This document shows positions 1 through 64,000 of a stretch of DNA of 64,000 nucleotides, in pieces. Source of the stretch: Phycisphaera sp. (GTDB lineage Bacteria > Planctomycetota > Phycisphaerae > Phycisphaerales > Phycisphaeraceae); contig WGMF01000005.1 of the NCBI GenBank assembly GCA_016125215.1, forward strand, positions 62,001 to 126,000, in the 5' to 3' direction. The position numbers were made by a program, and so were the translations under genes. Below the pieces are notes generated by a model. That model worked only from the letters and a program-made list of their open reading frames with translations, did not search any database and was not told where the DNA came from. How positions within the stretch are numbered: position 1 is the first letter of the stretch; every line of letters starts with the position of its first letter.

Positions 1-2040
1 CGAGAGTGTCCGTGTGTCGCCCGCATCCGCGTCGACCGACACCGTCAGGCTCAGCCCCCCTGTCGCCAAGGGCAGATAAACACCCGGTTCGTCCACCGCT
101 TCGCGCACACGCACACCCCCCTCTGGCGTGCGGACAAGCCAGAGCGTCTCGTCTCCACCCACCGCTTTCAACGACTCCACACCCAGCCAGGCGCCCCCCA
201 ACTCGACGCCGTCGCCCGAGGTCGCGGACACGTCACGGTTGCCCACGACCGAGCGGTTGAGCAGGCTCGAAACCGCCTCGTGCAACAGCGGGACAAACAC
301 CGGTTTGGTCGTGAGGTTCGACCACGCCACGTCCAACGCCGAGAGGGATAACAACGTGTAACCATGCCCCACCTTTTGACCGACGACCCACGGCCGTGCC
401 CCGCCGTCTGCCTCCACGCTCATCCACACACGCGCATCCGGTCCGGTCGAAGACAAGTTCAAACGGCGTGACACACGTAATGGCGAGAGCAGCGCCTGCC
501 AGTCACCCGCAAGCGCACCAAGCTCTTCGGGGACAGGGGTCGCCGCGGGGTCCGTCGTCACAACCCAGTCGCCGCCATCCTCATGCGATTGCGATTCCAG
601 CGCAACCTCCCACGGCAACGCCAGCGCGCGGGCGTATTGACCCGCCCAGGTGGACGGCGATGTGGCCGACGGGGGGAAGACCCACAAGACCCCGCCGTTT
701 TTCGTGAACCGTGCAAGACTCTCCCATCCCTGATCCGTGACCGTGTTCGGCTCGGTCACACACACCACGTCGATGCCCGTGAGCGTGCCCGAGTCGAGCG
801 AGGCGCCCGCAACACGGCGAACATCCAGCAAAGGGTTGCGCTCATCCGAGTCGGGCTGCAACGCGAGCGTCAACCACTTGGCCCCGTCGAGAACCCCGGG
901 CGAGCCGGCCCCCGCGACTAGGGCCACACGCACGTGCCTGCGGAGTTCGAGAACCGCCCGGGCGATGTTGTCCGCCTCGAGCGTGTCGCCGGGGATCGTG
1001 GCCACCACCTCCAGCATCCCGCCGGCATCGGGCACCTCCGCCAGCGCCCCGGGCGTGACGGGCAATTGCGCGTTGACCGCGGTCTCGCTCTGACCGACCG
1101 CAAAGCGATAGGGCCTGGACAGGGTGGCCAGGGGTTTGCCGTTCGGCAAAAGGCGGGCTTCAAGCCGTAAAAGCCCCGACGACTCCGTGGAAGCCTCACC
1201 GAACCGACGAAGCGTCGCACGGGCGTCCATCGAGACGCCCCGGCCCGGGCCCGCCACTAACAAGTGATTAGATGTCTCCAGGCTTCTGACCTGCGTGTTG
1301 ACCGCGCCGGCCGGGGGCGGTGTCAGCAGCACACGCGCCTTCTCGGACAGGGATTTCAAGGCCCCCACGCCGGCCTCGTCGAGCGACATCGGCCCGAGGT
1401 CGCTCACCACCGCAAGCAACACGCGCTCGCGCGGCGGGGTGTCTTTGGCCTGGTCGAGATAACGCTCGACCCGCTGCAGAGCCTGCTCGATCTGGGGTCG
1501 TGCGTGGCGCGGCCGCATCGATTCGAGCGCCTTGATCGCGGCGTCACGGTCGAAGACCGCGGGCACCCGGACCTCCCCCGCCGGTCGGGCGCTGCGCCAG
1601 ATGGCAACACGGTCCGTCCCGTGCAGCGCCGCCACCATCTTGATGCTCCGTGCCCGCAGTTGCTCGAACCGCGTGGTCTGGCCGTCCATATCCTGTACGG
1701 CTGCGCGCGTTGAGAGCGCGTCGTCGATCACCAGGCACAGCAACCGATCCTGGCCGGCCATGCCCAACGCCGACGCGACCGCCTTGAAGCCCGGGTCCCA
1801 CAGCGCCAGGCCCAGCACGATCAGGATCAGGCAGCGCACCGCCAGCAGCAGCCAGCGTTCGAGTTGGAGGCGGTGCTTGTGTTTGCGGTAGGCTTCGAGG
1901 ACGAACCGCATCGCGCCCCAGAGCCTGGGCGTCCGCCGGTGCCGTGAGAGCAGGTGGATGGCAATGGGGATCGCGGTGGCCGCTGCGCCCGCGAGCGCCA
2001 GCTCCGCACCGACCGCCAATGTCACCATGCTCACGATCAT
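1..2040 (-). CDS. BatA-like membrane protein with degenerate vWA domain (partial)
   Basis: The frame is open from an ATG at 2040 to the left edge, so about 680 residues are present and the C-terminus is missing. The N-terminus has the two-helix BatA (aerotolerance-type) layout: a hydrophobic segment at about residues 5-30, a basic stretch (HLLSRHRRTPRLWGAMRF), then a second membrane segment near 65-85. A vWA-like region begins at LLCLVIDDALS. The metal-site pattern reads DDALS rather than DxSxS, so metal binding is doubtful. Farther on, VRVALVAGAGSP and WVFPP resemble the class I glutamine-amidotransferase-like fold of planctomycete BatA proteins. It is the third gene after moxR and the DUF58 gene, 31 bp downstream of the latter. 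The role is inferred as part of a MoxR-vWA envelope stress or complex-assembly system. Confidence 0.75.
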   Translation of the reverse strand, partial: MIVSMVTLAVGAELALAGAAATAIPIAIHLLSRHRRTPRLWGAMRFVLEAYRKHKHRLQLERWLLLAVRCLILIVLGLALWDPGFKAVASALGMAGQDRLLCLVIDDALSTRAAVQDMDGQTTRFEQLRARSIKMVAALHGTDRVAIWRSARPAGEVRVPAVFDRDAAIKALESMRPRHARPQIEQALQRVERYLDQAKDTPPRERVLLAVVSDLGPMSLDEAGVGALKSLSEKARVLLTPPPAGAVNTQVRSLETSNHLLVAGPGRGVSMDARATLRRFGEASTESSGLLRLEARLLPNGKPLATLSRPYRFAVGQSETAVNAQLPVTPGALAEVPDAGGMLEVVATIPGDTLEADNIARAVLELRRHVRVALVAGAGSPGVLDGAKWLTLALQPDSDERNPLLDVRRVAGASLDSGTLTGIDVVCVTEPNTVTDQGWESLARFTKNGGVLWVFPPSATSPSTWAGQYARALALPWEVALESQSHEDGGDWVVTTDPAATPVPEELGALAGDWQALLSPLRVSRRLNLSSTGPDARVWMSVEADGGARPWVVGQKVGHGYTLLSLSALDVAWSNLTTKPVFVPLLHEAVSSLLNRSVVGNRDVSATSGDGVELGGAWLGVESLKAVGGDETLWLVRTPEGGVRVREAVDEPGVYLPLATGGLSLTVSVDADAGDTRTLS

Positions 2041-2071
2041 CTTGAATCCAATTACACGCCAAACAAAAAAA

Positions 2072-3082
2072 CTAAGCGGTAGCGGTCGTCATCGCGCCGC
2101 GCCTCGCGAGGAAGTGGCTCAACGGCGGGCCGAGGCTCTGGGAGGAATCCAGCAGCAGGTAATCAAAACGGTAACGCTGCGCGATCCTCTCGACCTCGCG
2201 CAAGTGGGCTTGCAACGATTCGAGGTAGGCCTTGCGCAGGGCCGAGGGGTCGAGGTTGACCTTGCCCTCGGCCTCAAGCCCGACAAACTGCGAAGGCCCG
2301 CGGAAGGGGAACTCAAGCTCGTCGTGGTCGAGCACCTGCATCACGATCACGTCGTGCCGACGGTGTGAGAGGCGGGCCAGGCCCCGGTCGAGGCTCGCGG
2401 GGTCGTCGAACAAATCGCTGACCAACACGATCAGGCTGCGCTGCGAGAGCTTGGCGTTGACCTGGTCGAGCAGCTTCGACAGGTCGGTCTTGCGCTCCGC
2501 AAAACCTGTGTCGCCCACGGCGGCGGGGTCGAGAGGCTCGACACCCAGGTGCTCGACAACCGTCCGCCACTGCCCGCGCGAGTTGCTGGCCTTGACGGTC
2601 GATCGGATGTGGTCGTCAAACGTCACCAGCCCGACACGGTCCTGCTGCTGGATGGCCAGGTACGCCAGCGCCGCGGCAACGGAGGCGGCGTGGTCGAACT
2701 TTCTCCACCCCCGCTCCCGGGCGTTATCCCGCTCGGAACGACCGCCCTCCGTCTTGCCCGGCGTGGGGACACGCCGGCTCGGACCGCCCCCGTACGCCAT
2801 CGAACCCGACACGTCCACGAGCAGCACGAGGTCGAGGTTCGTCTCCTTCTGGTACTGCTTCAAGTAGAGCTTGTCGGTGCGGGCAAAGACCTTCCAGTCC
2901 AGGTGGCGGATGTCGTCGCCGGGCGCGTACTGGCGGTGCTGGGCAAACTCGACGCTGTACCCCTGATAGGGCGACCGGTGCATGCCCGTCATCAGCCCCT
3001 CGACAATAAACCGCGCCCGCAACTCCAACGGCGAGATCGACGCAAGCGTCCGCGGGTCGAGATAGTCGGTGGTCGTGGGCAT
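2072..3082 (-). CDS. DUF58 domain protein (MoxR-associated)
   Basis: This 336-residue protein matches the DUF58 family that travels with MoxR ATPases. The conserved stretch YAPGDDIRHLDWKVFARTD sits at residues 52-70. It is followed by LVLLVDVSGSMAYGG, where D90-V-S-G-S is an intact vWA MIDAS motif. No membrane segment is evident, so it is probably cytoplasmic. The ATG at 3082 starts the typical short N-terminus of the family. It lies between moxR upstream and a BatA-like gene downstream, all on the minus strand. The gap to moxR is occupied by a palindromic repeat ending 3 bp before the moxR stop. The DUF58 protein is thought to be a client or adaptor of the MoxR chaperone; no enzyme activity is assigned. 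Confidence 0.88.
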   Translation of the reverse strand: MPTTTDYLDPRTLASISPLELRARFIVEGLMTGMHRSPYQGYSVEFAQHRQYAPGDDIRHLDWKVFARTDKLYLKQYQKETNLDLVLLVDVSGSMAYGGGPSRRVPTPGKTEGGRSERDNARERGWRKFDHAASVAAALAYLAIQQQDRVGLVTFDDHIRSTVKASNSRGQWRTVVEHLGVEPLDPAAVGDTGFAERKTDLSKLLDQVNAKLSQRSLIVLVSDLFDDPASLDRGLARLSHRRHDVIVMQVLDHDELEFPFRGPSQFVGLEAEGKVNLDPSALRKAYLESLQAHLREVERIAQRYRFDYLLLDSSQSLGPPLSHFLARRGAMTTATA

Positions 3083-3091
3083 GTCTTTGTT

Positions 3092-3263
3092 TTAGCCGCA
3101 GATGAACGCAGATGGACGCAGATAAAGGCAAGAAAAATAATTGGAAAACTCGATACAGGGAATTGACATGATCAGATTCTTTTGTATTAGATCCTGTTGA
3201 TCCTGGACATCCTGTGATACTGTCCAAGCCCATCTGCGTTTATCCGCGTTCATCTGCGGCTAA
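3092..3263. repeat. Nested intergenic palindrome, GCAGATG arms with GATCCTG core
   Basis: The left arm (3092-3126) and right arm (3229-3263) are reverse complements at 29 of 35 positions. Each arm is a threefold iteration of a 10-bp word close to GCAGATGAAC. Inside the palindrome, 3190-3218 iterates a different 9-bp word (GATCCTGTT, GATCCTGGA, CATCCTGTG). A degenerate complement of that lies near 3153-3177. The element fills almost the whole gap between moxR and the DUF58 gene. No ORF of note lies inside. Confidence 0.85.
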
Positions 3264-3266
3264 TTC

Positions 3267-4337
<1,071 letters not shown>

Positions 4338-4449
4338 GTCTCGTCACTCCGTGGGGTGGGTCGGGAGAGCGTCCGGCGCAAGTATAGCCGCCACGTTCAG
4401 ACGCATGGTTGAGCGAGCAAGTTCCGGGGTTATTGCCCCGCGAGCCCGT

Positions 4450-6027
4450 TCAGACTGTGACTTGCTGGTTTTGTGTGTGCCCCGTGAGTTGCTCAGCGAT
4501 GTGGTCGCCGACGCGCAGCGTGTTGGCCATGATTGTGAGCGACGGGTTCACCGCGCCGCACGAAGGGAAGAAGCTCGCGTCGGTGACGTAGAGGTTGTGG
4601 ACATCGTGCATTCGGCAGTCGAGGTCCAGGACGCTGGTGGTCGGGTCTTCGCCGAAACGGAGTGTGCCGTTCTGGTGGGAGACGCCGGAGATGCCGAGCT
4701 TGGGCCCGACGTAGGCGTTGAGGTGGAGGTGGCACTTGTGACAACCGATGGCCTCGAAGTGGCTGATGAGTTTTTCGCGCAGCTTGTCGTAGGCGGCACG
4801 GTTGTTCTCCCGGTAATGGATTCTGATGCGTCCGTCATCCGCAAGTTCGACCCGGTTGTCTGGCCGGGGCAGGTCTTCGGTGGTGAGGAAGAAGTCGACG
4901 GTGTGGGTCCACATCAGCTCGGCGGGGACCCCGGGCAGGTGCTTGCGTGCCAGCGATTCGAGGAAGTCTGCGTCGGGCTTGCCCATGAGCTGGATTGCGC
5001 CCATGGGGTAGGGGAAGTCGGTCGAGCCGTGGTAGTAGTCGGTGATGGCAAAGGCTTTCTGGAACTGCGAGGGGTTGGGCGTGTGCGAGATGGCAATGCA
5101 CATGCCGTTGTTGTGGGTCATGTAGTTTCGGCCGACCTGGCCAGATGAGTTGGCCAAACCGCGCGGGTGCTTTTCGCCGGCCGATCGCAGCAGGAGCGCC
5201 GCCGAGTTGATCGCCCCGCACGCCACGACCACGATGTCCCCCCGGAAGGTTTCAAGTTGGCCGTTGTGTTCAACGACGACGCCCGTGACCTCGCGCCCGG
5301 TCGCGCTCGTTTCGAGCTTGATCGCTTTGCGGTTGGTGAGCATCGTGACGTTGGGCTGATTGAGCGCGTCTTCGATGCAGCAGACCTCCGCGTCGGCTTT
5401 GACGTGCGTCGGGTCGGGGTAGCCGTCGAAGTTCGAGAGCACGACAGGACCACGCCTGGCGTTGTGGTCCGATGGCAGTCGCACGCCCAGCGCACAGGGG
5501 AACGGGCGCAGCCCCTGCCCCCGAAAGGCGTCGGCGATCTCGCGCATCCTCGGTTCATATGGCACGGGCGGGTGCGGGAAGGGCGAGGAGCGCGGCGGCT
5601 CACAAGGGTCGATGCCCGCCTGGCCGTGGACGTGGTAGAGCTTTTCCGCGCGGGTGTAGTAAGGCTCGAAGTCAGCGTATTTGAGCGGCCATTCGGGCGA
5701 GTAGCCGTCGATGTGGCGCACACGCTCGAAGTCGCTCGTGCGCAGCCTCAACAATGCGGAGCCGTACATCTTGGTGTTCCCGCCGACGTAGTAGTGCGTG
5801 AACGGGGTGAACTCGTTGCCCTCGGAGTCGAGCCACTTCTCTTTAGTGACGTAGCGTCCTTTGGTGAAGACCTCGCGCGGGTCCCAGTTTTCCTTTTCGC
5901 GTGGGAGGTAGTCGCCGCGCTCGAGGATGAGGATGCGCTTGCCCGTCTGTGCCAGTCGGTACGCCATCGTGCCGCCGCCCGCGCCGGAGCCGAGGATGAT
6001 TACGTCGTAACGGTCTTGGGTGGACAT
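4450..6027 (-). CDS. GMC-family FAD-dependent oxidoreductase
   Basis: The N-terminus carries an FAD-binding Rossmann motif, VIILGSGAGGGTMAYRLA. The C-terminus has the GMC pattern GVSHQNGTLRFG followed by NPSLTIMANT, which supply the usual catalytic His and Asn. The family oxidises sugars, polyols or alcohols with FAD; the closest general type is the gluconate-2-dehydrogenase/glucose-methanol-choline group. The substrate cannot be read from the sequence. I chose the ATG at 6027 because the Rossmann motif starts seven residues later; an upstream ATG at 6102 would add 25 unlikely residues. The start lies 28 bp inside the end of the upstream aquaporin gene, suggesting translational coupling. No twin-arginine signal is visible, so it is probably cytoplasmic. 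Confidence 0.9.
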   Translation of the reverse strand: MSTQDRYDVIILGSGAGGGTMAYRLAQTGKRILILERGDYLPREKENWDPREVFTKGRYVTKEKWLDSEGNEFTPFTHYYVGGNTKMYGSALLRLRTSDFERVRHIDGYSPEWPLKYADFEPYYTRAEKLYHVHGQAGIDPCEPPRSSPFPHPPVPYEPRMREIADAFRGQGLRPFPCALGVRLPSDHNARRGPVVLSNFDGYPDPTHVKADAEVCCIEDALNQPNVTMLTNRKAIKLETSATGREVTGVVVEHNGQLETFRGDIVVVACGAINSAALLLRSAGEKHPRGLANSSGQVGRNYMTHNNGMCIAISHTPNPSQFQKAFAITDYYHGSTDFPYPMGAIQLMGKPDADFLESLARKHLPGVPAELMWTHTVDFFLTTEDLPRPDNRVELADDGRIRIHYRENNRAAYDKLREKLISHFEAIGCHKCHLHLNAYVGPKLGISGVSHQNGTLRFGEDPTTSVLDLDCRMHDVHNLYVTDASFFPSCGAVNPSLTIMANTLRVGDHIAEQLTGHTQNQQVTV

Positions 6028-6860
6028 GGCGTGGTGCTCCGGTGTTGAAGGCAGTTGCACTGGATGACGCATGGGGTCACGGGGCAGTGGATGAGCTTGC
6101 AACAGAGCGTGTGGGGTTGTTTGGCTAACAACCGGCTAAGCTCGACGGCGGCAAGCATGCCCAGCGTCGGGGCAACGAAGTAAACCCACAGCCCCCGGTA
6201 GACGTGCGCGGGGATTGCCGACGCAAGCGACCGCGCGGGGTTGAGGCTCATCCCCGAGTAGGGCGCTTCAAAGGTGATGTAGACCACGAGCAGGAGCGCG
6301 GCGAAGTAGCCCGTCCACGGCGCCAGACGGTTTGAGCGGTTGACCGTGAGCACCACGGCAACAAGGACGAAAGAAATCACGAACTCGGCGGCAAACGCGA
6401 GCGGAATCCCCGCGCCGCCGTGCAAGGGCAGGGTGACGGCGTAATTCACCGACGGGTCCGTCACGAACCGGCGCAGCGTGAACACGCTGATTAGGACGCC
6501 CAGCAGCCCGCCGATGAATTGCGCGAGGATGTAGAGCAAGGCGGGCCCGGGTCCGATCTTGCCCAGGCGTAAAAAACTCAGAGTGAACGCGGGGTTCATG
6601 TGCGCCCCGGAACGCTTGCCCCAGTGGGAATAGATCAACCCGACCGCGGTCGCGCCCATGGCCAGGCCGATGCAAAACCGGCGCGCCATCGGCGAGGGGA
6701 TCGCGGCGTGTACGGGTGATGCGGGGTATTCAAACAGGGCCGTTGCCACGCATGCGCTGACCATAAACAGGCCCAGCAAGGCCGCCTCCATGAGCGCGGT
6801 GCGCCCGTGCTCACGCAAGACATCCGACCATGTGGGAGATGGAGTAGCCGCGTGGTGCAT
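6000..6860 (-). CDS. MIP/aquaporin-family channel
   Basis: This 286-residue protein has two NPA boxes: KRSGAHMNPAFT in the first half and SGMSLNPARSLASA in the second. They are separated by hydrophobic helices consistent with the six-helix aquaporin fold. The last 35 residues are Cys-, His- and Pro-rich (LCCKLIHCPVTPCVIQCNC) and lie beyond the usual end of the family. Part of this tail overlaps the start of the GMC oxidoreductase gene by 28 bp. Water or a small polyol is the likely solute; the two cannot be told apart here. Pairing with a sugar/polyol oxidoreductase makes polyol transport attractive, but that is inference. Confidence 0.9.
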   Translation of the reverse strand: MHHAATPSPTWSDVLREHGRTALMEAALLGLFMVSACVATALFEYPASPVHAAIPSPMARRFCIGLAMGATAVGLIYSHWGKRSGAHMNPAFTLSFLRLGKIGPGPALLYILAQFIGGLLGVLISVFTLRRFVTDPSVNYAVTLPLHGGAGIPLAFAAEFVISFVLVAVVLTVNRSNRLAPWTGYFAALLLVVYITFEAPYSGMSLNPARSLASAIPAHVYRGLWVYFVAPTLGMLAAVELSRLLAKQPHTLCCKLIHCPVTPCVIQCNCLQHRSTTPCPPKTVTT

Positions 6861-6913
6861 CGTGCGGTTTTCGATGCAAACAAGGTGGGCTGGGTTACAG
6901 ATTCAGAATAAAA

Positions 6914-7163
6914 ACCCAGAGACCCCGTGGCACGGAGGAAGACACTGATCCGCAGATGACGCAGATAATTCCTGTCGAATAGCTACGGGCTGATCCCTGA
7001 CGGGCTTCAACCCCATGACCCCAGATTAAACATACCGGCAATCCCGTCACCAAACCCATCGGTTTCCGATCACTCGAAACACGATTCGTTTTTCTTTTAT
7101 CTGTGTCATCTGCGGATGGTTTTCTGCCCTGTTTGCGTTCCGCGCCTCCGTGTCTCTCGGGTT
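6914..7163. repeat. Nested intergenic palindrome, GCAGATGAC core with CACGGAGG outer arms
   Basis: The inner arms at 6947-6968 and 7097-7118 are reverse complements at 20 of 22 positions, built on two copies of GCAGATGAC. Outside them is a second, different pair: AACCC...GAGAC...CACGGAGG at 6914-6938 against its complement at 7140-7163. The right outer arm runs into the stop codon of the anti-sigma gene at 7162-7164. The centre (6970-7095) holds nothing I recognise. The whole gap between the aquaporin gene and the anti-sigma gene is filled by this structure. Confidence 0.75.
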
Positions 7164-7410
7164 ATTCCCGCTTCGGCCTGGCCTCGAGGATCGCCTGGAT
7201 AAGTTCCTCCGGCACCTCGCTGGGCGCGGGGTCGTTTTCGTCGGCGTAGGCCAGGGGGATCGCTTTGTGCGTGGTCTTGTAGGACTCGACGTAGTTCACG
7301 CAGTCCGGGCAGACGCCCAGGTGTTCCTCGAACGCCACGCGCTCCGTGGGCGCAAGATTCCCTTCGAGGTAGTCCGCAAGAAACGAGATCAGTTCACGGC
7401 AGGTAATCAT
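7162..7410 (-). CDS. Zinc-finger anti-sigma factor candidate (zf-HC2)
   Basis: The short product (82 residues from the ATG at 7410; a GTG at 7425 is an alternative) carries the HxxxCxxC core HLGVCPDC with an upstream Cys in MITCRELISFLADYLEG. This is the signature of zf-HC2 anti-sigma factors of the ZAS family. No transmembrane helix follows, so it would be a soluble anti-sigma or a redox sensor like RsrA. It begins 7 bp after the stop of the ECF sigma gene, which is the standard pairing. It probably binds and silences that sigma factor. The stop codon is embedded in a palindromic repeat arm. Confidence 0.8.
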   Translation of the reverse strand: MITCRELISFLADYLEGNLAPTERVAFEEHLGVCPDCVNYVESYKTTHKAIPLAYADENDPAPSEVPEELIQAILEARPKRE

Positions 7411-7417
7411 CGGGCTC

Positions 7418-8038
7418 TCAAACACCGGCTAAAGACGGATCGAGCAACTCCCGCAGCGCCATGCGGGCGCGGTGCAGACGGGTCTTGATAACGGTTGTGG
7501 TCACGCCGAGCAACTCGGCGGTCTCTTGCGTGTCCAGGCCATCGATATCCCGGAGCATGACCACGACACGATAAATCTCCGGCAGACGGTCGATCGCCTG
7601 CCGCACGAGGGAACAGACTTCCTTTGAGTGGAGTTCCTGCTCGACGGTGCTGCGCCACGCGGGGCCGGGGTTGTCGCGGTGGTCGAAGCCGTCGCTGAAT
7701 CTGGGCAGCACGTCGTCGATGGACAGTTCGCGCTTCCACTGGGGCTTGCGGGCGCGCAGCTTCATCAAGGCCGCACGGACGACGATGCTGTGCAGCCACG
7801 TCGAGAGTTTGGCGTCCCCCCGGAAGCTGGGCAGGGCCTTGAAGGCGCTTAGGAAAGCGTCCTGGAGCACGTCCTGGGCGTCGACCTCGTTGCGCATAAA
7901 GCGACGCGACACCGCCAGCAGGTGGGGGCTGTGCGTGACGACAAGAAAGTGATACGCCCGATCGTCTCCGCCCTGCAGCGCAGCCAGCAGCGTGGGTTCG
8001 TCGGCAAAGTTCCCGGCTTGACAGGTGCTGGTGGACAA
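7418..8038 (-). CDS. ECF-type RNA polymerase sigma factor
   Basis: The 206-residue product has sigma region 2 (residues about 28-95; DAQDVLQDAFLSAFKALPSF, then KLSTWLHSIVVRAALMKLR) and region 4 (about 140-200; LPEIYRVVVMLRDIDGLDTQETAELLGVT and RLHRARMALRELL). It lacks regions 1.1 and 3, as ECF sigmas do. The start is a TTG at 8038 preceded by a G-rich stretch; this choice is uncertain. The gene is immediately followed by a zf-HC2 gene, its likely anti-sigma factor. The inducing signal and regulon are unknown; it is divergent from the glucosidase gene at 8288 and could control it. Confidence 0.9.
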   Translation of the reverse strand: MSTSTCQAGNFADEPTLLAALQGGDDRAYHFLVVTHSPHLLAVSRRFMRNEVDAQDVLQDAFLSAFKALPSFRGDAKLSTWLHSIVVRAALMKLRARKPQWKRELSIDDVLPRFSDGFDHRDNPGPAWRSTVEQELHSKEVCSLVRQAIDRLPEIYRVVVMLRDIDGLDTQETAELLGVTTTVIKTRLHRARMALRELLDPSLAGV

Positions 8039-8287
8039 AAACCAATGCCCCCTGACCGCCCGACGTGGGCTTAGTCAATAGTTTAACTACCCGTTGAGCG
8101 ACTTGTTTGTTCCTTGTCGGCATAAGAATAAACCATTACTCCCGTGGCTTTGGATGCCCTGCCGCAAGAGGTGGTTACAGATCGATGAACCCCGTCGTGC
8201 GTATTGTTCTGTAACGGGAGGGCCGGGATGCCTTGTATCCCACGACCTCTTGCGTGCATCTGATTGAGACCCAACCGTGGAGTCCAT
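8039..8287. other. Divergent intergenic region between ECF sigma and glucosidase genes
   Basis: These 249 bp separate genes transcribed away from each other, so promoters for both are expected. The part near 8070-8140 is AT-richer than its surroundings and is the best place to look. A GGAG at 8271-8274 lies 13 bp before the ATG at 8288. I saw no repeat arm or riboswitch and cannot assign a -35/-10 pair with confidence. Confidence 0.4.
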
Positions 8288-11077
8288 ATGGCTAAATCCC
8301 GCACCACCCACGTCACCGACGCCGAGTCCGCTCGACTCAAACAGGCTGACCACCCCACCACCCCCTGGCGAAAATGGGGGCCCTACCTCTCCGAACGGCA
8401 GTGGGGCACCGTGCGCGAGGATTACTCGGCCGACGGCTGCGCGTGGGAATACTTCCCCCACGACCACGCACGCAGCCGGGCTTACCGCTGGGGTGAAGAC
8501 GGCATCGCGGGCATCAGCGACGACAAGCAGGTGCTTTGTTTTGCATTGGCAATGTGGAACGGTCACGACCCGATCCTCAAGGAACGTCTCTTCGGTTTGA
8601 CCGGTCCCGAGGGCAACCACGGCGAGGACGTCAAGGAGCTTTATTACTACCTCGACGCCACGCCGACGCACTCGTACCTCAAGATGCTCTACAAGTACCC
8701 GCAGGCCCGCTTCCCCTACGACATGCTCGTACGTGAAAACGCGCAGCGGTCCAAACAGGAAGACGAGTTCGAGGTCACCGACACCGGCGTCTTTTCCAAT
8801 GGGCGGTATTTCGATGTCTTCGTCGAGTACGCCAAGGCCGACGTGGAAGACATCCTCGTCCGCATCACCGTCCACAACCGTGCAAACGAAAGCGCTACGC
8901 TCCACATGGTCCCGCAGATGTGGTTCCGCAACACCTGGTCGTGGGACAAAGACAACGCGGTCCACCCCGGCATCACGCGCAGCTCCGCCCACGCCGTGCT
9001 CGCCAGCCACCCCACCGCGGGCGATTACCACCTCTACTGCGAACAAGCCCCCCAGTGGCTCTTTACCAATAACGACACGAACACCGAGCGACTCTATGGC
9101 TCGAAAACCGCTTCCGGCAGCGGCCACTACAAAGACGCCTTCCACGATTACGTGGTCCACAACCGCCACGAAGCCGTCAACCCCAGCCAGTCGGGCACCA
9201 AGGTCGGCGCGCTGTTGAAGCTCGACATCGGGGCGCACGGATCGCAGACCCTCCGCCTGCGTCTCTCCAGGCCCACGCACAAAAACGACTGGAAAAACTT
9301 CGACAAACTTGTCACCCAGCGCGTCGACGAGGCCGACGCTTTTTACGACACCGTCCACGGCGACCTCGCGGACAACGACGCCCGCCTCGTCCAGCGCCAG
9401 GCGCTGGCCGGCATGATCTGGAGCAAGCAGTTCTACCACTTCGACGTGCTCCGCTGGCTCAACGGCGACCCGTCACAACCCAAGCCGCCTGATCAAAGGC
9501 TGCACGGTCGCAACAGCGACTGGGAACACCTCAACAACGGCGACGTCCTCTCCATGCCCGACAAGTGGGAGTACCCGTGGTACGCCGCGTGGGACCTGGC
9601 GTTCCACACGATCCCGCTGGCGATGGTCGACCCCGAGTTTGCCAAGCAGCAGCTCGTCCTGCTCACGCGCGAGTGGTACATGCACCCCAACGGACAGTTG
9701 CCCGCCTACGAGTGGGCCTTCGGCGACGTCAACCCGCCCGTCCACGCCTGGGCCACGTGGCGCGTCTACGAGATCGACAGACAACAACGGGCCTCGTCGG
9801 GAGACCCTTCCGGCGGGGATATCGCCTTCCTCGAACGCGTCTTCCACAAGCTCCTGCTCAACTTCACGTGGTGGGTCAACCGCAAGGACCGCGACGGACG
9901 CAACGTCTTCCAGGGGGGTTTCCTCGGCCTGGACAACATCGGCGTCTTCGACCGCAGCGCACCGCTGCCCGGTGGCGGTTACATCACCCAGGCCGACGGC
10001 ACGGGCTGGATGGCGATGTATTGCCTCAACCTCATGCGCATCTCGCTCGAACTGGCGCGCCACAACCCCGTCTACCAGGACACCGCCACCAAGTTCTTCG
10101 AGCACTTCCTCTTCATCGCCGCCGCCATGAACAACGTGGCGGGCGAACACCCCGGCGACAAGACCGGCGTCGACCTCTGGGACGAACAGGACGAGTTTTA
10201 TTACGACGTGCTCGGCCTGCCCGACGGCCAACACCTGCCGCTCAAGGTCCGGTCGATGGTCGGCCTGATCCCGCTCTTTGCCGTCGAGGTGCTCGACACA
10301 GAACTGCTCGACCACGTCCCCGAGTTCAAGGCCCGCCTCGAATGGTTCCTCAACTACCGCAAGGACCTGGCAAGCCTCGTCTCACGATGGCACGAGCCGT
10401 CCAAGTGCAAGACCGGGTCGTGCGAGACCCGCCTGCTCTCGCTGTTGCGCGGACACCGCATGAAGTGCCTGCTCCGACGCGCCCTCGACGAGACCGAATT
10501 CCTCTCACCCTACGGCGTGCGCGCCCTGTCGAGGTTCCACAAGGACCACCCCTACGACCTCCAACTCGACGGCCAACACTACCGCGTCCACTACGAGCCG
10601 GGCGAGTCGCGCACCAACCTCTTCGGCGGAAACTCCAACTGGCGCGGCCCGGTCTGGATGCCCGTCAACTACCTCATCATCGAGTCCCTCCGCAGGTTCC
10701 ACAGCTACTACGGCGACGACTTCGTGGTCGAGTGCCCCACAGGCTCGGGCAACATGCTCAACATCAACCAGGTCGCGGACGAACTCTCACGCAGGCTGGC
10801 CATGCTCTTCCTCAAAGACGAACACGGCCGACGTGCCACGCTCAACGGCATGGAGCTGCACCAGAGCGACCCGCACTTTGCCGACCTCGTCCCCTTCCAC
10901 GAATACTTCCACGGCGACACCGGACGGGGCGTCGGCGCATCACACCAGACCGGGTGGACCGGCCTGGTTGCCATGCTCCTGGCTGACACGCCCTCTAACA
11001 AACTGTCACACAAACACGCACCCCCTTCAAGGAGTTCTAAACGTGACCACCACCATGAGCAGCAAACACATCCGTGA
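8288..11077 (+). CDS. GH63/MGH1-like glucosidase
   Basis: This product of about 929 residues resembles the bacterial glucosidases with the (alpha/alpha)6-barrel GH63/MGH1-type fold. Recognisable parts are the N-terminal [15 protein letters not shown] and [13 protein letters not shown]-like segment, [14 protein letters not shown] and [10 protein letters not shown] in the barrel, and [16 protein letters not shown] near the end. Families of this type hydrolyse glucosylglycerate, mannosylglycerate or alpha-glucosides; the substrate is not readable here. No signal peptide is seen. I used the ATG at 8288; an in-frame TTG at 8264 would add eight residues. The 3' end overlaps the SDR gene by 35 bp, implying coupled expression: release of free glucose followed by oxidation is a reasonable reading. 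Confidence 0.83.
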
Positions 11078-11939
11078 CCTGACGCTCGACCAGGTGCCCG
11101 AAGTCGTCATGCCGACCTGCGAGGTCCGCCAGGTCCTCAAGGGCCAGAAGGCGCTGGTCACCGGTGCCAACTCGGGCATCGGCAAGGCGATTGCGATCGC
11201 GCTGGGCCACGCCGGCGCCGACGTCGTCGTCAACTACGTCCGTGGCGAGGAAGAGGCCCAGAAGGTCGCCCGGGAAGCGATGTGCGGCTGCGCCCATGAA
11301 CCCAACCGCGCCATCGCGGTTCAAGCCGACGTGTCCGATGAAGCGCAGGTACAGGCGATGTTCAAAAAGATGTTCGACGAGTTCGGCACGATCGACATCC
11401 TCGTCAACAACGCCGGCCTGCAGCAGGACGCGCCGTTCGAGCAGATGACTCTGGCACAGTGGAACAAGGTCATCGGCGTCAACCTCACCGGGCAGTTCCT
11501 GTGTGCCCGAGAGGCCGTGCGCGAGTTCAAGCGGCGCGGCGTCGTGAAAGAGACTTCCTGCGCCGCGGGCAAGATCATCTGTCTCTCGAGCGTCCACGAG
11601 GTCATCCCCTGGGCCGGCCACGTGAACTACGCGGCCAGCAAGGGCGGCGTCATGCTCATGATGAAGAGCATCGCCCAGGAGGTCGCCCCGTACCGCATCC
11701 GCGTGAACTCGATCTGCCCCGGCGCGATCCGCACCCCCATCAACCTCGCCGCGTGGGACACCGACAAGGCCTACCACGACCTGATGAAGCTTATCCCCTA
11801 CAAACGCATCGGCGAACCCGAAGACATCGCACGCATGGCGGTCTGGTTGGCCAGCGATGAAGCCGACTACATCACAGGCACAAGCCTCTTCGTCGACGGC
11901 GGCATGACCCTCTACCCCGGCTTCGAAGAGGGCGGCTAA
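11043..11939 (+). CDS. Short-chain dehydrogenase, glucose 1-dehydrogenase-like
   Basis: The product is a classical SDR. The NAD(P)-binding motif GANSGIG is followed by NNAG ([14 protein letters not shown]), a catalytic Ser in [16 protein letters not shown] with the Tyr and Lys, and [10 protein letters not shown]. The ending [16 protein letters not shown] is typical of glucose 1-dehydrogenase and 3-oxoacyl-ACP reductase-like SDRs. The chosen start is a GTG at 11043, eight nt after AAGGAG (11029-11034); the ATG at 11055 is possible but poorly spaced. It overlaps the end of the glucosidase gene by 35 bp, so both are probably one transcript. Oxidation of the released sugar is inferred. Confidence 0.88.
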
Positions 11940-12046
11940 ATAGTGTGTTGAGCGGTAGAGCAGCAGAGCGTTGAAAGGGAAAAGGGTGACGCGCGAACGC
12001 CCGGGTGTCCCGCACCCAACATACCCAACGCCGACCCCGTGGACGG

Positions 12047-12931
12047 TTATCCCGTCCGCTCACGCAATCTCTCATACACCGACATCGGTACGCGCTGGCT
12101 CCCCAGCGCCACCGCCTTGCGCGAGCCGTGGTAGTCGCTTCCCCCGGACGTGAGCAGGTTCAGGCGCTCCGCCAGCGCGGTGAGTTTCGTCACCACTTCC
12201 GGTGGGTGGTCGCTGTGACGCGTCTCGATCCCGTCGAGGCCCATGCGTTTGAGTGAAGCGATGAAGTGTTCGAGTTCGTCGTCGTCCACACAACGCGCCT
12301 GCACAGCGTGGGCAAGGATGGCCAGACCGCCGGCGTGGTGGATGGCGTCGATCGCTTCGACGGGGTCTAACCTGTCACGACGAACATAAGCCGGGGCGCC
12401 TTGGCCGATGTATTTACGAAACGCGTCCTGCACGCTTTTCACGTAGCCCTTTTCGATCAACACCGTCGCGATGTGGGGCCTGCCGATGATGTGGGTGCCC
12501 TGCTCCTTGGCCAGGGCCTGGACCTCGCGGTACTCGATGCGCAGGCCCAGTTCACGGAGCTTCTCGACGATGGCGGGGTTGCGCGTGTCTCGCGCGTGTT
12601 TCATGCGACCGTGGATGTCCGCGAGCTTCGGGTCGTCGTGTCTGACAAACAGCCCGAGGATGTGCAGCGTGCCGAGCTGCGGCAGCGACGGGTCGCGCTT
12701 GGGCAACACCGCATGGGTGTCGGCGGAGACCTCGATGCCCGGCACGAATGCGATGCCGTGTTTCCCGCACGCCTTGGCGCAGCCTTGCAAGCCCTCGGTC
12801 GTGTCGTGGTCGGTCAGCGCGAGGGCGGACAACCCCGCTTCTTTGGCCAGGCGCGGCAAGACTTCCGGGGGGTCCGCCCCGTCCGACGCGGTCGAGTGTG
12901 TGTGCAGGTCACAATACATCGGCAAGATCAT
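12047..12931 (-). CDS. PHP-domain phosphoesterase (YciV/TrpH-like)
   Basis: The 294-residue protein opens with the PHP metal motif YCDLHTHSTASDG, then ALALTDHDTTEG and FVPGIEVSAD, and ends with a conserved SDYHGS. The domain order and length fit the YciV/TrpH group, of which E. coli YciV is a 5'-3' exoribonuclease and 3',5'-nucleotide bisphosphatase. The protein binds two or three metal ions through its His and Asp residues. The ATG at 12919 (MYCD) is as likely a start as the ATG at 12931. It is divergent from the WYL regulator gene and convergent with the SDR gene. Confidence 0.85.
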   Translation of the reverse strand: MILPMYCDLHTHSTASDGADPPEVLPRLAKEAGLSALALTDHDTTEGLQGCAKACGKHGIAFVPGIEVSADTHAVLPKRDPSLPQLGTLHILGLFVRHDDPKLADIHGRMKHARDTRNPAIVEKLRELGLRIEYREVQALAKEQGTHIIGRPHIATVLIEKGYVKSVQDAFRKYIGQGAPAYVRRDRLDPVEAIDAIHHAGGLAILAHAVQARCVDDDELEHFIASLKRMGLDGIETRHSDHPPEVVTKLTALAERLNLLTSGGSDYHGSRKAVALGSQRVPMSVYERLRERTG

Positions 12932-13038
12932 AGCCCGCTTGACGCAGACAAAGTGTCACACATCTGACACCGCCCGCGTCGCCGCGATTATTTTCCACTT
13001 GTCAGGCTGCGCATGGAGGGTAGGCTAAACACTCGACC

Positions 13039-14001
13039 ATGAGTGTCACACGCATACACCGACTTGTTGCGCTGATGAACCTGCTCCAGGCCGGCGGCCA
13101 CACGCAGGTGCCCGACCTCACCGACCGACTGGACATCAGCAGGCGCACGCTCTTCCGCGACATCAAGCTTCTCCAGCAGGCCGGCGTCCCCTGTTACCAC
13201 GAACCGTCCAGAGGCTACCGGCTCAAGCGGGGCTACTACCTCCCGCCCACGTCGCTCACCATCCAGGAAACACTGGGTCTGCTGCTCTTGGGCAAGCACG
13301 CCACCGCGCGCAAGTCACAGCCCTTCCTCGGGCCGGCGTTGTCCGCCATCAGCAAACTCATCACGCAGGTGCCCGAAGAGGTCCGCGCCGCCTGTGCCGA
13401 CCTGACCGACCGCGTCACCATCAACCCCGGCCCGCTCGAAGCCGACGACCAGGAACAGTCCCACTACACCACGCTCCAGCGCTGCATCGACGAGGGCAGA
13501 ACGTGCGACATCGTCTACCGTGCACCGATGGAAGAAAAAACCCTGCGCTGCAGGCTCAACCCCTACGCCCTGCACTTTGCCCAGCGTTCGTGGTACGTCA
13601 TGGGCTGGACCGACCACCATAAAGAGGTCCGCGTCCTCAAGCTCACACGCTTCGAGGACATCCAGCCGACGGATGACCTGTTCAACATCCCCAAATGCTT
13701 CACCCCCGCGAGCAAGATCGGCAAGGCGTGGATGCTCATCCCGGGCGGCAAGGTCCACGACATCGAACTCGAATTCACCGCCAAGGTCGCCATGAACGTG
13801 ACCGAGGTCCGCTGGCACGCCAGCCAAAATGTCGAGACGCTGCCCGACGGGCGCTGCCGGGTGCGCTTCGAGGTAGACGGCTTAAACGAGATCGCGTGGT
13901 GGGTGTGCGGATACGCCGACCAGGTCCGGGTGGTCAAACCCGTGGAACTGCGGAAGATGGTCAAGGCGATGCACGAGCGCGCCGCAAAGATGCAGAAGTA
14001 A
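13039..14001 (+). CDS. HTH and WYL-domain transcriptional regulator
   Basis: The N-terminal DeoR-type helix-turn-helix (residues about 5-60) includes DISRRTLFRDIKLLQQAG, and the GYRLKRGYYLPP wing follows. The C-terminal half is a WYL-type ligand domain with NPYALHFAQRSWYVMGW and REVMVL-like EVRVLKLTRFEDI. The WYL core is conserved as W-Y-V. Such YafY/PafC-like proteins respond to nucleic acids or nucleotides and often control DNA damage or defence genes. The target is unknown; the divergent PHP phosphoesterase gene 107 bp away is a candidate. No defence genes are adjacent in this window. Confidence 0.85.
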   Translation: MSVTRIHRLVALMNLLQAGGHTQVPDLTDRLDISRRTLFRDIKLLQQAGVPCYHEPSRGYRLKRGYYLPPTSLTIQETLGLLLLGKHATARKSQPFLGPALSAISKLITQVPEEVRAACADLTDRVTINPGPLEADDQEQSHYTTLQRCIDEGRTCDIVYRAPMEEKTLRCRLNPYALHFAQRSWYVMGWTDHHKEVRVLKLTRFEDIQPTDDLFNIPKCFTPASKIGKAWMLIPGGKVHDIELEFTAKVAMNVTEVRWHASQNVETLPDGRCRVRFEVDGLNEIAWWVCGYADQVRVVKPVELRKMVKAMHERAAKMQK

Positions 14002-14016
14002 ACGCCTGCGCGGGGT

Positions 14017-14886
14017 TCACGCCATGCTGTTTCGGTGATTAGCCACGGCGCGCGGGATCAATCGCACGAGGTCGCTTGCACGCATCCCCGACGGGCCGAA
14101 CCCCTCTACCCACAGGTCGCCGGCCAACCCGTGCAGATAAACGCCCAGCACGCAGGCGTCCCACGGGGGCATCCCCTGGGCCAACAAGCCCGCGATCATC
14201 CCGGTGAGTACATCCCCACTTCCGGGGGTCGCCAGCGCGGGGTTGCCGGTGGTGTTGGTGTGGGATGCCTGTCCGTCGCTGATAACGGTGCGGTGGCCCT
14301 TGAGCACGACGGTCGCGTGGTGGGATTGCGCCAGCGCCGCGGCGGCGGCGGGTCGTTGCGATTCATCGGTCGGGTCGAGCACGATGTTCAAGGCCTGCGC
14401 GAGCCTGCGGTATTCACCGGGGTGGGGCGTGAGGATGAGCGTGGCCGGGTGCGGGCCGGTTGTTGAACGGGGCTTGTTGAGCGAAGCGAGTCGATTCAGC
14501 CCGTCGGCGTCGAGCACCACCGGGCGCGGCTGGCGCAGGGCTGAATCAACCCACGCGCAGGCGGCGTCGGATTTCCCGATGCCCGGGCCGACGGCAAGGA
14601 CGGCTTTGCCCTCGGGGTCAAGCGCGTCGAGCGCTTCACGCAAAGACCCGACCTTGTCGTCGAGCACAAAACCCGTCGCGCAGGGTTCGAGTGTGAGGAT
14701 GTTGGGCAGGATCGACGCCACGCTGCCGACCTTCACCAGCCCCGCCCCGGCACACAGCGCGGCCGAGGCACACAACGCCGGCGCACCGATCATGGTGGGA
14801 CAGCCGCCCACGACGATCACCGTGCCGAACGTCCCCTTGTGGGAGTCGGGCGCGCGCTCGGGCAATCGGGGCAGCTCCGGGGCCAT
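14017..14886 (-). CDS. nnrD: ADP-dependent NAD(P)H-hydrate dehydratase
   Basis: The 289-residue protein is the C-terminal YjeF-type kinase-fold enzyme. Motifs are GTVIVVGGCPTMIGAP near the N-terminus, VVLDADGLN, LILTPHPGEYRRL, and TGNPALATPGSGDVLTGMIAG, which holds the catalytic Asp. It restores NADH and NADPH from their hydrated forms using ADP. The NnrE epimerase half is not fused here and was not seen in the window. It is the last of four co-oriented genes (rsmA, glycosyltransferase, BshC-like, nnrD), 9 bp after the preceding stop. Confidence 0.92.
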   Translation of the reverse strand: MAPELPRLPERAPDSHKGTFGTVIVVGGCPTMIGAPALCASAALCAGAGLVKVGSVASILPNILTLEPCATGFVLDDKVGSLREALDALDPEGKAVLAVGPGIGKSDAACAWVDSALRQPRPVVLDADGLNRLASLNKPRSTTGPHPATLILTPHPGEYRRLAQALNIVLDPTDESQRPAAAAALAQSHHATVVLKGHRTVISDGQASHTNTTGNPALATPGSGDVLTGMIAGLLAQGMPPWDACVLGVYLHGLAGDLWVEGFGPSGMRASDLVRLIPRAVANHRNSMA

Positions 14887-14895
14887 CGCCGCATT

Positions 14896-16269
14896 CTATC
14901 GCGATGGAACGGACTCACGCAGCCGCATCGATAATTCTCCGATCCTCTTTGGGGGGTAGAGCGCCCAGCACCAGTCCCGTCGGCCGGCGGTCCCGGCGTT
15001 GGATAAGCCCAGCTCGGCGCGGACCACTTCCCGCTGGGCCTCTTCGAGCGCCCCGGGGTTTTGCGACACCCACTCTTCGTTGATCCGGTGAAGCTCACGA
15101 AACGCCGCTTGCCTCCGGGGGCGGTCGCGGTCGTCGTCCATGTGTGCCAAAAGTTCACGCTTGCGCCGGACAGCGTGACTATTCAACTGTAAGTCCCGGT
15201 CGAGGTTGTGCGGCAGGTGGTGGCGGCGCCAGAGGGCCTTTTCGTAATCACGGGGCGTCGCCAGGGGCACGTCGAAGTCGAGCGTGAGGTCCGCGGTCAC
15301 CACCGCCATCGGTGCCAAAGCCCCGCCACGCCAATCGCGCCACCACGCCTCGGTGGCCGGGTCGTAAATTCCCCCGCCTGTGCCGTGGATAAACACGTCG
15401 CAATAAAACCCGCGCACCAAAGCGGTCAGGAGCATCGCCTTGGGTGCCAGACGCGGGTCGTCCTCCCGGATGGGCGTCCCGTCGGCGAGCGTGAGCAAGG
15501 GCACGGAGTCCGCGAGGTCGGCAAAAACCCGCTGGCGGGGCCCGTTCCATTCAAGCATCCACAACGGCAACTCGACCCGGTCGGGCTCAACGGCCAGCGC
15601 GCCCACGCCGGCGCGGGGGTGGCTGTGTACCGCCCCGTTGTATCGCTGCGCACATTGGCGCGCGTCATTCAACATGGCACGTACCACCGAGAGGCCGGCG
15701 GGCGTCTTGAGGATGTCGCCGGCTTTGAGGTGCGTCACCCCCGGAACATATTCGGTCATGAGTCTGGTCTGTACGCCCCAGAGCTGGTCCGCAAGCGTGC
15801 GGGTCTGGCCCATTCCCTTGTAAGCCCAGGCGATGCGATTGAGACCCTGCGCAACACCTTCGGTCAATCTTTCCGATTCACGCAACAACAATCCATACAC
15901 ATGATTAGGGTCTACCCCAGGCTGCATCCCCGTCGGCACCCGCGGGTCGCCGTCGCCCAGCCGCAGCGTCTTGCTCGTTAACCGATCGCCCTCCACAACC
16001 GGCACGTCGAGTTTCGTCGCGTCGTGGGCGTCGGTGTCGACGATGATGTTGAGGATCGATGCGCCCGTTTGACCCGCCGCCGCGTGCGCCGCGAGATACT
16101 TGGCGAGGATGCCGGGGTGCCACAGCCACGCCTGGTGTCCCGTGGCGATGACGGGCTTGTTTTGATTCAAGACCGGCCCGGTCAGAAACGGCGCAATCTC
16201 CTCGAGCGGTTTGCCCGCGCGAGCTGAACGGGGCCAATCGGCGAGTGCGGGCTGGACGACCGTTCGCAC
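14896..16269 (-). CDS. Uncharacterised protein, remote BshC-like N-terminus
   Basis: I do not recognise the 457-residue protein with confidence. The segment VIATGHQAWLWHPGILAKYL followed by ILNIIVDTDAHD has the arrangement of the BshC putative cysteine ligase (TGQQ...GPLYT...WIATEDHD). The rest has no clear similarity that I can see. The C-terminal third is rich in Arg and His with a basic stretch near HAVRRKRELLAHMDDDRDRPRRQ, probably helical. It starts 3 bp after the stop of the GT2 gene and ends 9 bp before nnrD, so it belongs to the same transcript. No bshA or bshB gene is nearby. Confidence 0.55.
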   Translation of the reverse strand: MRTVVQPALADWPRSARAGKPLEEIAPFLTGPVLNQNKPVIATGHQAWLWHPGILAKYLAAHAAAGQTGASILNIIVDTDAHDATKLDVPVVEGDRLTSKTLRLGDGDPRVPTGMQPGVDPNHVYGLLLRESERLTEGVAQGLNRIAWAYKGMGQTRTLADQLWGVQTRLMTEYVPGVTHLKAGDILKTPAGLSVVRAMLNDARQCAQRYNGAVHSHPRAGVGALAVEPDRVELPLWMLEWNGPRQRVFADLADSVPLLTLADGTPIREDDPRLAPKAMLLTALVRGFYCDVFIHGTGGGIYDPATEAWWRDWRGGALAPMAVVTADLTLDFDVPLATPRDYEKALWRRHHLPHNLDRDLQLNSHAVRRKRELLAHMDDDRDRPRRQAAFRELHRINEEWVSQNPGALEEAQREVVRAELGLSNAGTAGRRDWCWALYPPKRIGELSMRLRESVPSR

Positions 16270-16272
16270 CGG

Positions 16273-17058
16273 CTAAGCCCTTGCGCCCTGACAGGGTGTG
16301 CCCGCCCGCGCAGTTGAACCGTTGCTCCCACACGCGCACGGCTTGGGCCCGATCCGGCCGGCCACCTTTTGCAGCTCACGCTCGAAGACACGGTGGTAGT
16401 GTGACAACCTGTTACCCGCGTCGTCCAGCGGCCCGCCGAAGCTCCGCGTCGGGTCGTTGTAGATGAGCCGAATCGGGATTTCTTTGATGCGCAGATTGTT
16501 CGCCACCGCCTGGACCCAGAACTGCAGCGGGAAGGCGTAGCCCGCTTCGTGCAGCGGCAGGCTGCGCACCGCGCCGACCCGGTAAGCCTTGAACCCGCAG
16601 AAGGCGTCGGTGATGGACAGGCCCAGCGTGTCGTTGAGCCGGCGCGTGATCGTGGCGTTGATGGTCCGCCGATCTTCGGGGGGCTGGCCCACCGCGTCAT
16701 GGGTGCGCAGGTAGCGCGATCCGGAGACCACGTCGGCGTTGTCCTCTTCAATGGCGGCAAAAAAATCGGGCAGACTGGCCGGCTCGTGCTGCTCGTCGCA
16801 GTCCATCGTGATGAGCCAGTCGTATTCGCAGCACTGGCAACTGGCCCACCGGAACGCATCGATCATCGATCGGCCATACCCCCGGTTGCGTGCGTGGCGG
16901 ACAACCTCGACGGGCTGCTGGGCCAGGAGCAAAGGCGTCGAGTCGGTCGAGCCGTCGTCGATGACAAGGATGTCCGGTGCGTACCGTCGAACCTCAGCAA
17001 GGACCTTGGTGACGTGCTTTTCTTCGTTGTAAACGGGGATGGCGATGAGCGTCCGCAT
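16273..17058 (-). CDS. Family 2 glycosyltransferase (DPM1/DPG synthase-like)
   Basis: The N-terminus is that of a GT-A family 2 enzyme: TLIAIPVYNEEKHV, VIDDGSTDST, then ITMDCDEQHEP with the DxD-like metal site (D-C-D). The segment DAFCGFKAYR is typical of dolichyl- and polyprenyl-phosphate sugar synthases. No C-terminal membrane helices are present, so it is a soluble form. The last 25 residues contain a Cys cluster, KPCACGSNG...TPC, resembling a short SEC-C-like zinc motif that is unusual for the family. It is the second gene of the rsmA-led operon and starts 9 bp after rsmA. Confidence 0.87.
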   Translation of the reverse strand: MRTLIAIPVYNEEKHVTKVLAEVRRYAPDILVIDDGSTDSTPLLLAQQPVEVVRHARNRGYGRSMIDAFRWASCQCCEYDWLITMDCDEQHEPASLPDFFAAIEEDNADVVSGSRYLRTHDAVGQPPEDRRTINATITRRLNDTLGLSITDAFCGFKAYRVGAVRSLPLHEAGYAFPLQFWVQAVANNLRIKEIPIRLIYNDPTRSFGGPLDDAGNRLSHYHRVFERELQKVAGRIGPKPCACGSNGSTARAGTPCQGARA

Positions 17059-17067
17059 AGGGAAATA

Positions 17068-17931
17068 TTAGGAGCGGATTACGGGGCCATCAAGGGGAAG
17101 CCGGGCCAGCTTGATGAGTTGTTCGAGCGTGAGCTGTTCGGGTCGCTTACGGGGATCGATGCCGTTGGGAAGCGGGGTGGCGCGTCCGAGGATTGTGCCG
17201 ACCTGCTTTCGGCGTTGGTTGAAGAGCCTGTGGACAAAGCGGGAAAGCCCGTGCGGGTCGTCGGTCAAGGGTGTGGCACGGCGGTCGATGCGGAGCACGA
17301 CGGAATCGATCTTGGGGGCCGGCCAGAAACACCCAGGTGGCAATGTGGCCACGGCGGCAACCTCGCACACCGCCTGCACCACGATGCCCAGCGGGCCATA
17401 GGTCTTCCCACCGGGCTGGGCAGCGAGCCGGTCGCCGACCTCGCGTTGGACCATGACCACCGCGCGCGACATGCCCGGGTGGTCGAGGGCAAGATTCGCA
17501 ATGAGCGGCGACGCAATCTGGTAAGGCAGGTTGGCTACGACCTTGAACCCCCGCCCCCGGAAGTTTTCACCGGCGGCGCGCGATTGCAGCGCTTGAATAG
17601 ACTCGATCGCACGCGGGTTGATCGTATGTTTGTCGCTGAGGATGTCTTCAAAGATCACCGTCGCCCGGTGACCCAGTCGCTCGGTCAGGATCGGTTCGAG
17701 GTCGCGGTCGATCTCGATGCACACCAGCCGCGCACCGGCATCCAATACACACTCCGACAACACCCCCGTGCCCGGCCCGACCTCGAGCACCACGTCGCCC
17801 CCATGGATGTCGGCCGCCGCAAGGATTTTGTCCATCTTCCGGGGGTCGTGGAGAAAGTTCTGCCCCAGCCGATGCTTAGGGGACAAGCCGTGTGAAGCGA
17901 GCAAAGCCTTGATGTCACCGAGCGTCTGCAC
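17068..17931 (-). CDS. rsmA: 16S rRNA dimethyladenosine transferase
   Basis: The protein (287 residues from the GTG) carries KHRLGQNFLHD, the SAM-binding VLEVGPGTGVLSE, and the catalytic NLPYQIASPL. These identify RsmA/KsgA, which dimethylates the two adjacent adenines of 16S helix 45. I chose the GTG at 17931 because QTLGDIKALLASHGL is the usual N-terminus. A TTG at 17967 extends the frame by 12 residues into the repeat arm and is less likely. The gene is divergent from mutL, and the intervening 229 bp are mostly palindromic repeat. It heads a four-gene operon. Confidence 0.93.
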   Translation of the reverse strand: MQTLGDIKALLASHGLSPKHRLGQNFLHDPRKMDKILAAADIHGGDVVLEVGPGTGVLSECVLDAGARLVCIEIDRDLEPILTERLGHRATVIFEDILSDKHTINPRAIESIQALQSRAAGENFRGRGFKVVANLPYQIASPLIANLALDHPGMSRAVVMVQREVGDRLAAQPGGKTYGPLGIVVQAVCEVAAVATLPPGCFWPAPKIDSVVLRIDRRATPLTDDPHGLSRFVHRLFNQRRKQVGTILGRATPLPNGIDPRKRPEQLTLEQLIKLARLPLDGPVIRS

Positions 17932-17965
17932 CCCGCGGAAGTTAGATCGCCGCGGGGCAAAAGGC

Positions 17966-18128
17966 AATTAGCCGCAGATGAACGCAGATGGACGCTGATA
18001 AAGACATGGATACAGGAGAAGACCGGTTTACAACAAGCCTGTTGACGCTACCTCAATCCATCCGCCATTCGCCATCCCACATCCGCCATCTAAATTCATC
18101 TGCGTCCATCTGCGTCCATCTGCGGCTA
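17966..18128. repeat. Intergenic palindrome, GCAGATGGAC arms
   Basis: The left arm (17969-18005) and right arm (18092-18128) are reverse complements at about 30 of 33 aligned positions, again threefold iterations of a GCAGATGGAC-like 10-bp word. The left arm touches a possible upstream start of rsmA; the right arm ends 32 bp before the mutL ATG. Within it, 18058-18090 iterates a further word (ATCCGCCATTCGCCAT), without an obvious complementary partner. The promoters of both divergent genes must lie in or beside this element. Confidence 0.85.
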
Positions 18129-18160
18129 CTCCCCCCGCCCCCACCGGCTAGACTGGTGTC

Positions 18161-20011
18161 ATGCCCATCCGTGTCCTGCCGACGTTGCTTGTGAACCAGA
18201 TCGCCGCGGGCGAGGTGATCGAGCGGCCGGCCAGCGTGGTCAAGGAACTCGTGGACAACAGCCTCGACGCCGGGGCGGGGCGGATCGATGTCACCGTCGA
18301 AGACGGCGGTCGGCAGCTCATCCGCGTCAGCGACGACGGCTCGGGCATCCCGGAGGAAGAACTCTCGCTGGCCCTGGAACCGCACGCCACGAGCAAGCTG
18401 CGTCACCCCGACGAGCTGGCCTCGATCGGCACGATGGGTTTCAGGGGCGAAGCGCTGGCGTCAATCGCAAGCGTCAGCAGACTCAGACTCACCAGCCGGG
18501 CCACCGTGGACGGGGCGGTGCGCGAGTCCGGGGCGTCGATAGAGTCAGCCGGCGGAGAGACGGGGCTGGTGACGCCGACGGCCTGCAGCCCGGGGAGCGT
18601 CGTTGAGGTTCGTGAGCTTTTTTTCAACACCCCAGCCAGGCGTAAGTTTCTCCGGGCCGGGCCCACCGAGGTCGGGCACATCTCGGATGTGTTGCAGCGC
18701 ATCGCCATCGCTCACCCGCACGTGGCGTTTTCACTCTCGCATAACGGGCGTGTCACGTTCGAGTTTGCCCCCACGGACAGCCCGCGGCTGCGCTGCGTTG
18801 ATGTGTTGGGTAAAGAGGTCGATGAGGCGTTGCTCGAATTTGAATCGCGCCAACCGTGGGGCGGCGTGTGGGGGCTGGCGGGCCTGCCGTCGATCGGGCG
18901 TGCGACCGCCAAGTTCCAATATCTTTGCATCAACGGGCGCCCCATCCGTGACCGCAACCTTGCCCACGCGATCAGGGAAGCCTACCGCGGCCTGCTCGCG
19001 CCGGACTTACAACCTGTTGTGGTGGTCTTCATCCGGGTCGATCCCCACGCGGTGGATGTCAACGTCCACCCCGCCAAGACCGAGGTCCGCCTGCGTGAGC
19101 CGGGGCAACTGCACGGCCTTGTGCTCTCCGCCATCCGGCAAAGGCTGCTCGGCAGCGACCTGACGCCGAGCGTCGCGCTGAACGGCAAGTCATGGCGGCC
19201 CCCCGTCGGCGCGGAGGACCCGTCCGCCCCGGCACCCGCGCCTGTGACCGCCCATGATTTTGTCGAATACTTCAAACGCATGGACCCGACGCAGAAGGGA
19301 TTTGTCTACCAGCAGGTCCGCGAGCAGATGAACGACGCCCCGCTGCTGGAGCGCGTCGGCGACGGGCAACCGGGCAACGGCTTTTCGGGTCCGCCCGCCC
19401 CCGTGACCGCCGCGGTGACTAATCAAGTGTTACAAGTCCACCAGAGCTACGTCGTGACGCAGGACGACGAGGGCCTGGTCATCATCGACCAGCACGCCCT
19501 GCACGAGCGCGTCATGTTCGAGCAGTTGCGCAAACGCATCCTCTCCGAGGGCAAACCGCTCGAGAGCCAGAGGCTGCTCGTGCCCGAGGTGCTGCACCTC
19601 AACCCCGCGCGGATGGCGCTGCTCGACGATCTGGCTGCGCTGCTTGAACGCATCGGCATCGAGGTCTCCGTGATCGGCCCCGGCGCGGTGGGCGTGCAGG
19701 CGTTCCCCACGTTTCTCTTTGACCGCCACGTCGAGCCGGGCGAGTTCATCGAGGGTCTGCTCGATAAAGCGCAGGAGGGCGCGTTCGACGTGAAACAGGC
19801 CGCCAACGACGAGTCCGCCCTGCACGAGGTCCTGGACATGATGGCGTGCAAGGCTGCGGTCAAGGCCGGCGACAAACTCAGCGGCGAAGAACTCTCCGCC
19901 CTGCTCACCCAGCGCGAAGAGGTCGAACGCAGCGCCTCCTGCCCGCACGGTCGGCCGACAACCATCCGCTTAACCCTGCGCGACCTCGAAAAACACTTCA
20001 AGCGCAGTTAA
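18161..20011 (+). CDS. mutL: DNA mismatch repair protein MutL (endonuclease type)
   Basis: The 616-residue protein has the GHKL ATPase motifs NQIAAGEVIERPASVV (residues 12-27), VSDDGSGI and GFRGEALASI. The C-terminal domain keeps the nuclease motif DQHALHERVMFE, matching DQHA(x2)E(x4)E. It also has ACKAAVKAG and CPHGRPT, the other two conserved motifs of endonuclease-active MutL. It should therefore nick DNA itself, as expected for organisms without MutH. The ATG at 18161 starts the usual MPIRVLP N-terminus. It is divergent from rsmA; tgt follows 120 bp after its stop, with a hairpin in between. Confidence 0.95.
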   Translation: MPIRVLPTLLVNQIAAGEVIERPASVVKELVDNSLDAGAGRIDVTVEDGGRQLIRVSDDGSGIPEEELSLALEPHATSKLRHPDELASIGTMGFRGEALASIASVSRLRLTSRATVDGAVRESGASIESAGGETGLVTPTACSPGSVVEVRELFFNTPARRKFLRAGPTEVGHISDVLQRIAIAHPHVAFSLSHNGRVTFEFAPTDSPRLRCVDVLGKEVDEALLEFESRQPWGGVWGLAGLPSIGRATAKFQYLCINGRPIRDRNLAHAIREAYRGLLAPDLQPVVVVFIRVDPHAVDVNVHPAKTEVRLREPGQLHGLVLSAIRQRLLGSDLTPSVALNGKSWRPPVGAEDPSAPAPAPVTAHDFVEYFKRMDPTQKGFVYQQVREQMNDAPLLERVGDGQPGNGFSGPPAPVTAAVTNQVLQVHQSYVVTQDDEGLVIIDQHALHERVMFEQLRKRILSEGKPLESQRLLVPEVLHLNPARMALLDDLAALLERIGIEVSVIGPGAVGVQAFPTFLFDRHVEPGEFIEGLLDKAQEGAFDVKQAANDESALHEVLDMMACKAAVKAGDKLSGEELSALLTQREEVERSASCPHGRPTTIRLTLRDLEKHFKRS

Positions 20012-20040
20012 CCGTCGTGCCCCATGATCGGCGGATTCCC

Positions 20041-20072
20041 ATTTAGCCCGGTCGCAAGCGACCGGGCTAAAT
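20041..20072. repeat. Perfect 15-bp-arm hairpin element between mutL and tgt
   Basis: The arms 20041-20055 and 20058-20072 are exact reverse complements (ATTTAGCCCGGTCGC) around a 2-bp loop. A degenerate copy of the left arm recurs at 21843-21868 before secDF (ATTTAGCCGCGTCGC), and a partial TTTAGCCGCGGGGC occurs near 58112-58125. This suggests a dispersed REP-like family. It could also act as a terminator after mutL, though no long U tract follows. Just downstream, 20088-20117 iterates CACTCAC-type words. Confidence 0.8.
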
Positions 20073-20130
20073 AAATATGATGTGTCCCACTCACCACTCA
20101 CCACTCACTACTCACCGCCCGCCACCCGCC

Positions 20131-21267
20131 ATGCCCTCGCCCCTGCGATACGAACTGGTCAAGAGCGACGCCACCACCCGCGCACGGCTCGGGCGCGTCA
20201 CCACGCCGCACGGCTCGTTCGATACGCCGGCCTTTATGCCCGTGGGGACCGTTGGCAGCGTCAAAGGCATCCAGCCCGCGCAGGTGCGTGACACCGGCGC
20301 GCAGATGATTTTGGCCAACACCTACCACCTGATGCTCCGCCCCGGCTCCGAACTCGTAGCCAAAATGGGCGGCCTGCAAAAATGGACGCGCTGGCAAGGC
20401 CCGATGCTCACCGACTCGGGCGGGTACCAGGTCTTCAGCCTCGGCCACATCAACAAGATCAGTGACGACGGCGTCACCTTCAAGAGCCACATCGACGGCT
20501 CGACGATCCACCTCACCCCCGCCATGAGTATGCGCGTCCAGAACGAGCTGGGCGCGGACATCATCATGGCCTTCGACGACTGCCCGCCGGCCCACGACGA
20601 AGCGGTCAAGGACCCCGCGCGTCTCGTCAAGGCCTGCGACCGCACCGCTCGCTGGCTCGAAGCGTGTATCGACGCACACCAGCGTAAAAACGATCAAGCC
20701 CTCTTCGGCATCGTGCAGGGCGGGACCGACCCGGCTATGCGCACGCGCTGCGTCGAACAGACCTGCCGACACGACCTGCCGGGCTACGCGATCGGCGGCG
20801 TCGCCGTGGGCGAACCCCCGGAAGTGATCGAGACCATCGTCGAGCACACCGCGCCGCGGCTTCCGGGGGACAGGCCGCGCTACCTGATGGGGGTCGGGTA
20901 TGAACGGGACATCCTCGCGGCGGTCCGGGCGGGGGTGGACATGTTCGACTGCGTCCTGCCGACGCGCAACGGCCGAAACGCCTACGCCTTCACCTCGACC
21001 GGGCCCATCCGTCTGCGGAATGCTAAATACGCGTTAGACCCGGCGGTCCTCGACGAGCGCTGCGACTGCCCGGCCTGCGGTGGGGGCTTTTCACGCAGCT
21101 ATCTCAGGCACCTGTTCATGGCCGGCGAGATGCTCGGGCCGGTTCTCGTGAGCCTGCACAACCTCCGCCACTTCCAGAGGTACCTGTTGGACATCCGAGC
21201 CGCCATCGCCCACAATGACTGGTCTTTGGTCGCACGGAACTGGCCCGTCGTCGCGGACCGCTTCTGA
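20131..21267 (+). CDS. tgt: Queuine tRNA-ribosyltransferase (TGT)
   Basis: The product (378 residues from the ATG at 20131) has LTDSGGYQVFSL with the substrate-binding Asp, FDDCPP, GIVQGGTDPAMR, GIGG-like YAIGGVAVGE and the nucleophilic Asp in MFDCVLPTRNGRNA. The zinc site CDCPACGGGFSRSYLRHLF is intact. It exchanges guanine 34 of tRNAs with GUN anticodons for preQ1. In-frame ATGs at 20077 and 20080 would add residues encoded by an iterated CACTCAC tract and are rejected. The order tgt-yajC-secDF is a widespread operon and is kept here. Confidence 0.96.
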   Translation: MPSPLRYELVKSDATTRARLGRVTTPHGSFDTPAFMPVGTVGSVKGIQPAQVRDTGAQMILANTYHLMLRPGSELVAKMGGLQKWTRWQGPMLTDSGGYQVFSLGHINKISDDGVTFKSHIDGSTIHLTPAMSMRVQNELGADIIMAFDDCPPAHDEAVKDPARLVKACDRTARWLEACIDAHQRKNDQALFGIVQGGTDPAMRTRCVEQTCRHDLPGYAIGGVAVGEPPEVIETIVEHTAPRLPGDRPRYLMGVGYERDILAAVRAGVDMFDCVLPTRNGRNAYAFTSTGPIRLRNAKYALDPAVLDERCDCPACGGGFSRSYLRHLFMAGEMLGPVLVSLHNLRHFQRYLLDIRAAIAHNDWSLVARNWPVVADRF

Positions 21268-21340
21268 CCCCCCGTGAGCACGGTTGCGACTGTTCCCCCG
21301 GTTGCGCCCGAGGCAACCCGCACCCATTGTGAGAACCGAT

Positions 21341-21814
21341 ATGGATACCCTAAATCTCGTTCACTCCCTGACCCTTGCCCAAGCCGACGCACCGCCCGCC
21401 GCGGCCACACCCGCGCCGACACCGGCCCCCGCGCCTGCACCGGCCAACGGCAACGCCACGCCCGCTGCGCCGCAAACCGCCCAGCCCGGCCAGCCGTTGA
21501 CCCCAAACCCCAGCGCCACCAAACAACAAGACCCGCTCGGCGGTCTGTTCATGCCCGTGATCCTCATCGCGGTCCTGGCGTTCATGATTATTTTCTCCAT
21601 GCGGAGCCAATCCAAGGAAAAGAAGAAACGCGAACAACTGCTCGAAGCCGTCAAGAAGGGCGACAAGGTCCAGACCATCGGCGGCGTCCGCGGCACCGTC
21701 ACCGATATCCGCGATGATGAGATCACGCTCAAGGTCGACGAAAACGCCAACGTCAAGATCCGCTACGCACGGTCGGCTATCCAGTCCGTGATCTCCACCA
21801 AGGACGAAGACTAA
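21341..21814 (+). CDS. yajC: Preprotein translocase accessory protein YajC
   Basis: The C-terminal 90 residues match YajC: a membrane segment (FMPVILIAVLAFMIIFSM), then KKREQLLEAVKKGDKVQTIG, GVRGTVTDI and ITLKVDENANVKIR. Ahead of it is an Ala- and Pro-rich stretch of about 60 residues that is longer than in E. coli YajC and probably disordered. A hydrophobic start (LNLVHSLTLAQADA) may act as a signal peptide. I chose the ATG at 21341; an upstream ATG at 21284 would add 19 residues. YajC associates with SecDF, whose gene follows after 117 bp. Confidence 0.92.
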   Translation: MDTLNLVHSLTLAQADAPPAAATPAPTPAPAPAPANGNATPAAPQTAQPGQPLTPNPSATKQQDPLGGLFMPVILIAVLAFMIIFSMRSQSKEKKKREQLLEAVKKGDKVQTIGGVRGTVTDIRDDEITLKVDENANVKIRYARSAIQSVISTKDED

Positions 21815-21931
21815 CCCCTTTGACGCCCGCCAACTTCTACTTATTTAGCCGCGTCGCTTGCGACTCGCGCCGCCGGAAGTCTCCCGAAGTTCAAGACCCA
21901 CCCCCTGACGCTCATTACCCCAACACCCGCC

Positions 21932-24900
21932 ATGCAACGACCCCCCCTCTGGAAACCTGTCCTCATCCTCGCGGTCATCGCCCTGTTTTTCGTGGTGATG
22001 TACCCGCCTCAGCACCGACTCAAGCCCGGCCTGGACCTCGCGGGCGGCACCGTGCTGGTCTACGAAGTCGACGTCCCCTACGGGCAGGACGCGCGCGACG
22101 TGATCGAACGCACCATCGAGGTGCTCAAACGCCGTGTCGACCCCGACGGTGTGCGCAACCTCGTCTGGAGGCGTCAACAGGGCAACCGCTTTGAGGTCCA
22201 GATGGCGCTGCCGCCACGCGACACCGCGCTCAAACGCGAGGCCTATCAGAACGCGCTCAAGGCCCTGCTCGACGACAACATCAACGTGCGTCGGCTCGAC
22301 GGCGCCATCCACTCCGACCCCCAGCAACGCGACACCCTCCTTGCCGCCCTGCTCAACCAGCACCCCGCCGCGGCGACGGATATCCAGAACCTCATCGACG
22401 CCGGCCACAAACTCGACACCGTCAAGAAGCCCTACGACGAGCAGCAGGAACTCGCGGACAAATTGAGCAACGAACTCAAGAACCTGCCCATCGAGGCGAC
22501 GACCGAAGACCGCGACCAGATGAAGGAAAACGTCCGCAAGGCGCTGGAAGAACTCCAGACCCGGACCCGTGCCTACCTCGATGCGCAGTCGGCGGTTCAA
22601 AAAGCCGAGGACGCGCTGGTGCGTGCCAACATCAACGCCGACGCACTCGCCGCGGCGCTCGACCGCCCCGACAAGCCCGAGGTCAAAGACGACCCGTCGA
22701 GCAGCCCGCGCGCCCGCGCCATCCAGGCCCTCAAGACTCAATACCCGCGGCGCGCCGCCGAGATCGACGCCGTCGCCGCCGCACACGAGGCTTACCAGAA
22801 GGTCAAAGGCACGCTCGACGACCCCAACGACCTGATCGCGCTGATGCGCGGTGCGGGGGTGCTCGAATTCCGCATCGCCGCCGCACCGGGGACGATCAGC
22901 GGTGAAGCGGATTACCGCCAGCAGCTGCGCGAGCGTGGCCCGAACGCCGGCGAGGACCGCGAGTACCGCTGGTTCGTGATCGACGACATCTCGCGCTTCG
23001 CCGAGGGCGACAAGGCGCTCGAGGCGGTCAAGCAAGACCCCGAGGGCTACTTCGCACAGTCCCGCAACATGGTCGGTCAGGAGCGCGACGGGCAGTATTA
23101 CGTCCTGCTTGCCAACACGCCGGGCAACAGCATGACGCAGAACGACCCGGGTTGGCAGTTGACCTCGGCGGTGCGTTCGATGGACCAGCAGATGCAGCCG
23201 GCTGTGGCGTTCAGCCTCAACCCCGCCGGCGCGGCGCTGATGGGCCGACTCACCGGCAACCACCTGCACGAGCCGATGGCCATCGTCCTCGATGCACGCG
23301 TCGTCTCGGCGCCGTCGATCAACGACCGCATCTCGGGCAGCGGCATCATCACCGGCGGGCGCGGCGGGTTCTCCGCCAACGAATTGCGTTACCTCATCAA
23401 CACGCTCGGCGCCGGTTCGCTGCAGGCGCGCGTGAGCGATCAGCCGATCTATATCAAGACCATCGGTTCGCAGTTCGGGCACGACAACCTGATGGCCGGC
23501 CTGTGGGCCTCGGTCTGGTCACTCGTGATCGTGGCGGGCTTCATGTTGCTCTACTACTTCCTGCCGGGCTTCGTCGCCGACCTGGCGCTCTTTGGCAACA
23601 TGGTCGTCATCCTCGGGGCGATGGCGATGATCGACGCGACCTTCACCCTCCCGGGCATCGCGGGCATCGTGCTGACCATCGGTATGGCTGTCGACGCCAA
23701 CGTGCTGATCTTCGAGCGCATCCGCGAGGAAATCGAACGCAAGGCCGACCTCAGGACCGCTGTGCGCCTGGGCTACGAAAAGGCCCTGACCACCATCGTC
23801 GACTCCAACCTCACCACACTCATCACCTGTATCGTCCTCTACTACACCGCGACGACCGAGGTCAAGGGCTTCGCGCTGACGCTGATGATCGGCATCCTGG
23901 CGACGATGTTCACCGCGCTGTTCTGCACACGCGTGGTGTTCGACTGGTACCTCTACCTCTTCAAGCCCACGAAGCTGCCGATGCTGCCGATGGTCTCGTC
24001 GGTCGTGCGGCGCATCCTCTCGCCCAACGTGCCCTGGATGACGACGGCGAGGTTTTTCATCCCCGCGTCGCTGGCGGTGATGGTCCTGAGCGTGGTCGCG
24101 GTTTACTTCCGGGGGGTGGACATGCTCGACATCGAGTTCCGCAGCGGCACGCAGGTCGGCTTCGAGCTGCGCGAGGGCCAGACGATGTCGCTGCAGGATG
24201 CGCGTGACCGGCTGACCAAAGCGTCGCGCGACCTGAACTTCCCCGAACTGGCCAACGCCAGACCGGTGAGCATCGGCAAAGAAATCGACGGCAAGTACAC
24301 CGGCTTTAGCATCGCGGTGCTCGACGAAGATTCCAATAAAGTCTCCGACGCCATCAAGAAGACCTTCGGCGACGCGCTTTCCACGCAAAGCCCGATCGCG
24401 TTCAAAGGCATGGGCGAAGAGGGCTCGCCGACGCCGCCCGTCGCACAGGCCCCGGTTTACGTCGTGCGCAGCGGCAAGCTCGGTGACGATATCGACCGAC
24501 CGACCGTCGGCACGGACGTGAGTGATTTTGTTGGCGGCGTGGCCATCGTGCTCAATGATGTCCAGCCGGCCCAGACGCTCGACGCCATCCGTACGAGGCT
24601 CGAACGTGGACGGATGCAGCCGGCCTATGAGAGCCTGGGTTTCCGGCCATCGACCGTGGTGCCTTTGTCGGCCACGGGCGTGGCGGACGACGGCAAGACG
24701 CCCGTCTACAACAGCTTCGCCGTGGTCTCACGCGACAACAAGACCGACTACACGCAGACGCCCGACACCTTCGAGGACGCATCGGGCCTGGCGCAGACGG
24801 AGTGGGGCTTTGTCCGCGACGCGATGCTGCGCGACACGAGCCTCTCGAGCGTGGCCAAGTTTTCCAGCCAGGTCTCGGGCGACATGAAACGCCAGGCCCT

Positions 24901-25459
24901 GGGCGCGGTGTTCCTGAGTCTGCTCGCGGTGGTGGCGTACATCTGGCTTCGGTTCGGCAGCTTCCGTTACGGCGTGGCGGCCATCGCGGCGCTGGTCCAC
25001 GACGTGACGATCGGTGTGGGCCTCGTGGCGATCGAGTTTTACATCCCGGCTGAGAGCGCGTTGGGCAAGGCCCTGATGCTCGACGCCTTCCGCATCGACC
25101 TGGCGCTGGTCGCGGCGATCCTGACGCTCGTGGGTTACTCGCTCAACGACACGATCGTCGTCTTCGACCGCATCCGTGAGAACCGTGGCAAGCTCGCCCG
25201 CGCGACCCCGGCCATCATCAACGACTCGATCAACCAGACCATCAGCCGAACCGTGCTGACCTCCGGCACGACGCTGCTGGCGATCTTCGTGCTCTACATC
25301 GTGGGCGGCCCGGGCGTGCACGGCTTTGCGTTCATGATGCTCGTCGGCGTGGTCGTGGGGACGTACAGCTCGATCGCCATCGCCGCGCCGCTGCTGCTGA
25401 TGGGCTACAAAGTCGGCGATGAAGTGAAGAAGGTCGTGGGCAAGCCGGCGACGGCTTGA
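21932..25459 (+). CDS. secDF: Fused protein translocase SecD-SecF
   Basis: The 1175-residue protein joins SecD and SecF. The SecD half has one N-terminal helix (about 10-25), GLDLAGGTVLVYEV, the periplasmic part ending in LNPAGAALMGRLT, and five helices with GMAVDANVLIFERIREE. The SecF half begins near ARFFIPASLAVMV and keeps LNDTIVVFDRIREN. Conserved Asp and Arg residues of the proton path are present. Between residues 97 and 300 lies an insert of roughly 200 residues, Gln-, Lys- and Glu-rich and probably helical, splitting the first periplasmic domain before LEFRI. It uses the proton-motive force to complete protein export with SecYEG. It follows yajC; a hairpin-like half repeat lies in the gap. 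Confidence 0.96.
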   Translation: MQRPPLWKPVLILAVIALFFVVMYPPQHRLKPGLDLAGGTVLVYEVDVPYGQDARDVIERTIEVLKRRVDPDGVRNLVWRRQQGNRFEVQMALPPRDTALKREAYQNALKALLDDNINVRRLDGAIHSDPQQRDTLLAALLNQHPAAATDIQNLIDAGHKLDTVKKPYDEQQELADKLSNELKNLPIEATTEDRDQMKENVRKALEELQTRTRAYLDAQSAVQKAEDALVRANINADALAAALDRPDKPEVKDDPSSSPRARAIQALKTQYPRRAAEIDAVAAAHEAYQKVKGTLDDPNDLIALMRGAGVLEFRIAAAPGTISGEADYRQQLRERGPNAGEDREYRWFVIDDISRFAEGDKALEAVKQDPEGYFAQSRNMVGQERDGQYYVLLANTPGNSMTQNDPGWQLTSAVRSMDQQMQPAVAFSLNPAGAALMGRLTGNHLHEPMAIVLDARVVSAPSINDRISGSGIITGGRGGFSANELRYLINTLGAGSLQARVSDQPIYIKTIGSQFGHDNLMAGLWASVWSLVIVAGFMLLYYFLPGFVADLALFGNMVVILGAMAMIDATFTLPGIAGIVLTIGMAVDANVLIFERIREEIERKADLRTAVRLGYEKALTTIVDSNLTTLITCIVLYYTATTEVKGFALTLMIGILATMFTALFCTRVVFDWYLYLFKPTKLPMLPMVSSVVRRILSPNVPWMTTARFFIPASLAVMVLSVVAVYFRGVDMLDIEFRSGTQVGFELREGQTMSLQDARDRLTKASRDLNFPELANARPVSIGKEIDGKYTGFSIAVLDEDSNKVSDAIKKTFGDALSTQSPIAFKGMGEEGSPTPPVAQAPVYVVRSGKLGDDIDRPTVGTDVSDFVGGVAIVLNDVQPAQTLDAIRTRLERGRMQPAYESLGFRPSTVVPLSATGVADDGKTPVYNSFAVVSRDNKTDYTQTPDTFEDASGLAQTEWGFVRDAMLRDTSLSSVAKFSSQVSGDMKRQALGAVFLSLLAVVAYIWLRFGSFRYGVAAIAALVHDVTIGVGLVAIEFYIPAESALGKALMLDAFRIDLALVAAILTLVGYSLNDTIVVFDRIRENRGKLARATPAIINDSINQTISRTVLTSGTTLLAIFVLYIVGGPGVHGFAFMMLVGVVVGTYSSIAIAAPLLLMGYKVGDEVKKVVGKPATA

Positions 25460-25540
25460 GAATGTTGCGGTGGTCCCACACCCGGAAGGCGTGGTGTTCG
25501 GGGATCACCGCGTTCAACCCACACGCCGTCATGCCAATGA

Positions 25541-25572
25541 AAAACCCCTCGCGTGGCGCGTCGAGGGGTTTT
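25541..25572. terminator. Bidirectional intrinsic terminator after secDF
   Basis: AAAACCCCTCG at 25541-25551 pairs with CGAGGGGTTTT at 25562-25572, leaving a 10-bp loop. Flanking A and T runs give a poly-U tail in both directions. It lies between secDF (plus) and the rsmJ-like gene (minus), which converge. Confidence 0.85.
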
Positions 25573-25649
25573 GTTTTCGGCCGCGTGTATTCGCGTCCGT
25601 ATACGACCTGTTTAGCTGTGGTGTATTCTCGTCATATTCGGCTGACGAA

Positions 25650-26318
25650 TCAAGTCCCCTTTGATTTTTTTGATCGCGCGATCGTCAGATAGACATCGTA
25701 ACGGAGGCTGCGCGCCTCAAAGACCAGGTCGGGTTTGTCGCCGACCGGCGGCGCTTTGCGCGGGCGCTTGACGACCACACGGCGCAGCGCGACACCGATT
25801 GCCGCCTGCCACAACGCATCGCTGTCTTCATCAAGGCCCACGAGTTGCTGGAGCAGCCGCATAGGTTTGCGCTGCATGGCCTTGCGCTTCGCGGGGAACA
25901 TCGGGTCGAGATAAACAACCTCGGCGGACATGGCGGCAAGCCGTGTGATCGAGTCACACTGCATGAGTGTGATGCGCGAGGCGGTGTCGGGATCGATGTG
26001 GGCCAGACGCCGCAAGGCATCCTCGAGCAGCGCGTGGACGGTGGGGTTTCGTTCGAGCGCGGTAACGTGACAACCCAGCGCCGCCATGAGACACGCATCT
26101 TCACCGAGGCCGGCGGTGGCGTCGAGGACGGTGGGCCGGTGCGGGTCGCCCTTTTTGAGGCCCAGCGCTTTGGCAATGGGTTGCCGAAGGCTTCGGCCTT
26201 GTGGCGAAGAGCCGTCGACGCGGGAAAGGTCGATGTAAAACGGATGGGAATCGCCGGGGATATGCAGCTCGAGGCGGTCGGGGGTGCGGAGGAGCTGGGG
26301 GGGTGAGGGGTCGGGCAT
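25650..26318 (-). CDS. rsmJ: 16S rRNA (guanine-N2) methyltransferase RsmJ-like
   Basis: The 222-residue product has the DUF548/RsmJ pattern: PIAKALGLKKGD, VLDATAGLGEDACLMAALGC for SAM, LERNPTVHALLEDAL, then VVYLDPMFPAKRKAMQRK and RVVVKRPRKAPP. In E. coli RsmJ methylates G1516 of 16S rRNA. I used the ATG at 26318 (MPDPSPP); an ATG at 26366 gives a longer, unconvincing start. It converges on secDF with a shared terminator. The neighbouring metallo-hydrolase gene lies 75 bp upstream in the same direction. Confidence 0.88.
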   Translation of the reverse strand: MPDPSPPQLLRTPDRLELHIPGDSHPFYIDLSRVDGSSPQGRSLRQPIAKALGLKKGDPHRPTVLDATAGLGEDACLMAALGCHVTALERNPTVHALLEDALRRLAHIDPDTASRITLMQCDSITRLAAMSAEVVYLDPMFPAKRKAMQRKPMRLLQQLVGLDEDSDALWQAAIGVALRRVVVKRPRKAPPVGDKPDLVFEARSLRYDVYLTIARSKKSKGT

Positions 26319-26393
26319 GGGAGGACCCGCGTGAGCGTTTGTGTGCCCGCGTGCCGCGAGCGGCACGGCTGAATGGCGGGGCGCATGGGTGTG

Positions 26394-27311
26394 TCAATCG
26401 CCCTTGGGGAGGGCGGCCTCTTCGCGTTGTTTTTCGTAGCGGGCCTTGTTGGTTCGGCTGTCCATGAGGAGCAGGACGCGGTCGCGGTCCGTCGCATTGA
26501 TCGCCGACTCGATCTCCTTGCGTGCCTGGCCCATGTGTGTGCGGCGCGAAAGGTGCGTGAGGACAACGGCCTCGGCGGTGGAAGACTTGAGCACGCGCAC
26601 GATGTCGTCGATGTGCATGTGCTTGCCCACGTCGGCGCGGTCCTTGTGGCCGGCTTCGGTGAAGGTGCACTCGGTGATGAGGATGCGGGCGTGTTTCACG
26701 TCGTCGCGCTCGAAGTGTTCGCCATAAGCGGTATCGCCGGTGTAGCAGATCAGGGGCACTTCGAGCGTGTGCGTGATCTCCTTGCCGGCTTGTTTGAGTT
26801 GGACGAGCTGCGGCTGGGTGAGGCCGACGTACTCGGGCCTGAGCTTGCTGCGGCGTTCGATGACGACATAGCCCAGCGACGGGACGGTGTGCCGTGTGGC
26901 AAACGCGCGGAGGAAGAAGTTGCGTTTGATCTCGATCTCGCTGTCGGGCTGGAGCGCGATGAGGTTGTAGGGCGTGCGCTGGGCTTCGATGTCGATCCAC
27001 GCGGTCATGAGTTGACGGATGGGTTTTTCGAGCGCGGGCGGGCAGATGACGGTGCCGGTGCCCATACCCTGGAAGTGTCGCTGGGAGAGGTAGTAGGTCA
27101 GCGCGGCGGCGTGGTCCATGTGGCCGTGCGTCAGAGCGCAGTAGTTGGCGGCCAGCGCGGGCCGGGGGCAGAGGCCGATGTCGAAGCACAGGTCGAGCTC
27201 GGGGATGTGGACGACGGACTCTTCGCCTGCGACGGAGAGGCCCTGAATGCGGTAGGGGTGGATGTAGAGGAAGCCCAGTTGCGGGCGGCGCTGCGGTTCG
27301 GGGGGGATCAT
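26394..27311 (-). CDS. Metallo-beta-lactamase-fold hydrolase, RNase Z-like
   Basis: The 305-residue product has the metal-binding THGHMDHAAAL motif, a later His in RHTVPSLGY, a conserved Asp in CYTGDTAYGEHF, and VVLTHLSRR. The layout, with the HxHxDH box near residue 60 and an Asp after GDT, resembles RNase Z and related phosphodiesterases. The short RNase Z exosite is not obvious, so tRNA 3' processing is possible but not proven. The ATG at 27311 (MIPPEPQ) is preferred. The open frame continues upstream to 27566 only because the GC-rich leader lacks stops. Confidence 0.75.
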   Translation of the reverse strand: MIPPEPQRRPQLGFLYIHPYRIQGLSVAGEESVVHIPELDLCFDIGLCPRPALAANYCALTHGHMDHAAALTYYLSQRHFQGMGTGTVICPPALEKPIRQLMTAWIDIEAQRTPYNLIALQPDSEIEIKRNFFLRAFATRHTVPSLGYVVIERRSKLRPEYVGLTQPQLVQLKQAGKEITHTLEVPLICYTGDTAYGEHFERDDVKHARILITECTFTEAGHKDRADVGKHMHIDDIVRVLKSSTAEAVVLTHLSRRTHMGQARKEIESAINATDRDRVLLLMDSRTNKARYEKQREEAALPKGD

Positions 27312-27344
27312 GGGAAGGTCCGTCGGTCGGCGAGGGGGATTAGA

Positions 27345-27580
27345 GGGGTGTTGCGGGACACGCGGTTGAGGGCCGTGGGAACACGGTGCCTCTCGCCGAC
27401 CGGCGTGACGGGGCAAACCCAGGTAAACAAGTCGGTTGGGTGCGAACCCAAGCCCCGCTCCGTGCGAGGCCCGTCCCACCCACGAGGCGGACGGACGCGA
27501 CCGATACGTCGGCTTGGCACAATCGGCCGACGGCGACACAATAAGGCGATTGCCCACGCCGGGCAAGACGCTTCACGCCT
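27345..27580 (+). ncRNA. Candidate structured RNA in divergent leader
   Basis: This gap contains several compact hairpins in the plus orientation. CCGTG/CACGG (27373-27386) has a GGAA loop. CGCC/GGCG lies at 27394-27405. TTGGGT/ACCCAA (27436-27451) has a GCGA loop and is enclosed by CGGGGC/GCCCCG (27409-27414 with 27452-27457). CGTCGGC/GCCGACG pairs 27507-27513 with 27526-27532, and TGCCC/GGGCA lies at 27551-27565. Two GNRA-type loops point to the plus strand. I cannot match it to a known class. Confidence 0.3.
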
Positions 27581-27583
27581 GAG

Positions 27584-29971
<2,388 letters not shown>

Positions 29972-30119
29972 ACCACGCCCGTAAAGCCCATGCAAATCGC
30001 CTATTTTCACTTTTTTTGAACCGCTTGGTGGCGGGCTGTCTTACTGTTAGACTGTGGACTATCAAGGGGGCGCGGGGCGGGTTACGGCTATCCACCTCAC
30101 CGCCACGCGGAGAGTCACC

Positions 30120-30740
30120 ATGTCAGACAACCCCACCGTTCACATCATCGACGACGACCAGGCGGTACGCGATTCACTCCAGTGGCTCGTGACCTCGATC
30201 GGCCTGGACACGCGATGCTACCCCTCAGCCCAGGATTTCCTCAACCGCTTCAACCCGCACGCGGTCAGTTGCATCCTGTTGGACATCCGCCTGCCCGGGA
30301 TGAGTGGGCTTGAGCTGCACGACGAGCTGCGGTCGCGCCACATCACCACGCCGGTCATCATCATCACGGGCCACGGCGACGTGCCCATCGCGGTCCGCGC
30401 GTTCAAGGGCGGCGCGGTCGATTTTGTCGAAAAGCCGTTCAGTAACGAGGCGCTGGTCAAGAGCATCCGCGCAGCGATCGATCAGGACCGCAAGAACCGC
30501 GTCCAACAGGCGGCGGTCGAACAGGTGCGCCACCGCGTCGAGATGCTCACCCCGCGCGAACGGCAGGTGATGGACCTGGTCGTCCTGGGCCGACTGAACA
30601 AACAGATCGCCGTCGACCTGGGCCTGAGCCAGAAGACCGTCGAGGTCCACCGCGCCCGCGTCATGGAAAAGATGCAGGCCGCCAGCCTTGCGGGGCTGGT
30701 CAAGATGGCCATGTGCCTGAGCGAAGCGGTCGCGGTGTAA
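30120..30740 (+). CDS. FixJ-like response regulator
   Basis: The 206-residue product has a receiver domain (VHIIDDDQAVRDSL; phosphoacceptor D55 in CILLDIRLPGMSGLEL; Thr in IIITGHGD; Lys in VEKPF) and a LuxR-type helix-turn-helix (LTPRERQVMDLVVLGRLNKQIA, then SQKTVEVHRARVMEKM). This is the FixJ/TodT layout. It follows the FixL-like kinase gene by 148 bp and is its probable partner. The ATG at 30120 starts MSDNPTVHI; an ATG at 30054 would add 22 residues. Its stop lies 3 bp from the stop of the convergent NeuB-family gene. Confidence 0.93.
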   Translation: MSDNPTVHIIDDDQAVRDSLQWLVTSIGLDTRCYPSAQDFLNRFNPHAVSCILLDIRLPGMSGLELHDELRSRHITTPVIIITGHGDVPIAVRAFKGGAVDFVEKPFSNEALVKSIRAAIDQDRKNRVQQAAVEQVRHRVEMLTPRERQVMDLVVLGRLNKQIAVDLGLSQKTVEVHRARVMEKMQAASLAGLVKMAMCLSEAVAV

Positions 30741-30743
30741 CCC

Positions 30744-31793
30744 TTACAGATTGTAGTCTTCCCGCCCAAGTCGCTGCCCACGGGCAAGCGGACGCGCCAG
30801 TTTTTTACCGATCAGTTCGTCAAGCCTGTCGGCGCAAACGCCCGTGCCCGGCCGAAGCGCAACAAAATCCTCCGCGGTCAAGACGTGACCGACGGGCAGG
30901 TCGCGCGAGGCGACAAGGCTTCTTCGCGCCACGTCACGGGTGTTCAATTCACTGGGCATCGGCTTTTTCTCGCCGTCACCCAGCGCGGATTCCACCAACC
31001 CAATCCCCCGCACCATCTCGGCAAATTCGCCGGGTTCGAGCGACGCGGCGTGGTCCGGCCCGACCATCGAACGGTCCAGCGTCAGGTGTTTTTCGATCAC
31101 TGCGGCACCCAGCGCGGCGGCGGCTATTGCAACCGTTGCGCCCAGTGTGTGGTCCGAAAAACCCACGGGGATTTGGTATCGGTCACGCATCGTCGCCATC
31201 GCACGCAGGTTCACTTCACCGGGGTCGGCTGGGTAGTTGGAGAGGCAGTGCAAAAGCACGACCTCCCGTTGGCCCGCGTCGCGCAGCGTCTTGAGGCAGG
31301 CGTCGACCTCGTCAAGCGAGCTCATCCCCGTCGAGACCAGCAGGGGCAGCCCAAGTCGAGCCACGTGACGCAGCAGCGCGGTGTGCGTGATCTCGCCCGA
31401 GGGGATTTTGATCGCCGGCGAGCCGATCTCCGCAAGAAACGTGGCGCTCTGGAGGTCAAAGGGCGAGGCAAGAAAGACGATCCCCGCTTCGTCGCAGTGG
31501 GCCTTGACCTCGCGATAAACCTCAAACGGAAGTTCGAGCTGCGCAAGCATGTCGCGCTGGCTTTGCGTGCCGTCGCCGGTCTGCCTGGCCTGGTACTCCG
31601 CCTTGCGGGCGTCCGAGCCGGCGGTCTGGTCCGCTCGGAAAACCTGGAACTTCACCGCCCACGCGCCCGCCTTTGCCGCCGCGTCCACGAGCCTGTGTGC
31701 CAATCGGGTGTCACCGTTGTGGTTCACCCCGGCCTCCGCGATGGTCAGACAGGGGTGCCCCGGGCCGAGGGTGTGTTGGGCAATCGTGACCAT
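30744..31793 (-). CDS. neuB: NeuB-family nonulosonic acid synthase
   Basis: The 349-residue protein has the NeuB TIM barrel (TIAEAGVNHNGD at the start, KFQVFRAD, IKIPSGEI, LPLLVSTGM, HCLSNYPA, VGFSDHT, GAAVIEKHLTLD) and a C-terminal SAF antifreeze-like domain (RRSLVASRDLPVGHVLTAEDF). It condenses phosphoenolpyruvate with a hexosamine to make sialic, legionaminic or pseudaminic acid. The family does not tell which. The ATG at 31793 is preferred; one at 31802 is possible. No CMP-sugar synthetase gene is present here. It is divergent from a flippase gene and part of a polysaccharide island. Confidence 0.9.
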   Translation of the reverse strand: MVTIAQHTLGPGHPCLTIAEAGVNHNGDTRLAHRLVDAAAKAGAWAVKFQVFRADQTAGSDARKAEYQARQTGDGTQSQRDMLAQLELPFEVYREVKAHCDEAGIVFLASPFDLQSATFLAEIGSPAIKIPSGEITHTALLRHVARLGLPLLVSTGMSSLDEVDACLKTLRDAGQREVVLLHCLSNYPADPGEVNLRAMATMRDRYQIPVGFSDHTLGATVAIAAAALGAAVIEKHLTLDRSMVGPDHAASLEPGEFAEMVRGIGLVESALGDGEKKPMPSELNTRDVARRSLVASRDLPVGHVLTAEDFVALRPGTGVCADRLDELIGKKLARPLARGQRLGREDYNL

Positions 31794-31883
31794 CCGCCCC
31801 ATCTTATCGGTGAATTGAACACGGGGTCGGGCCAGACCCCACACCATTTGGCGGCCCCACCGCTTGCGGCGAGAATGCGGCCT

Positions 31884-33287
31884 ATGTCCGACCGCGCGAC
31901 AACCCCCTATCCTCCCGACCCCGACCGGGCGACCCCGGCCGAGCAGGACGTGATCGAACACGAACGCCTGCCGTGGTTCACACAGCCCGTGCGTCAGGTG
32001 CTCGTCAACTCCAGCTACCTCCTCTTGTCGCAGGGGGTGACGCTGGTTCTCTCCCTCTTTGCCTCGGCGCTGATGATGCGCAAGCTCGGGCCGGAGCGAT
32101 TGGGCGTGCTCAACCTGGCGATCGGTCTGGTCGTGCTGGTGCTGCCGATCGTGGACCTGGGCCTTCGACCGCTGCTGGTCCGACGGTTGACCCTTCATCC
32201 AGAAGAATCCCGTTCGTGGCTTTTCAGTGCGGCGCTGATGCAACTGGCCGCGGCGGTCGTGGTCGTGGTCGGCGTGTTTATCACGGGGGCAACGCTATGG
32301 GGAACCGACTCGCCCTCGTGGCTGTTGCTCTTCGTATTGGTCTGGCTCGCGCCGCTGGAGGTGCTTAGCGTTTTTGTCGGCCACTTCGATTCCAGGATGG
32401 AAGGCAAAGCCATCGTCCGGGGCGAGCTTGCGGGCGCGATCACCGCCGCGGCGGGCAGGCTCCTTGCCGTCTGGCTATTGCCGAGCCTCACGGTCTTTGC
32501 CCTCGTGTTCGTCCTCGGTACAGCCGTGCGCGGCCTGGTCTGGCTGGCTCAAGCCAATCGTCAACACCTCACCGGCAGATGGGAAACCATCAAAAAATCA
32601 CAGGCTGCCGACCTGTTCAAGGACGCGATGCCCTACCTCGTCGCCAGCGTCGGCGGGATCGTCATGCTCAAGGCCGACATCGTCATGCTCGGGTCGATGC
32701 GCAGCGACGCCGAAGTCGGCCAATACAGCGCAGCCGTGATGTTTTACGACGTGGCGGTACTCCTGCCGTGCATGGTGATCCGTTCCGCCACGCCCGCGCT
32801 GCTCAAGCTCCACAAACAGAACCCCGCCCTTTACACCCGAAGACGCCAGACGTTTCACAACGCCATGACATGGTTTGCGATCGTGGTTGGCCTGGCAATG
32901 GGGCTGGCTGGCCCGGTTGCGGTCCGGTGGGTCCTGGGCAAACCTTACGCCGAGGCGGGGCAGCTCCTAGGCACACTCGCGCTGGCGTATCTCTTCACCG
33001 TGCAGGGCGTCATGGTCTCCGTCTCCGTATTGGCGGACAACCTGCAGCGCTACCAGATGGCCACGCATGTGCTGGCTGCGCTGCTCAACGTGGTGCTCAA
33101 CGTGCTGTGGATTCCGCGCTTCGGCCCGTTCGGCGCCGCGTGGGCGTCGATTGTGTCCTATGCCCTGGTGGTCTACCTCCCGCTTGTGGTCTATCCCGCG
33201 ATGTGGCCAATCCTCCGCTCGGTGCTGCGGTCGTTCCTGGCCCCGGTGGAGTTTACCCTTGGGGTCTTCAATCCTAAAAACACCTGA
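31884..33287 (+). CDS. Wzx-type polysaccharide flippase
   Basis: The 467-residue product has about 12-14 hydrophobic segments and the MOP/Wzx start NSSYLLLSQGVTLVLSLFAS, followed by MMRKLGPERLGVLNLA. The region LKADIVMLGSMRSDAEVGQYSAA is typical of polysaccharide flippases. It would move lipid-linked glycans across the inner membrane. I start at the ATG at 31884; an ATG at 31875 is possible. The frame is open much farther upstream, antisense to neuB, but that part is not real. It lies next to neuB and three or more glycosyltransferase genes. Confidence 0.9.
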   Translation: MSDRATTPYPPDPDRATPAEQDVIEHERLPWFTQPVRQVLVNSSYLLLSQGVTLVLSLFASALMMRKLGPERLGVLNLAIGLVVLVLPIVDLGLRPLLVRRLTLHPEESRSWLFSAALMQLAAAVVVVVGVFITGATLWGTDSPSWLLLFVLVWLAPLEVLSVFVGHFDSRMEGKAIVRGELAGAITAAAGRLLAVWLLPSLTVFALVFVLGTAVRGLVWLAQANRQHLTGRWETIKKSQAADLFKDAMPYLVASVGGIVMLKADIVMLGSMRSDAEVGQYSAAVMFYDVAVLLPCMVIRSATPALLKLHKQNPALYTRRRQTFHNAMTWFAIVVGLAMGLAGPVAVRWVLGKPYAEAGQLLGTLALAYLFTVQGVMVSVSVLADNLQRYQMATHVLAALLNVVLNVLWIPRFGPFGAAWASIVSYALVVYLPLVVYPAMWPILRSVLRSFLAPVEFTLGVFNPKNT

Positions 33288-33307
33288 ACCCGTCCCACCG
33301 AGCCGAC

Positions 33308-34459
33308 ATGCGTTTCCTGATCCTCAGCACGAACTACACCGCTTTCATCACGGGGCTTTACGCTGCACACCCGGGGCTGGAGCGCGCGACATTCGACGAA
33401 CAACTGGCCGTATTCAACAAGGCCCACTTCGGGCTGTGCGATTATTACCCGCGCCGGCTGCGCGAGCTTGGGCACGAGGCGGTTGAACTGCAGATCGACT
33501 GCGGGCCGATGCAGCGCGCCTGGGCGCGTGAGCACGATTTTGCCGTACATGGCGCGGGGCTTTGGCCCTGGGATTTCAGGCCACGCAGGAAGTTTTTCCC
33601 CCTGACCGCGCCGTGGTTTGAATCGCTGATCGAAAAGCAAATCGCCCACTACCGACCCGACGTGCTGCTCACACACGAGCTCAAGATGCTCTGGCCAGCC
33701 TTCTGGCGCAGGGTGAAAAAACACACACGCCTGCTCGTCGGGCAGATCGCCAGCCCTTACCCCAAAGACCTGTCCTTTGCGCACTACGACCTGATGCTCT
33801 CCTCGCTGCCCAATTACGTTGAAGACTTCCGCGCGATGGGGGTGGACTCGGAGCTTTTCCTTATTGGTTTTGACCCGAGCGTGACCGAGGCGCTGCGTGA
33901 TGATCGCGGCGGACCGCCCGAGCGTGACATTGCGGTGAGCTTTGTCGGCAGCCTCTCGCCCGATCACGCCGACCGTTTCCGCTGGCTCGAAACCCTGTGC
34001 CACACCCTGCCCGAACTGCGCGTCTGGGGGCCGATGTCCCCGATGGTCAGGTCCGACTCGCCGATACGCAAGAGGCATCAAGGCGCCGCCTGGGGCATCG
34101 ACATGCACCGTATCCTCGCGCGTTCTCGCATCACGCTCAACTTCCACATCGGCATCGCCCAGAACTTTGCCAATAACATGCGCCTCTACGAGGCCACCGG
34201 CAACGGCGCGACGCTCGTCACCGACCACAAGGACAACCTCGGTGAACTCTTTGCCCCCGGCAAGGAGGTCGTGGCCTACCGTGACACGGACGAATGCCTC
34301 GAACGCGTGCGTTTTTATCTCGAACACCCGAACGAACAACAACACCTCGCCGAGTCTGGCAGGCGGAAAACGCTGGCCGACCACACCTACCTCAAGCGCA
34401 TGGAACAACTCGTCGAGATCGTGGAGACGAGGCTCACACGGGGGAAACAAGCCCGATGA
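33308..34459 (+). CDS. CgeB-like glycosyltransferase
   Basis: The 383-residue protein begins MRFLILSTNYTAFI and has a GT-B-like layout with an N-terminal half ending at VLLTHELKMLWP and a C-terminal domain of the CgeB type. That domain includes VSFVGSLSPDHADRF, RSRITLNFHIG, NNMRLYEATGNGATLVTDHKDNL and a closing LADHTYLKRMEQL. The donor and acceptor are unknown. It starts 20 bp after the flippase stop and overlaps the next gene by 4 bp (ATGA), so the three are probably one transcript in surface-glycan assembly. Confidence 0.85.
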   Translation: MRFLILSTNYTAFITGLYAAHPGLERATFDEQLAVFNKAHFGLCDYYPRRLRELGHEAVELQIDCGPMQRAWAREHDFAVHGAGLWPWDFRPRRKFFPLTAPWFESLIEKQIAHYRPDVLLTHELKMLWPAFWRRVKKHTRLLVGQIASPYPKDLSFAHYDLMLSSLPNYVEDFRAMGVDSELFLIGFDPSVTEALRDDRGGPPERDIAVSFVGSLSPDHADRFRWLETLCHTLPELRVWGPMSPMVRSDSPIRKRHQGAAWGIDMHRILARSRITLNFHIGIAQNFANNMRLYEATGNGATLVTDHKDNLGELFAPGKEVVAYRDTDECLERVRFYLEHPNEQQHLAESGRRKTLADHTYLKRMEQLVEIVETRLTRGKQAR

Positions 34460-35421
34460 CAACGAGCAGGCAGGCTGAACATTTTGTCACGCTCTTCGAC
34501 CGCGCTTTTCTACCGGTCGGGTTGGCGCTGCACGCGTCGCTCGTGCGCCACGCCGGTCCGTTCCGCCTCTGGGTGATCGGGATGGACGACGCGGTGTGTG
34601 AAGCACTGACAAAGCTCGACCTGCCGGGCGTCACGGTTGTCCCACTGCGCGAGGTGGAAAACGATTTCCCCGGGCTTATGGGCGCCAAAAGCACACGGAG
34701 TTTTGGCGAATACTGCTGGACCCTTGGGGCCTTTTCGTTTGACGTGGTGTTTCGTCGGTGTGCGGACGCACGGCGCGTGACTTACCTCGACGCCGACGTG
34801 TTTTTCTTCGCCGACCCCCGGGAGTTGATCGAAGAGCTTGATACCCAAGAGCGTCACGTGCTTATCACCGCTCACCACTACGCGCCGGAGTACGACCTCT
34901 CCGCGACGTCGGGGAAATACTGTGTGCAGTTCGTGACTTTCGACCGAAGCGAAGTGGCCGACACCATCCGTCGCAAATGGCAGGGCCAGAACCTGGAAAA
35001 GTGCGGCTCGGACCACGACGGGCAAACCTTCGGCGACCAGATGTACCTCGACGCCTGGCCGACGGATTACCCCGGCGTCGTTCACGTTGCACAGCAGGCC
35101 GACCGATTGCTCGCGCCGTGGAACGTGAGCCACCTGTGTGAAAAGCACGGCGATAGGCTTGACCCTCTCATGTTCCACTACCACGGTTTGCGCATCCTCT
35201 CGCGCGACCGCGTTCGGTTGTACGTCGGCTACCGTGTCAACCCGTCAGCGATGCGGTTCTTCCGGGAATACCTCGACGCGCTGGCGGAGTCGGTGGTTGC
35301 GATGGGTCGTGTGGGCCTGGACCTCAAGCCCATGCCGACGCAGCGCGAGTCGCTGGGTACGTTTCGCCGGGCAAGGCGGGTGATGCTCGGCCTTGAGCGT
35401 TTCGCGTCCCTGCCGACGTGA
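34456..35421 (+). CDS. GT-A-type sugar transferase
   Basis: The 321-residue product has a GT-A fold pattern: FVTLFDRAFLPVGLALHASL at the start and a DxD motif in RVTYLDADVFFFADP, followed by FGDQMYLDAWP. This fits the GT8-like nucleotide-diphospho-sugar transferase group that acts on a surface glycan. The ATG at 34456 overlaps the upstream stop by 4 bp. The end contains a conserved-looking HGLRILSRDRVRLYVGYR. It converges on the GT2 gene with 20 bp between stops. Confidence 0.82.
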   Translation: MTTSRQAEHFVTLFDRAFLPVGLALHASLVRHAGPFRLWVIGMDDAVCEALTKLDLPGVTVVPLREVENDFPGLMGAKSTRSFGEYCWTLGAFSFDVVFRRCADARRVTYLDADVFFFADPRELIEELDTQERHVLITAHHYAPEYDLSATSGKYCVQFVTFDRSEVADTIRRKWQGQNLEKCGSDHDGQTFGDQMYLDAWPTDYPGVVHVAQQADRLLAPWNVSHLCEKHGDRLDPLMFHYHGLRILSRDRVRLYVGYRVNPSAMRFFREYLDALAESVVAMGRVGLDLKPMPTQRESLGTFRRARRVMLGLERFASLPT

Positions 35422-35441
35422 CGAACAGCCTTCGATGAATC

Positions 35442-36233
35442 TCACCTTCCACGCAGCGCACGCACGAGCGCCTTCGACCGGTTCACCACCCATTTGCCGG
35501 CAAACGACACGGCACACGGCAAGGGATTGAGCCGGTTTTTCCTCTGTGCACGCCAGACCTCGCTCAGCGCCAATCGCGTCCGCCGCCCGCTTGCCCCGCC
35601 GACCTGGAAGTGCGTGATAACCCCCGCACCCTTAAGGTAGTGAAACGTCACGCCGGCCCGGTAAGCGCGGATGACAAAGTCGACATCCATCGCCACCCGG
35701 AACGAGGTGTCGAACACGCCGACGCGCTCGTACACCTTCCGGGGGACGAAACAGGTCGGGTGATTGACGGGCATGTCGAAGTAGATGCTGTGGCCCAAGC
35801 CGTCGCGTCCACCCCAGTGCCGCGGCCTGTTCAACCACGACCGGCCCCCGCCCGTGTGCATCCGCATGTCGCCGTGCAGGATTGTGTTGCCGCGGCGGGT
35901 GGCGTCTAACATGTTGTAAGCCTGTGCGATCTTCTCCAGCGCCCCCGGCTCGTACCAGTCGTCGGCGTTGAGGATGGCCACCAGTTCACCCCGCGCCGCG
36001 GCGATGCCTTTGTTGAATGCGTCGGCGATACCGTCGTCGGGTTCGCTGGTCCAGCGTGTGACAAGGTCATTCTGGGCCTTGACGATGTCGAGCGTCCCGT
36101 CCGTGGAACCGCCGTCGACGACGATGAGTTCGAGCGGTGTGTAACGCTGCAAACGGATGCTTTCAAGCGTGCGCCCGAGCGTCGCGGCGGCGTTGAAGGT
36201 TGGCGTGATGATGGTGACGAGTGGTTGCGTCAT
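35442..36233 (-). CDS. Family 2 glycosyltransferase
   Basis: The 263-residue enzyme has the GT2 core: VTIITPTFNAAATLGRTLESI, VVDGGSTDGT, GIADAFNKGIAAARGE and ILNADDWYEP with the metal-binding D-D. The later HPTCFVPRKVYERVGVFD is typical of WcaA-like colanic or capsule transferases. It overlaps the GT4 gene upstream by 4 bp (36230-36233), so the two are translationally coupled. It belongs to the polysaccharide island, which here is read from the opposite strand to the flippase group. Confidence 0.9.
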   Translation of the reverse strand: MTQPLVTIITPTFNAAATLGRTLESIRLQRYTPLELIVVDGGSTDGTLDIVKAQNDLVTRWTSEPDDGIADAFNKGIAAARGELVAILNADDWYEPGALEKIAQAYNMLDATRRGNTILHGDMRMHTGGGRSWLNRPRHWGGRDGLGHSIYFDMPVNHPTCFVPRKVYERVGVFDTSFRVAMDVDFVIRAYRAGVTFHYLKGAGVITHFQVGGASGRRTRLALSEVWRAQRKNRLNPLPCAVSFAGKWVVNRSKALVRALRGR

Positions 36234-37351
36234 GCCCCGCGCTCCGCAAGACAGGCCCGGTAGACCCCGACCGTTTCACGGACGCAGCGCTCCCACGTGA
36301 AGGTCTTGGCATGCGCAATCCCGGCCGCGGATTTTCGTTGACGAAGGGCCTCATCACCCAACAACGTGGCCAACGCCTCGGCCAGCTTCCGGGGGTCGTG
36401 CGGGTCGCAGTATTCGGGGATGTCGCCGTGCAACTCGCGGAAGCAGGGCCTGTCGGAGAGGACGCAAGGCAAGCCGCACGCCATCGCTTCAAGCACGGGC
36501 AGGCCGAAGCTCTCGTAGAGCGAGGGGTAACAGAAGACTTTGGCCTGCCACAACACCCCCGGAAGTTGTTCGGACGGCACGGGTGGGTGGATCAATAAGC
36601 GGTCGGCCACGCCGAGTTCCCGTGAGCGTTGTCGTAGCGCCGCGGCCTCGCTCTCCGATGGGCCGACGGCCTGGAGCTGCGTTTGGGGGAAGCCCATCTC
36701 CGCCAACACCGGCAGCGCCCGCAGGACCAGGTCGAGGTTCTTCCGGGGGTAGGGCCGACCGACCCAGGCCACGCGGTCGTGTTGGGTAACAGGTTGTAAG
36801 GGTGGGTGGAACACATCGTGGTCCACGCCGTGGTAGACCGTGGTGACGCGGTCTTCCGGGTAGCCCACAAACTTGCAGAAGGCCGCGGCGTCGGTCCTCG
36901 AGACGCAGATCACCCGTGGTTTGTTCCGCCGAATCGAACCCTCGACAAACATCTTGTAAGCCCGTTCGACGCGCGGGATTTCTTTGGGGGTAAAAAACCG
37001 CTGGGTGTCGTGGATGGTGATGACGTGCGGTTGGCGGTATCGCCTCGGGCAGGAACCGTAGGGAAAATGAACGAGGTCGACGCCCAGGCCCTTGAGCCAG
37101 CGCGGGGCATGAAGCTCTTCCCAGAGCAGGCGCTTCTTGCGCTGCGCCGGGTCGATGGGCGCACGCACGGTTTCCACCCCCCGGGGCAAATCTTCTTCCC
37201 AACCGTCTCGCCCCGTGGTGAGTGAGTAACACTCCGGGCCAAGATCAGCCTGATGCGACAGACCGCGCACGAGGTTGCGGATGTAGGTCTCCCCACCGCC
37301 ACGCCTGGCGGGGTCGAGCGGGACCGTGTGGATGGCCACCTTCGCGGGCAT
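36230..37351 (-). CDS. Family 4 glycosyltransferase
   Basis: The 373-residue GT-B enzyme has RRGGGETYIRNLVRGL at the N-terminus, VITIHDTQRFF, a VISVS-like VICVSRTDAAAF, VAWVGRPYPRKNLDLVL, and the donor-site ESFGLPVLEAMACGLPCV with its E-x7-E pattern. These are GT4 hallmarks, as in mannosyl- and rhamnosyl-transferases of O-antigen or capsule. The ATG at 37351 (MPAKVAIHT) is the proper start; the frame is open farther upstream without a plausible N-terminus. It precedes the GT2 gene with a 4-bp overlap. Confidence 0.92.
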   Translation of the reverse strand: MPAKVAIHTVPLDPARRGGGETYIRNLVRGLSHQADLGPECYSLTTGRDGWEEDLPRGVETVRAPIDPAQRKKRLLWEELHAPRWLKGLGVDLVHFPYGSCPRRYRQPHVITIHDTQRFFTPKEIPRVERAYKMFVEGSIRRNKPRVICVSRTDAAAFCKFVGYPEDRVTTVYHGVDHDVFHPPLQPVTQHDRVAWVGRPYPRKNLDLVLRALPVLAEMGFPQTQLQAVGPSESEAAALRQRSRELGVADRLLIHPPVPSEQLPGVLWQAKVFCYPSLYESFGLPVLEAMACGLPCVLSDRPCFRELHGDIPEYCDPHDPRKLAEALATLLGDEALRQRKSAAGIAHAKTFTWERCVRETVGVYRACLAERGA

Positions 37352-37406
37352 AGACGCGAAACATACCCGACCCCCGGACGTTTTGCACTCAATCCTCAAT
37401 CCATGA

Positions 37407-37886
37407 TCACAACCGCCTAGCACACGTCGTGGCAATGGCGATGGCGTCGGCCACGTCGGGTGGGCTGGGGGGCTTGTCGAGCTTGAACTGCGCCTGCACG
37501 GCGCGTTGCATCTGTTGCTTGGAGGCGTGGCCATACCCGGTGAAGGCTTTTTTGACCTCGGTCGAGGGCAGGTGTTCGATGCGGAGTTTGCGTGTCTGTC
37601 CCACGAGCAGGATGACGCCCCGCGCGTGCGCCATGAGGATCGCGGTGCGTGGGTGTTTGTAATGGGCGTAGAGTTTTTCGACAGCCAGGATGCCCGGTGA
37701 AAACTCGCCGATCAGGTGGTCGAGGTCGTCGTGGAGCTGGACCAGGCGTTCTTCGAGCGAGAGCCTGGGGTTGAGCCGAACGACGCCGGCTTCGACGAGC
37801 GCGGGTTCGGGCTTGTGTGGCCGCCGTTCGACGAGGGCATAACCCGTCAAGCGCAGACCGGGGTCGATACCGAGCACGCGGGGCAT
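37407..37886 (-). CDS. ruvC: Holliday junction resolvase RuvC
   Basis: The 159-residue protein has the four catalytic acids of RuvC: Asp8 (VLGIDPGL), Glu70 (LAVEKLYA), and Asp144 with Asp147 (PPDVADAIAIA). The length equals that of other RuvC proteins. It cuts Holliday junctions bound by RuvAB. No ruvA or ruvB gene is nearby. Its start codon is followed upstream by a palindromic repeat that fills the gap to the divergent topoisomerase genes. Confidence 0.95.
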   Translation of the reverse strand: MPRVLGIDPGLRLTGYALVERRPHKPEPALVEAGVVRLNPRLSLEERLVQLHDDLDHLIGEFSPGILAVEKLYAHYKHPRTAILMAHARGVILLVGQTRKLRIEHLPSTEVKKAFTGYGHASKQQMQRAVQAQFKLDKPPSPPDVADAIAIATTCARRL

Positions 37887-37918
37887 GGGGATAGCTTAAC
37901 GAATGTGCGGGCCGGGAA

Positions 37919-38121
37919 GGGTTCACGCTGGGGACGCGGGGTGCGCAGGGGAGTGGTTCACGCCAAGACGCCAAGGACGCCAAGTGTAAAACCATTGATG
38001 ATTGATGAACGATGACCTCAAGCACCTCGTTGGCAGAAAAGCTCTTGGCGCTCTTGGCGGGCTTGGCGAGAAATTCCCGCCCCGGTTTTCCCCGCGCTCT
38101 CCACGGACCCCGCGTGAACCC
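37919..38121. repeat. Nested intergenic palindrome, GCCAAG arms
   Basis: The inner arms at 37955-37984 and 38042-38073 each carry three GCCAAG copies with 8-9 bp spacing and are reverse complements of each other. Outside lies a second pair, GGGTTCACGC with a G-rich tail at 37919-37942 against its complement at 38096-38121. The centre (37985-38041) has GATGATTGATGAACGATG. The 324-bp gap between ruvC and the topoisomerase A gene holds no ORF of note and must also contain both promoters. Confidence 0.8.
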
Positions 38122-38210
38122 CGCCCCCTTGTCCCGTTTCACCCGATGCCTTATGTTGATCGCGTTGCACGGGTCCCGCAGTCCTATGAGCCACGGAGGG
38201 CTCCACTCAC

Positions 38211-40670
<2,460 letters not shown>

Positions 40671-40676
40671 TAAAAC

Positions 40677-42602
<1,926 letters not shown>

Positions 42603-42621
42603 AGATTTTCTTGAGCGCTGG

Positions 42622-42694
42622 GTGCCACTGGCGGCTCGCCCGCCAGTGCGTATACGTGTGACACTTTCACTGGCGGACAAGCCGCCAGTGGCAC
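42622..42694. repeat. Double-hairpin palindrome after the topoisomerase genes
   Basis: Two hairpins share the 9-bp arm CACTGGCGG/CCGCCAGTG, with loops of five bp (42626-42648 and 42668-42690). The outermost 13 bp, GTGCCACTGGCGG at 42622-42634 and its exact complement at 42682-42694, also pair. The element therefore can fold as two hairpins or one long stem. It lies between convergent gyrB and pilC, where a terminator is expected. It looks like a REP or BIME-type unit. Confidence 0.85.
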
Positions 42695-42735
42695 GCCCCC
42701 GCATCTGAACTTTTATCAACTTCCGGGGGCGGGGG

Positions 42736-43962
42736 TCACCCGCCGGCGACGACTTTGCCGACGCTGAAGATCGGCAGGAGCAGCGAGATGGCGACGAAGC
42801 CCACGAGCAGGCCCATCGCGCCGACCATGACGGGTTCGATGAATTGCGTCGCGGTCTTGACCGCCGTGTCGAATTCCTGCTCGGTGAAGGTGGCCACGCG
42901 CTCGAGGGTCTTGCCTAATCGGCCGGACTTTTCGCCGCTGAGGATCATCTGTGAGATCGAACGGGGGATGAGCGGGCTCTGGAAGAGCGGGTCGGAGAGC
43001 TGCGAACCCTGGCGCAGGCGTTCGTCGACCTCGTCCCAGAGGTCTTCGTAATACTTGTTGTTGGTCACCTCGCGGACGATCGAAACCATGTCGAGCATGG
43101 AGACGCCCGCGTTGAGCATGGTGGACATGGTCCGCGCGGCCCGGCTGACGTAGAGCTGCGTGAAGAGCTGCTTGAAGACCGGCACGTTGAGCTTGAGGTA
43201 ATCGAAGACGCGCTTGCCCTGCTCGGTGCGCCCACCGAACACCACCGTCAACGCGATACCGACAGCCAGCGCAAGCCAGAGGTACCAATACGTGGTCAGG
43301 CCGCTGCTGATGGACATGAGCAGTTGCGTCGGCGCGGGCAGCGCGGCGTTGCGTTGCGAGTAGATCGCGGCGAACTTGGGCAGCACGAACCCAAGCAGGA
43401 AGATCGTGACGCCCGTGGCCATGACAAACATGAAGATCGGGTAGCTCAGCGCGCCCTTGATCTTCTTTCTCGTCTGTTGTTCGTTGTTGAGGTAGTTGCT
43501 CACGCGCTCGAGCATCTGGCCCATCGTGCCGGAGATCTCGCTGGCACGGATGAGCGAGATCATCACCGTGGGGAAGACGCGCGGAAACTTGCGCATCGCG
43601 GTGGAGAGCTCGACGCCGCCCTGGACTTGGCCGGTGATGTCCTTGAGCACCGCCCTGAAGTGTTCGTTGGCGAATTGCTGGGTGATGCAGTCGAGCGCTT
43701 CACTGATGGGCACGCCGGTCTCGATCATCACCGCGAGCTGGTTGGCAAAGATGATGACATCGTTTCGCTTGACCCGCCTGGCGTGCTGTTCAACGGTGAG
43801 CAGGTCGTCGCCCTGGGCGGCCTCGGTGGTGGGATCGAGCTTGACGATGAACTTGCCCTCACCGCGCAGGATGCGGCCGGCCTCCTCGAGGGTGGGCGCG
43901 TTGAGCACGCCTGTGGCCAGTTGGCCGGCGGAGTCTCGTGCTTGGTAGGCAAATCGTTGCAT
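42736..43962 (-). CDS. pilC: Type IV pilus / T2SS inner-membrane platform protein PilC/GspF
   Basis: The 408-residue protein has the two GspF repeats. The first includes FANQLAVMIETGVPISEALD and VFPTVMISLIRASEISG; the second SRAARTMSTMLNAGVSMLD and SISQMILSGEKSGRLG. Three membrane segments (about 170-190, 222-240 and 378-398) fit the family. It is the platform that the PilB motor turns. It is the last of 15 co-oriented genes and follows pilB by 8 bp. A double hairpin separates it from the convergent gyrB. Confidence 0.94.
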   Translation of the reverse strand: MQRFAYQARDSAGQLATGVLNAPTLEEAGRILRGEGKFIVKLDPTTEAAQGDDLLTVEQHARRVKRNDVIIFANQLAVMIETGVPISEALDCITQQFANEHFRAVLKDITGQVQGGVELSTAMRKFPRVFPTVMISLIRASEISGTMGQMLERVSNYLNNEQQTRKKIKGALSYPIFMFVMATGVTIFLLGFVLPKFAAIYSQRNAALPAPTQLLMSISSGLTTYWYLWLALAVGIALTVVFGGRTEQGKRVFDYLKLNVPVFKQLFTQLYVSRAARTMSTMLNAGVSMLDMVSIVREVTNNKYYEDLWDEVDERLRQGSQLSDPLFQSPLIPRSISQMILSGEKSGRLGKTLERVATFTEQEFDTAVKTATQFIEPVMVGAMGLLVGFVAISLLLPIFSVGKVVAGG

Positions 43963-43970
43963 GGTGGCGC

Positions 43971-45725
43971 TCAGGTCACCGCGGTGGCGGTGAGCAGTTC
44001 CTCAAAGGTGGTCAGGCCGGCTTTGACCTTCTCCAGGCCGTCTTGCTTGAGCGTGATGTAACCCGAAGCCTTGGCGATGCGACGAAGCTCCTGCAGCCCC
44101 GCGCCGCGGCTGATGCCGTCGAGACACTCGTCGTCGGGCACGAAGAGTTCGTAAACGCCGACGCGGCCGCTGTAACCGGTGTTCCGGCACTTGGCGCAGC
44201 CGGCTCCCTTGAAGAGCGACTCGATGCTTGGTGCCCCGGCCCCCGCGAGCTGGTCGAGTGTTCTGCGCAGGGTCGGTGTGATCTCAGCCGGCTCTTTGCA
44301 ATGGGGGCAGATGCGTCTAATCAGGCGCTGTGCGAGGACGCCTCGGATCGAGGCCGCGACGAGGTAAGGCTCGACGCCGATGTTGAACAGTCGGGTCACC
44401 GCGCTGGGCGCGTCGTTGGTGTGCAACGTTGAAAGCACGAGGTGGCCTGTGAGGGCGGCCTGGGTGGCGATCTTGGCGGTCTCCATGTCGCGGATTTCGC
44501 CGAGCATGATGATGTCGGGGTCCTGTCGCAACAGGGCGCGTAGGGCGCCCGCGAAGGTGAAGCCGGCTTTTTCGTTGACCTGGAACTGGTTGACGCCGCC
44601 GAGTGAAAACTCGACCGGGTCTTCGACGGTGCAGATATTGACGGTGTCGTCGACGATCTCGTTGAGCGAGCCGTAGAGCGTGGTGGACTTGCCCGAGCCC
44701 GTCGGGCCCGTGACGAGCACGACGCCGTTGGGCGAGGCGATGACCTTGCGCCAGGCTTCGAGCATCTGGAACGAGAAGCCGAGCTTTTCGAGGTTCTTCA
44801 TCGCGCCGCGGTTGTCGATGACACGGATGACGACCTTCTCGCCGAACTTGCCCGGCATGGTCGAGACGCGCAGGTCGACCGGGCGCTTGTCGAGGACGAC
44901 GTTGATCCCGCCGTCCTGCGGCACGCGGCGCTCGGAGATGTCCAGGCCGGCCATGATCTTGATACGGCTGACGATGGCGGGGGCGAGCTTGACCGGGGGT
45001 TTAAGCTTCTCAAACATCACGCCGTCCACGCGGTAGCGGACGCGGAGCTGGTTGTCGCCCGGCTCGACGTGGATGTCGCTGGCACCCTCCTGCACGGCAC
45101 AGAAGATCAGGTAGTTGACAAGCTTGATGACGGGCGAGTCGCCGGCGGCGCCTTCGAGGTCGGCGATGTCGGTGACCTGCTTGTCGACGAGCGTGAGCGA
45201 CTGGTCGCCCAGGTCCTCGATCATCTCGTCGATGACGAAGACGTTGGAGTCGGGCAGGTGGCCGTCGAGCGTGGCGCGGATGCTGCGCGCGGTGGCGGCG
45301 ACGACCTGCACGTTGTGCCCGGTGAGTCGCTGGACCTCTTCGACGACAAAGACGTTGGTCGGTTCGCTCACAGCCAGGGTGAGTTTGCCGTTGACGAGGA
45401 ACAGGGGGAGGACGAGGTTTTTCTCGAGGAACTCGCGGGGCAGGACCTCGATGACCTTGGGGTCGGCGAGCCTGGGCGAGATGGGCGCGTAGGGCACGCC
45501 GTACGCCCCGGCGAGCACCTCCATGACCTGCTCGTCGGTGACGAATTCGAGTTCGACGAGCACCTCGCCTAAGAGTTTGTTGTGGCCCTTTTCCTTCTGG
45601 TAGCTCAGGGCTTGTTCGATCTGCTGCTGGGTGATGAGGCCCTTTTCGAGCAGCAGGTCGCCGACGCGCAGGGGCTTGTCCGTGCGTTGAGCGGGGGTGT
45701 TCGGGTTGTTTTCCGTGGTAGGCAT
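43971..45725 (-). CDS. pilB: Pilus assembly/secretion ATPase PilB/GspE
   Basis: The 584-residue motor has an N-terminal MshEN domain (RVGDLLLEKGLITQQQIEQA, second repeat LGEVLVELEFVTDEQ), a linker, and the T2SSE ATPase core. Walker A is VLVTGPTGSGKSTTLYG; the Asp box and Walker B follow (LRQDPDIIMLGEIRD). The zinc tetracysteine is ICPHCKEP with CAKCRNTGY. MshEN domains bind cyclic di-GMP in several homologues, so the motor may be gated by it. It sits 3 bp after a STAS gene and 8 bp before pilC. It powers pilin polymerisation. Confidence 0.95.
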   Translation of the reverse strand: MPTTENNPNTPAQRTDKPLRVGDLLLEKGLITQQQIEQALSYQKEKGHNKLLGEVLVELEFVTDEQVMEVLAGAYGVPYAPISPRLADPKVIEVLPREFLEKNLVLPLFLVNGKLTLAVSEPTNVFVVEEVQRLTGHNVQVVAATARSIRATLDGHLPDSNVFVIDEMIEDLGDQSLTLVDKQVTDIADLEGAAGDSPVIKLVNYLIFCAVQEGASDIHVEPGDNQLRVRYRVDGVMFEKLKPPVKLAPAIVSRIKIMAGLDISERRVPQDGGINVVLDKRPVDLRVSTMPGKFGEKVVIRVIDNRGAMKNLEKLGFSFQMLEAWRKVIASPNGVVLVTGPTGSGKSTTLYGSLNEIVDDTVNICTVEDPVEFSLGGVNQFQVNEKAGFTFAGALRALLRQDPDIIMLGEIRDMETAKIATQAALTGHLVLSTLHTNDAPSAVTRLFNIGVEPYLVAASIRGVLAQRLIRRICPHCKEPAEITPTLRRTLDQLAGAGAPSIESLFKGAGCAKCRNTGYSGRVGVYELFVPDDECLDGISRGAGLQELRRIAKASGYITLKQDGLEKVKAGLTTFEELLTATAVT

Positions 45726-45728
45726 GGC

Positions 45729-46064
45729 TTATCGGAGGCTCTTGATGGCGGACTCCACGCTGGGGTGTTTGTCGAATCGACTGGCAAGACGGGTGATCTC
45801 AAGGATCGTGTTGACGTTGTCCTGGACGTTGGCCAGGCGGACCTGTCCGAGCTGTTCGCCGCACCGCTCCTGAAGCCAGATGATCGCCTCCAGCCCCGCC
45901 GAGTCGATGAACTCCATCTCGTTCACGTCGAGGACGAAGTCCCGCGTGTTGTTGTCCATCATCTGCACCACGAGCTTGCGCAGGTGGTCGGTGGATTCGT
46001 GGGTCAGGTCGCCCTGGAGATTCAGGACGCTGACCTGGTTGTGGTCTTCGTGTGTGAGTTTCAT
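45729..46064 (-). CDS. STAS-domain protein (anti-sigma factor antagonist-like)
   Basis: The 111-residue product is a single STAS domain: VSVLNLQGDLTHESTDHLRKL, FVLDVNEMEFIDSAGLEAI with the phosphorylatable Ser in IDSAGL, and VRLANVQDNVNTILEIT. It resembles SpoIIAA/RsbV. No cognate kinase of the SpoIIAB type is adjacent. It overlaps the HD-GYP gene by 4 bp and precedes pilB by 3 bp, so it is part of the pilus operon. It may transmit a phosphorylation signal to the motor; its partner is unknown. Confidence 0.88.
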   Translation of the reverse strand: MKLTHEDHNQVSVLNLQGDLTHESTDHLRKLVVQMMDNNTRDFVLDVNEMEFIDSAGLEAIIWLQERCGEQLGQVRLANVQDNVNTILEITRLASRFDKHPSVESAIKSLR

Positions 46065-47767
46065 GGTTGAGTGCCCTGGTCGTTGACATCGCCGGCCAGA
46101 CCCGTGGCGGTCTCGTGGTTGTGTCGGTCCAGCAGTTCATAGAACGGGCGGAAGTCGAGCTTGACGAAGACGGACGCCAGCTCGGGATCGAACTGCGTGC
46201 CCGCGCATCGTTCGATCTCGCCCAGCACGTGTTTGAGGTTCATGGCCTCGCGGTAGGTGCGGTTGGAGCTCATGGCGTCGAAGGAGTCCGCGAGGCAGAT
46301 GAGCCGACCAAAGAGCGGGATCTCGTGCCCGGCCAGCCCGTGCGGGTAGCCGCAGCCGTCGAATCGTTCGTGGTGGTAGAGCACGCCGGGGATCAGGTCC
46401 TGCATCTGCCGGATGTCCTGCAGGATGGTGGCGCCGATCTCGGGGTGCCTGCGGATCATGGCGAACTCATCTTCGCTCAGGCGTCCGGGTTTACAGAGCA
46501 CCGACTCGGGCACGCCGATCTTGCCCACGTCGTGGACGAGGGCTGAGATGTAGATGCGTTCGACGGTGTGGCTGTCGAAGCCGGCGGCCTCGGCGAGCAT
46601 GCGTGCCAGCAGCGCGACGCGCTCGGAGTGACCGTGTGTGTAGTTGTCCTTGGCGTCGATGGAGGCGGTCAGGGCGTGGAGCGTGCCGAGGAACATGGCG
46701 TGCATGTCCTCGTAGAGCATGGCGTTTTCGAGGAAGATGGCGATCGAATTGGCCAGCGACGAACAGAGCTTGGAATCGTTGGAGGCGATCTGCGAACCAT
46801 CGAGCTTGTCGCCGCCGAAGAGCAGGCCCACGGTCCTGCGTTCGTGCGTGAGCGGGATGACGAGCAGGCTCGATGCGAGGCGTGCCAGGTGTGGGATGGA
46901 ATAGGCGCGCGTATCGTCGATGACGGTGGGCAACGAGCCGTCGGCGTGCCTTTGGATGAGCAACCGGGCGATGCGTGTGAGGATCGACTTGTCGCAGCCG
47001 GTCTGCCCGGAGACGAAGACCGAGCCGGAAAGCTCGTTGAGGCTCGGCTCGTCGTCGACGAGTTGGATGGCCATCCATCGCAGGCCGACGACCTCGCGCA
47101 GGCCGTCGCAGGCGTGGTTGAGGAACTGGGCCGGCCCGCCCTGCACGTCGCGCACGCTCATGCTCGACGAGAGCTTGTAGAGCAGGCTCAATTCTTCGTA
47201 CGACTCGCCGAGTTGCTGGCTGAGCGATTGGATCTCGATCAGTCGGCGGTCGATCTCGAGCGAGTCTTCGTGCATCCAGGCGATGGTGGCGGCCAGCCTT
47301 GCGCACTCGGCTTCGGTGACGAGTTGGTCGGGCTCAACACGCTTAACGCTTGCTTCAAAGTCCAGGCCCTGCGTGTTGCAGGCGTGGCGGAGCTGGTCGC
47401 TTTCAAGGATGTCCCTGCCCATGACCAAGGCGACGAAGATCGGCTCGTTGGGCTTGTGTTGCCGGCCTGCGCCCACGCGCCGCCTGCGAGATGACGGCAA
47501 TGCGACCAGCCACAGGCCAGGCCAGACCTCGATGGGTTGACCCGGGGCATCACGCAAATCGTTGATGTGCCGACGCACGGTCGACGTGAACACGGCGGAC
47601 GTCAGCACAACCCGTTCGATCCACCGCCCGCCGCCCTGGGTGCAGACCACCGCCTCGCCGCTTTCGTGCAGCGCCGCGACAGTCACGCCCAGCGCCATGA
47701 GCCTGCGCTGGGTGCGCTCGCTCAAAGGCGTGATCGTGGAATCGGGTTGGGTCAGCGTCGGGTCCAC
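46061..47767 (-). CDS. GAF and HD-GYP domain protein
   Basis: The 568-residue protein has an uncharacterised N-terminal region (1-180) and a GAF domain (about 205-350). The HD-GYP domain follows, with HD at 412-413 in VHDVGKIGVP and HHERFDGCGYP at 465-475. HD-GYP enzymes hydrolyse cyclic di-GMP, and all the motif residues look intact. No membrane segment is seen. It lies between the response regulator gene and the STAS gene, overlapping the latter by 4 bp. It probably lowers cyclic di-GMP near the pilus motor. Confidence 0.93.
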   Translation of the reverse strand: MDPTLTQPDSTITPLSERTQRRLMALGVTVAALHESGEAVVCTQGGGRWIERVVLTSAVFTSTVRRHINDLRDAPGQPIEVWPGLWLVALPSSRRRRVGAGRQHKPNEPIFVALVMGRDILESDQLRHACNTQGLDFEASVKRVEPDQLVTEAECARLAATIAWMHEDSLEIDRRLIEIQSLSQQLGESYEELSLLYKLSSSMSVRDVQGGPAQFLNHACDGLREVVGLRWMAIQLVDDEPSLNELSGSVFVSGQTGCDKSILTRIARLLIQRHADGSLPTVIDDTRAYSIPHLARLASSLLVIPLTHERRTVGLLFGGDKLDGSQIASNDSKLCSSLANSIAIFLENAMLYEDMHAMFLGTLHALTASIDAKDNYTHGHSERVALLARMLAEAAGFDSHTVERIYISALVHDVGKIGVPESVLCKPGRLSEDEFAMIRRHPEIGATILQDIRQMQDLIPGVLYHHERFDGCGYPHGLAGHEIPLFGRLICLADSFDAMSSNRTYREAMNLKHVLGEIERCAGTQFDPELASVFVKLDFRPFYELLDRHNHETATGLAGDVNDQGTQP

Positions 47768-47770
47768 GGT

Positions 47771-48169
47771 TTATGCGTTCTCCGCTCCGGTCTTGGTGGT
47801 GCCCAACAGCTCGTGGACTTTGTCGAGAATGCCCGACGGGCTGAAGGGTTTGCTGATGACGTCGGCGATGTTGGTCTGGTCGAGCAGGTCCTGGTCAAGA
47901 CTGAAGCCCCGCGCGGTGAGCATGAGCGCGGGCGTGGCGCGGGTTGCCTCGTGCCCCTTGAGCCTTTGGCAAAGCTCCAGCCCCGTGGCGTAGGGCATCT
48001 GGTAATCGGTGATAATCAGGTCAGGCTTGCTCTCGATGGCGACGGCAAAACCCTCCTCGCCGTCCTCCGCGGTGATGACTTCGTAGCCGGCGTTGGTGAG
48101 CTTGAGCGTCACCACGTGAAGGATGTGGCTCTCGTCATCGACCACCAGGATGAGGGGTTTGTCACGCAT
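47771..48169 (-). CDS. Single-domain response regulator (CheY-like)
   Basis: The 132-residue product is a stand-alone receiver: LILVVDDESHILHVV with the acidic pair, the phosphoacceptor Asp in LIITDYQMPYATG, Thr in MLTARG, and Lys in VISKPFSP. It has no output domain, so it acts by protein contact, presumably with the adjacent HD-GYP protein, whose gene starts 3 bp later. The upstream gene, 50 bp away, encodes a sensor kinase that is the probable phosphodonor. Confidence 0.94.
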   Translation of the reverse strand: MRDKPLILVVDDESHILHVVTLKLTNAGYEVITAEDGEEGFAVAIESKPDLIITDYQMPYATGLELCQRLKGHEATRATPALMLTARGFSLDQDLLDQTNIADVISKPFSPSGILDKVHELLGTTKTGAENA

Positions 48170-48219
48170 GGGGTTCTCCGTAAATCGGCCGCGAACGGAT
48201 GGGCCGGGGGTCCGGGGGT

Positions 48220-49713
48220 TCAGACACGGTTCTCCGCCAGGGGGAGAGTGAAGCTGAAAACGCTGCCTTTGCCGACCTCGCTGGAGACTTCGATCCTCCC
48301 GCCGTGGACGGTCTCGATGATCTGCCGAACCAGCGCCAGGCCCAGCCCGGTGCCCTTGGCAATCTTCTTGTGGTCGTGGACGCGATAGAACTTCTCGAAG
48401 ACGTGGGGCAGGTGCTCGGGGGCGATGCCCACGCCGGTGTCCGCGACCTTGATGCGGACCTGTCTGTGGCGTTCGTCGTGTTCGATGGACACCGTGATCC
48501 GGCCCTCGGCGGGCGTGTATTTGACCGCGTTGCCGATGAGGTTGAGCACCGCCTGGGCGATCATGTCCTTGTCGGCAAAGACCTGGAACACCAGGGGCGA
48601 GGGCACCTCGACAAGCTCGATCTGCTTGGCACGGGCCTGGGGCTTCATGACGTCCACCACCTCGGTGACGACTTGTGCCAGCGAGATGTACTCGCGCTGG
48701 ACCTTGACCACGCCGGACTCGATTCGGCTGATGTTGAGGATGTTGTCGATAAGCCTCTGGAGACGGTTGGTCTCGCCCTGGATGATGTTGTAAAACTCGC
48801 TGCGGGTCTGGTCGTCGCGGGCCTCGCCGTCGATGAGCATCTCCATGTAGGCCTTGATGCTCGACAGGGGCGTGCGCAGCTCGTGCGAGACGTTGGAGAC
48901 GAACTCGGTCTTGTTCTCGGCGATCTCTTTTTCACGGGTGATGTCGCGCAGGATGGCGACCACGCCGGCGGTCTCGTGGTTGTGCGGTTGGGTGCCGGGA
49001 CGTTCGTTCGATGGACCGATGGACGCCAGGCTCACGTCGTAGACCACCTGTCGACCGTTATGGCCAACGACGTGCTCGACGTGCCTGCGCAGGGCCGGGT
49101 CGCCGCCCTCGCGGGTGTCCTTAATGAGCTTGATGAGCGTGTTGTCGTGGATGACCTGATCGACAGGCCTGCGGGCCGCGGCGTCGCGGTCAAAGCCCAG
49201 CGCCCGCGCCGCGGCCTCGTTGGTCAGGGCGATCTCGTTGAAAGCGTCGGTCACGATCACCGAGTCGGAGATCGAGTTGAGGATGGCCTCGGCGTGCTGG
49301 CGTTCGGCGTCGGCCAGTCGGAGCTGGATGTCCAGCTCGCGGCGCTGGGTGACGAGTTGCTCAGCACGGTGACGCAGGCCGGCGACGGTGCGTTCAACCG
49401 TGGCGGTGAGTTCCGCAAGTCCGAAGCGGGGCTCGTAACGCGGGACCCCCACAGCGGATCGGCCAAGCGACTCGACATAGCCGATCACCCTGAGCAGCTC
49501 GGTATCGAATCGGCTCATGGCCATCCAGTGGAGCAGCCCCGAGGCGACGCCGATGCCGCCCGACGTGATGGCCACAGCCGCGACGTGTCCGGAGACCGGG
49601 CCGTTCGACACCCACGTGGGCGAGGTCCATTGCATCACCGCGACAAGCGTCGCGACCGCAAGACCGACCATCAGGCTAAGCCACTTCCCAAACGACACGT
49701 TGATCGCCTCCAT
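48220..49713 (-). CDS. PAS sensor histidine kinase (PhoR-like)
   Basis: The 497-residue protein has two membrane helices (11-28 and 43-62), a PAS domain (140-260; AEAILNSISDSVIVTD, AILRDITR), a HisKA domain with His277 (FVSNVSHELRTPLSSIKAYM) and a HATPase domain (LIGNAVKYTPAEG, ADTGVGI, KGTGLGLALVRQIIE). The short periplasmic loop leaves little room for an external sensor, so the PAS is the likely input. The receiver gene 50 bp downstream is its likely partner. It belongs to the pilus cluster, 131 bp downstream of the TPR lipoprotein gene. Confidence 0.94.
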   Translation of the reverse strand: MEAINVSFGKWLSLMVGLAVATLVAVMQWTSPTWVSNGPVSGHVAAVAITSGGIGVASGLLHWMAMSRFDTELLRVIGYVESLGRSAVGVPRYEPRFGLAELTATVERTVAGLRHRAEQLVTQRRELDIQLRLADAERQHAEAILNSISDSVIVTDAFNEIALTNEAAARALGFDRDAAARRPVDQVIHDNTLIKLIKDTREGGDPALRRHVEHVVGHNGRQVVYDVSLASIGPSNERPGTQPHNHETAGVVAILRDITREKEIAENKTEFVSNVSHELRTPLSSIKAYMEMLIDGEARDDQTRSEFYNIIQGETNRLQRLIDNILNISRIESGVVKVQREYISLAQVVTEVVDVMKPQARAKQIELVEVPSPLVFQVFADKDMIAQAVLNLIGNAVKYTPAEGRITVSIEHDERHRQVRIKVADTGVGIAPEHLPHVFEKFYRVHDHKKIAKGTGLGLALVRQIIETVHGGRIEVSSEVGKGSVFSFTLPLAENRV

Positions 49714-49844
49714 TCACACCCCCGAAACAGGTGACACACAGTCGAGGATGGTTCCGAGTGGGGCGAGCGATTGATCGATCGGCTGTGAGAGGTGTCCCTG
49801 GACCCGTGTCACGACCGAAGCCTGTTCCCCCACCCGGCCCTTCA

Positions 49845-51068
49845 TTAACCTCCGTTCCCGGTGACATTGGCCAAGAGTTGCTTGGCGCGCTGGTCGTCGG
49901 GTTGCCGGCGCAGCGCTTCGGTATACGACTGGGCCGCCGCCTGTTTCTGGCCCTGCGCTTCGAGCGTCAGGCCTCGCAGGATCAGGGGCAGCGTGTTGTT
50001 CGGTGCAAGCTCGGCCGCCTTGTCAAACAAGCGGACCGCGCGGTCGTTCTCGCCGCGTTCGCGCCAGACCAGGCCGGCCAGGAGGTAGCCCTCGTGCCGA
50101 CGGGGTGCAAGCGCGGTGGTGCGGTTGGCCGCCAAAAGTGCGCCGGACAGGTCCTTGAGTGCCAGCGCGTTCTCGCCCAGCGCCAGCCAGGCGTCCACGT
50201 CGGTCGGGTCTTCCCGCGTGAGCTGGAGATAGACCTTCTTGGCGTCTTCGTAGCGCCCGGTCGCGGTGTAACACTGTGCAAGGGTGCGCTTGAGGTCGGG
50301 GCGTGAAGCCGCGGCCGGGTTCTTCAGGAGGGTTTCGAGATTGGCGGTGGCCTTGTCAAAACGCTGGGCACCGATCTGCGCGGTGATGAGCGCTTCGGTG
50401 ATCTGCGTGTCGTCAGGCCTCAGGAGCGAAGCCTGTCGGAACGCCTCCGCCGCGTCGTCGAATTTTCTCTGGATGAGATAGACCTGGCCGATGGCGGCAC
50501 GGATGCCGGCGTTCTGGTCGAAGTGGACCGCGCGGTCCTTGAGCAAGGTCAGGGCCTCGTCCTGTTGACCGGTGGCCACGAGCATCTCGGAGACCGCCAG
50601 AAGGAACGCGGGGTTGTCGTTCTCGAGGTCGTAGGCTTTCTGATAGTTCTCAAGCGCCTTGTCGGGCTGCTGCCAGCGCTGGAGGACCATGCCGAGGTAG
50701 TAGTAAGCCTCGGGGAGTTCGGGGTCCTGGCTGATGGCCAGCTCGAAAAGGTTTGCAGCCCGTTCGAGGTTGCCGCGCTCGACCTGGATGCGCCCGCCGA
50801 GCAGGTGCAACTGGGCGTTGCCGGGGTCCATCGCGACGGCGTCGGAAAGCGATTTCTCCGCCTGGTCGAGGTCGCCCGTGTCGAACTGGCGCTGCGCCAT
50901 GTTGAGGATCAGCGACGACCTGGCCGAACGCCACCGCTGCTGCGCGAGGTTCTTGTCCTCGGCGTGGGTGCGTGTCAAGTTCGCGCAGCCCGTGGCTGTG
51001 AGCAACACAACCAGGGCCGCGACGATCCACGCGAGTGTTTTACGATCCGAATACGTCAAAGGCGTCAT
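49845..51068 (-). CDS. TPR lipoprotein of the pilus cluster (PilF-like)
   Basis: The 407-residue protein has a lipoprotein signal (LTATGC lipobox near residue 28) and roughly nine TPR repeats. They begin NMAQRQFDTGDLDQAEKSLSD and continue through AYYYLGMVLQ, AEAFRQASLLRPDD and SYTEALRRQPDD. PilF-type lipoproteins help the secretin assemble in the outer membrane, and this gene lies 66 bp downstream of the secretin gene. It is longer than Pseudomonas PilF. An outer-membrane or periplasmic location is inferred from the signal. Confidence 0.85.
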   Translation of the reverse strand: MTPLTYSDRKTLAWIVAALVVLLTATGCANLTRTHAEDKNLAQQRWRSARSSLILNMAQRQFDTGDLDQAEKSLSDAVAMDPGNAQLHLLGGRIQVERGNLERAANLFELAISQDPELPEAYYYLGMVLQRWQQPDKALENYQKAYDLENDNPAFLLAVSEMLVATGQQDEALTLLKDRAVHFDQNAGIRAAIGQVYLIQRKFDDAAEAFRQASLLRPDDTQITEALITAQIGAQRFDKATANLETLLKNPAAASRPDLKRTLAQCYTATGRYEDAKKVYLQLTREDPTDVDAWLALGENALALKDLSGALLAANRTTALAPRRHEGYLLAGLVWRERGENDRAVRLFDKAAELAPNNTLPLILRGLTLEAQGQKQAAAQSYTEALRRQPDDQRAKQLLANVTGNGG

Positions 51069-51134
51069 GCCGCTTTTCCTTCCTTGTTGACAGCGCTCGG
51101 GGGGCGGGTGCGTCGGTCCGTCCCCGGCGGCGCA

Positions 51135-53411
51135 TCATTGGGTTTCACCGGGCGAGTCATCGACCAGCACCGCGGCGTCCTGCGACGGCTGGGTGTCGGT
51201 CTGCTGCGTCGAAGCGGACTCTGTAGCTGTGTTCTGCGAACCATCAGTGGCTTGAGCAGACTCGTCAGCCGAAGCCGCCGCGTCGTTGGCCGAGGCCGCC
51301 GACTCGGGCGCCTGAGCCGCGGCGTTCTCTTCCACCGCGTCGAGCACCTGCTGTGAAGCGTCGTCCTGCGCCTGGGCCTGAGGTTGTTCCTCGGTCACTT
51401 GCGTAGCGGGCTCATCGCCGGTCGCCTGGGCCGTGGCCTGGGCATCGCTCGCCGTGTCACCCGTGGCCCCGGCGGTCTGTTCCGCGGGGGCGGGGGTTGT
51501 GGCCGCGTCCTCGGTGGCGGGCGTCACCGCGGGAGCATCGGCTTCACTGACCTGTGCTTCGGTCTCGTCCGCGGGGGTGGCCTGCGTGTGTTCACCCGAA
51601 TCCAGGTGCTGTTGGATCAGGTTGTCCGCGGTGTGGTTGAGGATCGAGCGGTTGGGCCAGTAGATCTTTTCGCCCGTGAGTTTTTCACGCAGGGCCTGGC
51701 CCTCTTCGTATGCGGGGTCGAGGCTCAGCGCCATGTTCAGGCACCACAGGGCCTTGTCCTTGTCGCCCGATTCGTAGTACTTCATCGCGTCCTTCATGTG
51801 GGCGCGGACGAGCTTGGTGCGGGAGAAGGGCAAGAGGCCCTCGCGTGCGCCGGCCACGGCCCGCTCGACGGACTCGCTGGCCTTCTCGCCCTTGGCGTAG
51901 AGCGCGTGGTCCTTCATGATGGTCGTGGTCACGAGGAAGATCGTCTCGGTGCGCTTGACGGTGTCGTCCTGGCCCTTGAACGCGACGCCCACAAGAGGCA
52001 GGTCGCCAAGACCCGGAACCTGTCGGCGGGAGACGATGGTCGAGTCGGAGAAGAGGCCGCCGAGCACGACGGTCTGGCCGGACTCGATCATGATGTTGGT
52101 CGTCAGTTCCTGCGTCGTCTCGGAGGGGATGACGAAGTCACCCACGAGGTTGGTCTCACCGCTGCTGACGGAGGGACGCAGCTCGAGACGGATCATGTCG
52201 TCGTCACTGATAAACGGACGGACCGACAGTTGCGTGCCCGTGTCGAGGAACTCGACGGACTGGGTGGTGCTCGTGTCGGACGTCGTGGTGCTGATGTAGC
52301 CGATCTTGTCACCGACGAGGATCTGGGCCTTCTGGCGGTTGAGCACGAGCAGCTTGGGCTTGGCCACGACGGTGGTGTCGGTGACGGCGTCGAGCGCTTT
52401 GATGAAGGCGGCGACGGAGTTGGTGACGAAGCCGATCTTCGCGGTGGACGTGCCGGACTGCGTCAGGCCGGGGGTCGTCTGGAAGGCGGCGCCCTGGTCG
52501 CCCTTGACGCCCGCGGCCGCGGTGGCCAGGTCGGTCACGGCGTTGAACGGGTTGGTGAAGCTGTTGGCGGCAAAGTCGGCGAGAATGGTCATGTCGACGC
52601 CGAACGAGTTGCCCTCGTCCAGGTCGGCCTTGAGCACGGTGGCCTCGACCAGCGCCTGCTTGGGACGCACGTCGAGTTCCTTGAGCAGCTTGATGACCTC
52701 GTCCACGTTCTCGGGATAATCGGTGATGACGAGCGTGTCGGTGTTGGCAAACGACTTGGCGCCGCCGTCGGACTCGGAGGGCACAAAACCCTGGCCCACG
52801 TCGCCGCTGATCGCGATCTTGCCCACCGCCGAGAGCAGGGGCGAGACGAACGTCGAGGCGTCGGTCGCGGTGAGGTAGTTGAGGCGGTAGACCTGGTGCG
52901 TGACCTTGCGCTCAGCATCTTCGATGGTGCGCAGTTCGTCGGCGGTGTAGACGTAGATGAAGTTGCCCTTCTCGCGGTAGCCAAAGCCGTTGGTGTGCAG
53001 CACGGCATCGAGGGCTTCGTAGAAATCGACATCGTAAAGGTCCGCGGTGATCGTGCCTGCCACGTTTCGGCTGGCGACGAGGTTGCGCTGGCTCTGGATC
53101 GAGAGCAGCTGCAGGACCTTGGTCAGGTCCAGGTCCTTAACGTGCAGGTCGATCTTGCCAAAGGTGCTGACGTGGACCGCCTGGCCGGCGTTGGCGTCGC
53201 TGATGGCGGCGGCGGTGGCCTGGTCGGCGGTGGCCTTTTCAGGGGTGGCGTCGGCAAAGACACCGGCGGACCCTACCTGGGCCGACTCGGTCGCCTGTGT
53301 TGCCGGGACCTCCGGAGCCGATTCATCCGCCCCGAGTGCCGAGGAGGAATAAACCCACCCGGTGGTGCAAAAAAAAACAGCCGACGTAACCAGAAGCTTT
53401 CGATTAATCAT
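51135..53411 (-). CDS. Secretin with C-terminal TPR-like region and disordered tail
   Basis: The protein (758 residues from the ATG at 53411) has a signal peptide, an N-terminal secretin/TonB-like short domain (IDLHVKDLDLTKVLQLLSIQSQ), N-domain repeats (VYRLNYLTATDAS, DTLVITDYPENVDEV), and the secretin pore. The pore includes PKLLVLNRQKAQI, TGTQLSVRPFI and VPGLGDLPLVG. After it come a TPR-like stretch (MKYYESGDKDKALWCLNMAL) and a tail of about 140 residues rich in Ala, Gln, Thr and Glu. This tail is not part of usual PilQ. The start follows AAGGAG by 8 nt. It lies between the PilP-like gene and the TPR lipoprotein gene. Confidence 0.92.
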   Translation of the reverse strand: MINRKLLVTSAVFFCTTGWVYSSSALGADESAPEVPATQATESAQVGSAGVFADATPEKATADQATAAAISDANAGQAVHVSTFGKIDLHVKDLDLTKVLQLLSIQSQRNLVASRNVAGTITADLYDVDFYEALDAVLHTNGFGYREKGNFIYVYTADELRTIEDAERKVTHQVYRLNYLTATDASTFVSPLLSAVGKIAISGDVGQGFVPSESDGGAKSFANTDTLVITDYPENVDEVIKLLKELDVRPKQALVEATVLKADLDEGNSFGVDMTILADFAANSFTNPFNAVTDLATAAAGVKGDQGAAFQTTPGLTQSGTSTAKIGFVTNSVAAFIKALDAVTDTTVVAKPKLLVLNRQKAQILVGDKIGYISTTTSDTSTTQSVEFLDTGTQLSVRPFISDDDMIRLELRPSVSSGETNLVGDFVIPSETTQELTTNIMIESGQTVVLGGLFSDSTIVSRRQVPGLGDLPLVGVAFKGQDDTVKRTETIFLVTTTIMKDHALYAKGEKASESVERAVAGAREGLLPFSRTKLVRAHMKDAMKYYESGDKDKALWCLNMALSLDPAYEEGQALREKLTGEKIYWPNRSILNHTADNLIQQHLDSGEHTQATPADETEAQVSEADAPAVTPATEDAATTPAPAEQTAGATGDTASDAQATAQATGDEPATQVTEEQPQAQAQDDASQQVLDAVEENAAAQAPESAASANDAAASADESAQATDGSQNTATESASTQQTDTQPSQDAAVLVDDSPGETQ

Positions 53412-53488
53412 CCTCCACACTCCTTGGGCCATGGCCCGACCTCCACTTGGTGAATTCGATCCTTGAAAAACTGTTCCCTTGAAAACCC

Positions 53489-54037
53489 TTACATCTCCAG
53501 CTGCACCCGCAGCGATTCCTTCTCCACGATCACCCCGCGGGCCAGCACTTCGATAAGCTTGAATCCTTCGATCTCCTGTCCCACAAGCAGGACCTTTCCA
53601 TTGATTAGGGCCCACGGTCGGGCGCCGAGCACGGTGGACTGAAGCGTGAGCGACTTCTTCGCCTGGGCTTGCATGTCCGCCTCTCTGACTTCATCGGTCC
53701 TTTGCGGACCCAACTTTCCAGCCTCCGCCACCGCTTGGTTATCGAGCACTTTGGGGTAGCGGGTTGGGTCCCACGCAAAAAGATCACGGCCGGGATCGGC
53801 GGGGATCGTTACATCCACTACAACCCTCTTGACCGTCGCGGACCCCGCGTCGATCGGGTCGGGATTGACCACCGCCGAGGCCGCCGTCTTGGGTACCGCC
53901 AGCGCCGTCCGCGGGACCTGCTTGAGCAACAGCCGACCCCACAGCAACATGCCCACGCAAAGCAGGCCGACCATCATCGACAACTTTTTCTTGTCGGCGG
54001 TCAGTTGGCGGACGAGCTTGTTCTTCTTCATGTCCAT
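53489..54037 (-). CDS. PilP-like periplasmic protein
   Basis: The 182-residue product has an N-terminal cytoplasmic basic segment, a membrane helix (about 21-36), a Pro- and Ala-rich linker, and a C-terminal beta domain. The latter resembles the PilP/GspC HR domain: LTLQSTVLGARPWALINGKVLLVGQEIEGFKLIEVLARGVIVEK, given here in outline as positions 130-174. PilP links PilN-PilO to the secretin. Its position after pilO (3 bp gap) and before the secretin gene supports the assignment more than sequence does. Unlike PilP, it has a membrane anchor rather than a lipobox. Confidence 0.7.
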   Translation of the reverse strand: MDMKKNKLVRQLTADKKKLSMMVGLLCVGMLLWGRLLLKQVPRTALAVPKTAASAVVNPDPIDAGSATVKRVVVDVTIPADPGRDLFAWDPTRYPKVLDNQAVAEAGKLGPQRTDEVREADMQAQAKKSLTLQSTVLGARPWALINGKVLLVGQEIEGFKLIEVLARGVIVEKESLRVQLEM

Positions 54038-54040
54038 GCC

Positions 54041-54583
54041 TCAGCCTCCCTCCACGGACGAGAAAAACGCGCTCAACTCGATCTGCGCATCGACCAGACC
54101 GTCACCCTTGCCCGGCCGGCCCTCGGCCTGCACACGGTCCACCCGCACGACGCGGCGCATCGACTCGATCTTGTCCAGAAAGTCATACACCGCCGGGAAC
54201 GAGCCGCGGAACCGCAGCGTCACGGGGATCAGGCTGAAGTTGGCGTAGTTCACCGCGGAGCGCGTCTGCATCTCGCGGTCAAAGACGTTGTGGGACTCCA
54301 GGTCGTTGCTCAGTTGCTTGAGCAGGTCCGCCAGGTCGTCGCCCTCGGGGACGAATCGGCTCGATTCGCCCAGTTGCTGTTTGAGGTCGAGCACTTCCTG
54401 CGCCAAGCCCACGAGCGCCGCGGTGCTCTGGCGGTCCACGCCCATCTGGCGCTGGGCCGTCACCACGCGGTCGCGCAGCGCTTCCATCCGCTTGTGGTGG
54501 GGCATCCACAGGGCAAAGACAAACACGCAGCCCATGGCCACGAGCACGCCCAGGGTCTTGAACTGGTCTTTCTCAATCCGCAC
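54041..54583 (-). CDS. pilO: Pilus assembly protein PilO
   Basis: The 180-residue protein has one N-terminal membrane helix (about 10-27), a coiled-coil segment (30-75), and a ferredoxin-like periplasmic domain. That domain has LADLLKQLSNDLES, LIPVTLRFRGSFPAVYDFLDKIE and VRVDRVQAE. This matches the PilO family, which pairs with PilN in the inner-membrane alignment complex. It overlaps the end of pilN by 11 bp and is 3 bp from the PilP-like gene. Confidence 0.9.
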   Translation of the reverse strand: MRIEKDQFKTLGVLVAMGCVFVFALWMPHHKRMEALRDRVVTAQRQMGVDRQSTAALVGLAQEVLDLKQQLGESSRFVPEGDDLADLLKQLSNDLESHNVFDREMQTRSAVNYANFSLIPVTLRFRGSFPAVYDFLDKIESMRRVVRVDRVQAEGRPGKGDGLVDAQIELSAFFSSVEGG

Positions 54584-55301
54584 GGCTCACGCTCCCCGCA
54601 GAGGCCTGCGCTCGGTGGGTTGGATCGAACTTGTAATCCCGGTCCAGCGGCGCTTCGAGTTCGATGCTGAACTCCCGCGCGTTGTGGCCCTCGACCTGCG
54701 TCGGTCGGCTGTGGTGCATCTTGACGTTGATAAACAGCGGGTGCCCCGCGATCGCGCCGACGAGGTTGGCCACGTCCACGTCGTTGGGTGCCAGGCCGGT
54801 AAGCTCGATGTGGATCACGTCGCGGTCCTGTGCGGGGTTGTTGCTCCGGGCCTGCGCCTTGGCCGATTTGCCGCCGGCCGCCGACTTCGCCGCCGACTCG
54901 ATGGCGAGCTTCTGCTCCCTCGTCATGGGCTTGGGCCGATCGGTCCGTGTCTCGATGCGCGTCACCGTGATCTGGGACGGGAGTAATTGGCCGAGTGTGG
55001 CGATCACCTGCGTGGCGGCCAGAGGCTGCGCCAGTTCACGCTGGATGTTGACCTGGTGGATCAGGCTCTTGCGCTGGGCCTGGAGCTTCTGCATCTCGCC
55101 GACCTGTTGTCTGACGCTACGGGCCTCGGCTTCGACGCCCAACGTGTAATCGCGCAGTTGTCGGTAGCTGGCCAGCGTGCTGGCGAGGTAGCCCAGCATC
55201 ACCAGCGCGACGACGGCGATGAGCGCGAGCTGGCGGTAGACGCGCATGCGTCTGGCCTGTTGCTGGATGTAAGACCTGGGCAGGAAGTTGATGGGGTTCA
55301 T
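54573..55301 (-). CDS. pilN: Pilus assembly protein PilN
   Basis: The protein (242 residues) begins MNPINFLPRSYIQQQ, the conserved PilN segment that docks into PilM. A membrane helix (about 25-45) and a coiled coil follow, then a periplasmic alpha-beta domain with VIATLGQLLPSQITVTRIE and IHIELTGLAPNDVDVANLV. A Lys- and Ala-rich insert (about 140-160) is longer than in Pseudomonas. The ATG at 55301 overlaps the pilM stop by 4 bp; pilO overlaps its end. Confidence 0.93.
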   Translation of the reverse strand: MNPINFLPRSYIQQQARRMRVYRQLALIAVVALVMLGYLASTLASYRQLRDYTLGVEAEARSVRQQVGEMQKLQAQRKSLIHQVNIQRELAQPLAATQVIATLGQLLPSQITVTRIETRTDRPKPMTREQKLAIESAAKSAAGGKSAKAQARSNNPAQDRDVIHIELTGLAPNDVDVANLVGAIAGHPLFINVKMHHSRPTQVEGHNAREFSIELEAPLDRDYKFDPTHRAQASAGSVSRAD

Positions 55302-56449
55302 GCGGCACCCCGCTTTCTCGTGGCGGCAGATCGTGCCTCGCTCCGCATTGCCAAACCGGCCGCGACGCCCCACTCGCAGTGCGATTCACCCAAAACCTTT
55401 TCCACCGCCGAGCAGTCCACCCGCGTGAGCGGATCGCCCGTGGCAACTTCAACGCCAGCCTCTCCCGAGAGCAAACCGGGCAGACGCAGGTCGTACGCCT
55501 CGCCCCCGATGAGCAAGGCGGACTCCGGCCGTCGGCCACGGAACGTCACGCTGTAATACCGCAGGCACAACCCGATCTCGCGGGCAAGCTCGGTGATGGA
55601 CTCGCGCATCGCATCGTAGACCGCTCGCCGGATCGCGCCGTCGCGGTCGGTGGCGTTGGTCGTGTCCACGGCGGGGGAAACGTCCGAAGCCTGTGGCACC
55701 ACGCCGCGGTCTTTGCGTCGCAGTTCGCAGGCGTCGGCCAGGTCGATAGCCAACTTTTCTGCCACCGCGCGGTCCAACGCCTGGGCACCAACCTCGATGT
55801 TCTTGAAAAACACCACCCGCCCGTTGCGGACGATGAGCGCCTTCGTCGCGGCGTATCCGAAGTCGATCACGACCTGGGCCGCCGCGTCGGGGTCCAGCTC
55901 CGTGCCCGTGCTCAGACACCTGGCCAGCGCGCTGGGCACACACTCCACCGCGATGGGTTCAAGCCCCGCGGTGCTCAGCGCGAGCATGTGCTCATCGACC
56001 GCCTTGTGCGTGGCGGCAAGCAGGATGACTTCCTGGCGGATATCGTCGCCTTGACGGACCTCGCCGGCGTCGAAGAACTGCACCGCCGCCTTGTCCGCGC
56101 CGAGGTTCAATCGGTCGCTGGCCTCCCACTCGACCGCGGACTTGATCTCGTCGGCGGGCATGCGTGGCAGGCGGAGGTTCTTGTATTGGATTGCCGACGA
56201 CGGCAGCGACGTGACCACGCGCTTGCCGACAAACGGCCCGGAAGAAAGCATCTGCGCGATGATCTTGCCGATCGCCTTGGCGCGGTCCTCGCCCGCGGCC
56301 GGGAGGTCGGCGGGAAGCTCGTGCCGGGCGGCGGCGGTCGCGACAAACGGGCCGTCGCCCTGCGCGGTGCGCAGCTGCATCATGCGGATGCTGTGCGAGC
56401 CGAAGTCGATCCCGATCGGTTCCCTGGATTGTCCAAACCATCCTGGCAC
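55298..56449 (-). CDS. pilM: Pilus assembly ATPase-fold protein PilM
   Basis: The 383-residue protein has the actin-like fold of PilM: IGIDFGSHSIRMMQL, VTSLPSSAIQYKNLRLPRMP, AVEWEASDRLNL, VVIDFGYAATKALIV, and LLIGGEAYDLRLPGLL. It binds nucleotide and the PilN N-terminus at the cytoplasmic face. It overlaps pilN by 4 bp and lies 27 bp after the second pseudopilin gene. The C-terminus is basic and Ala-rich. It supports a true type IV pilus-type alignment complex rather than the GspL type of T2SS. Confidence 0.95.
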   Translation of the reverse strand: MPGWFGQSREPIGIDFGSHSIRMMQLRTAQGDGPFVATAAARHELPADLPAAGEDRAKAIGKIIAQMLSSGPFVGKRVVTSLPSSAIQYKNLRLPRMPADEIKSAVEWEASDRLNLGADKAAVQFFDAGEVRQGDDIRQEVILLAATHKAVDEHMLALSTAGLEPIAVECVPSALARCLSTGTELDPDAAAQVVIDFGYAATKALIVRNGRVVFFKNIEVGAQALDRAVAEKLAIDLADACELRRKDRGVVPQASDVSPAVDTTNATDRDGAIRRAVYDAMRESITELAREIGLCLRYYSVTFRGRRPESALLIGGEAYDLRLPGLLSGEAGVEVATGDPLTRVDCSAVEKVLGESHCEWGVAAGLAMRSEARSAATRKRGAA

Positions 56450-56476
56450 AACTGCGTCTCCTTACGCCGTGACCCC

Positions 56477-57040
56477 TCACGGCACGGGCGCGATGACCAC
56501 CCTTCCCGTAAAGGGCGAAACCGTGACGCGGTAGGTCACGTTGTCCGTCACGAGGTCGAGCGAGCCGCCCTGGGCCGGCGCGCCCAGCGCGTCGTACTCC
56601 ACGTATTTCTCGCCGCCGAAGTCCACGTTCTTGAGCCGAACGCCGGCGAATCGGCTGTCTTTGGAAAAGTTGATGACGTAGTTCCCGCTGCCCTGCGAGT
56701 CGCGCCACGAGGCCTGGAGCGTGTTGTCCTGGTCGTCGGTCATGCGGTAGCTGTTGCCGTCCACATCAAAGACCAGGCGGCGTGGGCGCTGCTGGGCGAT
56801 GGCTTCGTTCTGGGCGTAGAGCAGGTCGGCGATGACCATTCGGCCGGCGGCCTGCACCGTGAGCGTGCTGGACTTGAGCATCTGCGGCACGACCACCGCG
56901 CCGGCAATGCCGATGATCGCCACGACCACCAAAACCTCGATCAACGTAAAGCCCCCCCGCAAGCGTGTGACCACGTGACGACCGCTTGCCGGGGTGGGTC
57001 GGCTAAGGGTGGTCTCTCGCGTTGATGTCGGGGCGTACAT
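56477..57040 (-). CDS. Prepilin-type protein (GspH/FimT-like pseudopilin)
   Basis: The protein (187 residues from the ATG at 57040) has a prepilin signal, RLRGGFTLIEVLVVVAIIG, with the Gly before Phe and the Glu five residues after it. The leader is long (about 30 residues). The C-terminal part includes LLYAQNEAIAQQRPRRLVFD, typical of GspH/FimT pseudopilins. It would be cut and methylated by a prepilin peptidase, which is not encoded in the window. G-rich ribosome binding sequence precedes the ATG. It may cap the fibre. Confidence 0.88.
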   Translation of the reverse strand: MYAPTSTRETTLSRPTPASGRHVVTRLRGGFTLIEVLVVVAIIGIAGAVVVPQMLKSSTLTVQAAGRMVIADLLYAQNEAIAQQRPRRLVFDVDGNSYRMTDDQDNTLQASWRDSQGSGNYVINFSKDSRFAGVRLKNVDFGGEKYVEYDALGAPAQGGSLDLVTDNVTYRVTVSPFTGRVVIAPVP

Positions 57041-57099
57041 GGTGATCCTTCCCCCCTGGAGCATCCGTCCTGTTGAGGCTTCAACCGCCGTGTGGCCGT

Positions 57100-57366
57100 T
57101 TAGTTCTTGTCGGTTGCGCCTTCGATCCGAACCCGCGCTTCGCCGGACTTGAGCAGTTGGGTGAGCTGGTCAAACTTCTGGTTGAGCAGCTTGAGCTGAT
57201 CGATCATCTCTTTGCGTTGCGCCCCGCCGTCGGGAAGGCCGGCGGCCTGTGCGGTCGGGACGGTTTCAATCGAAGCCGGGCTTGTGGTCCAGAGCGTGTA
57301 GAGGTTGAGCGTGAGCAGGACCGCAATGACGGTCAGGACCGAGTTGAGGTAGCGCAGTGATCGCAT
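57100..57366 (-). CDS. Small single-helix membrane protein
   Basis: The 88-residue protein starts MRSLRYLNSVLTVIAVLLTL, a basic start followed by one membrane helix. After a short linker (SIETVPTAQAAGLPDGG) comes a predicted coiled coil (KEMIDQLKLLNQKFDQLTQLL) and a basic end. I do not recognise a family. The start is the ATG at 57366 with GGAG just upstream. It lies between the pilin gene and the pseudopilin gene in the pilus cluster, so a role in pilus assembly is a guess. Confidence 0.65.
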   Translation of the reverse strand: MRSLRYLNSVLTVIAVLLTLNLYTLWTTSPASIETVPTAQAAGLPDGGAQRKEMIDQLKLLNQKFDQLTQLLKSGEARVRIEGATDKN

Positions 57367-57445
57367 GGTGATTCTCCGTAAGCGTGTGAACGCCTCTGTG
57401 ACAACATCGACCAGAAACCGGCGCTGGTTAAGTCCGTTTGCAAAG

Positions 57446-57504
57446 CCCACACTCTCCGGGCGTGGGACCCACTTGGCGAGCGACCCACGACCGGAGACTG
57501 TGGG
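57446..57504. promoter_or_regulatory. Long-spaced inverted repeat downstream of pilin
   Basis: CCCACACTCTCCGG (57446-57459) and CCGGAGACTGTGGG (57491-57504) are reverse complements at 13 of 14 positions, separated by 31 bp. The element lies after the pilin terminator and before the small membrane protein gene. It could be an operator or a stem in the message leader. Confidence 0.5.
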
Positions 57505-57522
57505 CGTGCAACCGTCTTGCGT

Positions 57523-57556
57523 AAAAAGAATCACCCGGGCGGTGAGGCCCGGGTGA
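57523..57556 (-). terminator. Intrinsic terminator after pilin gene
   Basis: TCACCCGGGC at 57531-57540 pairs exactly with GCCCGGGTGA at 57547-57556 around a 6-bp loop. On the minus strand the stem is followed by TTCTTTTT. It lies 25 bp after the pilin stop, which would make pilin transcription partly independent of the downstream assembly genes. Confidence 0.8.
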
Positions 57557-57580
57557 CCGTGAATAGCTGGGGAGCGAGTG

Positions 57581-58033
57581 TTATTGCTTGGTCTGGTTGG
57601 CTTCATCGAAGCCTGCGGCGACGATCTTGCCACTGGCGGCGTTGTAGAACCAGCCACAGGTCTCGTCGGCGGCTGCGCCGGTGGGGTCGGTGTCGGTGTC
57701 AGCCCATGCCGCGACTTTGGTGGCCACGGTCGATGAGACGAAGGGGTTCTTCGGGGGGGCCTGCAGGTAGGGGCCAAAGCCACCGGACGCGACGGTCATC
57801 TCGTCCCAGTTGGTGGTCAGGGCCGAGGGGTAGTCGCCGCTGTGCTGAACCTGGTAGAGCTCGAGCTGCGAGCGGATGGTCTGCAGCATCGACACCAGGC
57901 TCGAGCTCTTGGCGCTCTCGCTGGCGTTGGTGAACTGCGGGATGACGATCGCGGCCAGGATGCCGAGGATCACAACGACGATCAGAATTTCAACGAGCGT
58001 GAAACCTTTGCGGACTGTTCGGGCTGCCAACAT
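57581..58033 (-). CDS. Type IV pilin / GspG-like major pilin
   Basis: The protein (150 residues from the ATG at 58033; an ATG at 58039 adds two) has a short basic leader and KGFTLVEILIVVVILGILAA with the pre-Phe Gly and Glu5. IPQFTNASESAKSSSLVSML follows, as in GspG and short planctomycete pilins. The globular part has a single Cys, so the classical pilin disulphide is absent. The AGGAG at seven nt before the ATG supports the start. A strong terminator follows, consistent with a highly expressed subunit. It heads the pilus cluster. Confidence 0.93.
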   Translation of the reverse strand: MLAARTVRKGFTLVEILIVVVILGILAAIVIPQFTNASESAKSSSLVSMLQTIRSQLELYQVQHSGDYPSALTTNWDEMTVASGGFGPYLQAPPKNPFVSSTVATKVAAWADTDTDPTGAAADETCGWFYNAASGKIVAAGFDEANQTKQ

Positions 58034-58365
58034 GTTCATTCTCCTCTGAAGTAAGACCGGCTACGTTTGCCTTTGTACGGGTCCCACGCGAACCCGACCT
58101 TTTTTTCTTTAGCCGCGGGGCAACAGGCCCACACGACATTACCGAATCACTCGTTTAACACGTCGGCTTCATCTCCAGCCGACTTAACCCGCCCGATCGG
58201 ATATTTCTTTCCACCCGTCGGGCACAGGCGTAAACAAACGATTCACGGGCACGCAATGCAAACGGTCGACACGCAAATACACCCCGCATCAACGGGGACG
58301 CCTTGCCCAGCCGTTAAGGGCGTCAGGGTTTAACACGCAAACGGGGTATCGCGTAGCGGATAAAC
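58034..58365 (-). promoter_or_regulatory. Pilin promoter and leader region
   Basis: These 332 bp between panC and the pilin gene hold no convincing ORF. On the minus strand the leader can form GTCGGCT/AGCCGAC (58162-58168 with 58177-58183) and CCCCG/CGGGG (58282-58286 with 58293-58297), the latter a weak terminator candidate for panC. A partial TTTAGCCGCGGGGC repeat and a T7 run lie near 58101-58125. I could not fit a cyclic-di-GMP riboswitch to it. Confidence 0.4.
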
Positions 58366-59229
58366 CTAATGCACGACGTGCAACACCGTGTTGTCTAATA
58401 ACCGGACCGGCCCGCAACGCGCCGCCACGAGCGCGACGACCTCCGGCGTGTGGGCCGGGTCGATGGTTTCGAGCTTCGCAAGCGTCTTGGCGTGGCGCAG
58501 CTCGGCGTAATCCACGACAAGGTGATAGGACGCAATGAACTGCCTCATGGCGGCCTCGACCACGCGCGGGTCGGCCTCGGCCACGTTGGGGTTCTCGACC
58601 ATCCGCCGGGCCTCGCACAGCGCACGGTAAAGCCCGACCGCGTGGGCGCGGTCTTCGGGCGAGAGGTAGGCGTTCCGGCTCGACAGCGCCAGGCCGTCGG
58701 GCTCACGCACGGTCGGGACGGCCTCGATCGCATAAGGCATCGCCAGGTCGCGCGCCATCGCTTCGACGATGCGCAGTTGCTGGTAATCCTTCTGCCCGAA
58801 GCAGGCCACGTCGGGGCTAACCATGTGTAAGAGCTTGGCGACCACCCGGCAGACCCCCGCGAAGTGCCCGGGCCGTTGCGCGCCTTCGAGGTCTCCGGCA
58901 AGGGCAGGCACACTCACGTCGCACGCCACGTCTCCGGGCGGGTAGACCTCTTCCACGTCCGGCGCAAAGACGCCGACCGCGCCGGCTTCACGTGCCATCT
59001 CGACATCCCGCGCAAAGGGCCGGGGGTAACGGGTGAAGTCTTCGTTCGGGCCGAACTGCGTCGGATTGACGAAGACACTGACGATCACGTGGTCAGCGAT
59101 ACGCCCGCCGTGCTCGATGAGCGCGACGTGACCGGCGTGCAGCGCCCCCATCGTCGGCACAAGCGCCACTCGCCCCCGCAACGCCCCGCGTGCCCGCCGA
59201 ACCGCCTCAACTGTTTTCGTTACCCACAT
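58366..59229 (-). CDS. panC: Pantothenate synthetase
   Basis: The 287-residue enzyme has the nucleotide-binding PTMGALHAGHVALI, SVFVNPTQFGPNEDF, the pantoate site FGQKDYQQLRIVE, and LSSRNAYLSPEDR. It joins pantoate and beta-alanine with ATP in coenzyme A synthesis. The length is normal. No panB, panD or panE gene is seen nearby. It starts at the ATG at 59229 and lies 53 bp after a glycosyltransferase gene in the same direction. Confidence 0.95.
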   Translation of the reverse strand: MWVTKTVEAVRRARGALRGRVALVPTMGALHAGHVALIEHGGRIADHVIVSVFVNPTQFGPNEDFTRYPRPFARDVEMAREAGAVGVFAPDVEEVYPPGDVACDVSVPALAGDLEGAQRPGHFAGVCRVVAKLLHMVSPDVACFGQKDYQQLRIVEAMARDLAMPYAIEAVPTVREPDGLALSSRNAYLSPEDRAHAVGLYRALCEARRMVENPNVAEADPRVVEAAMRQFIASYHLVVDYAELRHAKTLAKLETIDPAHTPEVVALVAARCGPVRLLDNTVLHVVH

Positions 59230-59282
59230 GGACTAGGTTCCTACATCAGACGTTAAACATCACACATCAGACATCTCTTCCC

Positions 59283-60362
59283 TCACCCGCCGGGGAACGG
59301 GATCGACTCGCCCGATGCGCGGTGGTAGGCCGCGACGATGGACGAGACCTGTTGCGAGGCGACGTGGCGTTGAGTGACCCAGGCTTTGGCGCTTTGGCCC
59401 AGGGCGGTGGCGCGCGGGCGGTCCTCGATGACGCGCAGCAAGGCTTTTGACCATTCCCGTGCGTCGGGCTGTTGGATGGTCCACGCGGTCTGGCCGTCCA
59501 CCAGGTAATCCAGCCAGGGGTCTTGTCGCGCGATGACGGGGATGCCCGACGCCATGGCCTGGAGTGTGACGCTGCGAGCTCGGCCCTGGGCCTGGGGGTG
59601 GACCAGCGCGTCGGCGCGCAGCAACAACTCGCGGTGGCCCAATCGGCGCGGGACCATGCTCACGTTGGTGAGCAGGCCGGCCCTCTCGGTGGCCTTCCAC
59701 AAGGTGTGCGTCTGGGCACCCTGGCTGTCCATGAAAAACTGTGTCTGCGGGTGTTTGTCGATGACCGCGCGCATCGCTTCGAGGAGGGCGGCGTATTCGG
59801 CGTCGGCCTGGCCCGAGCCGCTGACCACGATGCACACGGTCTGGCCTTCACCGACCGGGCGCCTGGACGGATCGACACCGTGTACCCCGATGGGTGCCAC
59901 GACCACAGGGGCCTGGTCGCCGACGCGGTCGCGCAGGGCGGTGCCGATCGGCTCGGTGGCCGCGATGAAAACCAATCCGAGTTCTTTCGCGTTGCCCCGC
60001 AACGCCCCGGCGAGTGGCAGGTCCATCACACTCGAAGAGGAGAGCACCGCGGGGGATTTGAGTTTGTGTGCCAGCGCGACCGCGCCCGGCCAGAGGCGCC
60101 CGTCCATCGCGTGGATGAGGTTGACATTCTGTTGTTCGAGCGCCGGGGCCAGCAATCCCAGCCGTCGCTTGCGCAGCCAGGGCAGGGCCGCGTCCCGCCA
60201 CGTGAGCCGGGCACCAAACGCGCTGACATCGTCGCCGACCGCGCCTTCGGGCAGGACCTGGACCGCCTCGACCTGTTCGTCCATGAGCCCGAGGACCAGG
60301 TGCTTGAACGCGGGCAGTTCCTCGTCGAGCCAGGCGGTGTTGGCAAGCAGGGCGACGCGCAT
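59283..60362 (-). CDS. GT-B glycosyltransferase (family 4-like)
   Basis: The product (359 residues from the ATG at 60362) has an N-terminal MRVALLANTAWLDEEL, then LIHAMDGRLWPGAVALAH, and a GT4-like C-terminal half. That half contains VVSGSGQADAEYAALLEAM, LLLRADALVHPQAQGRARSVTLQAMASGIPVIARQDP in outline (positions about 250-286), and a C-terminal helix. The usual E-x7-E pair is replaced by a Q- and S-containing variant (GRARSVTLQAMASG), so catalytic activity is less sure. It is divergent from prmC and upstream of panC. Confidence 0.75.
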   Translation of the reverse strand: MRVALLANTAWLDEELPAFKHLVLGLMDEQVEAVQVLPEGAVGDDVSAFGARLTWRDAALPWLRKRRLGLLAPALEQQNVNLIHAMDGRLWPGAVALAHKLKSPAVLSSSSVMDLPLAGALRGNAKELGLVFIAATEPIGTALRDRVGDQAPVVVAPIGVHGVDPSRRPVGEGQTVCIVVSGSGQADAEYAALLEAMRAVIDKHPQTQFFMDSQGAQTHTLWKATERAGLLTNVSMVPRRLGHRELLLRADALVHPQAQGRARSVTLQAMASGIPVIARQDPWLDYLVDGQTAWTIQQPDAREWSKALLRVIEDRPRATALGQSAKAWVTQRHVASQQVSSIVAAYHRASGESIPFPGG

Positions 60363-60455
60363 GGCCACCATGCTAACCCCCGACAAGCGGTTTTGTCATG
60401 ATTCGACGGCGGGCGGGTTACGGTCAAACGGGGCGGGCCTGTAAAATCGATTCCG

Positions 60456-61349
60456 ATGTCGGTCGGCCAACCCAAACACGACGGGCCTTGGACCACGCGC
60501 AGGTTGCTCGCGTGGACGACGGAGTATTTTGAACGCCGGGGCATCGACAGCCCGCGCCTCAGCGCCGAGATGCTCTTGGCGCACGTCTTGAGCGTGGGTC
60601 GGCTCAAGCTCTACACCGACCCGGATCGCCCCGCGACCGAGTTGGAACGGGCGGCCTTCCGCGACCTTGTTGAGCGGGCTGTCAACCACGAGCCTGTCGA
60701 TTACCTCGTCGGGCGCTGCCCGTTTTTCTCGATGATGCTGCGCGTGGACAAACGTGTGCTCATCCCACGCCCGAGCACGGAGACGCTTGTCGAGCACGTG
60801 ATTCAATACGCGCGGAGGACGCCGGGCTTTGCTTCGCCCTTGGTCGCGGACGTGTGTACCGGATCGGGCGCGATCGCGGTGGCGCTGGCCAAGAACATCC
60901 CCGACGCGCGCGTGATTGCCACGGACATCTCAACCGATGCGCTTGAGGTGGCGAAGATCAACGCACAGGAACAGGGCGTCTCCGAAAGGATCGACTTGCG
61001 GGGGGGCGACCTGCTCGGGCCACTGGGTCAGCAGCGGGTGAACTTGCTCGTGAGCAACCCGCCCTACATCAGCGACCGGGAATGGGAAGCGGTCGAGCCG
61101 AATGTCAAGGACTACGAGCCCACGGGGGCCTTGCGGGGCGGCGCGGACGGGTTGGATTTGCTGCGTGTGCTGATCCGTGACGGACACAAACACCTTGTTA
61201 GCCCGGGGCAACTGGTGCTCGAGTTCGCCGCTTCGCAGCGCGACGCGGTGGCGGCGCTGGCCGAGGAAGCGGGCTATCTGAACGTGCGCGTCTTGGCGGA
61301 TCACGAACGACTGCCGCGGGTGCTCGTGGCGGATGCGCCGGAGGGTTGA
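60456..61349 (+). CDS. prmC: Release factor glutamine methyltransferase
   Basis: The 297-residue protein has the helical N-terminal domain (DSPRLSAEMLLAHVL, VDYLVGRCPFF), IPRPSTETLVEHV, the SAM motif VADVCTGSGAIAVALAKN, and the catalytic VSNPPYISDREW. PrmC methylates the GGQ glutamine of RF1 and RF2. The ATG at 60456 is a normal start. No prfA gene is adjacent, unlike in many bacteria. Its stop codon abuts the first unit of a palindromic repeat. Confidence 0.94.
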   Translation: MSVGQPKHDGPWTTRRLLAWTTEYFERRGIDSPRLSAEMLLAHVLSVGRLKLYTDPDRPATELERAAFRDLVERAVNHEPVDYLVGRCPFFSMMLRVDKRVLIPRPSTETLVEHVIQYARRTPGFASPLVADVCTGSGAIAVALAKNIPDARVIATDISTDALEVAKINAQEQGVSERIDLRGGDLLGPLGQQRVNLLVSNPPYISDREWEAVEPNVKDYEPTGALRGGADGLDLLRVLIRDGHKHLVSPGQLVLEFAASQRDAVAALAEEAGYLNVRVLADHERLPRVLVADAPEG

Positions 61350-61559
61350 ACACAGAGGTCACAGAGGACACAGAGAGAAGACAGAGAAAACCATCCGCAG
61401 ATGACGCAGATTTTCAAGGCAGATCAATGCAAGATGGGGGTGGGGAACTTTTGGGTGACCACGTGTTGCCTGGCTGATCCAGTGGTTTGGATCCGCGTCA
61501 TCTGCGGATCGTTTTGGCTTGTCTCTTCTCTGCGTCTTTTGCGTTCTCCACGGTGAGAT
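61349..61559. repeat. Nested intergenic palindrome, CACAGAGG and GCAGATGAC arms
   Basis: The left side (61350-61411) iterates a 9-bp CACAGAGGN word three times, continues AGAAGACAGAGAAAACC, and then has ATCCGCAGATGACGCAGAT. The right side (61491-61555) is the reverse order. Its inner arm matches the left inner arm at 18 of 19 positions, and its outer arm (CTTCTCTGCGTC...GCGTTCTCC) is a degenerate complement. The left end overlaps the prmC stop codon. It fills the gap between prmC and the isomerase gene. Confidence 0.8.
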
Positions 61560-61622
61560 GTGCTATGCTTTGCCCACGTGGGCGGGAGGATGGTTCACCC
61601 AGAGACCGGGAAAGGATTCACC

Positions 61623-62408
61623 ATGACCAGTCAGATCGGCGCGCAGCTTTACACCATCCGTGACTTCATCAAGACCCCCGAGGACATTGCCAAAAGCCTG
61701 GCTCGCGTCCGCAAGATCGGGTACGAGGTCGTGCAGGTCAGCGCGATGGGCAAGATCGATGACCACGAGTTGGCCAAGATCCTCAAGAACGAGGGCCTGA
61801 CCGCCGGCCCGACGCACACAGGGCTGGACATGATGAAGGACACGCAGAGGTGCGTGGACTACCACAAAGCCATCGGATCAACCCACACCGCGATCGGCGG
61901 GTTCGGGTGGAAAGAGGGCACGGGCGTCGAGGAATGGGAAAAGTTCGCTGAGGAATACTCGGCCGTCGGCAAGACCCTCGCGCAGCACGGCATCCACATC
62001 GGCTACCACAACCACAGCCACGAGTGGGCGCCGTTTCCCGCGGGCAGCGCATACAAGAATCCCTACGAACTGCTGATGAAAAAACTCGACCCCTGCGTCT
62101 GGATGGAGGTCGACACCTACTGGGTCGCCCACGCCGGCGGCGACCCCGCGCAATACCTCGAAGACCTCGGCGCGATGCCCGGCAATCGCCTGCCCGCCAT
62201 CCACGTCAAGGACATGGCCATCACCCCCAAACGCGAACAGAAGATGTGCGAGGTCGGCTCGGGCAACCTCAACTGGGAACGCATCCTCGACGTCGCCCGC
62301 AAGGCCCACGTCAAGTGGTACCTCGTCGAACGCGACCACGGCGAACTCGACCCCTTCGACAGCCTCAAGATCAGCTTCGAGTTCCTGCGTTCACAGGGCT
62401 TGAAGTGA
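61623..62408 (+). CDS. Xylose-isomerase-like TIM-barrel sugar phosphate isomerase/epimerase
   Basis: The protein (261 residues from the ATG at 61623, preceded by GGAAAGGA) is an AP-endonuclease-2-type TIM barrel: IGAQLYTIRDFIKTPED, GYEVVQVSAMG, HIGYHNHSHEW, CVWMEVDTYWVAHAGGDP, and LPAIHVKDMA. The His, Glu and Asp residues at the barrel mouth suggest metal-dependent isomerisation, as in IolE- and IolI-like proteins. The substrate is unknown. Palindromic repeats lie on both sides. Frames upstream of 61623 lack conserved sequence. Confidence 0.88.
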   Translation: MTSQIGAQLYTIRDFIKTPEDIAKSLARVRKIGYEVVQVSAMGKIDDHELAKILKNEGLTAGPTHTGLDMMKDTQRCVDYHKAIGSTHTAIGGFGWKEGTGVEEWEKFAEEYSAVGKTLAQHGIHIGYHNHSHEWAPFPAGSAYKNPYELLMKKLDPCVWMEVDTYWVAHAGGDPAQYLEDLGAMPGNRLPAIHVKDMAITPKREQKMCEVGSGNLNWERILDVARKAHVKWYLVERDHGELDPFDSLKISFEFLRSQGLK

Positions 62409-62412
62409 GCAG

Positions 62413-62610
62413 TCAACCGCCAAGACGCCAAGGTCGCCAAGTCCGATCCAAGAATATTGACGGGATAACAAGATGGACCGGATCAACGGGATCAGCCGCA
62501 CTTGTCGGGTTGAACTGCATCACGGCTCTCTGGATTGATTCCTGTTCATCCTGCTGATCCTGTTATCGTGTCAAATCTCTCCTTGGCGTCCTTGGCGTCT
62601 TGGCGGTTGA
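62413..62610. repeat. Nested intergenic palindrome, GCCAAG arms with GATCCTG core
   Basis: The outer arms at 62413-62441 and 62582-62610 are reverse complements at 28 of 29 positions and each has three GCCAAG copies. The inner arms begin TTGAC at 62457 and end GTCAA at 62574; they iterate a 9-bp ACAGGATCA-like word (right side TGTTCATCCTGCTGATCCTG, 62543-62562) and pair with mismatches. This is the cleanest example of one word family inside another. It starts 5 bp after the isomerase stop and lies before rpsU. Confidence 0.88.
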
Positions 62611-62687
62611 TCCCGGATTTGCATCCCAACTCGCCTTCTGGCACAATACTCGGCCCGGTTTTTCGGGCAACAGGAGAGTTTTGTCCT

Positions 62688-62939
62688 ATGGCGATCCGAA
62701 TCAAAGCACGCAGTGGCGAGTCCGCGGAGCAGATGCTCCGGAGGTTTAAGAAGCTCTGTGAAAAAGAGGGCCTGACCAAGGACGTCAAACGCCGGGCGTA
62801 CTACGAAAAGCCCAGTGAAAAGCGCCGTCGCGCCTTCCGCAAGACCCTCAAGCGTGCCCAGCAGCAGGCCGACCTGGCCAAGGGCATCCTCCCGCCGCCC
62901 AAACTCAGCAAACGGCCCCCGCTCCGCAAGCCCCGGTAA
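62688..62939 (+). CDS. rpsU: 30S ribosomal protein bS21
   Basis: The 83-residue product has the bS21 pattern: a short beta start (AIRIKARSGESAEQML), RRFKKLCEKEGLTKDVKRRAYYEKPSEKRRR in outline (residues 18-48), then a basic helix. A tail KLSKRPPLRKPR extends it beyond E. coli bS21 (71 residues). The ATG at 62688 follows CAGGAG by 11 nt. A small hairpin, GCCCG/CGGGC (62653-62668), lies in the leader and could take part in regulation. bS21 helps choose the start region of messages. Confidence 0.92.
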   Translation: MAIRIKARSGESAEQMLRRFKKLCEKEGLTKDVKRRAYYEKPSEKRRRAFRKTLKRAQQQADLAKGILPPPKLSKRPPLRKPR

Positions 62940-63191
62940 ATCGCCTCCCGCCGCCGATCGGGTTGAACCCCCGTCGCGGACACCGGGCCGACCCCCCTTT
63001 CACGCCCCTTGAACCCCACACCCAGACTTTCACCCGTCGCCCGGTCTGCCTTCGATCCACAAGGCACATCGCGGTGGTCGGGTGCGCGCCGGGCTTGTGT
63101 GGACGGGAGCGTCAGGTGCGTTGGATAGAAAAACACTCTACACTCTTATCCCCGTAATCCCTGTAAAGCTCTTACATACTGGAGTCCATCT

Positions 63192-64000
63192 ATGAGGTCC
63201 TTCCGCGCCGCTGTCCCTGCCACGTTGGCCACGCTCGCATTTTTCGTCACGCCATTACTGGCTCTTGCCCAGACGCCCGACATCGAGTCGCTGGCCAACC
63301 AGGCCGCGGCCACTCACGCGGCTTACACCCTTCCGCCGGCCTACTGGCTCGCGCCGATCGGGGCCATCGCGGCGCTCATCATGGCGTTCGTCTTTTACCG
63401 TTCGGTCGTCAGCCACTCCGAGGGTGATGAGAACATGATCCGCATCGCCGCCGCCGTGCGCGAGGGGGCCTACGCTTACCTCTCCTCGCAACGCAAGGTC
63501 GTCGCGCTGGTCTTCGTCGTGCTCATGGCGATCCTCGCGCTGATGGGGTTTGTGCTCCACCTGCAGGACGAGCTGACGTTCGTCGGCGTGGGCATCGCGG
63601 GGTTCTTCTCGGGGTTGTGTGGTTTCTTCGGGATGAAGACCGCCACCGCCGCCTCCGCGCGAACGGCCGCCGCCGCCAAGGAATCGCTCAACAAGGGCCT
63701 GACCGTCGCCTTCCGCGCCGGGGCCGTCATGGGCCTGTGTGTCACCGGCTTTGCCACGCTCGACATCTCCGTGTGGTTCTACGTCCTCTCGCAATCGTTC
63801 GGGCAGCACTTCCCGACCCTCGTCGCGCTGACCACCGTCACGCTCTCGTTTGCGATGGGAGCGTCATTGCAAGCCCTCTTTGCCCGTGTGGGCGGCGGCA
63901 TCTACACCAAGGCCGCGGACGTCGGGGCTGACCTCGTCGGTAAAGTCGAAGCCGGCATCCCCGAAGACGACGCACGCAACCCCGCCACCATCGCGGACAA
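63192..64000 (+). CDS. hppA: Membrane-bound proton-translocating pyrophosphatase (partial)
   Basis: The frame begins at the ATG at 63192 and runs off the right edge with 269 codons. A signal-like start (ATLATLAFFVTPLLALAQ) is followed by membrane helices. The family sequence REGAYAYLSSQRKV is present, as is YTKAADVGADLVGKVEAGIP, followed by EDDARNPATIADN, part of the pyrophosphate-binding site. The enzyme couples PPi hydrolysis to H+ or Na+ pumping. The residues that decide K+ dependence and ion choice lie beyond the edge. The 252-bp gap upstream holds nothing I recognise. Confidence 0.95.
   Translation, partial: MRSFRAAVPATLATLAFFVTPLLALAQTPDIESLANQAAATHAAYTLPPAYWLAPIGAIAALIMAFVFYRSVVSHSEGDENMIRIAAAVREGAYAYLSSQRKVVALVFVVLMAILALMGFVLHLQDELTFVGVGIAGFFSGLCGFFGMKTATAASARTAAAAKESLNKGLTVAFRAGAVMGLCVTGFATLDISVWFYVLSQSFGQHFPTLVALTTVTLSFAMGASLQALFARVGGGIYTKAADVGADLVGKVEAGIPEDDARNPATIAD

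Follow-up and report, generated by a model that had tools for sequence, protein, structure and literature searches.

What is known of how pilus extension is controlled comes mainly from PilZ, FimX, chemosensory systems and motors that bind cyclic-di-GMP (c-di-GMP). In Xanthomonas, type IV pili are controlled by a PdeK-PdeR / FimX-PilZ-PilB pathway, as described in the excerpt of PMC11656802 drawn on here, and HsbA-HsbD provides a precedent for STAS proteins that steer c-di-GMP control (PMC5085249, in excerpt). A literature search of open-licence PMC papers returned none that joined a STAS domain or anti-anti-sigma with PilB and type IV pili.

The window analysed, a 64,000-nucleotide stretch of a Phycisphaera sp. 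contig (WGMF01000005.1), holds a cluster of 15 minus-strand ORFs at 42736-58039, all co-oriented, whose coordinates and Pfam matches identify a type IV filament machine (Table 1). A preliminary description of 15 co-oriented genes of a pilus-type machine agrees with the ORFs and Pfam matches, PilP being assigned from position and a sub-threshold T2SSB match. The parts it named stand, and its inventory is corrected at the fifteenth gene, which encodes a single-TM protein of ~88 residues for which the Pfam search gave no family match, and which is also kept in family and order-level loci. The kinase, receiver, HD-GYP and STAS genes stand before pilB, and the 3-bp gaps and 4-bp overlaps described from the receiver through pilB agree with the coordinates: 3 bp from receiver to HD-GYP, a 4-bp overlap of HD-GYP with STAS, and 3 bp from STAS to pilB.

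Table 1. Genes of the filament cluster, with positions in the window.
Product	Position	Strand	Basis and features
Major pilin-like protein	57581..58039	-	N_methyl; GspG is the nearest curated model, under cut-off
~88-aa single-TM protein	57100..57366	-	Coiled-coil-like tail (by eye); conserved in relatives
Pseudopilin	56477..57064	-	N_methyl, GspH-like
PilM-like	55298..56449	-	Pfam, NCBIfam
PilN-like	54573..55301	-	Pfam; ATG taken as start
PilO-like	54041..54583	-	Pfam
PilP-like	53489..54037	-	Position; T2SSB match of 20.1 bits, cut-off 28.4
Secretin	51135..53411	-	STN, Secretin_N, Secretin; long low-complexity tail; ATG taken as start
TPR protein, likely lipoprotein	49845..51068	-	TPR; lipobox-like N-terminus (by eye)
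Sensor histidine kinase	48220..49713	-	PAS, HisKA, HATPase; N-terminal TM segments (by eye)
Single-domain receiver	47771..48169	-	Response_reg; Asp55, Thr85, Lys107 present
GAF + HD-GYP protein	46061..47767	-	GAF + HD_5; catalytic motifs intact
STAS-domain protein	45729..46064	-	PF01740, 58.1 bits; Ser55 within DS motif
PilB/GspE-type ATPase	43971..45725	-	T2SSE + MshEN; c-di-GMP-motif half, residues 20-72; MshEN C-terminal half, residues 75-157
PilC/GspF-type platform protein	42736..43962	-	T2SSF

An assembly ATPase, a platform protein, pilins with class III signals and a secretin (Pfam) place the cluster in the type IV filament superfamily. NCBIfam cut-offs for type IVa pili are missed by PilB (602.6 vs 675.65), PilQ (215.9 vs 284.35) and PilM (119.6 vs 133), and those for type II secretion by GspE (591.3 vs 630.25), GspF (333.4 vs 424), GspD (194.9 vs 351.35) and GspG (53.9 vs 88.85); the cluster is one machine, intermediate between a type IVa pilus and a type II secretion system. 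No PilT retraction ATPase or prepilin peptidase lies within it, as was first described, but this absence does not extend to the genome, in which three PilT-family ATPases above the NCBIfam cut-off are found on contigs C12 and C25 and three A24 peptidase matches on contigs C14, C46 and C51. That the machine may secrete rather than retract does not follow from the missing pilT, since pilT lies elsewhere in the genome.

Conservation was followed in loci picked by HD-GYP matches, PilB matches or STAS score, depending on the sample; loci having neither HD-GYP nor pilB are invisible to this sampling, and the related-locus search of genome contigs yielded two relatives only. Across five other families of the order, the order HK-REC-HDGYP-STAS-pilB-pilC occurs in 19 of 20 pilB-anchored loci, and this conservation indicates that the arrangement is not due to chance. 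Elsewhere in the class, HK-REC-HDGYP-STAS was found in 23 and STAS-pilB adjacency in 24 of 25 loci, which were picked by STAS score and give no estimate of prevalence. The signalling genes are therefore found together in relatives and not scattered, in keeping with the dedicated block first described; conservation in family, order and class loci rules out a lineage-specific oddity, and the control block is older than the order. No such locus was found in five of 51 family genomes (G003, G004, G006, G007, G030), and at two loci (L210, L211) STAS is the sole control-block gene kept, which counts against the model proposed below.

Within the block, the STAS gene is the one most bound to the motor and the tightest partner of pilB, and not the added switch it had been taken for. 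Among 47 family loci, STAS and pilB are both present at 36, both missing at 7, and pilB stands alone at 2 and STAS at none; the remaining two of the 47 (G005, G015), with contig ends or unrecognised surroundings, are left unassigned. Fisher's test on the 36/7 table gives 3e-8, with the two pilB-only loci omitted and no correction for relatedness. STAS remains beside pilB at 6 family loci that lack HD-GYP, and is gone along with the motor at 7 where HD-GYP remains. Because STAS follows pilB and not HD-GYP in these losses, the pattern points to the motor rather than the HD-GYP protein as its candidate partner, and service to the HD-GYP protein in the manner of HsbA-HsbD is disfavoured. HK-STAS-pilB recurs at another pilus locus, present in this genome and in its relatives, where 15 of 15 visible loci have it; the same four families occur at two paralogous loci in different arrangements. 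When phylum-sampled genomes were ranked by PilB, 10 of 24 (23 of the 24 lying outside the class) had a STAS match 34-161 bp upstream of the best PilB match; the other 14 had none next to it, and many of their PilBs, 41-44% identical, may be of another type. The protein belongs to the STAS family (PF01740) and carries a phosphorylatable serine, as in a SpoIIAA-type phospho-switch, and each of the 51 sequences compared has this serine. Some findings speak against a phospho-switch on the motor: one pilB-adjacent STAS (L188) has glycine at the serine position, two relocated pilB orthologues in the family (L104, L106) have no STAS, and neither does the order-level locus L162. On balance, action of the STAS protein on the motor appears fairly likely.

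Active-site motifs of the HD-GYP protein, kinase and receiver are conserved in relatives. HD..GK(I/L)G and HHE..(D)G.GYP occur in the window and its relatives, and HD and GYP are present in all 38 family rows, three having Ser in place of the Asp before GYP; the protein is probably an active c-di-GMP phosphodiesterase. Motifs are also intact in the seven family HD-GYP proteins that lack a motor, which tells against the model proposed below. Among lineages that retain the motor, some lack the kinase, some the receiver and some HD-GYP; in the family, a receiver without a kinase is seen at 14 of 35 kinase-visible loci and a motor without HD-GYP at 6 of 36. In other classes the HD-GYP slot may be taken by a GGDEF cyclase, be shared by the two enzymes or contain neither of them; GGDEF occupies it at six phylum-level loci, three of which also have HD-GYP, and GGEEF is retained in five of the six proteins. 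The receiver could act on HD-GYP or STAS, for which the chances are about even.

The claim that PilB carries a known c-di-GMP sensor holds in part. The Pfam MshEN match (residues 75-157) is to the C-terminal half of the domain and not the c-di-GMP-binding half, which is matched by NCBIfam NF053729 over residues 20-72 (58.6 bits, cut-off 38). MshEN receptors have two 24-residue motifs with terminal Gln and a 5-residue spacer; in this PilB motif I is intact, but motif II lacks the Gln in 58 of 58 orthologues, a small residue standing in its place, and the spacer is of 7 (56 orthologues) or 8 residues (2). Leu at position 1 of motif II does not signify a plain loss of binding, being tolerated in Thermus GSPII-B, where it may raise affinity (PMC11731258, in excerpt), so that only the lost Gln and longer spacer count against binding. 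That this PilB binds c-di-GMP is conceivable, at slightly under even chances. Five phylum-level PilBs do have the motif II Gln, and a proposal that canonical motifs track the slot enzyme is not clean, as these include L203, without a cyclic-dinucleotide enzyme, and L197, with a degenerate GGDEF. The canonical motif is present in the deep relatives L192 and L195.

Together, the observed anatomy, gene order, deep co-inheritance and conserved active-site residues led us to propose that a phospho-switchable STAS partner gates the filament motor and that a c-di-GMP enzyme encoded at the locus supplies a second input, a model that we consider evenly poised between right and wrong. The STAS protein would act as a clutch on PilB, or on PilB with the platform (PilC/M/N/O); the HD-GYP protein would reduce the level of a cyclic dinucleotide close to the machine, in the likeliest case c-di-GMP; the kinase would phosphorylate the lone receiver, which would modulate HD-GYP or STAS by contact; and c-di-GMP may be sensed, perhaps in a modified manner, by the N-terminal domain of PilB. 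The enzyme slot appears interchangeable in relatives (HD-GYP, GGDEF, both, none), with the STAS-PilB pair constant. More tentatively, and with the balance somewhat against it, STAS may be a dedicated phospho-switchable motor clutch through much of Planctomycetota, serving two paralogous machines in one cell, with the c-di-GMP enzyme a swappable input and a PilB site rebuilt in Phycisphaerae, half of its pocket kept and half altered.

The preliminary description had instead arranged these proteins in line, from kinase to receiver to HD-GYP, whose effect on the c-di-GMP level would reach the PilB N-terminal domain, with STAS accessory. Gene order, near-coupled spacing, the above-threshold NCBIfam motif in PilB, the exchange of GGDEF and HD-GYP at one slot, and the working precedent of PdeK-PdeR-FimX-PilZ-PilB (PMC11656802, in excerpt) are in its favour, and the dedicated block stands. 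An obligate local chain does not: kinase, receiver and HD-GYP are each dispensable where STAS and pilB persist, HD-GYP outlives the motor at seven loci, the motif II Gln is lost in all 58 orthologues, and the supposed accessory is the gene most bound to the motor, making this circuit unlikely.

Alternatively, the block could be co-inherited with its outputs elsewhere, such that the STAS protein joins a sigma factor and an RsbW-like protein encoded away from the cluster in a classical partner switch, and HD-GYP sets the global c-di-GMP pool. STAS proteins are usually regulators of sigma factors, the genome's one RsbW-like match above 30 bits (an ATPase of the kinase type on contig C3, 99 bits) is unlinked to the cluster and so counts against the clutch, and HD-GYP is retained without the motor; yet STAS adjoins pilB across the class, into other classes and at the paralogous pilus locus, and is lost together with the motor, so that this reading seems quite improbable. 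Hitch-hiking in an operon whose order is held by long-range selection for expression, the signalling proteins having no specific tie to the machine, would fit the dispensability of several members in single lineages but is scarcely credible given the same four families at two differently arranged paralogous loci, the selective disappearance of STAS where the motor is lost and the enzyme exchange inside the slot.

If the clutch model holds, a STAS protein kept next to the extension motor across much of a phylum would be a motor regulator of a new class. That related bacteria keep the set, and the small switch protein most firmly, suggests an unstudied on/off control of such machines, and the natural swap of a c-di-GMP-degrading for a c-di-GMP-making enzyme at one slot lets second-messenger signalling at the local scale be studied by comparison.

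Among solved structures, the nearest relatives to the PilB N-terminal profile are Thermus PilF (6f8l), then PDB 5zfr and 5tsg, which we take to be Geobacter PilB. The latter aligns without a gap at the longer spacer, although its motif II begins RLG and that of the PilB here LLG. As in the c-di-GMP-binding ATPases MshE, Thermus PilF and Myxococcus PilB, the N-terminus is of MshEN type with NF053729 above cut-off, and Thermus GSPII-B likewise tolerates Leu as the first residue of motif II (PMC11731258, in the part cited); unlike them, it has a small residue for the terminal Gln of motif II and a spacer of 7-8 rather than 5 residues. The likeness to Xanthomonas PdeK-PdeR, going by the excerpt cited, is that a two-component system, a c-di-GMP phosphodiesterase and the PilB extension motor share one pathway there; in that system the response regulator carries the phosphodiesterase as an EAL domain, with FimX and PilZ serving as readers, whereas here a separate HD-GYP protein is found and STAS adjoins pilB. 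HsbR-HsbA-HsbD and BgrV-BgrR likewise link a Ser-phosphorylated STAS protein to c-di-GMP metabolism and motility (PMC5085249; PMC8457831, both in excerpt), but the STAS targets described there are a diguanylate cyclase or FlgM, whereas at this locus the constant neighbour is the pilus motor, and STAS outlasts the c-di-GMP enzyme.

The cluster is a machine of a known kind whose control arrangement is new and deeply conserved. Re-reading of 15 ORFs, scanned one by one, confirmed all 15 genes of the pilus-type cluster with embedded signalling genes that had been claimed in the preliminary description, in the order pilin, small single-TM protein, pseudopilin, PilM, PilN, PilO, PilP-like, secretin, TPR protein, histidine kinase (HK), receiver (REC), GAF-HD-GYP, STAS, PilB and PilC. 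The tight spacing claimed from receiver through pilB was also found, with 3-bp gaps or one 4-bp overlap at the receiver/HD-GYP/STAS/pilB junctions. Convergent gyrB and gyrA flank the cluster downstream, and pantoate ligase upstream. PilB, PilC, secretin, PilM and pilin fell short of the curated cut-offs of all NCBIfam equivalog models of T4a pili and T2SS, though the larger proteins scored highly against these models; the cluster is filed here as a type IV filament machine intermediate between the T4a pilus and the T2SS. The suggestion that it may secrete rather than retract, made from the lack of a retraction ATPase and prepilin peptidase, does not follow: the genome encodes three PilT-family ATPases outside the cluster and has three A24 peptidase matches, so the absence of pilT from the cluster is uninformative on retraction. 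Eight GspE/PilB-type ATPase matches exceed 340 bits in the same genome.

Coordinates of the cluster and of two features within it
Feature	Position	Strand	Remarks
Pilus-type cluster	42736-58039	minus	
Small single-TM protein	57100-57366		Between pilin and pseudopilin; no Pfam match; kept in most relatives
Secretin C-terminal tail	51135-51800		~200 residues; Ala/Gln/Glu/Thr-rich (by eye)

Conservation in other planctomycetes, the check proposed for the block, was found at both order and class level. Five further families of the order supplied 20 loci anchored on pilB; in 19 of these HK-REC-HDGYP-STAS-pilB-pilC follows the TPR gene in that order, and the sole departure (locus L162) has an alternative arrangement. 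In the class outside the order, where loci were sampled by STAS score, the four signalling genes are retained in 23/25 and STAS-pilB in 24/25 (L176 shows no pilB); at L210-L211 STAS is the only control-block gene left. Across the phylum, also sampled by STAS score, pilB follows STAS at 9 of 15 loci, and the remaining six, with no pilB there, look like other STAS genes. Among the nine, a GGDEF protein occupies the HD-GYP slot at L194, L196 and L197, HD-GYP and then GGDEF are found at L192, L195 and L200, and the receiver directly precedes STAS at L193, L203 and L206; GGEEF is intact in five of six slot GGDEFs (GGATF in L197). When 24 genomes (one from the class, 23 from beyond it) were instead ranked by PilB, a STAS match lay 34-161 bp upstream of the best PilB match in ten and was not found there in 14, including G343, G305 and the in-class G143, another PilB of which (contig C56) does have an upstream STAS. 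Ten of these genomes were also scanned for GGDEF, which lies immediately upstream of STAS only in G328 and G308. An alternative pilus locus, pilin-M-N-O-P-pilB-pilC with no STAS, was seen at L104 (7-18 kb), L106 and L162; beside it lie a hybrid-kinase-like gene in divergent orientation and a gene for receiver-HD-GYP, an RpfC/RpfG-like arrangement.

For the family, 51 genomes were searched with HD-GYP and PilB and up to 20 kb of surrounding sequence was annotated by profiles built here, yielding 47 loci (window counted) from 46 genomes; 45 of the 47 loci could be assigned to one of the patterns below. At the 36 main loci bearing pilB, STAS is directly upstream in all 36, the receiver is present at 32, HD-GYP at 30, and the kinase at 17/35 (the 36th contig ends); 14 family loci have a receiver without kinase. 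Further pilB orthologues of G029 and G041, at another locus, have no STAS and neighbour a divergent hybrid-kinase-like gene and a receiver-HD-GYP gene. The L080 receiver (G025, a genome without local kinase) is degenerate around the phospho-acceptor, Ala replacing a conserved Thr. Seven family loci keep HD-GYP, its motifs retained in all seven, and are without STAS, pilB and pilC; gyrB lies within 59-132 bp after HD-GYP in four of these, and the absence of the motor genes is therefore clean. L070, L078, L083, L056 and L076 (L084 and L090 in part), all loci that lost STAS, pilB and pilC, retain the pilin, the small TM gene, secretin, TPR and an intact HD-GYP. M/N/O are also lost at loci of this type where the region is visible, L083 having a short M remnant, and a PilP match persists in L070, L076, L083 and L056, read in the first three as a short N-terminal TM stub.

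A second pilus locus of the same genome (L096, contig C21), common to relatives, has its own HK-STAS-pilB and, on a separate transcript nearby, receiver and HD-GYP. HK and STAS precede pilB in 15/15 such loci with the upstream side visible (L058 and L111-L113, of the same type, are omitted, this side being out of view). The fetched stretch holds both receiver and HD-GYP in 11/15, HD-GYP alone in one and neither in three, a count biased by the many loci picked via HD-GYP matches; the STAS count is less biased.

Active-site residues are well kept. HD-GYP motifs are intact in 38/38 family rows (Ser replaces Asp before GYP in three), 18/19 order rows (the 19th is a gap) and 16/16 second-locus rows, and the receiver phospho-acceptor Asp and Lys in 39/39, 20/20 and 15/15, respectively. 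The STAS Ser is invariant in 51/51 sequences; of a further 40 loci at class and phylum level, one (L188) clearly departs, with Gly.

The PilB MshEN domain, earlier called a known c-di-GMP sensor, gave a mixed result. Its Pfam match covers the C-terminal half, which PMC5013675 reports is not the main site of c-di-GMP binding. NCBIfam model NF053729 matches the binding half at 58.6 bits (cut-off 38, passed at five places in the genome), and motif I, intact in the window, is nearly intact across the family, with the terminal Gln in 58/58 rows. Motif II begins LLG, a start with which, according to PMC11731258, binding can be very tight. Its terminal Gln is replaced by Ala, Ser, Gly, Thr or Cys in 58/58 PilB rows and is present in 5/33 aligned class- and phylum-level loci, all five outside the class; the motif spacer is 7 residues (56 rows) or 8 (two rows), versus 5. 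With motif I and the NF053729 match on one side and the altered motif II end and longer spacer on the other, PilB may or may not bind c-di-GMP.

That HD-GYP and GGDEF can replace each other next to STAS argues that a cyclic dinucleotide made or destroyed locally is a real input, and HD-GYP at motor-less loci shows that this input can serve something besides the local PilB. For STAS, proposed earlier as an added switch on a dedicated kinase-receiver-HD-GYP-PilB circuit, the motor is the likelier partner, because no family locus has STAS without the motor, STAS persists where HD-GYP is lost, and STAS disappears with the motor while HD-GYP remains. Open-licence PMC full text yielded no paper that brings PilB and type IV pili together with a STAS domain or with anti-anti-sigma, and none in its planctomycete and pilus literature (titles and abstract starts) was recognised as treating this locus. 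The STAS partners known in c-di-GMP control, as in HsbA-HsbD (PMC5085249) and BgrV-BgrR (PMC8457831), are cyclases, whereas the target proposed here, the pilus motor, would be of a different kind.

Follow-up and report, generated by a model that had tools for sequence, protein, structure and literature searches.

A nested pair of iterated-heptamer palindromes in Phycisphaera and its likely place in a dispersed hairpin repeat family

In a 64,000-nucleotide stretch of DNA from Phycisphaera sp. (the whole stretch is hereinafter the window), the intergenic feature at 62413-62610 is a palindrome enclosing a second palindrome, and we are highly confident that the two form a nested pair belonging to a family of hairpin repeats with arms of iterated heptamers, of which this genome has copies by the dozens to hundreds. 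The best explanation of the feature, of which we are half convinced, is that it is an ORF-less, non-autonomous pair within this dispersed family, moved by the predicted nuclease GxxExxY that larger copies encode between their arms, and inserting near hairpin tips. That the family moves at all we consider probable.

Architecture and recurrence of the nested palindrome

The preliminary description, drawn from these letters alone, had reported a palindrome inside a palindrome, and this is borne out: the outer arms are 29 nt each with 28 complementary positions, the right arm being the reverse complement of the left with one mismatch, and 140 nt lie between them (Table 1). The RNA fold of 62405-62618 reaches -103.6 kcal/mol; dinucleotide-shuffled versions give -66.8 +/- 4.6 (z = -8.05), and none of 200 does as well. 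The same description had taken both arms for iterations of short words, correctly in kind; its words themselves need replacing. The outer unit is the heptamer CGCCAAG rather than GCCAAG, present three times per arm with spacers of 1 and 2 nt, and the inner one, which is no clean 9-bp word, is the heptamer ACAGGAT with spacers of 1-2 nt, in degenerate form in the window copy (ACGGGAT, ACCGGAT and similar). The best alignment of the inner palindrome scores 26 (shuffle mean 12.9, maximum 28 in 2000 shuffles); by itself it is imperfect and barely above chance, and it is secured by recurrence at other loci, ACAGGAT-type palindromes being found nested within other CGCCAAG palindromes of the same genome. 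An ORF stop at 62408 and an ORF start at 62689 bound the spacer on its two sides, and by eye we take the neighbours to resemble a sugar-phosphate isomerase/epimerase, a bS21-type ribosomal protein and a proton-pumping pyrophosphatase (sequence impressions). An Rfam search of 61000-64000 gave no match, in agreement with the earlier remark that no transposon, CRISPR or known regulatory element of this kind was recognised.

Table 1. Parts of the nested palindrome (window coordinates)
Feature	Position	Strand	Composition
Outer left arm	62413..62441	+	TCAAC, CGCCAAG (62418-62424), A, CGCCAAG (62426-62432), GT, CGCCAAG (62435-62441)
Inner left arm	62457..62494	+	worn ACAGGAT-type iteration, TTGAC at opening: TTGACGGGATAACAAGATGGACCGGATCAACGGGATCA
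Innermost loop	62495..62535	.	41 nt, without ORF; copy of the ORF-less kind
Inner right arm	62536..62574	-	reverse complement = TTGACACGATAACAGGATCAGCAGGATGAACAGGAATCA
Outer right arm	62582..62610	-	CTTGGCG (62582-62588), TC, CTTGGCG (62591-62597), T, CTTGGCG (62599-62605), GTTGA

Five more heptamer palindromes lie in the window, at 3096-3256, 6951-7113, 17972-18123, 37959-38069 and 61350-61543; they are CGCAGAT with ACAGGAT inside, CGCAGAT (twice), CGCCAAG within another inverted repeat, and a CACAGAG-type palindrome around CGCAGAT. The ORF at 61560-62408 is flanked on both sides by palindromic elements.

Word pairs were counted across the 4.04-Mb genome, with the reversed pattern as control. 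At up to 2 mismatches, the CGCCAAG pair CGCCAAGACGCCAAG has 129 sites against 27 in the control, many of them as +/- pairs; the ACAGGAT pair ACAGGATAACAGGAT has 76 against 2, and the CGCAGAT pair CGCAGATGACGCAGAT 339 against 5. The word array of the outer left arm recurs at dozens of loci. Besides CGCCAAG, the word families of this genome are CGCAGAT, ACAGGAT, CGCAGAG and CACAGAG, and some 35-40 paired CGCCAAG palindromes were found among the loci that we read through. Most of these open with AACCGCCAAG and close with CTTGGCGGTT, a minority opening with TTTCACGCCAAG. Both arms of a copy bear one word and the words differ among copies; in general an arm repeats one heptamer C-R-C-N-R-A-G/T (or ACAGGAT) about three times, with spacers of 1-3 nt, and often opens with TTAACC or TTCACC. 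By inspection, the loops are mutually unrelated, nested word palindromes excepted. The preliminary description had staked the reality of the element on its arms recurring with the same nesting, and a CGCCAAG palindrome around an ACAGGAT one does recur at several other loci.

ORFs enclosed by the arms

The window copy has no ORF; a full-length CGCCAAG relative elsewhere in the genome (L029, C30:33272-33739) encloses an ORF of 130 aa that matches PF13366 PDDEXK_3 (E = 2.8e-40) and TIGR04256 "GxxExxY". We accordingly collected GxxExxY loci of the phylum by profile scan and aligned, for each, the 200-nt flank upstream of the ORF in inverted orientation with the 200-nt flank downstream of it, scoring the best alignment against a threshold of 28. 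Of 52 such loci 45 score at least 28, and 39 lie above the 95th percentile of cross-locus pairs. Within the family of the Phycisphaera genome, GxxExxY stands between matching arms at 26 of 29 loci (displaced controls: 0 of 26). A cross-phylum scan of one genome per species gave 54 of the 80 best matches to the query profile, against 2 of 67 controls with windows displaced 500 nt outward; the record names in the 80 include Planctomycetes, Proteobacteria, Bacteroidetes, Chloroflexota, Acidobacteria, Verrucomicrobia, Cyanobacteria, Hydrogenedentota, Spirochaetota, Nitrospinota and archaeal Methanothrix/Methanosarcinales. Pooled, about 125 of 161 GxxExxY loci from about ten phyla lie between matching inverted heptamer arms (displaced controls: 2 of 93), an approximate figure in that the sets have a few loci in common and the 80 were chosen as best profile matches. 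Of 149 other ORFs of 100-200 aa at these loci, 8 are so placed, and of 43 window ORFs of at least 200 aa, none. The arm words at GxxExxY loci include CACAGAG, CGCAGAG, CACGAAG, CACGGAG, CGCAAAG, CACAAAG, CGCAGAT, CACAGAT, CATGAAG, ACAGGAT, CGCCAAG and more, and despite this variation between elements the left and right arms of one element have the identical word. An ORF-bearing copy exists in the Phycisphaera genome for each of the words CGCCAAG, CGCAGAT and CGCAGAG.

We assign GxxExxY to the PD-(D/E)XK nuclease superfamily from its D...ExK motif, its predicted fold and its PF13366 match. D64, E74, K76, Q88 and Y92 are all invariant in one alignment (A1); in a second (A2), this holds fully for D64, K76 and Q88 and almost so for E74 and Y92. 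Q88xxxY92, conserved after ExK, may correspond to the QxxxY motif of Cas4/RecB-type nucleases. The AlphaFold2 model (pLDDT 93.7) is nearest to SSO0001 (a moderate match and the best obtained: VIA Z 9.0, rmsd 5.6, Foldseek E 0.028), which we take to be a Cas4 protein, and to archaeal Hjc resolvases (likewise moderate, Z 7.7). These likenesses support the PD-(D/E)XK fold and hint at a structure-specific or end-processing nuclease. Rep15 and the Wolbachia Cin factors, which also appeared in the fold-search rows, were not accepted as relatives; PADLOC gave no match for GxxExxY, and a sequence-profile search of solved structures likewise none. In one paper, the pipeline reported a GxxExxY domain at a place to which another tool assigned cas4. 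For a GxxExxY copy with conserved flanks in G122 and G069, dN is 0.09 and dS 0.57, and the protein is therefore under purifying selection. Only eight plasmid records carry GxxExxY, every one from a different genus, for which reason they were left out of the comparisons for empty sites, and five relatives were found on viral contigs, of which L333 has heptamer arms and L335 a weak inverted repeat. The other three (L334, L336 and L337) lie between long AT-rich inverted repeats of another kind (scores 91-108). Two copies seem to be decaying: one in the Phycisphaera genome with an internal TAG (C49:33724-34074) and one in G347 (L427) with, by eye, an in-frame gap across the region of the catalytic D. 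At one orthologous site, other ORFs, of 144 aa (L084) and 226 aa (L192) and with no convincing Pfam match, occupy the loop or lie beside the remaining arm.

A parallel class of palindromes encloses a different ORF. PF05635 is the four-helix-bundle protein that rRNA intervening sequences encode, but its genes also occur outside rRNA: at 25 of 30 loci taken phylum-wide (L358-L387), against 0 of 26 displaced controls, they are enclosed by inverted arms of iterated words. Their arm words are others, mostly of period 7 without spacer (e.g., GGGTTAG, TAGTGGT, TAGTTGT, GTTTCTG). Because PF05635 occupies this parallel set, the loop ORF could be exchangeable cargo. At one site, the four-helix-bundle element lies inside an apparent coding gene (L363 and L359, in G347 and G368); G417 has a different palindrome there (CCCCCTC; L418), and other genera have ordinary coding sequence.

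Copies compared between genomes

Among 51 genomes of the family, more than 10 net CGCMRAG sites occur in 18 of the 33 with GxxExxY and in 1 of the 18 without it (Fisher p = 4e-4), and CGCMRAG abundance correlates with GxxExxY (Spearman 0.57), relatedness being ignored in both statistics; all the relatives searched belong to other genera. CGCMRAG sites are few in 15 of the 33 GxxExxY genomes, where words other than CGCMRAG were left uncounted, and a few genomes (G101) hold palindromes without a detected GxxExxY. At one orthologous site, whose flanks are about 85% identical, the ACAGGAT arms of G417 enclose the GxxExxY ORF and the similar arms of G347 do not. Three palindromes are common by descent to G030 and G122, which are about 90% identical: their arms agree at 184 of 186 positions, their loops at 145 of 206 and their flanks at 540 of 600, and from these alignments the arms appear to be constrained or homogenised and the loops free to change. 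Many other orthologous spacers have palindromes of different words in sister species, and a hybrid site (G030 175802) combines CGCCAAG at its left with CGCAGAG at its right. Some orthologous spacers lack a palindrome, some sites are empty in a congener, and the distribution among sister genera is patchy. At about 90% identity, spacers in general are almost completely turned over, too far for a clean empty site or target-site duplication; neither was found for the heptamer class, and this is the main weakness of the case for mobility.

Several other repeats were seen in these comparisons. A separate dispersed palindromic repeat, GTCATTCCCGCGCAGGCGGGAATCC, is found dozens of times each in G030 and G122; of its sites at L131:9805-9967 and L131:17878-18018 in G030, the second is nearly clean empty in G122. 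Both G030 and G069 have a copy of this repeat within a CACAGAG palindrome (L131:8460-8680 compared with L171), its inner loop apparently inverted between the species. In genus g31, many elements have an extra outer inverted word, CAAGRCA-TTTTT ... AAAAA-TGYCTTG (L115, L120, L126, L130, G030). A heptamer palindrome at L131:11904-12095, compared with L171 and L172 of G069, sits at a G030/G069 rearrangement breakpoint.

Nesting, probable mobility and comparison with known elements

The concentric nesting of different words noticed in the window proves to be general: in 20 sampled nested pairs from the Phycisphaera genome, the median difference between centres is 3.25 nt and the relative centre offset 0.077 of the possible range, against 0.5 for random placement. 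CGCCAAG surrounds CGCAGAT in six nested pairs and the reverse holds in one, CACAGAG surrounds CGCAGAT in four and the reverse again holds in one, and locus L025 has four nesting levels (CGCCAAG, ACAGGAT, CACAGAG and CCGCAGAG). Many loops hold another word palindrome, and each word occurs alone too. Co-occupancy of spacers in the gap list is mildly over expectation (4 against 2). The preliminary description had offered insertion of one element at the centre of another or growth from the centre; the observations favour the former, one element landing mid-way in another, as the better fit, and outward growth of a single element is the less likely of the two, being hard to reconcile with several nesting orders, some of them reciprocal, and with the finding of every word singly too.

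The closest known architecture is that of the rRNA intervening sequences (IVSs), which take the place of small tetraloops in rRNA helices, and from it comes the idea that nesting reflects insertion at hairpin tips, a reading that for us hangs in the balance. GxxExxY, with its Cas4/Hjc-like fold, would recognise the hairpin or cruciform formed by the arms and move the element, the ORF-less copies being non-autonomous and served in trans; a copy that enters the hairpin of another at its unpaired tip would then produce concentric nesting as at 62413-62610. We give GxxExxY an even chance of being the mover of the family. For the outermost copies, tip insertion was rejected: their flanks are not complementary past the first few bases, and therefore the element ends near TTAAC/GTTAA and the outermost copies do not sit on present hairpins, so that tip insertion cannot be the sole mode. 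A wider proposal, which we put forward tentatively and with more doubt than belief, is that of pan-bacterial mobile hairpins recognised not by a fixed sequence but by structure, their interchangeable heptamers, about three in number, forming an inverted array of fixed phasing; a minimal Cas4/Hjc-like loop nuclease would move them, tip insertion would yield Russian-doll nesting, and a parallel S23p class with period-7 words would include the rRNA intervening sequences as one special case.

Two unrelated ORF families hold the same position in similar palindromes, further unrelated ORFs occur in loops (L084, L192), and the GTCATTCCCGCG repeat also lies within a CACAGAG palindrome, all of which would suit palindromes moved in MITE-like fashion by another transposase or recombinase, the GxxExxY or four-helix-bundle gene being cargo or a parasite that lands safely in the loop. 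We regard this as unlikely: each ORF family is paired with its own word class, GxxExxY tracks palindrome abundance, no target duplication was seen, and the loops of ORF-less copies are unrelated, whereas MITEs derive from one parent; the unrelated loops also set the heptamer elements apart from ordinary copy-and-paste elements and in this respect count against the preferred explanation as well. If the hairpins were instead functional RNA or DNA structures under selection (bidirectional terminators, RNase III substrates or protectors of mRNA ends), with their spread secondary, one would understand the very stable fold, the intergenic position near stop codons, the near-constancy of the arms across species despite divergence of the loops, and the cutting of similarly built rRNA intervening sequences by RNase III. 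This we think distinctly improbable in view of the patchy presence among sister genera, the sites empty in a congener and the freely variable word at orthologous sites; the nuclease ORF and the concentric nesting are also left unexplained by it.

Very unlikely, in our estimate, is an origin without mobility, by which a heptamer multiplies through slippage within one arm and the opposite arm acquires it by hairpin-templated repair, in a concerted rewriting at a fixed site. The different-word palindromes in orthologous spacers of sister species, the match of arm to arm above chance in every copy and the hybrid site of G030 point in its direction; against it stand the presence of the same word at dozens of unlinked loci within one genome, the orthologous spacers without a palindrome and the ORF association, which it does not explain. 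We dropped in-place word conversion as the preferred reading since the wholesale turnover of spacers makes repeated insertion at least as good an account of the word differences. Chance likeness of short intergenic words, to which the marginal score of the inner palindrome taken alone might lend colour, is negligible given the fold statistic and already refuted by the genome-wide recurrence of the words and of the same nesting.

The full texts of open-access papers yielded no description of the heptamer hairpin family or of an association between GxxExxY and such arms, and the family is apparently undescribed; in that literature GxxExxY is named in only two papers, in passing, and it is annotated across bacteria without function. 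The heptamer hairpins could represent mobile DNA of a widespread type. The placement of GxxExxY inside matching heptamer arms suggests a role for it and a substrate to test, and the family offers one possible explanation for the iterated intergenic words of environmental genomes (CGCAGAG, CACGAAG, ACAGGAT, GGGTTAG and others) and connects these words with the intervening sequences of rRNA. Should the elements prove mobile, intergenic turnover would have in them a source so far unrecognised.

The 23S rRNA IVS of Coxiella burnetii has a 28-bp stem and an S23p ORF in its loop, and a mobile origin is suspected (PMC4990558). Like the heptamer elements, such IVSs have a long inverted-repeat stem and a single small loop ORF, and they replace an existing hairpin tip, to which concentric nesting suggests something similar here. 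The heptamer elements differ in being intergenic and mostly ORF-less, with GxxExxY in the loop, CRCNRAK arms and dozens to hundreds of copies per genome; at 62413-62610 we found neither location in a 23S rRNA helix nor an S23p loop ORF. The TAACTGA repeats of Beggiatoaceae are direct-repeat sets, with one inverted set among 170 and no loop ORF described (PMC4679880); they share with the heptamer elements intergenic iterated 7-mers, well over a hundred sets per genome and an unsettled function. MITEs are likewise short, terminally inverted and intergenic, with non-coding copies beside longer coding ones, but have a common internal sequence, in contrast to the unrelated loops of the heptamer elements, and a target duplication, of which none was found for the heptamer elements in spacers already largely turned over. 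REPs are palindromes of 20-40 bp, tagged by GTAG or CGTC, whose transposase is of the tyrosine HUH type (PMC3733652, PMC8266576). The REP/REPIN-RAYT system resembles the heptamer elements in its many dispersed intergenic palindromes, its small companion nuclease gene and its non-autonomous copies, for which help in trans is presumed. In place of a REP tag, the window arms open with TCAACCGCCAAG and consist of iterated heptamers, and the heptamer elements differ further from REP/REPIN in having arms of about 25-30 nt, loops of 40 to 500 nt and a PD-(D/E)XK companion encoded within the loop.
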